Positions 1 to 20,880 of a stretch of DNA of 20,880 bases are shown piece after piece (the first letter of the stretch is position 1; each line of letters opens with the position of its first letter). A program made the position numbers and the translations under genes. Below the pieces are notes generated by a model. That model had not been told where the DNA came from. It ran no database searches and saw only the letters and a list, made by a program, of their open reading frames with translations. The DNA lies in the IMG/VR virus record IMGVR_UViG_3300031216_000082, positions 1-20,880 of that record; one strand, written 5' to 3'. The stretch is from a virus.

Positions 1-231
1 GTGCGAGGCGTGGAGCGGTGGGTGGTAGGATCACCAGCATGCGCTCAGTTTGCGCGGATGGGGTGTAGGTATGGGGGAGTGTGGTGCAGGGGCGTGGTGA
101 GTGCATGGGGCACCACGGTGGGGGGTTGCAAGGAATCTTTTACGTTGCAACGCGTCCAAAGTGAGTGTCCCAGACCCACCTCCTTTCTCGCAAACTTTCA
201 AATTACTAAATCTAATCCCCAAACAACCAAC
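1..231. other. G-rich leader upstream of terminase; candidate packaging (cos/pac) region
   Basis: No convincing gene is visible here. The frame that joins the terminase small-subunit ORF is open, but its translation is Gly/Trp/Cys/Arg-rich and unlike a phage protein. The top strand of about 1-125 is strongly G-biased, with G4 to G6 runs near 60, 74, 90, 107 and 121. From about 165 it changes to a C/A-rich leader. TTGCAA occurs twice (125-130 and 144-149). Lambda-type phages place cos directly upstream of the small terminase gene, so a packaging site is a positional inference only; no cos sequence is recognised. Confidence 0.3.
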
Positions 232-879
232 ATGAGCAAAACTAATACAGCCGCAACCAACGAGACCTACACCACGCAGGGCGCCGTCGCGAAGTCGCTC
301 GGCGTCACCGGCCGCATGATCCGAAAATGGCGCGAAGACCATCACGACGCCCCCGCCAAAGTAGACAAACAGGAGCCGCTGCACGCATGGCAAGCGTTCG
401 TCGAGCGCAAGGGTCTGAGCGGATTACAGGACGAAGCGAACGCATCGCTGGAGGCCATGAAGATCGAAGAGCAACGGCTACGGAATCTATTCCGCCAAAG
501 CCAGATCGACCTGAACACGGAGAAGCTGTTGATAATGACCGGCGCTTACATTCCGCGTGCCGAGATTGAAGCGCAGCTCGCGCCGCTGATCGCAGAGTTC
601 CAGATGCTGGTGACCGAGCGCGATATTGAAATGTCCAACTGGTCACCCGGCCACACGACCGGAGAGATCCGCGTCCGTCAGCGGACTACCCTCGACGCCG
701 TGTTCGACGCGATTCGCTCTGGAGCTGCCGACCTGATGGCGACCGCGCAGAGCAACACGAAGAAGATGCTCGCCAACGAAGCCACGCCAATTAACGCTCC
801 CGGGCAAGGCCGTCCCAAATCCGCAACCCGCAAGCCAGCGAAGAAAGCGGCGAAGCGGAAAACCAAACGCACCAAATGA
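232..879 (+). CDS. terS: Terminase small subunit (DNA-recognition subunit)
   Basis: Predicted to bind the packaging site and recruit the large terminase to phage DNA during head filling. The 215-aa product has a helix-turn-helix-like segment at about residues 14-36 (TTQGAVAKSLGVTGRMIRKW), as in Nu1-type small subunits. A charged helical middle follows, then a very basic Lys/Arg/Ala tail (about 195-215). I chose ATG 232, although the frame is open to the window start. The upstream translation is low-complexity, whereas the protein from 232 begins just before the HTH. The ATG follows an A/C-rich leader with no Shine-Dalgarno sequence. Its stop overlaps the start of the large subunit (ATGA), the expected coupling. 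The role rests on the HTH plus the neighbouring terL gene; the family assignment is inference. Confidence 0.8.
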   Translation: MSKTNTAATNETYTTQGAVAKSLGVTGRMIRKWREDHHDAPAKVDKQEPLHAWQAFVERKGLSGLQDEANASLEAMKIEEQRLRNLFRQSQIDLNTEKLLIMTGAYIPRAEIEAQLAPLIAEFQMLVTERDIEMSNWSPGHTTGEIRVRQRTTLDAVFDAIRSGAADLMATAQSNTKKMLANEATPINAPGQGRPKSATRKPAKKAAKRKTKRTK

Positions 880-2756
880 CCAGCCTCGAAACTATCTGGC
901 GCGCCGCCTTCACGACCCGTGACAACCGCAGCATTACGGACTGGGCACATGAGCACATCAAGTTCGGCTCAGATTCGCCGTTTCCTGGCCTATTCGACGC
1001 GGACAACGTGCCGTGGACACGCCGCATCTACGAGGCATGGCAAGACCCGAGCGTCAGGCAGATCATCATCTCGGGATGCCCGCAGCTATCGGGCAAGACC
1101 ATCGCGGCGCAAGTCTGCATGGCTCACACGCAGGTCAACGACCCAAGTCCGATGGGATTCTACGCCGACACAAACGGCAAGGCTGAGCGGTTTGAGGCTA
1201 CACGCTGGCGGCCAATGCTGGACAAATGCCCTGCGCTGGCTGACCGCGTGCGCACGGCCACGAAAGGGCGCACGATCTTCAAAGACGGCTCGTTCCTGAT
1301 CATCCTCGGAGCCGAGGCAGAGGCGAATCGCCAGTCGGACACATTGCGTCACATCGTCAAGGACGAGGCATGGCGCTATGGTGCAGGATGGGGCAAGCAG
1401 ATCGACAACCGCAAGGAGGCGTTTGACCGCACTGGCGACTGGAAAACGATGGCACTCGGCACCGGCGGCACTAAAGGCACGGAATTTTCAAACGATCACG
1501 CGTCTGGCACCTGCGAAGAATGGCACGTGCCTTGCCCGCACTGCGGAGGGATGCACGACTACAAGTGGGATCACAGCGACGGCGGCGTCTTCGAGAAAGA
1601 GGATGTGATGAAGGCGGACGGCTCGCTTGACTTCCGCGCCACAGGGCAGACCACCCACATCAAATGCCCGCACTGCAAACAGCGCATTGAATACGACCGC
1701 GAGGAACGCGCACGCGCCAACCTGAGCGGCGAATGGATCGCGACGAACGAGGACGCTGACCCGAGCATTGTGTCGATTACGATTTCCGCTTTCGTTGTCG
1801 GCAAGGATTGGCGCGATATCATGGAGCGTTGGATTCGCATAGGCAAAGGACATAACGTCGGTCAAAAGCAGGCACTCAAAGATTTCATTCGGTTTGTTCT
1901 TGCTCAGTTCTGGGAAGACCGCCCCATAGTAGTCAAGCAGGAGATGGTAACAGGCGACTACACACGCGCGGACATGCTCGACGGCAGGATGGATGGGGAG
2001 TTTACGCGCCTCGCTGCAATCGACTACCAGCACGGATTACGGGGCGACCGCGAGCACTTCTGGTTCGTCGTTCGCGCCTATCGTGCAGACGGCTCTTCGC
2101 GCCTCGTAGACTGCGGGCGGGTTGACGAGGTGGCTGACCTCGACGATCGGTTAATCGCGGCAAAAGTCGAACGCGTCAGTAATGCAGATCACAAGTCTAG
2201 CCGCGTGACGATTGACTGCGCGTTTAAACCCGATGTGATTTATGAGTTTTGCTTGCGATTTAATTGGGTGGGCGTGCGCGGGGAAGACCGAGACATGCGG
2301 CAAAATGGGGGGCAGTATCTTCACAAAATACCAGTTAAAAAGGGAGTAGAGTTTCGGGTGTATAAGAATTTCAGCGATCTAAAGAGTGGGCAAATCGGCG
2401 TTGGTCGAACGTCGAAATACAACGGGCTATATGCGCCGTGGCGGGCGATCAATAACCAAGCAATCGAAGACCAGCTCTACGAGCTGCGCTCTGGTAAGGC
2501 TATGGCGTGGGAGGTGCCGAGCGACATAATGGACTTTTGCCCCGAGTATGGGCAGCACATCAACACGCACGCAAAGCTCAATGTGAGCAAGGATGAGTCA
2601 CATGAGAACTACCGCTGGACGCTGGTCGGAAGCCAAGAGCAGAACCCCGACCACCTCTACGCCTGCGAAAAATACCTGGTGGGCAAGGCCATCGAGGCCG
2701 ATCTAGTCACGGACATCAGCGAAAAGCAGGAGAGCGAACAGCAAGATAGCGAATAA
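876..2756 (+). CDS. terL: Terminase large subunit, GpA family (packaging ATPase and nuclease)
   Basis: This motor cuts concatemeric phage DNA and pumps it into the prohead through the portal. The 626-aa length fits the GpA family (lambda gpA is 641 aa). A Walker A-like P-loop is seen at residues 67-75 (GCPQLSGKT), and an acidic ATPase motif near 158-165 (IVKDEAW) follows a Q-rich stretch. Two CPHC zinc-ribbon-like pairs lie near residues 219 and 264, a feature of GpA-type terminases. The C-terminal half carries Asp-bearing strands typical of the RNase H-like nuclease: AAIDYQHG near 380 and VTIDCAF near 447. The start overlaps the terS stop. A lambda-type portal follows downstream, a consistent pairing. 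Confidence 0.95.
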   Translation: MTSLETIWRAAFTTRDNRSITDWAHEHIKFGSDSPFPGLFDADNVPWTRRIYEAWQDPSVRQIIISGCPQLSGKTIAAQVCMAHTQVNDPSPMGFYADTNGKAERFEATRWRPMLDKCPALADRVRTATKGRTIFKDGSFLIILGAEAEANRQSDTLRHIVKDEAWRYGAGWGKQIDNRKEAFDRTGDWKTMALGTGGTKGTEFSNDHASGTCEEWHVPCPHCGGMHDYKWDHSDGGVFEKEDVMKADGSLDFRATGQTTHIKCPHCKQRIEYDREERARANLSGEWIATNEDADPSIVSITISAFVVGKDWRDIMERWIRIGKGHNVGQKQALKDFIRFVLAQFWEDRPIVVKQEMVTGDYTRADMLDGRMDGEFTRLAAIDYQHGLRGDREHFWFVVRAYRADGSSRLVDCGRVDEVADLDDRLIAAKVERVSNADHKSSRVTIDCAFKPDVIYEFCLRFNWVGVRGEDRDMRQNGGQYLHKIPVKKGVEFRVYKNFSDLKSGQIGVGRTSKYNGLYAPWRAINNQAIEDQLYELRSGKAMAWEVPSDIMDFCPEYGQHINTHAKLNVSKDESHENYRWTLVGSQEQNPDHLYACEKYLVGKAIEADLVTDISEKQESEQQDSE

Positions 2757-2771
2757 ACCTGCACACAGCCC

Positions 2772-2788
2772 CTTGACAACCTGCACAC
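2772..2788 (+). promoter_or_regulatory. Motif 2, copy 1 (CTTGACAACCTGCACAC), candidate promoter element
   Basis: This exact 17-bp sequence also occurs at 7654 and 8209. It contains a perfect -35-like TTGACA. At 17-bp spacing the -10 would be CAAAGT, which is weak. A partial copy (AACCTGCACAC) lies 22 bp upstream at 2756-2766, overlapping the end of terL. It sits 20 bp before the ATG of a small ORF that is closed by an intrinsic terminator. Promoter function is inferred from TTGACA, the position and the repetition. Confidence 0.55.
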
Positions 2789-2808
2789 ATCGCGGCAAAG
2801 TCACAGAA

Positions 2809-2913
2809 ATGAAACGTCCATACAAATCACACTTCGAACAAGACGCCCTCGGCGGCTGGCGTCGAGTCCTCTGCTACGTGCAGCGGGCAGGCGTCCGCAG
2901 GAAAGCGAAGTGA
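2809..2913 (+). CDS. Small basic phage peptide, possibly truncated by an in-frame TGA
   Basis: A 34-aa ORF (starts MKRPYKSHFEQDALGGWRRV) lies 20 bp after motif 2 and before a strong terminator, so it has its own small transcription unit. The peptide is basic and Arg-rich. Reading in frame past the TGA at 2911-2913 gives 14 further residues of the same character (QCNKRERREAKTA) ending at TAA 2953-2955. The longer product would be about 48 aa, and a single C-to-T change of CGA (Arg) would explain the stop. The ORF may therefore be a genuine 34-aa peptide, a recent nonsense mutant or a readthrough product. Function is unknown. The cassette layout resembles a moron inserted between terL and the connector gene. 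Confidence 0.5.
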   Translation: MKRPYKSHFEQDALGGWRRVLCYVQRAGVRRKAK

Positions 2914-2970
2914 CAGTGCAACAAGCGGGAACGTCGCGAAGCCAAAACCGCGTAACACACACACACCCGA

Positions 2971-2998
2971 AGCCCGCCCTAACACGGCGGGCTTTTTT
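2971..2998 (+). terminator. Rho-independent terminator closing cassette 1
   Basis: A perfect 8-bp stem, AGCCCGCC (2971-2978) with GGCGGGCT (2986-2993), has a 7-nt loop and is followed by a T run to 2998. It insulates the small cassette from the head genes, which restart at motif 1 copy A. Confidence 0.88.
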
Positions 2999-3029
2999 GC
3001 GTCCGCACCGAAGCATTGACAAGCCGCGC

Positions 3030-3048
3030 GTATCCAGATACTGAATAC
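3030..3048 (+). promoter_or_regulatory. Motif 1, copy A (GTATCC-N7-GAATAC)
   Basis: This is one of eight 19-bp sites with fixed spacing. It lies four bases before the ATG of the gpW-like gene and 31 bp after a terminator, where transcription of the head genes must restart. A TTGACA at 3016-3021 lies just upstream, but the distance from such hexamers to the motif differs between copies. The motif may be an operator, an activator site or part of a phage-specific promoter. Confidence 0.7.
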
Positions 3049-3052
3049 AGGC

Positions 3053-3289
3053 ATGGCAATTCCTGACATCAGCTTTTATACGACCGCCGAAGTCGCAACC
3101 CTGCGCACCGCCGTCGTCGCTGAGCGTTTGCGCCGGGCTACAGGTGGCACGATCACCAGCGCGAACAAGAACGGTCGGCAGTTTACCGTTGAGAGTGCCA
3201 GCGAGTCAGAGCTTGCGGGGCTGGAGCAAGCATTAGCGCGTCGGCTCAACACTGGCGGGGCGAACAAGCGGCGTATTTCATTCAATTAA
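3053..3289 (+). CDS. gpW-like head-tail connector protein
   Basis: A 78-aa protein between terminase and portal has the size, composition and position of lambda gpW, a small protein that joins the filled head to the tail and stabilises packaged DNA. The first half is helical and rich in Ala/Leu/Arg (TTAEVATLRTAVVAERLRRA). A short beta-prone segment (RQFTVESAS) follows, then a second helix (ELAGLEQALARRLN) and a basic C-terminus. This helix-beta-helix order fits gpW. The start is immediately after motif 1 copy A. The gap to the portal gene is only nine bases, consistent with cotranscription. Confidence 0.75.
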   Translation: MAIPDISFYTTAEVATLRTAVVAERLRRATGGTITSANKNGRQFTVESASESELAGLEQALARRLNTGGANKRRISFN

Positions 3290-3298
3290 CCAGCACAC

Positions 3299-4837
3299 AT
3301 GGGACTACTTTACAACTTTCTCAGCGGCAAGCTCACAGCAGACCGCGCCTCAAATTCCCTCATCGTAGCACGCGCCAAGGAGATGACGAATCTCTACGAA
3401 GGCGGCCAGCGCAGCCGTAACCGTGGCAACGCATACGGAACGTTCCAGTCGCCCGAGGGCGCAACGGCAACGACCGAGCGGCTACAGATGATACTTGAAG
3501 CCCGAGACCTAGAAGATAACTTCCCGATCGCTGACATGATCTTAAACGTTTACGACGTTTACGCATTCGGAACCATCCGCTACCAGCCGATGACCGGCGA
3601 CGTAAATTTCAACAACGAGATCAGCGAATTCCTCAAGGAGTGGTTTGCTGAGTGCGAATACACTGGGCGATTTGATTTTCAGAAAACGGCGCAGATGGCG
3701 CAACGCGGCAAAAAGCGCGACGGTGAATCTGGCATTGTGCATATTATCGACGAAAACGGAGACTACAAGATTCAGCTAATTACTGGAGACCGTATTGGAA
3801 ATCCGAATACGATCCTTTCCAATAATCTCAACGACCAGAACGGAATCCTAGTTGACGACGGCGGTCGCGTGCTAGGGTATGAACTTTACAGCCGCAGGTC
3901 GAACAGCAGCGTTTACACTTTCGACAAGTTCATTCCGCAAGGCCACTTCTCGCACGTATTTGACCCGACACGTGCAGACGCTTACCACGGAGTAACTGCT
4001 TTCAAATCCGTGATTACGCGGATGCGCGACATGAAGGAAACGCTCGAATACTCGCGCATCAATATCAAATACCGCGCCACTCAGTTGCCATACATGAAGA
4101 CCGACGACGGCGAAGTGCCTAGCGACGTAAACCACTTCAGGGACAACCAGCCGCCAAAGCCAACGCATGACGAAGCGGGCGTAAAGCTAGAGCACGTCGA
4201 AGGCGGCGAGCAGCAATACATGCGCACGACTGAGGGCGTGTTTGAGTTTCCGAACGACTTCCCGAACGGAACATTCCTGCCCGTAATCGAAACGCAAGCG
4301 AAAGAAATCTTCGCAGGCGTAGGGCTGTCTTACGATTTCAGCTGGAAAGTGGACAAACTTACCGGCACAGTCGGCAGGCTCGTAGTTGAGCGCGAAGACC
4401 GCGTGATGCAGATCGAAAGGTCTAACTCTGAGCGGCAGTGGATGAACATGGCCATTCGCCGTGCCATCCAAAACGGAATCGACCAAGGCCGAATCAAAGG
4501 CGACAGCGCAACCAAATTCAAGGGAGCGTTTTTCTACGGTGCTCGCATCACAGCCGACTACGGACGGGACGCAAAAGCAGACATTGAACTCGTAAACGCG
4601 GGGCTACTGACAGAGACCGAATATCAGCACATACACGGCCGCCACCCCGAGGACGTGCGCACGACTCGACTAGAGGAAACACTTGGATTGATTCAGGACG
4701 GCAAGAAAGTTGCTGAAAAATCTGGCCTGTCCGTAGACAACGCGACAAACCTAATCCGCAAGGTGTACCCACAGCCGCCAACCATTCAGAGCGTATCCGA
4801 GACAACGCAACCCGGCGCTGAGCTTGAGCGGCGTTGA
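3299..4837 (+). CDS. Portal protein, lambda family
   Basis: The 512-aa product is predicted to form the dodecameric ring at one head vertex, through which DNA enters and leaves, and to dock terminase and the connector. Length and position match lambda gpB. The N-terminus is consistent with the family: a short amphipathic start, then a long helical region and an alternating beta segment around residues 85-200 (NVYDVYAFGTIRYQP, ESGIVHIIDENGDYKIQLIT). A conserved-looking helix-rich stem region follows around 330-400. The C-terminus is polar and ends inside the start of the next ORF. ATG 3299 follows CAGCACAC without a Shine-Dalgarno sequence. The assignment is confident from context and overall pattern. 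Confidence 0.92.
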   Translation: MGLLYNFLSGKLTADRASNSLIVARAKEMTNLYEGGQRSRNRGNAYGTFQSPEGATATTERLQMILEARDLEDNFPIADMILNVYDVYAFGTIRYQPMTGDVNFNNEISEFLKEWFAECEYTGRFDFQKTAQMAQRGKKRDGESGIVHIIDENGDYKIQLITGDRIGNPNTILSNNLNDQNGILVDDGGRVLGYELYSRRSNSSVYTFDKFIPQGHFSHVFDPTRADAYHGVTAFKSVITRMRDMKETLEYSRINIKYRATQLPYMKTDDGEVPSDVNHFRDNQPPKPTHDEAGVKLEHVEGGEQQYMRTTEGVFEFPNDFPNGTFLPVIETQAKEIFAGVGLSYDFSWKVDKLTGTVGRLVVEREDRVMQIERSNSERQWMNMAIRRAIQNGIDQGRIKGDSATKFKGAFFYGARITADYGRDAKADIELVNAGLLTETEYQHIHGRHPEDVRTTRLEETLGLIQDGKKVAEKSGLSVDNATNLIRKVYPQPPTIQSVSETTQPGAELERR

Positions 4838-5090
4838 CGGGAACGGCAACTTAGTAACCGAAGAAATAAAAGCAGATCCGTTGATTGCATCGATTGGCGT
4901 TGGCGGATCTCAGGCAATGACGCAAGTTATTGAGGGATTCGGAACCGGTGTAATACCCAAAAGCGCAGCTAAGATAATGCTGGTCAACGTTCTCGGCCTC
5001 GCGCCTGACCTTGCCGATGAGATGCTCGCCAGCGCGGAAGTGTCGCCACTTGTCGCAGACGGACTCGATACCACCGTAACAGGCGAATAG
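4824..5090 (+). CDS. Small portal-associated or head protein of unknown role
   Basis: This 88-aa ORF starts at TTG 4824 and overlaps the portal gene by 14 bases in the +1 frame. The core (about residues 17-70) has two helices joined by a turn: an IASIGVGGSQAMTQVIEG segment, then a PKSAAKIMLVNVLGLAPDLADEML segment in two parts. Similar helical modules end portal or minor head proteins in other phages. The domain may thus be a detached portal C-terminus or a small partner of the portal. An ATG at 4917 is an alternative start but would remove the first helix. The ORF ends 35 bases before motif 1 copy B. The specific function is not known to me. Confidence 0.7.
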   Translation: MSGVDGNGNLVTEEIKADPLIASIGVGGSQAMTQVIEGFGTGVIPKSAAKIMLVNVLGLAPDLADEMLASAEVSPLVADGLDTTVTGE

Positions 5091-5115
5091 CGTCAATCAA
5101 AACGATGTTGACCTT

Positions 5116-5144
5116 TTCAGTTTGTGTATCCATAAACTGAATAC
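5116..5144 (+). promoter_or_regulatory. Motif 1, copy B, overlapping an 8-bp inverted repeat
   Basis: The 19-bp motif at 5126-5144 (GTATCC-N7-GAATAC) ends on the base before the protease ATG. TTCAGTTT at 5116-5123 and AAACTGAA at 5134-5141 form a perfect inverted repeat that brackets GTATCC. A TTGACC (5108-5113) lies upstream with CATAAA 17 bp later, which could be a -35/-10 pair. The symmetry suggests operator-like binding or an RNA hairpin next to the start codon. Confidence 0.65.
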
Positions 5145-6182
5145 ATGGCAGAATCTTTTCAGTCGCAAGTAGTAGCATTTGACCAGTCACTCGGACTGGC
5201 ACTGCTTGACAACGCCATCGACCTTACAGCCGGAACCATCAAAGGCGTAAGCCTTGCGACCGCAGGCGTTGAGGCCATCGGCCACGGCGAGTATGACGAG
5301 ACCACGCAAGAGCTGATACGCGAGTTCTGGACAGACGCTACCACGCTTGAGACGATGCTTGTTGCCTGCCTTGCAATCGGACAGCCGCTCAAAGCCAAGC
5401 TTGAACACGGCACCGGACTCTCCGAAGTCGTTGGCACGTTCGACAATTTCCGTATCGATGGCGATCACCTCCGCGCAGACTTTACAGCGATTCCAACCTC
5501 AGCGGGCGTAGCGCATTTGTTTTCGCTAGCCGACCGCATCTCTAGGCAGTTCGGCGTATCCGTCACAGCACTACTGCAAAAAGTAAAACAGGGCGGGGTC
5601 GATCTAATGCGCTGCATGAAGATAGAGTCGGCGGACTTTGTGGACGCGCCCGCAATCAACGCGGGCTTATTTTCCGCTAAAACTAAATTTAGCAAACTCA
5701 CCAAAAACCAAACACAGATTATGACAGAAGAAGAAATCAACGCACTGATTGCCGAGGCATTAAAGCCCATGCAAGAGCAACTTACTACACTCGTGGAGGG
5801 TATGCCCGAAGAGCTATCAGCCGACGAACTCGAAGCTGAAGCGACCGCCGCTGCTGCACTTGAAGCTGAGGGTGAAGCAAGCAAAGCTGAAATGTCTGCG
5901 CTTAAAGCCAGCATGACAGCACTGGAGACTAAAAACTCCACGCTCGAAGCTAACCTTGCTACGGCAACCGCCGAATCGAAAAAGCTCGGCATCTCGTTCG
6001 GCGCATCCTTGCAAGTGCAGGAAGCACAGACCAAACAGACCGACTCGTTCTCCGCCGAAATGTCCAAAAAGACCGGCGAGGGCAAAGCTTACCACGTCGC
6101 GCTTATGGAGCTTACACGTGAAAATCCAAAACTCGTAAATGCAGAGGCCGCTCAGCGCGGAGTCTACGTTTCTCAACTCTAA
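5145..6182 (+). CDS. Prohead maturation protease fused to scaffold domain
   Basis: The 345-aa product has an N-terminal protease-like domain (about 1-180) and a C-terminal scaffold-like domain (about 193-345). It would guide capsid assembly and then degrade the scaffold and itself inside the prohead. The protease half carries an LEHG segment with His88, a GTFDNFRIDGDHLRADF segment, and FGVSV with Ser139. This His/Ser layout matches prohead proteases of the HK97/herpesvirus-type fold. The rest is acidic and helical, rich in Ala/Glu/Leu with coiled-coil character near 245-286, as expected for scaffold. The ATG directly abuts motif 1. An internal in-frame start is annotated separately. The exact peptidase family is uncertain because the linking sequence was not compared with databases. 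Confidence 0.82.
   Translation: MAESFQSQVVAFDQSLGLALLDNAIDLTAGTIKGVSLATAGVEAIGHGEYDETTQELIREFWTDATTLETMLVACLAIGQPLKAKLEHGTGLSEVVGTFDNFRIDGDHLRADFTAIPTSAGVAHLFSLADRISRQFGVSVTALLQKVKQGGVDLMRCMKIESADFVDAPAINAGLFSAKTKFSKLTKNQTQIMTEEEINALIAEALKPMQEQLTTLVEGMPEELSADELEAEATAAAALEAEGEASKAEMSALKASMTALETKNSTLEANLATATAESKKLGISFGASLQVQEAQTKQTDSFSAEMSKKTGEGKAYHVALMELTRENPKLVNAEAAQRGVYVSQL
5721..6182 (+). CDS. Putative nested scaffold protein from an internal start of the protease gene
   Basis: An in-frame ATG at codon 193 of the protease gene would yield a 153-aa protein (starts MTEEEINALIAEAL) consisting only of the helical, acidic scaffold domain. It is preceded by an A/C-rich stretch (CCAAAAACCAAACACAGATT) very like the leaders of genes at 232, 6203 and 11738. 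Lambda makes its scaffold Nu3 in the same nested way from the protease gene C. The stretch encodes a low-complexity interdomain linker (KLTKNQTQI), which fits a dual-purpose sequence. No expression data exist, so this is inference by analogy and leader resemblance. Confidence 0.55.
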   Translation: MTEEEINALIAEALKPMQEQLTTLVEGMPEELSADELEAEATAAAALEAEGEASKAEMSALKASMTALETKNSTLEANLATATAESKKLGISFGASLQVQEAQTKQTDSFSAEMSKKTGEGKAYHVALMELTRENPKLVNAEAAQRGVYVSQL

Positions 6183-6202
6183 TCCACAAACAGTAAAACA
6201 TT

Positions 6203-6589
6203 ATGGCAGGATCAACTACAGTTTTTAACGTCGCCGGGGTCGTAACAGGTCTAGCGGACGCAGACCTCGCGCAATTCATTCGCGTGAAAATCACAGCAAC
6301 CGGTTACGCAGTAGCCGCCAAAGCTGACCGTGCAGACGGCATCACTCAAGAGGCGATTGCATCTGGTGCTTACGGCTCCATCAAACTTCTTAGCGGGGCC
6401 GACGTGAACTTCGGCACCGCTTCGGGCGCAACCATCGCAGCAGGCGTTAAAGTCTACAGCACGTCTGCTGGCGAGCTTTCCTCGACTAAGGCAACCGGCT
6501 CTTTTGAAGAGGGCGTATCGATCACAGCCGCAGGCGCTGACGAAATCTTCGAGTGGCGCTACAAGCCTTCATCCGTTGCCGAGTCCTAA
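6203..6589 (+). CDS. Head decoration / capsid cement protein
   Basis: The 128-aa protein lies directly before the major capsid gene, the usual place for the decoration protein that binds the expanded shell and stabilises it. It is beta-rich, with many Ala, Gly, Thr and Val residues and an alternating hydrophobic pattern (FNVAGVVTG, FIRVKITATGYAVAA, GVKVYSTSAGEL). There is no signal peptide or membrane segment. Composition and length fit cement proteins of the gpD-like or DUF2190-like kinds, and I cannot separate these by eye. ATG 6203 follows an A/C-rich leader ending AAAACATT, shared with the 11738 gene, and no Shine-Dalgarno sequence. Confidence 0.72.
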   Translation: MAGSTTVFNVAGVVTGLADADLAQFIRVKITATGYAVAAKADRADGITQEAIASGAYGSIKLLSGADVNFGTASGATIAAGVKVYSTSAGELSSTKATGSFEEGVSITAAGADEIFEWRYKPSSVAES

Positions 6590-6596
6590 GCTCTGC

Positions 6597-6615
6597 GTAT
6601 CCAATAACCAACTAC
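6597..6615 (+). promoter_or_regulatory. Motif 1, copy C (GTATCC-N7-AACTAC)
   Basis: The left half, spacing and the fixed C are kept; the right half is AACTAC as in copy E. The site lies 10 bases before the major capsid ATG and eight bases after the decoration gene stop, so the most strongly needed gene of the module has its own copy. Confidence 0.68.
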
Positions 6616-6625
6616 ATTTAATATT

Positions 6626-7582
6626 ATGTCAGTCTCACAAGCATCAATCTCACAAGCCTTGACGTCCTACGTTCTACAAGGTCTCGCAAAACGAACCGAC
6701 TTTGTCGGCCTCGAAGTTGCTCCCGAACACGGGCAAGATAAACTCGACGGCGAGTATCCAGTCGTTGCACTCGCAAACGGCGAAATGCTTCGCAACAACA
6801 CCGCACCGCGAGCACCGGGTGCCCTGTTTAAGCGGATCGAAGCAAAGATCGGACTTGAGACAACTAAGCTGTCTGGCGACGGTTTGGAAATCCCAATCCC
6901 TATCGAAGTCGCTCGCAACTCGGACATCCCAATCATCGGGGTGTACGCCGAGGAAGCCATGCTCAACAGCATGCGCTTGCACGAGACCCGCGTAGCCGCA
7001 ATCTCTCAAGGAACCGGCTTTGACACGGTAGCCTCTACCGCTGCCTACACTACTGCGAACATCGCGACGAGTGATCTGGCTATGGACATCCAACTCGGCA
7101 TTGACCGCGTGCGTGACCGTGGCGAGTATCCTGACACGATTGTCATCCCGCAAGCCGTTTGGACGCGTCAGCGCTTCTCGACTAAGCTCGCCGCGTTCAT
7201 CGTTGGCGCAAATGGTGCAGGCGCAATGGTCACAGTCTCAAATCTGCAAAAGGCATTTGCCGATGAAGGCATCAAGCGCGTCTTGATTGGCCGCTCGCAG
7301 ATCAACACTGCCGCAAAGGGCAAGGTGGACATCGGTCAGATTTGGGCAAACACTCACATCTGGATCGGCGCAGGCCGCGACGCCGACACCAATGCACCTG
7401 GCGACTCGATGCGCACCGCGATCAAGACCTTCTTCTGGCGTGAGATCTTTAACGCGCCGTTCTTCGTTGAGCAGTATTTCGAGAAGAAGATCGAAAGCGA
7501 CATCATCCGCGCTTGGGGCTACACCAACGAGAAGCTAGTCAACGCCCGCGCTGGCACCCGCATCACCACGCAATACTCATAA
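6626..7582 (+). CDS. Major capsid protein (HK97 fold)
   Basis: The 318-aa protein is the shell subunit. It follows protease/scaffold and decoration genes and is followed by a strong terminator, the classic position. The pattern is that of lambda/Mu-like capsid proteins. It has an N-terminal helix then 'DFVGLEVAPEHGQ', a long middle domain with 'PDTIVIPQAVWTRQRF' and 'GQIWANTHIWIGAG', and a C-terminal 'TFFWREIFNAPFFVEQYF' strand before 'DIIRAWGYTNEKLVN'. No protease-removed N-terminal delta domain is obvious, consistent with a separate scaffold. The start follows AATATT, with no Shine-Dalgarno sequence. The fold is inferred, but the identity is strongly supported by context. Confidence 0.9.
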   Translation: MSVSQASISQALTSYVLQGLAKRTDFVGLEVAPEHGQDKLDGEYPVVALANGEMLRNNTAPRAPGALFKRIEAKIGLETTKLSGDGLEIPIPIEVARNSDIPIIGVYAEEAMLNSMRLHETRVAAISQGTGFDTVASTAAYTTANIATSDLAMDIQLGIDRVRDRGEYPDTIVIPQAVWTRQRFSTKLAAFIVGANGAGAMVTVSNLQKAFADEGIKRVLIGRSQINTAAKGKVDIGQIWANTHIWIGAGRDADTNAPGDSMRTAIKTFFWREIFNAPFFVEQYFEKKIESDIIRAWGYTNEKLVNARAGTRITTQYS

Positions 7583-7610
7583 GTTTTCATTAGGGGTAAT
7601 GATATAGCGG

Positions 7611-7641
7611 AAGGGGCGTCTCGAAAGGGGCGCCCCTTTTT
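7611..7641 (+). terminator. Rho-independent terminator after the major capsid gene
   Basis: AAGGGGCG (7611-7618) pairs with CGCCCCTT (7631-7638), followed by further Ts to 7641. The inner GGGGCGCCCC (7627-7636) is self-complementary, so an alternative tight hairpin is possible. It would stop or attenuate readthrough from the head operon into the next cassette. Confidence 0.8.
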
Positions 7642-7653
7642 GTGTCTACAGGC

Positions 7654-7670
7654 CTTGACAACCTGCACAC
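7654..7670 (+). promoter_or_regulatory. Motif 2, copy 2
   Basis: The 17 bp are identical to copies at 2772 and 8209. It begins 12 bases after the capsid terminator T run, so it is well placed to start the cassette of small membrane proteins. A -10 at standard spacing is not evident (AATGTC), so the element may not act as a simple sigma-70 promoter. Confidence 0.55.
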
Positions 7671-7678
7671 GCGCAGCA

Positions 7679-7942
7679 ATGTCGAGCTGTAGCAATTCCG
7701 CTGCACACACCAGCACCGACGCAAGAGCAATCCGAGCCGCTATCATGCGTGCTCGCAGCTACCGAGGAACCATCCCGCCGACAACACCTAACCCGCACAG
7801 CCATGAATCCGATCATCACGATAATCGCCGCCAACATCGTCTCAATCATCTGCACCATCGGAGCCGTGACGCTCGCCCTAAACGGCATCGAAAGCTGGGT
7901 ATGGTTCCTGGCCGCGGCTGCGTGGTGCGCAACGCGGGTTGA
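7679..7942 (+). CDS. Possible small ORF at the head of cassette 2 (doubtful)
   Basis: An 87-aa frame starts at ATG 7679, eight bases after motif 2. The first 35 or so residues (with TDARAIRAAIMRARSYRG) look coding-like. From about 7803 it overlaps the better-supported membrane-protein ORF, and its translation there is His/Arg-rich, typical of an out-of-frame shadow. It could be a genuine overlapping gene, or the start of a gene truncated by insertion or frameshift. No function is recognised. It is kept because it fills the space between motif 2 and the next gene. Confidence 0.25.
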   Translation: MSSCSNSAAHTSTDARAIRAAIMRARSYRGTIPPTTPNPHSHESDHHDNRRQHRLNHLHHRSRDARPKRHRKLGMVPGRGCVVRNAG

Positions 7943-7988
7943 CTTCCGCCGATACCGAGAGGCCAAGCGCAACCGTCCTAACCTGTAA
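7803..7988 (+). CDS. Small membrane protein (61 aa)
   Basis: The ORF from ATG 7803 encodes 61 residues. A long hydrophobic segment (about residues 3-26, ITIIAANIVSIICTIGAVTL) is followed by a second at about 31-41 (WVWFLAAAAW) and a basic tail (DFRRYREAKRNRP). This predicts an inner-membrane protein with one or two helices and a cytoplasmic basic C-terminus. The frame is open upstream to GTG 7749, but the ATG immediately precedes the membrane helix. It overlaps the next small gene by one base (TAACG). In a phage cassette such proteins can be holins, superinfection-exclusion factors or other host modifiers; nothing here decides which. Confidence 0.6.
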   Translation: MNPIITIIAANIVSIICTIGAVTLALNGIESWVWFLAAAAWCATRVDFRRYREAKRNRPNL

Positions 7989-8131
7989 CGCCGACCTACC
8001 ACCTAATCTTACAGCTAGCGTTCTGCGGTTTCGGCCTAGTCGCCGCCTGCGTATTTTCCTACGGCTGTTTTCTGCTGGCGGAATCCATCGGCAGCATTTA
8101 CCGGATTGCTAAGGATCGATTTCGGCGATAA
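7988..8131 (+). CDS. Putative 47-aa membrane microprotein with a non-canonical ACG start
   Basis: This frame has no ATG, GTG or TTG start but looks coding. After the stop at 7979-7981 it is open to TAA 8129-8131 and encodes a clear transmembrane helix, FGLVAACVFSYGCFLLA, then a basic tail (IYRIAKDRFRR). The preceding gene ends at TAACG, where ACG (7988-7990) is in frame. Five other junctions in this window are TAATG (9372, 10034, 12744, 15815, 19065), and 20509 makes a sixth. A T-to-C change, or a true ACG start, would fit. The product with its tail mirrors the preceding 61-aa protein. It may be poorly expressed or a recently disabled gene. Confidence 0.45.
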   Translation, partial: TPTYHLILQLAFCGFGLVAACVFSYGCFLLAESIGSIYRIAKDRFRR

Positions 8132-8166
8132 CACCTAGCTAGTAAACTCGTTTCCCTAGCGACTCC

Positions 8167-8195
8167 ACAGCCCCGCAGCAATGCGGGGCTGTTTT
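8167..8195 (+). terminator. Rho-independent terminator closing cassette 2
   Basis: A perfect 10-bp stem, ACAGCCCCGC (8167-8176) with GCGGGGCTGT (8183-8192), has a six-base loop and a short T tail (8192-8195). It lies 36 bases after the membrane microprotein frame and 14 bases before motif 2 copy 3. Confidence 0.85.
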
Positions 8196-8208
8196 GTGCA
8201 CACAAACA

Positions 8209-8225
8209 CTTGACAACCTGCACAC
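8209..8225 (+). promoter_or_regulatory. Motif 2, copy 3, before the DNA ligase gene
   Basis: This third identical copy of the 17-bp motif lies between a terminator and the ligase ATG (8245). TATCTA (8235-8240) could serve as a -10 at 19-bp spacing from TTGACA. A terminator at 8967 closes the unit, so the ligase appears to be transcribed alone. Confidence 0.58.
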
Positions 8226-8244
8226 ACAACGCACTATCTACCCC

Positions 8245-8958
8245 ATGACACACGCCCCCCAACTCGCTACAGACTACTACGGCCAACCGATCAAAGGCTG
8301 GCTGCTTTCCGAAAAGCTGGACGGCATCTACGCAGATTGGACAGGATCAGAGCTTCGCACGAAGACAGGCAAGCTCATCCTATGCCCTACGAGCATCACA
8401 GACAGCCTTCCAGCGTTTCCCTTAGCGGGCGAGCTATGGGCGGGGCGCGGAGGGTTTCAGCGCGTTCTATCCGCCCTCAAATCTGGCATCTCTGGCGACT
8501 GGGCAAGTATTGAGTTTGTGGCATTTGACGCGCCCGGCTCACTTGCCCGCGCATCAACTCGGATGGAGATAACACAAAGCATCCCTAGCGTTAAAGCGGT
8601 ATCCCAAACCGTAATTACCGACAAGCGCCACATGAAGCGCCTAGTCAAAGAGATACTAGCCACCGGCGGAGAGGGCGCAATCCTGCGCAATCCAGCATCA
8701 CTATACACCGCTGGCAGGTCTGACGACTACGCCAAGGTCAAGCCCGTGCTATGCGACGAGGCGACCTATACGGGCAAGACAGTGACCACAGCGACGGGAA
8801 AAACTTCATTAATCTGCGAGTATCAAGGTGAGACCTTTAAACTCCACACCAACACGCCAGCAACTAAAGGCCAGCTAGTCACGTTTGAATATTACGGACT
8901 GACAGACAGTGGCAAACCTCGGCACGCTCAGTTTATTGCAATCAGAGACTACGAGTAA
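8245..8958 (+). CDS. Minimal ATP-dependent DNA ligase
   Basis: The 237-aa enzyme would seal nicks through a lysyl-AMP intermediate. All core nucleotidyltransferase motifs are seen: motif I EKLDG with adenylated Lys24, motif III GELWAGRGGF near 62-71, IIIa FVAFDAP near 91-97, IV GEGAILRNP near 142-150, and V YAKVKP at 162-167. A short OB-fold follows from about 170 (LICEYQGETFKLHT, LVTFEYYGLTDSGKPR). There is no DNA-binding N-domain and no signal peptide, unlike many periplasmic LigE proteins, so it is a stripped-down cytoplasmic type. I chose ATG 8245; the frame extends upstream into the motif 2 region. The gene stands alone between two terminators inside the structural region, far from any replication gene. 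Confidence 0.9.
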   Translation: MTHAPQLATDYYGQPIKGWLLSEKLDGIYADWTGSELRTKTGKLILCPTSITDSLPAFPLAGELWAGRGGFQRVLSALKSGISGDWASIEFVAFDAPGSLARASTRMEITQSIPSVKAVSQTVITDKRHMKRLVKEILATGGEGAILRNPASLYTAGRSDDYAKVKPVLCDEATYTGKTVTTATGKTSLICEYQGETFKLHTNTPATKGQLVTFEYYGLTDSGKPRHAQFIAIRDYE

Positions 8959-8966
8959 AATCTAGC

Positions 8967-9001
8967 GCCTCACAGCCCCGAGTAAACTGCGAGGCTTTTT
9001 T
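8967..9001 (+). terminator. Rho-independent terminator closing the ligase cassette
   Basis: GCCTCACAG (8967-8975) pairs with CTGCGAGGC (8987-8995) with one A-C mismatch. The loop is 11 bases, and six Ts follow to 9001. Structural genes resume 20 bases later at motif 1 copy D. Confidence 0.85.
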
Positions 9002-9021
9002 GCGCCTTGCCATTTACATCT

Positions 9022-9040
9022 GTATCCATTAACTGAATAC
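9022..9040 (+). promoter_or_regulatory. Motif 1, copy D (GTATCC-N7-GAATAC)
   Basis: This copy is nearly identical to copy B (ATTAACT versus ATAAACT in the spacer). It ends two bases before the ATG of the first head-tail joining gene and 20 bases after a terminator, so it marks the restart of the structural operon. Confidence 0.72.
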
Positions 9041-9042
9041 AA

Positions 9043-9372
9043 ATGAACGCACTAGACATCTTCATAGAGCGCGGTAATACGCAGTCTGCGCCCGTCATAG
9101 GCGAGACCTTTACGTGGGCATCAGCCGAATACGTTGGCACCGTCAGTGACCTCGTAAAGGATGAGTTCTTTGCTGACGACGGCATCGGATCAAAGCTCAA
9201 TGCAGAGCGGTTACTTGAATGCGCCGTGTCGGTATTTGGTGGCGGTGGGATGCCGCAGATCAAGGATACGATTACTTACCTTGCGGTCATCTACCAGATT
9301 ACGGAAATCGAGTCACAGGACACCACGAATATCGTGTGGAAGATCCGCGAAAAGATGGGGGTCGCTACATAA
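9043..9372 (+). CDS. Head-closure / head-tail joining protein (putative)
   Basis: The 109-aa product is beta-rich and begins with a helix (MNALDIFIERG). 'GETFTWASAEYVGTVSDL' and 'DTITYLAVIYQITEIE' follow, and the last segment (TNIVWKIREKMG) looks like a closing strand. This size, with a short beta-barrel-like pattern, fits head-completion proteins such as lambda FII or other stoppers that close the portal after packaging. It is the first structural gene after the capsid protein, where such genes normally sit. Its stop overlaps the next ATG (TAATG). The function is inferred mainly from gene order. Confidence 0.6.
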   Translation: MNALDIFIERGNTQSAPVIGETFTWASAEYVGTVSDLVKDEFFADDGIGSKLNAERLLECAVSVFGGGGMPQIKDTITYLAVIYQITEIESQDTTNIVWKIREKMGVAT

Positions 9373-10034
9373 TGGCAAAGCCAGTAAAAGATTTCTCGGT
9401 CGAGTTTGACCAAGTGCAGATAAACAAGCTCTTCAACGAGCTACTGCGCAACGTGAGCGCGGTCACGCTCAAAAACATCGTGCGCGGAGAAGCGGCAGCG
9501 GTGCTACTTAGCGCGGCGAAAAAGACTCGGATTGCTAGCAAGAAACTCATAATCAAAACCTCGGGAATGGAGAAGGCGGCAAGGGTTTACAAAAATCGCA
9601 ATCCTAGATGGATCACTAGATCTGCGGAGCTACTAGCAAAACGAAAAGCCCGGCTAGCCGAAAAACTGCGAAGGATCGGGAGTGCTCGTGACGCATGGCT
9701 GGCGATTATCCGCAAACTCAACCTCAAACCCGCGAACGCCAACCAGGCCAAAGGTCTAACGAAACTCATGGGCAAAAAACGCCCACTAGTAGACGGTAAA
9801 ATAATCTATCATAAAGAGACGGGTGGCCGTGAGATCGTTAGGGGCAAGGGTTCTTACGCGCTAGAGATCAAATACGGAAACCCTATTGGAAGATGGACAG
9901 GCGCAAGCCCTGCGCTAAAAAGCGCCGTCCTCGGCCGCAGGAAGTTCTTTCGCTCAAACCTCCGCGCAGGCGTGTTCAACTCTGCCAAGGAAACCGCCGC
10001 TAAGTATCCCGGCATCCAGATCAACAAACTGTAA
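9372..10034 (+). CDS. Tail-completion / minor tail protein (gpZ- or gp10-like, putative)
   Basis: The 220-aa protein starts at ATG 9372, which overlaps the previous stop as TAATG; the frame is open upstream, but that start fits the coupled pattern. The N-terminal helix carries FDQVQINKLFNELL. A very basic helical middle follows (about 55-135, many Arg/Lys), and the C-terminal part is mixed (GSYALEIKYGNP). Basic proteins of this size between the stopper and the tail terminator are usually the minor tail protein Z or HK97 gp10 group, which complete the upper end of the tail tube. The family is not proven by a motif I can name, so position carries most weight. Confidence 0.6.
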   Translation: MAKPVKDFSVEFDQVQINKLFNELLRNVSAVTLKNIVRGEAAAVLLSAAKKTRIASKKLIIKTSGMEKAARVYKNRNPRWITRSAELLAKRKARLAEKLRRIGSARDAWLAIIRKLNLKPANANQAKGLTKLMGKKRPLVDGKIIYHKETGGREIVRGKGSYALEIKYGNPIGRWTGASPALKSAVLGRRKFFRSNLRAGVFNSAKETAAKYPGIQINKL

Positions 10035-10564
10035 TGGCAAACGAAAACTCAGTCTACTCATACGAGACCAACTTCATCGCCGCGCTGGAAAGCATCCTAG
10101 ACGTTGCACTGACGCAGACCGTCGCGTTTGGCGACACTACGGCGCACCAGGCGCCGCGCATCGAGGTTGGCTTTACCTACGGCGGCGCAGGCATCATTGA
10201 CCGTGGGCGCACCGCCACAGGCGAGCAGTATCTACGCAAGCACAATGGCACGATCAACCTGACGGTATTCGGCACGGTCAAGTCCGATCACCTCGCGCTC
10301 GTTGGAAAGGTGCGCACGTTTATGGCGTGGAACGTCCCGACGCTGATTTCGCCCGCGCTGGCTTACTACCAAGTGCAGAGCCTGTTTGAGCAGGCGGGCA
10401 GCAACGAGGCAGGCGATGAGGAGGGCGACTTTGAGATCAGCTCGGAACTTAACTTTGACGTCGTGTTTTTTATTCCTACCGAGGCATTCGACGCATCAAA
10501 CATTATCAAATTCAGCCAAACAGCAATCTACTTTGGCACCGATCAACTATTTTACGGAGACTAA
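10034..10564 (+). CDS. Tail terminator protein (gpU-like, putative)
   Basis: The 176-aa protein begins at a TAATG junction with the preceding gene. An N-terminal helix (NFIAALESILDVAL) leads into alternating beta strands (RIEVGFTYGG, GTINLTVFGTVKSD), a second helix and strands ending 'LNFDVVFFIPTEAFD'. This alpha-beta layout with about 170 residues resembles lambda gpU-like terminators, which cap the tail tube when tape-measure length is reached and bind the head. The gene sits third in the joining cluster, as expected. It ends just before the beta-helix gene, with a six-base gap. Assignment is from order and pattern. Confidence 0.6.
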   Translation: MANENSVYSYETNFIAALESILDVALTQTVAFGDTTAHQAPRIEVGFTYGGAGIIDRGRTATGEQYLRKHNGTINLTVFGTVKSDHLALVGKVRTFMAWNVPTLISPALAYYQVQSLFEQAGSNEAGDEEGDFEISSELNFDVVFFIPTEAFDASNIIKFSQTAIYFGTDQLFYGD

Positions 10565-10569
10565 ATATC

Positions 10570-11655
10570 ATGAGCAACAACAACCTAGAAAACGGCAACA
10601 GCAACGAAATCGACGCAACGCGCCGCGCAAGCATCCGCGCCACGATGGAAGTTTACAGCCAAGACGAAACGGACGCTCGGCCTACGCTTATCGGCAACAC
10701 GATATTCGTCGCCAAGACTGGCACCGACACCCGCACCGGACTCGACGACCACGACATCCGTAAGCCGTTTCTGACAGTCAACGCAGCGCAGGCAGTGGCG
10801 GTGAGCGGCGACACGATCATGGTCTTTGCTGGCGACTACAGCGCAGAGACCGCGCTCGGCGGCGTGGATGGCGTTTATTATCAGGGGATTACCGGCGCGA
10901 CGTTGCCAGCGTTTAACGTAATGACTGGGATTACTATTTACGGCAGCGGATTGGCGCAGTCGCTTCTTTGCAATCATGCCAGCGCGGTCATGAATTTTGC
11001 GCGGATGGATGCGGTAACTTTTATTGAGTGCGGGGGCGGAGTGCAAACCGTTGGCAACGCTAGCACTATTATTTATTGCGATGGCGGCGTGCAGACCGCA
11101 GGCAACGCTGGCAATTATATTTATTGCGATGGCGGCGTGCAGACCGCTGGCAACGCTGGCACTTATATTTATTGCGGCGGCGGCGTGCAGACCGCTGGCA
11201 ACGCTGGCACTATTATTTATTGCGAAGACGGCGTGCAGACAATCACTCACGCAAACTTCACCTCAACCGACCGCCCCGTCAGACTATCAGGACCAGGCAG
11301 CCTCACCATAACAGGCCGCATCGAGTCCACCGAGTCAAACGGCGTGATCGTGGACATCGCCAACAGCTGGAGCGGCACACTTAATGCCGTAGACCTTGAC
11401 CTGACAGCCACCACCGTCGCCACCAACGGCGCAACCAAGGGCATCAACTACGGCAACAGCGTCACGGGCAATGTGCAGCTCAAGAACTGCACTATCATCA
11501 CGGCCAAGAACGGCAGCGGCACCGCCAAGAGCATCGACGCGCCCGCCGCGCAAGCCGTCTACGTTCAGGGCTCGCTCAACCAAACACACGCGGTTGATTC
11601 CGACATCACGCTGGCGGGCGGCGCTGCTATCACCAACACGTCATTCACCGTGTAA
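10570..11655 (+). CDS. Beta-helix protein with tandem 16-residue repeats
   Basis: A 361-aa protein of right-handed beta-helix type. After a short N-tail, residues about 45-85 (FVAKTGTDTRTG, then DIRKPFLTVNAAQA, GDTIMVFAGDYS) match the opening of pectate-lyase-like phage and surface proteins. About residues 154-217 are four copies of a 16-residue unit, CDGGVQTAGNAGTYIY, plus a partial fifth, which would add regular helix turns with stacked Cys and Asn columns. Threonine-, serine- and asparagine-rich coils follow. Such proteins usually bind glycans or act as tailspikes or head/tail decorations. It lies between the tail terminator and the next small gene, where a major tail protein would be expected, and lacks any tail-tube pattern I recognise. 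Confidence 0.7.
   Translation: MSNNNLENGNSNEIDATRRASIRATMEVYSQDETDARPTLIGNTIFVAKTGTDTRTGLDDHDIRKPFLTVNAAQAVAVSGDTIMVFAGDYSAETALGGVDGVYYQGITGATLPAFNVMTGITIYGSGLAQSLLCNHASAVMNFARMDAVTFIECGGGVQTVGNASTIIYCDGGVQTAGNAGNYIYCDGGVQTAGNAGTYIYCGGGVQTAGNAGTIIYCEDGVQTITHANFTSTDRPVRLSGPGSLTITGRIESTESNGVIVDIANSWSGTLNAVDLDLTATTVATNGATKGINYGNSVTGNVQLKNCTIITAKNGSGTAKSIDAPAAQAVYVQGSLNQTHAVDSDITLAGGAAITNTSFTV
11029..11240 (+). repeat. 48-bp tandem repeat (about 4.4 copies) inside the beta-helix gene
   Basis: Copies start at 11029, 11077, 11125 and 11173, with a partial fifth from 11221. Copies 2-4 differ at only a few bases; copy 1 and the fifth are more diverged, so the centre looks like the newest expansion. 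Each copy is 16 codons, so gain or loss changes length without a frameshift. The repeat also keeps other frames open, producing false ORFs. Confidence 0.95.
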
Positions 11656-11693
11656 ACTTTAGTCATTGCGATTTGCTCAAAACTTTGCAATGT

Positions 11694-11712
11694 GTATCCA
11701 GGATCCAACTAC
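11694..11712 (+). promoter_or_regulatory. Motif 1, copy E (GTATCC-N7-AACTAC)
   Basis: The left half, spacing and fixed C are kept; the right half is the same as copy C. It is farther from its start codon (25 bases) than the other intergenic copies. Just upstream, CATTGC (11664-11669) and GCAATG (11687-11692) form an inverted repeat without a T run. The 82-bp gap between the beta-helix gene and the next gene holds nothing else. Confidence 0.65.
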
Positions 11713-11737
11713 AACACAACCAAACCACTAAAACATT

Positions 11738-12112
11738 ATGACAACAGAATACGAAGACGGCGCACAATTACTTGACGCATTCGAGGCTCCAATCGCTACG
11801 CAAGATTACATTTTTAACGATTGGAGCGTGACCCCCGCGACACTCATGGCGGAGCGCAACGACGAAAAAGGCCGTCTTGCCGCAAAGCGCAACCTCGACG
11901 ATCCCGGTCGTGATACTGCAACAGCAACGATTCAGATTTCAGTTTCGGCGATGAATCAGAAACTGACTCACGAAACGTTCATCTGCCCTGCCGGTGCGCA
12001 CTACGACGGCAACGCTACAACTTACGTTATCGAATCTGAAACTGCACCAGTGACAGTCAACGAGTCCCGCATTCGCACGATCACCTGCCGTAGAATCCTC
12101 ACCCAGCCTTAA
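11738..12112 (+). CDS. Small tail protein, possible tail-tube subunit
   Basis: The 124-aa protein has beta-strand patterns throughout (TATIQISVSAMNQKLT, TTYVIESETAPVTVN, RIRTITCRRIL) and no signal or membrane segment. It has its own motif 1 copy and an A/C-rich leader ending AAAACATT, as in the decoration gene, which suggests a product needed in quantity. A major tail protein is expected somewhere between the terminator and chaperone genes. This is the only remaining beta-rich candidate there, though it is short for the family. That role is a position-based guess. Two bases separate its stop from the next GTG. Confidence 0.5.
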   Translation: MTTEYEDGAQLLDAFEAPIATQDYIFNDWSVTPATLMAERNDEKGRLAAKRNLDDPGRDTATATIQISVSAMNQKLTHETFICPAGAHYDGNATTYVIESETAPVTVNESRIRTITCRRILTQP

Positions 12113-12114
12113 CC

Positions 12115-12744
12115 GTGCGCAACGTCAAGGCCAGCATCCCAGGATGGCTTGACGCGATCCAACATGAGGCCGAGTGTCACGAGTCGGCAATCGCACACCC
12201 TCACGATGGAGTCTGCGGCGTGCCTATTCGTCACCTCAGCTTGATTGACCTCGCTCGGATGCGCGAGCCGTCGATTGATAACTGCTTTTTTAACGGCAAT
12301 TATCCCAGCGAATTTGAGTTCATGGCGCTGCCTCAGCTACAGGCTCACGCCGTGGACTTTCTCGTTTATCAACACGTCAAGAGCACGACTAACTCATTCG
12401 TCAACACGTGCCGCCGCTACAGATACCGCCGCCTAGACATGGCGACCGTATACGCCGATATTACGCAGCTCCTGACATCTACCTACCTTGACGCGCTCGG
12501 AGCCTCTGACGAGTCGCACGGGCGCACGGCAATAAGCTTCTGGGCGGGATCAGTGGACTACGTTGACCTGATCGCGACGGAATACGGATGGACGGACACG
12601 CACATCGAAAACATGCCGTATCGCAAGCTGATTCAATGCGTGCGCAAAATCCTAAAGCGGCGCGACCCGAAACAGATTATCAGCTCGTCGGCTGATCGCG
12701 TTGTATCGCGGTGGCAGGAGCATAAAGCAAAGGAGCGTAACTAA
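12115..12744 (+). CDS. Possible tail assembly chaperone, helical protein before the tape measure
   Basis: The 209-aa product begins at GTG 12115, three bases after the previous stop codon; no better start precedes it. It is mostly helical. It contains His and Cys residues near the N-terminus (IQHEAECHESAIAHPHDGVC), aromatic-rich helices in the middle (ATVYADITQLLTSTYLDAL) and a basic C-terminus (RVVSRWQEHKAKERN). Position directly before the tape measure is that of tail assembly chaperones (lambda gpG/GT), which coat the tape measure during tail growth. No slippery-sequence frameshift to a second frame is seen, so the usual two-protein chaperone system is not evident. Its stop overlaps the tape-measure ATG. 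Confidence 0.45.
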   Translation: MRNVKASIPGWLDAIQHEAECHESAIAHPHDGVCGVPIRHLSLIDLARMREPSIDNCFFNGNYPSEFEFMALPQLQAHAVDFLVYQHVKSTTNSFVNTCRRYRYRRLDMATVYADITQLLTSTYLDALGASDESHGRTAISFWAGSVDYVDLIATEYGWTDTHIENMPYRKLIQCVRKILKRRDPKQIISSSADRVVSRWQEHKAKERN

Positions 12745-14531
12745 TGGCATTTTCACTCAAGGCAATTTTAGGGCTGGAAACTTCGCAGTTTGAGCGCGGC
12801 ATCGGTAAAGCCAAAAGCGGCATCAAGGGCATGGCTAGTGAAGGCATCAAGAATATTGCCCGACTAGGCGCGGCATTTGTTGGAATTGGCCTTGTAAAAA
12901 ACATTTTAAGCTTAGGTTTGGCGGCGACTGAAACAGCCGACAAGTTCAATGCCGTGTTTGGGCCAGCGGCCGGAGCAATGAATAAAAGGATTGAGGAACT
13001 ACAAGAAACAATTCCCGCTTCAGTCAAAGAGCTACAAGATGCCCTTGCCGTATTCGGTCAAATGGCTAGCTCTTTCGGGCTTAATTCAGCCGCCGCTCAA
13101 GATTTTTCAGTCAACATGGTTAAAATAGCAGGCGATTTAGCCAGCTTTAACGACATGAAACCCGAAGAGGTTTTTATAAAGCTCCGATCAGCAATTACTG
13201 GAGAATTTGAGCCATTAAAGCAGATGGGCATAATGATCGATGCAGCTAAAATGAAGACTGAGGCGTTTAATCTTGGCATATCAGACGGTGTTACCGCCCT
13301 TAGTTCATCTCAAAAAGCCATCGCAATACAGTCGCTAATTGTTCAACAAATGGGTGCTGCATCGGGAAACGCGGCAATTACCGCCAATAGTGCAGCAAAT
13401 CAATTTAAGTTTCTTCAACGGAACATGAAAGACTTGGCTGCGGAAATTGGAACAGAAGCATTACCGGCCGTCGAATCAATGATAAGGGGTATTGGTTTTT
13501 TACTTAGTAAGACCAAAGAGTTTACGGATTTTGCAGGCACAAAAGTAGGGGAAATGATTTACGGGCCATCTGCTGAAACTTTAGCAAAACAAGAAAAGTT
13601 TAACCAGCTAAAGGCTGCTCAGTTGCAAGCGTTGCGCGAACTTACAGCGGAGAATGAGCTTTATAAACAGGGAACTTTTGAAGGTACGCTCTGGACTAAG
13701 GGACTCAGTGAGAAACTAGATGAAAATAAAGCTAAAATAAAAGCTCGCACTGCTGCTATATTAAAAGGACTAAGCGAAGAAGCCGAAAAAACCGAATCTG
13801 TCAAAGATGGCATAGTAAAAGGCGACGACGAAATAAACGAAGGTAAGGATGAAATAAGCGAATCTCAAAAGAAAATCAATGAAGCAAATGATGCTTTATT
13901 AAAAAGCATAAATGATCAAATTGAAGCTCAAGGGGAGTTTGCTAAACAACAAGAAATTATTGCAGAAGCCGCTAAATCAGCAGCAGAGGAAAAAGCAGAA
14001 AGAGAAGCTCTCCAAGCTAAGCTCATGTCAATGAAACTGGCCGCCCTCAAAGCTGAAACTAGGGGAGAAGACCAGCTTGCAAAAGCGATGAATAACCGCA
14101 TAAAACTAGCGGAGCGCATACTCAAAATAATGAAGGAAACTGGCGCGACCCAGCGCGAAGCGACCATCATAGCCAACAAGCAGGTCAAGGCTGAGTTGGC
14201 GGGGGACAGCGGATCAACTGGCGGCACCGCAAGCGGATCAACGGGCGGGTCAACCGGCAAAGACCGCGTTGGCGGCGTGCAGGGCAACTTCGGCGGCTAT
14301 GGCTCCCGCTTTGGGCCTAAGCAGACAATGGACGAGCGCGAACGTGCAGCCGGTCTCAACCTCGCCGGCAACGACACTTTAAGCGGGCGCAGAGGCCCCG
14401 AAAGCCTCGGAATGGCTGGATCAAAGGCTAAGAGCGAGTTTGGGGAAGCATTGACTCCGACGAATAAGGAGCTGAGTAAAATGAATCGCTCGCTGAAAAC
14501 AATCGAAACCGAACTGACCAATGGCAACTGA
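12744..14531 (+). CDS. Tape measure protein
   Basis: A 595-aa, strongly helical protein that sets tail length and is ejected with the DNA. The start is TAATG-coupled and has a good AAGGAG site eight bases upstream, rare in this window. N-terminal residues carry the typical opening (GLETSQFERGIGKAKSGIKG), then a hydrophobic segment at about 38-58 (LGAAFVGIGLVKNILSLGLAA) and FNAVFGPAAGA. Ala/Gly-rich membrane-prone helices and long Glu/Lys coiled coils follow (about 270-460). A Gly/Ser/Thr linker (about 490-530) precedes the C-terminus. At about 0.15 nm per residue the tail would be roughly 90 nm. DNA at about 12860-14060 is clearly more AT-rich than its neighbours. Confidence 0.9.
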   Translation: MAFSLKAILGLETSQFERGIGKAKSGIKGMASEGIKNIARLGAAFVGIGLVKNILSLGLAATETADKFNAVFGPAAGAMNKRIEELQETIPASVKELQDALAVFGQMASSFGLNSAAAQDFSVNMVKIAGDLASFNDMKPEEVFIKLRSAITGEFEPLKQMGIMIDAAKMKTEAFNLGISDGVTALSSSQKAIAIQSLIVQQMGAASGNAAITANSAANQFKFLQRNMKDLAAEIGTEALPAVESMIRGIGFLLSKTKEFTDFAGTKVGEMIYGPSAETLAKQEKFNQLKAAQLQALRELTAENELYKQGTFEGTLWTKGLSEKLDENKAKIKARTAAILKGLSEEAEKTESVKDGIVKGDDEINEGKDEISESQKKINEANDALLKSINDQIEAQGEFAKQQEIIAEAAKSAAEEKAEREALQAKLMSMKLAALKAETRGEDQLAKAMNNRIKLAERILKIMKETGATQREATIIANKQVKAELAGDSGSTGGTASGSTGGSTGKDRVGGVQGNFGGYGSRFGPKQTMDERERAAGLNLAGNDTLSGRRGPESLGMAGSKAKSEFGEALTPTNKELSKMNRSLKTIETELTNGN

Positions 14532-15243
14532 ATATTTAGACGGCACCGCCTTCACTACTGCCCGCCAACACGGCGACTTAATCCTCGATCGCCCATTGAC
14601 TGACGTGGGCGACGCGACAGCTCTGGTTATCTACCGCACGATGCGGATTCTAAGCGCCGACTACGCTCCCGTTAGCAGGGGCACAGCGTTAGCGGGATTT
14701 ACTGGATCTCGACTCATTCGCGAAACGCAACCCGAAGAAATCAGCACGGGAGTGTGGGAATTTAAGCAAATCTATGCAACAAAGCCAGCGAACCGATCAG
14801 ACGTGTTTTCAGGCTCGATCAGCTTTCCATTTCCATCAACTCAAGGCGTATATTACACGCCTCCTGCGACTGCTGAGTCTGCTGATGAAAGTGATGATAA
14901 CCTGTGGGAATATCGCGAAGAAAAAACGGCTGTCACGAATCCCGGCGTTTTGTATATTGATTACGTTTACTTCCTCGAAGCTTCACCTCCGACAATAGCC
15001 ACAGTGTTTAAGTCATCAGAGCCCGGATTCGTTTCTAATGGCGGCGCGGGCACATTAACGAATGCAAAAGCCTTAAACGGGGATGTATTCACTGGAACAT
15101 ATTCAGTCAGTGCCACCACGCCATCCGCTACAGCTTACGCAACATCAATAACGGATGGCGATCTGTTAAATGTTGACGTGCGGATTAGCAGATACATGGG
15201 CGACATTTTCGTCATGGAAACCCACAAGACAGCCGCAAAATGA
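14521..15243 (+). CDS. Tail protein of unknown type, first gene after the tape measure
   Basis: A 240-aa protein whose start lies within the last codons of the tape measure, so it is translationally coupled. The sequence is beta-rich: TALVIYRTMRILSADYAP, GVWEFKQIYATKP and VDVRISRYMGDIFVMET, with Ser/Thr-rich loops between. No motif of the distal-tail, hub or gpM/L/K families is visible. By position it may be a distal tail-like or tail-tip base protein. It is coupled downstream by ATGA to the 191-aa gene. Function is unassigned beyond a structural tail role. Confidence 0.6.
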   Translation: MATEYLDGTAFTTARQHGDLILDRPLTDVGDATALVIYRTMRILSADYAPVSRGTALAGFTGSRLIRETQPEEISTGVWEFKQIYATKPANRSDVFSGSISFPFPSTQGVYYTPPATAESADESDDNLWEYREEKTAVTNPGVLYIDYVYFLEASPPTIATVFKSSEPGFVSNGGAGTLTNAKALNGDVFTGTYSVSATTPSATAYATSITDGDLLNVDVRISRYMGDIFVMETHKTAAK

Positions 15244-15815
15244 AAATAAAACCCGAAGAAGTTAAAGGCTGGGGCACCTTTCGGCGTGTATTGAAAAAGC
15301 TGATACACTCCGCCAACCGCACCGAAAACATTTCGATTAGCCGAAATAGTTTCACCGACGGCGTGACCTATTCAGGCGATTCGATCATACTTAATATTTC
15401 AAAATCGAAACCAAGTCTCGGCGGCGTCAGCTCTGGAAATTTAGGCATTCACGCCTTTCAGTTAGTTGAAGAGGATATTACTACGCTTTGCGTTCGACAA
15501 GGAACCGTTGGCACTATCATTCCGACTATTACAGGAGGCAGCGAACTTGAACCCGATTACACCGAAAACGTGTTATCACTACCGGGCACAGGAACCCGAG
15601 AATACTGGCTCAAGATTACAATAGACTCAAGTGGCTATATTACAGCCGTCACCATCGAGGATGGTGAGCCAGGTAACGTCAGCGCAACTCAAGCTGAAAT
15701 CCTACTTGGAAGCGTTGAGACCGATAGTGGCGATATAGTCGTGTTTAACTCAAACCTTAGCGGCTCACAGGCACTAGCCTCTTGTGGCGCAAATCACTTT
15801 TTTGGATTCGTCTAA
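15240..15815 (+). CDS. Beta-rich tail-tip protein, unknown function
   Basis: The 191-aa protein is coupled to both neighbours (ATGA before, TAATG after). After a basic N-terminus (GWGTFRRVLKKLIHSANRT) it is almost entirely beta-prone: NISISRNSFTDGVTY, DSIILNISKS, ITTLCVRQGTVGTIIP, EYWLKITIDSSGYITAVTIE and GDIVVFNSN. The rest is Ser/Gly-rich turns and an aromatic end (NHFFGFV). The pattern suggests a beta-sandwich or trimeric fibre part. No catalytic motif is seen. It is grouped with the tail tip only by location and coupling. Confidence 0.55.
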   Translation: MKIKPEEVKGWGTFRRVLKKLIHSANRTENISISRNSFTDGVTYSGDSIILNISKSKPSLGGVSSGNLGIHAFQLVEEDITTLCVRQGTVGTIIPTITGGSELEPDYTENVLSLPGTGTREYWLKITIDSSGYITAVTIEDGEPGNVSATQAEILLGSVETDSGDIVVFNSNLSGSQALASCGANHFFGFV

Positions 15816-17068
15816 TGGGAAACCCGTTCAACATAGGGCCGTTTAATTGTTGCTCCTGTCCTGAGCCTCCAGACTTCGATGCCGAGGTGGACGATCCGAT
15901 GGCTAAGTATATCAATATGTGCGGTTGCCCGACTGTCGCGATATTCTGCGTGAGCGAGGAAAAGATCGCTACGCTCTGCGGCAAAATGGAATTTCAAGAC
16001 CTCACCGCCGATCCCCCCGTATTGCGGTCTTCACCGCCCGCAGTGTATAAGTCAAAGGAAGTTGAGACTGTCACCGTCACACCCTCTGTCACCACAAGTT
16101 TCCCGCAGCGCTGCTGGCAAACAGGGATCACTGGTGACTCAGATGTTACTACAATAGATTATACGGCCACGGCAGTTACGACAAGCCGGCACTTTACTGA
16201 AAAGACAGTAACAAGTCTATCCACCGAAGTGTGGGATACGGAAACATGCTCAAGCTCTACCTCAAACGATCCTGTTTCCATTGTAGGAGGTGTAGGCAGC
16301 ACGTCTGGCGAGCTTGATTGCTCTAGCTATAATGGCAACAACCCCCCCGGTTGCGGCCCAATAGATCCACCCCTCACAACACGGGGTGCTGTAATACCCG
16401 CTGTTGTGCCAGATGATCCGTCCGACTTGGTTGGAAACGCATTAAAAATAAACGTATCTCATACATTTGTTAATAGTGGTAGAGCCGCAGGCACCTATGA
16501 ATACACATCATCTCGGCAGGACACAGAAACTTTCGATGGGCTTGAGTTAGTGGATTCGGATTGCGGAATTGATTCTAGATCAACTTTAGATATACCTGGG
16601 TATGCTGCTAGATACTCCACTACCACAACAACAACTACATTATCGTTGCCAGACTCCGAGGAAGAAGCATTAGCCCGCGCTACGGCCAAAGCAGGTTCAG
16701 ATTGTTCCTCTATCGACGAGCTCCGCACCGACTCCTACGACATAACCCAGCGCACCGCCACTTACACGGCTACAGCTAGCAACCTCGTGATCGGCGTGCC
16801 CTACAAGGGCTGCGTGCGCCTTCGTCGCCGCAAAGCCTACAGCGGCACCACCCCCCTCGACCCCGAGACGGAAGTCACCGAAGTTATCGCATGGGAAGAT
16901 GTTGAGCCCGACACCATTGCACCTTTTACGCCAACAGAAACAAGCGAGGAAGTCGCGACCGATGAAGCCCTGCCCACCGCCAAGGGCTATGAATACCAAG
17001 CAGTCAGCGCCCACGTCTGGCCAGTCTCCGCAGGTTGCGATTGCCCTACATCTTACGTAACCCCATGA
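15815..17068 (+). CDS. Large cysteine-rich tail-tip or fibre protein
   Basis: A 417-aa protein starting at ATG 15815 in a TAATG junction. The N-terminus has a dense cysteine set (NCCSCPEPPDF, then NMCGCPTVAIFCV and ATLCGK) and the C-terminus ends with SAGCDCPTSYVTP; single cysteines occur between. The middle is Thr/Ser-rich and beta-prone, with a run of seven Thr (YSTTTTTTTLSL) and repeated TxTxT stretches, suggesting an extended or fibrous fold. Cysteine pairs such as CxC may bind metal or an iron-sulfur group, as known for some tail tips, but no specific family is recognised. Base composition is more AT-rich in the middle than at the ends. Confidence 0.6.
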   Translation: MGNPFNIGPFNCCSCPEPPDFDAEVDDPMAKYINMCGCPTVAIFCVSEEKIATLCGKMEFQDLTADPPVLRSSPPAVYKSKEVETVTVTPSVTTSFPQRCWQTGITGDSDVTTIDYTATAVTTSRHFTEKTVTSLSTEVWDTETCSSSTSNDPVSIVGGVGSTSGELDCSSYNGNNPPGCGPIDPPLTTRGAVIPAVVPDDPSDLVGNALKINVSHTFVNSGRAAGTYEYTSSRQDTETFDGLELVDSDCGIDSRSTLDIPGYAARYSTTTTTTTLSLPDSEEEALARATAKAGSDCSSIDELRTDSYDITQRTATYTATASNLVIGVPYKGCVRLRRRKAYSGTTPLDPETEVTEVIAWEDVEPDTIAPFTPTETSEEVATDEALPTAKGYEYQAVSAHVWPVSAGCDCPTSYVTP

Positions 17069-17292
17069 TTACTCGAAACCATAAACCGACACCGCTCGTG
17101 CTGACCGAGGCACAGAAGGCCAGCTTGCAAAAGCCACAGTCGCGACCCAAGCACCACGGCTTAGGCGACCTCGTTGAAAAGCTCGCGAAGCCCATCGCCA
17201 AGGTGATCGACCGCGTGGCAGGCACAAACATTCAAGGATGTGGCGGGTGTCAGAAGCGCAAGGAATGGCTAAATGATAATTTCCCGAAGTAA
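17065..17292 (+). CDS. Small protein with a GCGGC motif, unknown function
   Basis: The 75-aa product starts at ATG 17065, which overlaps the previous stop (ATGA); an in-frame upstream start at 17035 would overlap more. It has a basic, Pro/Lys/His-rich N-terminal half, an amphipathic helix (GDLVEKLAKPIAKVIDRVAG) and a compact cysteine motif, GCGGCQKRKEWLN, near the C-terminus. Small proteins with this kind of CGGC-KR-LN ending recur in phage tail regions, but I know no proven function. A metal-binding or redox role would be a guess. The gap after it (75 bases) carries motif 1 copy F. Confidence 0.65.
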   Translation: MITRNHKPTPLVLTEAQKASLQKPQSRPKHHGLGDLVEKLAKPIAKVIDRVAGTNIQGCGGCQKRKEWLNDNFPK

Positions 17293-17342
17293 CCGCAAAA
17301 TTGACCCATCCCAGCCCGCTTCCAGTCGGCACTTGCCAAAAC

Positions 17343-17361
17343 GTATCCAATAACCTAATAC
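17343..17361 (+). promoter_or_regulatory. Motif 1, copy F (GTATCC-N7-TAATAC)
   Basis: This copy ends six bases before the ATG at 17368. Here the right half, TAATAC, lies 17 bp after TTGCCA (17333-17338), so it could act as the -10 of a sigma-70-like promoter. The other copies do not keep that distance, so the arrangement may be fortuitous. Confidence 0.7.
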
Positions 17362-17367
17362 ACTACC

Positions 17368-17784
17368 ATGAGCACGACACTATTAGACACAACCGCAGAC
17401 GGCTCGCCGTTAATCTCAGACGGCTTTCGAGTCGCCCTAACCGCAGGGGGTGCCGTAGGCATCTCCTGCCGCGTCACGACTGGCGGCGCGGCCTTGACCA
17501 ACGCAGACGGCTCGCGGCTTAGCTCAATGCCGTGCTCGCTGATCATCACGTCGTCGAATTTTACCGATGGCGCAGGCGCAGGCACGGTGGCCGCAACCAC
17601 TCAAGCCCAGTTCGGCGGCGCGGGTAGCGTGTCGATCCCGCTGGAGATTTCGGCAGTCGCGTCGGACGTGCGACACACTGAGGTTGTCACCATTGCAGGC
17701 GGGCCGGTGATGTATGGCTTTTTGTCGTTCCCCGCCGAGCTCAGTGCAAACGTCACCATCCTGATCGAAGCCCTCGAACTGTAA
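17368..17784 (+). CDS. Beta-rich tail or virion protein, unknown function
   Basis: A 138-aa protein directly after motif 1 copy F. It is Ala/Gly/Ser/Thr-rich and beta-prone, with strands such as FRVALTAGGAVGISCRV, SLIITSSNFTDGA, GSVSIPLEISAVASDV and VTILIEALEL. There is no membrane segment, and only two cysteines. It could be a fibre-base, tail decoration or head-fibre protein. Being the first gene of a motif-led unit that continues into the LamG-like protein, it is probably needed with that protein. No family recognised. Confidence 0.6.
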   Translation: MSTTLLDTTADGSPLISDGFRVALTAGGAVGISCRVTTGGAALTNADGSRLSSMPCSLIITSSNFTDGAGAGTVAATTQAQFGGAGSVSIPLEISAVASDVRHTEVVTIAGGPVMYGFLSFPAELSANVTILIEALEL

Positions 17785-17787
17785 TCG

Positions 17788-19065
17788 ATGCTATTGCACA
17801 ATCAGATACTGCCCCGCGAAGGTAGCCGCTATACACCCGCGCAGTTTCTTGCGCTGTTTGGCGCAAAGAAATTTATACAGCGCTTCGGCACTGGCCTTAC
17901 CGCAGCCTACTTTTTAGCCGACCTCGGCAGCAGTCGCGGGACGGTTGATGGCGTGCTAAATCCAGTGGTTCGGGTGCGTCGTAGTAGCGACGGTGGTTTG
18001 CGTGCGTTTACGGCAGCGGATATTAAGAGCGGCACGGCTTTGGATTACGTAAACAACGGGACTAGTGCGCTGTATAATAATGCAATGTATTTTGATGGGG
18101 TGGATGATTATGTTAAAAAAGACGTGAGCAATTTTAGGTCTGGCGATTCCTCTGGCTCTGTCACCATAGATTTTGCTATTACCAGCTCCGGCAATTTTAT
18201 TTTTGTGGCCTCAGCAAGCACACCAACCGACGCCAAGCGCATTGCTTTTGGAATTAATGCTGGTAAGGTCAGGATTATAACTAGAGACTCTGCCTTCAAC
18301 GCGGTTGAGACGACATCGCTTTTCAACGACGGGCAATTACACACGGTAAAATTTGCATCTAGCGGAACAGCTTGGTCGATTGAGATTGATGGAAACTCTG
18401 AGTCGCTACAGGTTGTTACTGGCTCAAACACTGGCGGTTGGTTTGCGGATATACCAGATCGAGGTAACATAGTAGTTGGCGCGCTGGTTGACAACTCCAC
18501 GGGCGGTTTCTGCGATGGCTTATTAAAAAACCTTATCATTAAAAACGGCGCAGGGACTTCGGTGCTGGCGTGGGCGGGCGACGGCAACCAAAACTCTAAT
18601 TGGTTAGACACCTCTGGCAACTCTTATAATCCTACAGTATTTGGCTCTCCCGCGCTATACTCAGGGCAACCGTTTGGCAGCGTGCAAGCCAAGCTTTACG
18701 ACGGTCTCGTAGGAGCCAACGATGCCACGCAAACAACCGTAGCGGACATGCCAAAGACTGTAGTGGCTGGCGCAAGAGTAGTCGATAACAACGGCAACGC
18801 ATCAACGCTATGGGAGGCCACGGACAACCTCACATTTACCACTGCATTCACTGGCCTGACATCGGCCAACGTTTACGCAGTCACCGACAACGCTGGCACT
18901 GTCACTCTCAACACGATCACGGCATTTGACATTAGCGCCATCACGACCATGACGGCTCTGCTCACGTCGCTAACCTATACCAAAGTCACGGCGGTAATCA
19001 TCGCGCCAGACAACGCAAATCAAGCCGCCATTCAAGCTGAGCTCAACCGCCTCTTTGGAATCTAA
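17788..19065 (+). CDS. LamG/concanavalin-like receptor-binding tail fibre protein (putative)
   Basis: A 425-aa protein starting three bases after the previous stop. Residues about 1-70 look like a virion-attachment part. Residues about 98-250 match a laminin-G-like lectin sandwich: YFDGVDDYVKKD, GSVTIDFAITSSGNFIF, NDGQLHTVKFASSGTAWSIEIDG (in two parts) and GLLKNLIIKNGAG. The C-terminus (about 300-425) is different, Thr/Ala-rich with alternating strands. LamG-like domains commonly bind sugars at the host surface, so this is the best receptor-binding candidate here. The LamG part of the gene is more AT-rich than both ends, suggesting a swapped domain. Coupled to the next gene by TAATG. Confidence 0.7.
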   Translation: MLLHNQILPREGSRYTPAQFLALFGAKKFIQRFGTGLTAAYFLADLGSSRGTVDGVLNPVVRVRRSSDGGLRAFTAADIKSGTALDYVNNGTSALYNNAMYFDGVDDYVKKDVSNFRSGDSSGSVTIDFAITSSGNFIFVASASTPTDAKRIAFGINAGKVRIITRDSAFNAVETTSLFNDGQLHTVKFASSGTAWSIEIDGNSESLQVVTGSNTGGWFADIPDRGNIVVGALVDNSTGGFCDGLLKNLIIKNGAGTSVLAWAGDGNQNSNWLDTSGNSYNPTVFGSPALYSGQPFGSVQAKLYDGLVGANDATQTTVADMPKTVVAGARVVDNNGNASTLWEATDNLTFTTAFTGLTSANVYAVTDNAGTVTLNTITAFDISAITTMTALLTSLTYTKVTAVIIAPDNANQAAIQAELNRLFGI

Positions 19066-19343
19066 TGAATCTACCATTCCCAAACGTCACCGCAGCCCAA
19101 GCCCGCAACCACAGCGAATATCTACGGCGATGCGGGCTGACCGCAGCCATCCCTGGCGACCCGCTTTATTGGTGGTCAATGTCCGTTGCAGACGACGGAC
19201 GCGCCGCGCTAATGGTAGATGCCGCAGACCTGCCGACAACCGACGAGGATGGCGTGGTAACGCATCACAGTTTGACCGCTGCCGAGGTGCGGGCGCTAAA
19301 GCAAAAGCTGCCCGCACGGTGGATCAAGAAGCAAACAATTTAA
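19065..19343 (+). CDS. Small protein after the fibre gene, unknown function
   Basis: A 92-aa protein at a TAATG junction after the fibre gene. It has an N-terminal helix (VTAAQARNHSEYLRRCG), a compact middle with Trp residues (PLYWWSMSVADDGRAALMVD) and a C-terminal helix (SLTAAEVRALKQKLPARW). It is too short for a fibre itself. A fibre assembly chaperone is possible from position, but no family motif is seen. Four bases separate it from the next start. Confidence 0.6.
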   Translation: MNLPFPNVTAAQARNHSEYLRRCGLTAAIPGDPLYWWSMSVADDGRAALMVDAADLPTTDEDGVVTHHSLTAAEVRALKQKLPARWIKKQTI

Positions 19344-19347
19344 GACC

Positions 19348-19632
19348 ATGCCAAACCAATCCGACACGACCCAAATCCCGAACAAATACGCGAGCCTATT
19401 GCTGGTAGGATCGCTACTATTTTTGGGGATGGTGTCGATCTACGCAGGCACCGAAGCCCGCGACCTCAAAAAAGCCGTGCAGGCAAGCAGCATGGCAGAC
19501 GAGCGACAAGACGCGACGATTGACGCGATCCTGCAAACGCAAGCGGACGGCAAAAAGGCCACTGAGAAACTGACTGATGCCGTGATCGGGCTGACCGTTG
19601 AAATCGCCAAGATACCGCGAGACAACCAATGA
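19348..19632 (+). CDS. Membrane-anchored coiled-coil protein, possible inner-membrane spanin
   Basis: A 94-aa protein with a polar N-terminus, one hydrophobic helix at about 15-34 (ASLLLVGSLLFLGMVSIYAG) and a charged helical rest (EARDLKKAVQASSMADERQ to KKATEKLTDAVIG). This is the architecture of an inner-membrane protein with a periplasmic coiled coil, as in i-spanins (Rz) that help open the outer membrane at lysis. The next gene overlaps by four bases (ATGA) and encodes a short lipoprotein, the expected partner. No endolysin or typical holin lies beside it, and spanins are too variable to identify by eye, so the call stays tentative. Confidence 0.45.
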   Translation: MPNQSDTTQIPNKYASLLLVGSLLFLGMVSIYAGTEARDLKKAVQASSMADERQDATIDAILQTQADGKKATEKLTDAVIGLTVEIAKIPRDNQ

Positions 19633-19859
19633 CCGACCGTATCATCACCGCCCTCCTCGCTGTATCCGTAATCCTAATACACTGCGCAGGGTGCGCGTCG
19701 CGACCACTTCCGACGCCGATGGCAACGGTTGATATTTACGTGACCGACGAGGGATTCTTCGTGATCACCGAGCGCGGCTCTGACGAGTCTATCGCCTACA
19801 GATTTAACGTCACAGAGATCCACCCAATCGAACCGCCAACACCAATCCCAGCGCCATGA
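19629..19859 (+). CDS. Short lipoprotein, possible outer-membrane spanin
   Basis: A 76-aa protein with a lipoprotein-type signal: hydrophobic stretch (ITALLAVSVILIH) and Cys at residue 22 in HCAGC, followed by AS. The lipobox is non-ideal (Cys at -3). The mature part is about 54 residues and ends in a Pro-rich tail (PIEPPTPIPAP), recalling o-spanins such as Rz1. It overlaps the membrane protein before it and the larger lipoprotein after it (ATGA in both cases). Its signal peptide is paralogous to that of the next gene. Motif 1 copy G lies within its signal-sequence codons. The spanin role is a positional inference. Confidence 0.5.
   Translation: MTDRIITALLAVSVILIHCAGCASRPLPTPMATVDIYVTDEGFFVITERGSDESIAYRFNVTEIHPIEPPTPIPAP
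19662..19680 (+). promoter_or_regulatory. Motif 1, copy G, inside the signal-peptide codons of the 19629 gene
   Basis: GTATCC-GTAATCC-TAATAC, with the fixed spacing and C. It begins 33 bases after the gene's ATG, the same offset as copy H in the next gene. It encodes V-S-V-I-L-I, so coincidence with coding constraint must be considered; the nucleotide-level conservation argues against simple coincidence. Confidence 0.5.
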
Positions 19860-20509
19860 CACTCCGAAACATCACAACCCTTTTTACTGTATCCATAATC
19901 CTGATACTGGGCGCGGGTTGTTCGAGTGTCGGACTCCAGAGCAAGCGCATTTTCCAAGAAAACGTCGCCGCGCCCGTGGTCAAGGAGGTTACCGAGGACA
20001 TCCGCCAAGCCGCCGACTACTTGTCAAAAGCCGTAGAACAGCCCGCAGAGGCAAAGGGCGTAGCGATAGACCTCTCGCAGCGTGTCGGCTCTCCTGAGCG
20101 TCCTATCGACGCAGCAAACGACGTTTCCGCCGCATTGACCAAGGGCAACCGCGCACACCAGAACGACCTTGCCGACCTCATGACATGGCTGGACAAGCGC
20201 GAAGGCACAGCGCTGGAAGGCACTGGGATGTCGGTATGGGGCGCAGGCGGCTTTGTCGTCGTGCTGCTGATCGTCGTCGCGTGCGTGCTCATGCCCGCGC
20301 TAATCCCGCTCGTCATACAGCTTGTGCAGACCATAGCAGGGACATCACGCGCAGTGCTAAAACAGACAGGCGCGGCCATGGTATCGGCCATCAGCGAATG
20401 GGAGACCGAAAACCCGACCGAAGCCGAAGAGCTAAAAGAGATTATGTCGCGCAAGATGGACACCAAGAGCAAGACCATCGTCAAGAAACTCAAAGACGGT
20501 CAGCTTTAA
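19856..20509 (+). CDS. Lipoprotein with a C-terminal membrane segment, unknown function
   Basis: A 217-aa protein beginning at an ATGA overlap. A signal-type N-terminus ends LILGAGCSS (lipidation Cys22, non-ideal lipobox), paralogous to the 19629 product. A polar helical region follows (about 30-120), then a long hydrophobic segment at about 128-160 (GFVVVLLIVVACVLMPALIP) and a charged C-terminal helix with many Glu/Lys (EETEAEELKEIMSRKM-like). Lipidation together with a later transmembrane helix is an unusual combination and might mean that the first stretch is a membrane anchor instead. No enzyme motif is seen. Its stop overlaps the next small gene as TAATG. Confidence 0.6.
   Translation: MTLRNITTLFTVSIILILGAGCSSVGLQSKRIFQENVAAPVVKEVTEDIRQAADYLSKAVEQPAEAKGVAIDLSQRVGSPERPIDAANDVSAALTKGNRAHQNDLADLMTWLDKREGTALEGTGMSVWGAGGFVVVLLIVVACVLMPALIPLVIQLVQTIAGTSRAVLKQTGAAMVSAISEWETENPTEAEELKEIMSRKMDTKSKTIVKKLKDGQL
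19889..19907 (+). promoter_or_regulatory. Motif 1, copy H, inside the signal-peptide codons of the 19856 gene
   Basis: GTATCC-ATAATCC-TGATAC, also 33 bases after the ATG. Compared with copy G the motif segment is about 90% identical, whereas the flanking homologous signal-peptide codons are only about 50-65% identical by hand count. Confidence 0.5.
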
Positions 20510-20637
20510 TGCCAGCGCCCACGCAGCGAGAACTGCACTGGCAATGCGCTAAGGAGCACTTCCGCGCCCGCCGCTTTCGACTAGCATTCCACGAGCTAGT
20601 CAAGGCGGCTTTTCCGTCGCTGCGGTTGCCGCTGTGA
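20509..20637 (+). CDS. Small basic protein at the end of the rightward operon
   Basis: A 42-aa ORF starting in a TAATG junction with the preceding gene, which supports it as real despite its size. The peptide is basic and amphipathic (QRELHWQCAKEHFRARRF, then RLAFHELVKAAF), with one Cys and no membrane segment. Function is unknown. It is the last rightward gene in the window; the opposing minus-strand ORF ends two bases downstream. No clear terminator is seen between them. Confidence 0.5.
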   Translation: MPAPTQRELHWQCAKEHFRARRFRLAFHELVKAAFPSLRLPL

Positions 20638-20638
20638 C

Positions 20639-20878
20639 TTACAGGTTTTCCTCAATCCGCGCCATCTCCGCAACGCGTGACGGCTTATCAACCGCAAGCC
20701 AGAACGCCCGCGCAGCCCGCACGAAGGCGCCGATCCACGCCCACGTAACCACCGCCGAGAACTGCATGGCCTCGCCTGCTGTGTTTTCGCCGGCGAACAC
20801 CAGCTCAATGCCGTCTAGGGTCAGCGTGAGCTTGGGCACGTTGACGCGCCGGAATCTGTATTTGTGCGCGTCACTCAT
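20639..20878 (-). CDS. Minus-strand ORF converging on the late operon, unknown function
   Basis: A 79-aa ORF on the opposite strand with ATG at 20876-20878 and stop at 20639-20641; the upstream sequence beyond the window is unknown. The N-terminus is basic (MSDAHKYRFRRVNVPKLTLT), followed by beta strands (LTLTLDGIELVFAG) and a helical part with Trp (SAVVTWAWIGAFVRAARAFWLAV). Composition looks coding and not like a shadow of a plus-strand gene, because no rightward ORF covers it. It marks the end of the rightward late operon. Function is unknown. Confidence 0.55.
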   Translation of the reverse strand: MSDAHKYRFRRVNVPKLTLTLDGIELVFAGENTAGEAMQFSAVVTWAWIGAFVRAARAFWLAVDKPSRVAEMARIEENL

Positions 20879-20880
20879 GT

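Follow-up and report, generated by a model that had tools for sequence, protein, structure and literature searches.

The window analysed here, a stretch of 20,880 nucleotides that is in itself a complete 20.9-kb virus record, carries a repeated 19-base signal that is real and far beyond chance. From its arrangement in phages and host chromosomes, we consider it reasonably likely that this 19-mer is an operator for a dimeric regulator, probably host-encoded, lying over sigma70 promoters of the phage, with repression or timing as the likeliest function. The sequence-only reading of the window listed eight such 19-mers, and all eight were recovered, all on the plus strand, with the same ten invariant positions (1–6, 12, and 17–19). 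The strict pattern GTATCCNNNNNCYNANTAC has seven forward and no reverse matches in the window and none in 100 dinucleotide shuffles; the eighth copy, at 19889, differs from it by one mismatch. The near-identical 33.9-kb contig IMGVR_UViG_3300031335_000006 holds 12 sites in all, those of its early region being at 4349+, 8263+, 9771+, and 3793-. A position matrix, of the kind that the earlier reading had proposed, set the 12 sites (25.3–32.7 bits) clearly apart from the best unrelated site (12.7 bits). Their alignment reads Y-GTATCCA-N-WWW-C-Y-N-A-M-TAC-A, with flanks that lack strong conservation, and 11 of the 12 lie on the plus strand with plus-strand genes, the single minus-strand site preceding a minus-strand ORF.

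Six copies lie upstream of an ATG, as had been read from the sequence, at distances of 4, 0, 10, 2, 25, and 6 bases (copies 3030, 5126, 6597, 9022, 11694, and 17343, respectively); those at 19662 and 19889 are not upstream of starts and fall inside two small lipoprotein-like ORFs, in both cases 33 bases downstream of the ATG. The idea that the motif marks structural genes or a late regulon was not supported, since the four early-region sites of the longer contig place it at early genes too, and the element is therefore not confined to structural genes. Among the names that had been given to the six downstream genes, only that of the major head protein was confirmed by family search, which identified the gene starting at ATG 6626 as capsid, and the other five stayed unconfirmed. 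The sites form two classes. Class A consists of inverted repeats, namely copies 3030, 5126, and 9022, for which this form had already been recognised, together with 3793-. Class B is asymmetric (4349, 6597, 8263, 9771, 11694, 17343, 19662, and 19889) and reads as direct heptads, TATCCAN-WAWCCNA, where class A reads as inverted ones; every class B copy follows the direction of transcription, six of the eight are in short intergenic gaps within operons, and most are without a -35 hexamer.

By its terminase, the window phage comes closest to the cultured Verrucomicrobia phage P8625, whose host is Puniceicoccales sp. IMCC8625. P8625 carries the element at 5426, 9634, 10750, 11267, 15573, and 17515, at most seven bases from an ATG in every case except 11267, and a palindromic intragenic copy at 8089 in a protease-like gene. 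The element is kept at homologous places, a recurrence in relatives that the earlier reading had named as support, in L055 (a P8625-like contig in an Opitutae MAG) and in the metagenomic relatives L132, L138–L141, and L144. Its form in the P8625 group is the palindrome GTATCCA-N5-TGGATAC, with half-site variation mostly within GTAT-Y-S-R. Among the TerL relatives L012 and L023–L054 the element is mostly absent, and matches to TGGATAC in several marine contigs were discarded when they proved to be coding sequence. The paper describing the P8625 genome mentions neither promoters nor such a motif in its main text (PMC4642752). The features of the window are as follows.

2972–2998, plus strand: terminator-like hairpin GCCCGCC..GGCGGGC with T6, upstream of copy 3030, recognised from sequence
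3016–3021, plus strand: -35 hexamer TTGACA, 37 bp before ATG 3053
3030–3048, plus strand: putative operator copy, class A (inverted repeat), GTATCCAGATACTGAATAC, homologous to P8625 5426 and L055 2639
3039–3044, plus strand: -10-like TACTGA within copy 3030
3792–3810, no strand assigned: weak intragenic palindrome GTATTGGAAATCCGAATAC in the portal gene, fitting GTAT-Y-S-R-N5-Y-S-R-ATAC
5108–5113, plus strand: -35 hexamer TTGACC, 37 bp before ATG 5145
5126–5144, plus strand: putative operator copy, class A, GTATCCATAAACTGAATAC, adjoining ATG 5145
6597–6615, plus strand: putative operator copy, class B (asymmetric), GTATCCAATAACCAACTAC, 10 bases before capsid gene ATG 6626
8967–9001, plus strand: terminator-like hairpin with T6, upstream of copy 9022, recognised from sequence
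9007–9012, plus strand: -35 hexamer TTGCCA, 36 bp before ATG 9043
9022–9040, plus strand: putative operator copy, class A, GTATCCATTAACTGAATAC, homologous to P8625 9634 and L055 6846
11694–11712, plus strand: putative operator copy, class B, GTATCCAGGATCCAACTAC, 25 bases before ATG 11738
17333–17338, plus strand: -35 hexamer TTGCCA, 35 bp before ATG 17368
17343–17361, plus strand: putative operator copy, class B, GTATCCAATAACCTAATAC, within a 21-mer identical to that at P8625 17515
17356–17361, plus strand: -10-like TAATAC within copy 17343
19662–19680, plus strand: class B copy inside lipoprotein-like ORF 19629–19859
19889–19907, plus strand: class B copy with one mismatch, inside lipoprotein-like ORF 19856–20509

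Promoter-like boxes keep a nearly fixed position relative to the start codon. A hexamer matching TTGACA in at least five of six positions lies 35–37 bp before the ATG at window copies 3030, 5126, 9022, and 17343 and at P8625 5426, 9634, 10750, and 15573, and at P8625 17515 a weak TTGCAA (four of six) begins 36 bp before the ATG. A -35 is thus present at four of six window starts and at five of six P8625 sites, including the weak match, together 9 of 12; overall the 35–37 bp spacing is found at 8 of 11 starts with a match of at least five of six, plus one at four of six, against a background of 1.7% of all ATGs in both phages with such a hexamer there. No -35 was found upstream of the capsid gene ATG 6626 at copy 6597. 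Most of the starts with a -35 have a TAnnnn box about 17 bp after it (19 bp at 5126), and terminator-like hairpins with T runs precede copies 3030 and 9022. The related contig L039, which is without the 19-mer, has TTGACA-17-TATAAA at the same distance from the ATG. Counted from the first base of the -35, the 19-mer itself begins at 10–18 bp and so slides by up to 8 bp; the variable distance between motif and TTGACA-like hexamer that had been reported thus stands, but the distance from hexamer to ATG is nearly constant. This constant spacing is what would be expected with +1 at the A of the ATG, and an mRNA with this predicted +1 would be leaderless; we infer leaderless transcripts on this basis. 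A fixed -35/ATG frame with a sliding 19-mer fits leaderless sigma70 promoters with an overlapping operator, and not a core promoter or a ribosome-binding-site element, although the poor -10 boxes and the 19-bp spacer at 5126 weigh against this explanation.

In the window phage very few genes have a Shine–Dalgarno sequence, whether they carry the motif or not; because of this their absence by itself proves nothing, and we dropped it as evidence for leaderless starts. Some Verrucomicrobia are among the organisms in which Shine–Dalgarno sequences are scarce (PMC10783764). In P8625, the TTG annotated as the start of gp13 (9620) falls on the -35 hexamer TTGCCA, and an ATG lies 36 bp downstream.

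A minority of Opitutae (Verrucomicrobia) chromosomes show strong enrichment of the palindrome, with a spacer of N5 and not N6. In G006, the MAG that holds L055, it occurs with up to two mismatches at 61 places, where a 6-bp spacer gives 10 and the reversed pattern 5. Among 52 genomes of the order of this MAG, GTATYCA-N5-TGRATAC is found at 48 places in seven genomes (19 in G045, 9 in G006, 8 in G034, 6 in G026, 4 in G039, and 1 in each of two others, a few of the G006 and G039 places being in phage or integrated elements), compared to 2 with an N6 spacer and 1 reversed. G120 stands out in a class-wide panel with 71 places at up to one mismatch and none reversed, and G026 has 25 and none; some genomes are MAGs, and the positives can be placed no more precisely than in the order or class of an Opitutae MAG. 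When the 52 genomes were searched for class B sites, five places were returned, four of them in site-positive genomes; one precedes an ATG by 6 bases, close to an integrase gene, and the others are intragenic. In G039, sites cluster locally in an integrated element.

Most of the host sites examined fall within ORFs, where all three codon phases are represented (16/13/9 and 7/7/5), and a -35 hexamer is hardly ever close by (2 of 45 and 0 of 21). The N6 control and the codon-phase test rule out codon bias as the source of the excess (61 versus 5 reversed). The spread over codon phases, the intragenic positions, and the near lack of -35 hexamers therefore point to selection on the DNA for a purpose distinct from ordinary promoter control, presumably exerted by a protein that a minority of the genomes possess, and since the sites are mostly off promoters the host protein's own job may be non-transcriptional. 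Loci shared between genomes proved to be conserved coding sequence and were set aside. We sought signs of autoregulation near intergenic host sites; these lie mostly between convergent genes and revealed no common regulator. No obvious bias towards ori or ter was seen by eye among the 25 places in G026, and distant prophages in G026 and G045, found via the tape measure gene, have sites only in coding sequence.

Taken together, we suggest that a dimeric regulator would bind sites of the general form GTAT-Y-S-R-N5-Y-S-R-ATAC. The palindromic copies 3030, 5126, and 9022 appear to overlap the -10/+1 region of ordinary sigma70-type promoters, and given this overlap, occlusion of RNA polymerase would be the likeliest effect of binding at class A copies, with repression or timing of phage transcription units as the likeliest role. 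Pairwise comparison detected no regulator common to the window phage and P8625 (a small one could escape it), yet the site is common to both phages and to host chromosomes; the simplest account is a host DNA-binding protein for which the phages have sites laid over their promoters. We infer the binding protein, its host origin, and repression. Of the options raised from the sequence, an activator or repressor site is the one supported, the element being palindromic in relatives, sliding relative to the promoter, and recurring as a spacing-specific site in host chromosomes.

It is rather unlikely that the 19-mer is instead bound by a phage-encoded regulator (a repressor, or a late or early activator), the chromosomal copies being a similar site of a host protein. 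Phages would then share the site by descent or via related small regulators. The density of about 1 per 3 kb in phage versus about 1 per 50–400 kb in chromosomes argues for such a regulator, as do the site cluster of the G039 integrated element and the small HTH proteins of both phages (L016:1131-1388:- and P8625 26427–26849). However, these two proteins do not align, structural genes are the only genes clearly common to the two phages, and the host enrichment is spacing-specific and lineage-restricted. A role of the element as promoter or activator site in its own right, used by an alternative form of polymerase and with 21 bp conserved around -10 to +1, seems improbable: the orientation of 12 of 12 sites with transcription and the class B copies near starts yet without a -35 would be consistent with it, but the 8-bp slide against the fixed -35/ATG frame, the palindromic P8625 form, and the intragenic host copies without -35 boxes are not. 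No unassigned ORF in the near-complete contig is long enough for a single-subunit RNA polymerase. The unusual-holoenzyme promoter suggested from the sequence is disfavoured at the palindromic copies, beneath which are ordinary -35 and -10-like boxes at a constant spacing to the ATG, and may still apply to the asymmetric copies without a -35. Very improbable is an RNA element at the translation start, whether a hairpin or a ribosome-binding element, which had also been proposed; most copies are at most 25 bases from an ATG and the palindromic form could fold, but several copies, including those of class B, could form no stem, the two half-sites change separately from each other (CCA combined with TGA, for instance), and transcription is predicted to start on the ATG itself.

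A plain repressor model leaves the asymmetry of class B and its usual lack of a -35 unexplained. The location of copies 19662 and 19889 within ORFs, and of most host sites away from promoters, also counts against the operator reading. The asymmetric copies may be oriented variants in short gaps, serving as activator-dependent promoters or elongation roadblocks. A stricter division, with class B as stoperator-like roadblocks and class A as true operators, is possible if doubtful: class B copies are all oriented with transcription, six are in short operon gaps, most are without promoter boxes, and the same division of labour is described for mycobacteriophage L5, but the case is one of sequence layout, no repressor gene was identified, and L5 has one asymmetric consensus serving both roles.

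The chromosome-wide nucleoid sites of Noc (NBS), SlmA (SBS), and MatP (matS) comprise tens of dispersed palindromes per chromosome, largely intragenic. The host copies found here are likewise dispersed, palindromic, and largely intragenic, in the tens, but their sequence differs, and neither ParB copy number nor a second, Noc-like ParB tracks them. The stoperators of L5, a cluster A mycobacteriophage, are 13-bp asymmetric sites bound by a monomeric phage repressor (PMC9283540). As in L5, many short sites occur genome-wide, both at promoters and in the short gaps between genes, and follow the direction of transcription; unlike L5, the form in relatives is a 19-bp palindrome with N5, the same site is abundant in host chromosomes, and no repressor was identified. 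The SAS/ESAS elements of cluster K, a 13-bp non-palindrome with AGGAG in the position of the ribosome-binding site, occur mainly at non-structural genes and hardly at all in the host (PMC3203893). They share with our element the repetition of an oriented sequence a few bases before start codons (0–25 bases in six window copies), but the latter is at structural genes too, is abundant in some Opitutae, and has no Shine–Dalgarno core in any copy. The omega protein (ParB of pSM19035) uses 7–10 consecutive heptads WATCACW (PMC9499535). Class B resembles this in its direct heptads (TATCCAN, WAWCCNA), class A in inverted ones, and omega sites also overlap promoters; the heptad sequence differs, and the resemblance is only a lead. 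No ribbon-helix-helix protein was found here, and the ORF beside site 3793- was rejected as a candidate when its single-sequence model gave two helices.

Distributed phage operators are known already; here the same palindrome also appears to be a chromosome-wide host site in a poorly studied phylum. More tentatively, and with rather more doubt than confidence, we propose that an Opitutae lineage has an undescribed chromosome-wide DNA-binding protein that would serve its phages as a genome-wide transcription switch over leaderless promoters. If phages and hosts do share the site in this way, the 19-bp site used as bait with an N6 control would be a direct handle on isolating the protein, and the geometry described here would offer a rule by which promoters and the right gene starts can be found in phages of Verrucomicrobia. 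Phage gene control would then be tied to a host chromosomal protein, and these phages may read an undescribed host signal.

The window phage probably has a circularly permuted or terminally redundant genome of ~33.6 kb, since the starting sequence of a near-identical, longer contig (IMGVR_UViG_3300031335_000006, L016/L017; 33.85 kb) recurs at 33577 and each end of that contig shares sequence with the window's right end. This is near in size to the 32.9-kb genome of Verrucomicrobia phage P8625, a cultured relative. For gp13 of P8625, the predicted -35 hexamer TTGCCA occupies the same place as the annotated TTG start (L019 9620), and the sequence suggests that the true start is probably the ATG at 9656, 36 bp downstream.

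Several further features were recorded in the phage and in two Opitutae genomes:

L016:1985-2377 (-), phage-encoded peptide deformylase (Pfam PF01327, E 5.7e-32)
L016:9792-10325, early ORF with a ~30-residue internal duplication (EETRTSESPEKPMDECFTAMQALSDVVISV present twice)
window 10570-11655, protein with tandem near-identical repeats (IIYCDGGVQTAGNAG...)
window 19629-19859 and 19856-20509, two small consecutive ORFs with lipoprotein-like signal peptides
G039:C98, ~172.9-180.1 kb, integrated element (L147/L148) with integrase-like, AlpA-like and primase-like genes, identified by eye
L149 94-142 (G006:C45), palindrome pair with 30-bp spacing, at one end of a short low-GC contig

From ~10875 onward, a position inside the tandem-repeat gene, the contigs of this phage differ by indels. 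The signal peptides of the consecutive ORFs are alike (VSVILIHCAGC and VSIILILGAGC), and each ORF carries a motif copy exactly 33 bases past its own ATG.

Four palindrome-type sites fall inside ~3 kb of the integrated element, and the 30-bp spacing of the L149 pair would suit cooperative binding.

What the first reader, a model, noticed from the sequence alone, without database searches (positions are those of the whole stretch)
10570..11655. Beta-helix protein with recent 48-bp repeat expansion in the tail-tube position
Four near-identical 16-residue units with stacked Cys/Asn/Tyr columns sit between tail terminator and tail genes. The central units are almost identical at DNA level, showing recent duplication, and unit-number change would alter the length of the solenoid without frameshift. 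The location suggests a decoration or glycan-binding appendage, or a cargo gene, inside the tail operon.
Basis: partly seen in the sequence, partly recalled or inferred. Interest (0 to 1): 0.52.

Follow-up and report, generated by a model that had tools for sequence, protein, structure and literature searches.

The report
Phage adhesin with hypervariable solenoid repeats
A virus of bacteria carries a coiled, repeat-built protein that is probably used to stick to a surface; the outward-facing residues of each coil and the number of coils differ between relatives, while the frame of the coil stays the same.

Summary
The repeat is real. Gene 10570-11655 (361 aa) holds five 48-bp/16-aa units (4.7 copies by TRF).

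Comparison changes the picture. Relatives occur on 14 other IMG/VR records and carry 2, 4, 5, 7, 8 or 9 units. In 45 units, scaffold columns (I3, C5, G8, A15) hardly change. Columns 2, 4, 6 and 7, mostly the strand positions alternating with I3 and C5, are hypervariable: within arrays pN/pS is about 2.8 there and 0.43 elsewhere. Columns chosen on one subfamily held in the other.

One relative matches the window over 13,600 ungapped bases with 114 mismatches; 113 lie in 10875-11517, inside this gene. Another contig is identical for 10,305 bases and ends at 10874, the last base before that tract.

In seven related records the domain is the C-terminal part of a longer protein; the two N-termini tested match tail fibre gp22 of Verrucomicrobia phage P8625. 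In the window it is free-standing; in a T4-like phage it sits in the head operon.

Best reading: a modular virion adhesin whose exposed face is diversified by unit duplication, tract exchange and selection. No reverse transcriptase was found. Binding and virion location are inferred.

The parts
10570..11655 (+). CDS of the 361-aa beta-helix adhesin (the finding)
   Evidence: relatives
10570..10689 (+). N-terminal ~40 residues, predicted mostly helical at low pLDDT, replaced by other N-termini in other lineages; putative anchor (inferred)
10690..11016 (+). N-terminal turns of the helix; the stretch up to about residue 100 (SGDTIxVFAGDYSAE) is conserved across lineages
   Evidence: phmmer residues 46-91 to xylosidase 3vst E=0.0032
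11017..11256 (+). Five tandem 48-bp units (16 aa each; T-columns at 11017, 11065, 11113, 11161, 11209); hypervariable codons are columns 2, 4, 6, 7 of each unit
11257..11655 (+). C-terminal beta-helix domain, conserved
10875..11517 (.). Tract holding 113 of 114 mismatches between window 609-14208 and L011; L018 (identical from 570) ends at 10874
10034..10564 (+). Upstream neighbour, 176 aa, gp15-like position (P8625 gp15 is 167 aa); identity as tail terminator not shown
11738..12112 (+). Downstream neighbour, 124 aa, gp16-like position (P8625 gp16 is 124 aa)
12744..14531 (+). Tape-measure gene (49% over 77 aa to P8625 gp19; 44% over 243 aa to L013 TMP); its centre is the second block replaced between window and L012

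Best explanation
The gene encodes a virion-borne adhesin: a parallel beta-helix in which every 16-residue turn has a fixed scaffold (I, C, G, T/A/G/N turn) and a set of outward residues (columns 2, 4, 6, 7) that form a continuous ligand-binding strip. The strip is lengthened or shortened by duplication or loss of 48-bp units, its residues change under diversifying selection, and whole stretches are exchanged by homologous recombination with co-circulating phages. The module rides on different N-termini: a P8625-gp22-type tail fibre in most relatives, a short N-terminus in the window. Shown: repeat anatomy, predicted fold, hypervariable columns, unit-number differences, tract replacement, fibre linkage in relatives. 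Inferred: outward orientation from strand alternation, presence in the virion, receptor or glycan binding, recombination as the means of exchange.
For: Fold: array pLDDT block means 76-93 (residues 121-250) in the 8-unit model; VIA-align Z up to 18.1 (264 residues, 3.5 A) for the window model, against AlgE4 and, at 16.6-17.0, tailspikes, and up to 16.9 for the second model, top row a phage tailspike depolymerase. Variable columns: in 8 arrays, 45 units, within-array pN 0.54/pS 0.19 at columns 2, 4, 6, 7 against 0.14/0.32 elsewhere; columns picked on 6 arrays of subfamily I held in 2 arrays of subfamily II (0.55/0.17 against 0.13/0.30); 41 distinct 4-residue sets in 45 units. Localised exchange: 113 of 114 mismatches in 643 of 13,600 bp; 42 of the 78 differing codons of the gene are synonymous, as expected of imported tracts; L013 against L014, 38 of 41 mismatches over 11,480 bp lie at 8985-9536 in the fibre gene. 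Fibre link: L013 and L036 N-termini are 45% and 49% identical over 248 and 279 aa to P8625 gp22, annotated tail fiber.
Against: In the window the gene is detached from a fibre shaft and lies upstream of the tape measure; in the T4-like contigs L019/L022 it lies between head protease and major head protein genes, which fits a head or neck decoration as well as a fibre. No Pfam, PHROGs or NCBIfam family names it. Foldseek gave no significant PDB match (best E 0.31 and 0.33), and the VIA chains were preselected by Foldseek. Mean pLDDT is only 60 and 67. Two of three close pairs (L013/L014 and L081/L036) keep identical arrays. Bbp36, a phage protein with a variable repeat array, is reported as non-essential and unrelated to tropism (PMC2884959 passages).
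Confidence: 0.6

Rival explanations
1. Capsid or neck decoration (Hoc-like in role): the solenoid is displayed on head or neck and binds glycans or particles in the water rather than the infection receptor.
For: In the window it is an extra gene between head-tail and tail genes; in L019/L022 it lies between genes for head maturation protease (phrog_207, E=1.2e-46) and major head protein (phrog_138, E=2.7e-82); both have short N-termini.
Against: In seven records the same domain is joined to a longer N-terminal part, gp22-like in the two tested and downstream of the tape measure in L013; L093 starts with a fibre-like N-terminus (motif recognised from memory).
Confidence: 0.2
2. Selfish or tolerated repeat array, as Bordetella phage Bbp36 VR2: repeats expand and contract by slippage and the protein is dispensable.
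For: Tandem 48-bp units, near-identical neighbours; VR2 arrays of about 14-21 24-bp copies in three Bordetella phages; Bbp36 reported non-essential.
Against: Slippage does not give pN above pS at four columns with purifying constraint at the others, in two subfamilies.
Confidence: 0.1
3. Polysaccharide-cleaving tailspike (depolymerase) with a right-handed beta-helix.
For: Best structural alignments include tailspikes and polysaccharide lyases or epimerases; a SASA carbohydrate esterase gene follows the fibre gene in L013 (E=2.2e-12).
Against: The exposed strip is hypervariable, unlike a conserved catalytic groove; no enzyme family hit. A catalytic site in the conserved end domains was not examined.
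Confidence: 0.06
4. Diversity-generating retroelement target: the array is mutagenised by a reverse transcriptase from a template repeat.
For: Hypervariable codons confined to defined columns; localised change in otherwise identical genomes.
Against: No RVT_1 in 15 of 15 records searched (G000-G014), one of them 33.85 kb; in the 14 records no second copy apart from split hits to one array; differences include many synonymous scaffold codons. All records may be fragments.
Confidence: 0.02
5. Assembly artefact or chimera.
For: Several contigs end inside the gene (L005, L008, L017, L019, L022, L093), as repeats can cause.
Against: Same arrays recovered identically from different samples three times; open frame in all; mismatches extend outside the repeats into unique flanks (10875-11016 and 11251-11517).
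Confidence: 0.02

Closest known systems
Phage tailspikes and other right-handed parallel beta-helices (HK620, P22, CBA120 TSP3, APK16 gp47)
   Same: Parallel beta-helix, phage origin, role in binding surface glycans; VIA Z 16.6-17.0 for HK620 and CBA120 TSP3, 16.9 for APK16
   Different: Those have irregular, longer turns (recalled); here a short exact 16-residue unit is repeated, varies in number and has hypervariable columns
Bordetella phage BPP-1/BMP-1/BIP-1 Bbp36 with VR2
   Same: Phage protein with an in-frame tandem array differing in number and in two positions per unit between near-identical phages; array matches the L004 array weakly (tblastn E 0.002-0.01)
   Different: 8-aa units with three spacer types (YR, ES, NY), DUF7666 N-domain, among regulatory and replication genes; no such domain here
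Verrucomicrobia phage P8625 gp22 (tail fiber protein)
   Same: N-terminal 248-279 aa homologous to the N-termini that carry the solenoid in L013 and L036; same place after the tape measure
   Different: C-terminal half carries other repeats (SHAEG type; YadA_head E=0.016, below cut-off); window protein itself shares no such N-terminus
DGR-diversified phage receptor-binding proteins (Mtd of BPP-1; recalled)
   Same: Localised hypervariation of a binding surface
   Different: No reverse transcriptase or template found; repeat solenoid, not C-type lectin fold
Lamprey VLR / leucine-rich repeats (recalled)
   Same: Works alike: fixed scaffold, variable exposed strand residues, variable unit number
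   Different: Unrelated sequence and fold; no somatic assembly

Membership tests
Parallel beta-helix (phage tailspike-like) proteins | Parallel beta-helix fold | tested here: met
   AlphaFold2 array pLDDT up to 93; VIA Z 18.1, 264 aligned, 3.5 A. Prediction only; Foldseek E not significant
Parallel beta-helix (phage tailspike-like) proteins | Membership in a named tailspike/lyase sequence family | tested here: inconclusive
   No Pfam/PHROGs/NCBIfam hit; only an N-cap match to xylosidase 3vst, E 0.003/0.0008
P8625 gp22-type tail fibres | Homologous N-terminal domain, after the tape measure | tested here: not met
   Met for L013 and L036, not for the window protein (no significant match)
Bbp36 family | DUF7666 domain plus 8-aa GTATAGxx units | tested here: not met
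   Bbp36 has DUF7666 E=1.7e-10; window protein does not and its unit is 16 aa
DGR target protein | Reverse transcriptase and template repeat nearby | tested here: inconclusive
   RVT_1 absent in 15 of 15 records, but records may be fragments
Virion adhesin (functional class) | Present in virion and binds a host or environmental ligand | not testable with these tools
   -
Beta-helical ice-binding proteins | Regular conserved outward Thr/Asn ranks on a flat face | tested here: inconclusive
   Marinomonas antifreeze protein 3p4g is among the structural matches (Z 13.6) and one sample is from Ace Lake; T1, T11 and N14 are mostly conserved, but whether they face outward was not determined, and the strand face next to I3 and C5 is hypervariable

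The most novel reading that the evidence does not exclude
A phage counterpart of repeat-based variable receptors: each 16-residue turn contributes an independently varying set of about four exposed residues, turns are added, lost and shuffled, and whole tracts are swapped between nearly identical phages, giving an open-ended repertoire without a retroelement. The module is mobile between unrelated phages (P8625-like and T4-like) and between fibre, tail and head operons. A targeted mutator acting on the exposed codons is not excluded, since neighbouring units can differ by two-base codon changes while their scaffold DNA is identical.
Probability: 0.35. Interest if true: 0.82.

Novelty: new variant of a known kind. 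Interest (0 to 1): 0.62.

Why it matters
If the reading is right, phages have a way of varying their binding surface that needs no retroelement: a fixed repeat scaffold with variable exposed residues, diversified by recombination and selection. It would make testable, in cultivable relatives such as phages of Puniceicoccales, how turn number and exposed residues relate to what a phage sticks to. The regular unit is also a natural model for studying repeat-based binding proteins.

Tried and rejected
Ice-binding by an Antarctic-lake phage: considered because of the 3p4g match and the Ace Lake provenance of sample 3300023227; put low because the strand face next to I3 and C5 is the variable one. 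Third bases T or G only in column 4 of subfamily I suggested targeted mutagenesis; subfamily II uses other third bases, so I take it as local codon usage. RecT as a phage-borne recombination engine: PF03837 absent in 15 of 15 records, although P8625 has an annotated RecT. Genome contigs gave no relative, plasmids none, named phages only short N-terminal matches in cyanophages and the weak Bbp36 match among the rows listed. Most of the 23 stretches and the 49 are chance matches of the pattern: the checks left only the records listed in the report as carrying arrays. Long flanking direct repeats like those of L019/L022 were not found around the window gene. No paper describing this array was seen in the searches (open-licence PMC only; listings and abstract starts read; passages read only of PMC2884959 and PMC9716671). 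Liu et al. 2002/2004 on Bordetella phages were not read, only as cited in PMC2884959.

Full report
WHAT IS THERE. The gene is the ORF 10570-11655 on the + strand, 361 aa. TRF finds one strong tandem array, 11017-11240, period 48, 4.7 copies. Read by codons it is five units of 16 residues (consensus T-x-I-x-C-x-x-G-x-Q-T-A-G-N-A-G), the first and last diverged, the middle ones nearly identical; units 3 and 4 differ at three bases, all changing the residue. The window lies on a virus record of 20,880 bases; its terminase is of the GpA type (PF05876) and the first-ranked phage match is Verrucomicrobia phage P8625 at 25% identity.

FOLD. AlphaFold2 with 11 sequences gives mean pLDDT 60 for the window protein, block means 60-83 over the array (residues 151-230) and mostly 66-88 from there to residue 340; a second model, the eight-unit homologue L004 with 8 sequences, gives mean 67 and 76-93 over the array (residues 121-250). 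Foldseek finds no significant PDB match (best E 0.31 and 0.33), but the rows listed are largely parallel beta-helices by title, phage tailspikes and polysaccharide enzymes. VIA-align, which only re-aligns Foldseek's candidates, gives Z up to 18.1 over 264 residues (AlgE4) and 17.0 over 272 (HK620 tailspike) for the window model, and 16.9 over 305 for the second, top row a tailspike depolymerase. I take the fold as a parallel beta-helix, by prediction. The outward direction of columns 2, 4 and 6 is inferred from strand alternation with I3 and C5; coordinates were not inspected.

RELATIVES. Six scans of IMG/VR gave 14 records besides the window's own: L001, L002, L003, L004, L005, L006, L007, L008, L017, L019, L020 (same contig as L081), L022, L036, L093. 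Unit numbers: window 5; L001/L002/L003 5; L004/L005 8; L006 7; L007 4; L017 2; L036/L081 5; L022 9. L008 and L093 end before the array and L019 ends inside it. L019 and L022 come from one sample and overlap by 131 bp at 99%; that they are one phage is inferred. GTDB genome contigs gave none, plasmids none. One of the samples, 3300023227, is from Ace Lake, Antarctica (PMC9716671, passages).

VARIABLE FACE. I took 8 distinct arrays with 45 units; L002, L003, L005, L081 (duplicates) and L019 (a partial duplicate of L022) were left out, and the extra residue of the two 17-residue units was dropped. I3, G8 and A15 are invariant, C5 is C in 44 of 45; columns 4, 6, 2 have the highest entropy (3.3, 3.0, 2.6 bits), then 9 (2.0) and 7 (1.7). 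Within arrays pN/pS is 0.54/0.19 at columns 2, 4, 6, 7 and 0.14/0.32 at the other 12 (122 unit pairs). These columns were first seen in the same data, so I chose the four of highest pN on six arrays of subfamily I (they are 4, 6, 2, 7) and tested on two arrays of subfamily II: 0.55/0.17 against 0.13/0.30. Resampling arrays gives a ratio of 2.78 (2.17-3.42) against 0.43 (0.38-0.50). Not every single column fits: column 6 in subfamily I has pS 0.68 above pN 0.53, and columns 1, 9 and 16 also have pN above pS in subfamily I. Simple counts do not correct for saturation, shared ancestry of units or recombination. Same-residue scaffold codons differ in 23% of comparisons within arrays and 41% between, so units of one array are homogenised together.

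LOCALISED REPLACEMENT. Window 609-14208 and L011 align without gaps over 13,600 bases with 114 mismatches: 113 in 10875-11517, one at 11702, none elsewhere. L010 and L012 show the same 114 plus 11 at 12579-12801, beside a tape-measure gene that diverges over about 12.8-14.4 kb; after 14400 L012 shows 25 differences to 20672, most at 15045-15090 and 20086-20264. In the gene, 78 codons differ between window and L012, 42 synonymously and 36 not (1+6+24+11 and 0+7+22+7 by segment); this looks like imported sequence rather than point mutation of exposed codons alone. L018 is identical for 10,305 bases and its contig ends at 10874, one base before the tract, as would happen if two alleles coexist in that sample; this is an inference from an assembly end. 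L013 and L014 differ at 41 sites over 11,480 bases, 38 of them at 8985-9536 in the fibre gene, before an identical eight-unit array. L081 and L036 differ at 57 sites spread over 2.1 kb with none in the array. So array replacement is seen in one of three close pairs, and replacement within the same gene in two.

WHERE THE DOMAIN SITS. L004, L006, L007, L017, L036, L081 and (cut at its start) L005 carry it at the C-terminal end of a longer protein. L013 is syntenic with P8625 from gp13 to gp20 (27-64% identity) and its 647-aa protein matches gp22, annotated tail fiber, by 45% over 248 aa; L036 by 49% over 279. In P8625 itself the C-terminal half bears other repeats (weak YadA_head match, E 0.016). 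In the window and L001-L003 the domain has a 40-residue N-terminus and lies between a 176-aa and a 124-aa gene; P8625 has gp15 (167 aa) and gp16 (124 aa) adjacent there. The window's 176- and 124-aa proteins show no sequence match to these, so that correspondence rests on order and size. The window has no recognisable gp22 among the proteins compared. In L019/L022 the gene lies between a head maturation protease and a major head protein gene (T4 type by recognition), and a 252-bp copy of the protease's 3' end lies downstream of it at 98.8% identity, suggesting recent insertion.

MECHANISM AND RIVALS. I think it most likely (0.6) that this is a virion adhesin with a variable solenoid face. That it is in the virion and binds something is inferred from the fibre link and from the selection pattern. 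A head or neck decoration is the main rival (0.2). The Bbp36-type dispensable repeat (0.1) is the nearest precedent: TRF finds 13.8, 19.9 and 20.8 copies of a 24-bp unit in three Bordetella phages, and PMC2884959 (passages) reports the gene as non-essential and the variation as not reflecting tropism. A DGR is unlikely: no RVT_1 in 15 of 15 records, but these may be fragments. RecT was likewise absent in 15 of 15, so the recombination machinery is unknown.

NOVELTY. Beta-helix phage adhesins, variable repeat arrays and fibre exchange are each known. The combination, a short exact beta-helix unit with a few hypervariable columns, varying unit number, exchange between otherwise nearly identical phages and residence in unrelated phages, was not met in the searches listed under Tried and rejected. 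I rate it a new variant of a known kind.

Noticed in passing
window 8242-8955: A gene with ATP-dependent DNA ligase domains (PF14743 E=1.2e-7; PF01068 E=4.8e-5, below its cut-off) sits among head-tail structural genes; the 65-bp sequence before it (window 8130-8194) matches L013 1536-1600, directly before a gp13-like gene, so the ligase looks inserted.
   Followed up: partly
window ~12800-14400: The centre of the tape-measure gene is replaced between window and L010/L012 but not L011; it is the other large block that differs between these nearly identical phages.
   Followed up: partly
L022 984-1235 and L019 9545-9795: A 252-bp copy (98.8%) of the 3' end of a head protease gene follows the solenoid gene, with its frame broken; direct repeats flank the insertion.
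   Followed up: partly
window 17337-17373: A 26-37 bp sequence before the 138-aa gene is also found just after the solenoid-bearing gene in L013, L014, L015, L016, L036, L081; function unknown.
   Followed up: no
L083 (P8625) 15594-17498: gp22 carries repeated SHAEG-type units resembling YadA head repeats (E=0.016): the same N-terminus bears a different repeat.
   Followed up: no
L013 10638-12380: A SASA carbohydrate esterase domain (E=2.2e-12) in the gene after the fibre gene.
   Followed up: no
window 17788-19065: Laminin-G-like protein (PF02210 E=1.2e-4) matching P8625 gp24 (33% over 108 aa), possibly another distal tail protein.
   Followed up: no
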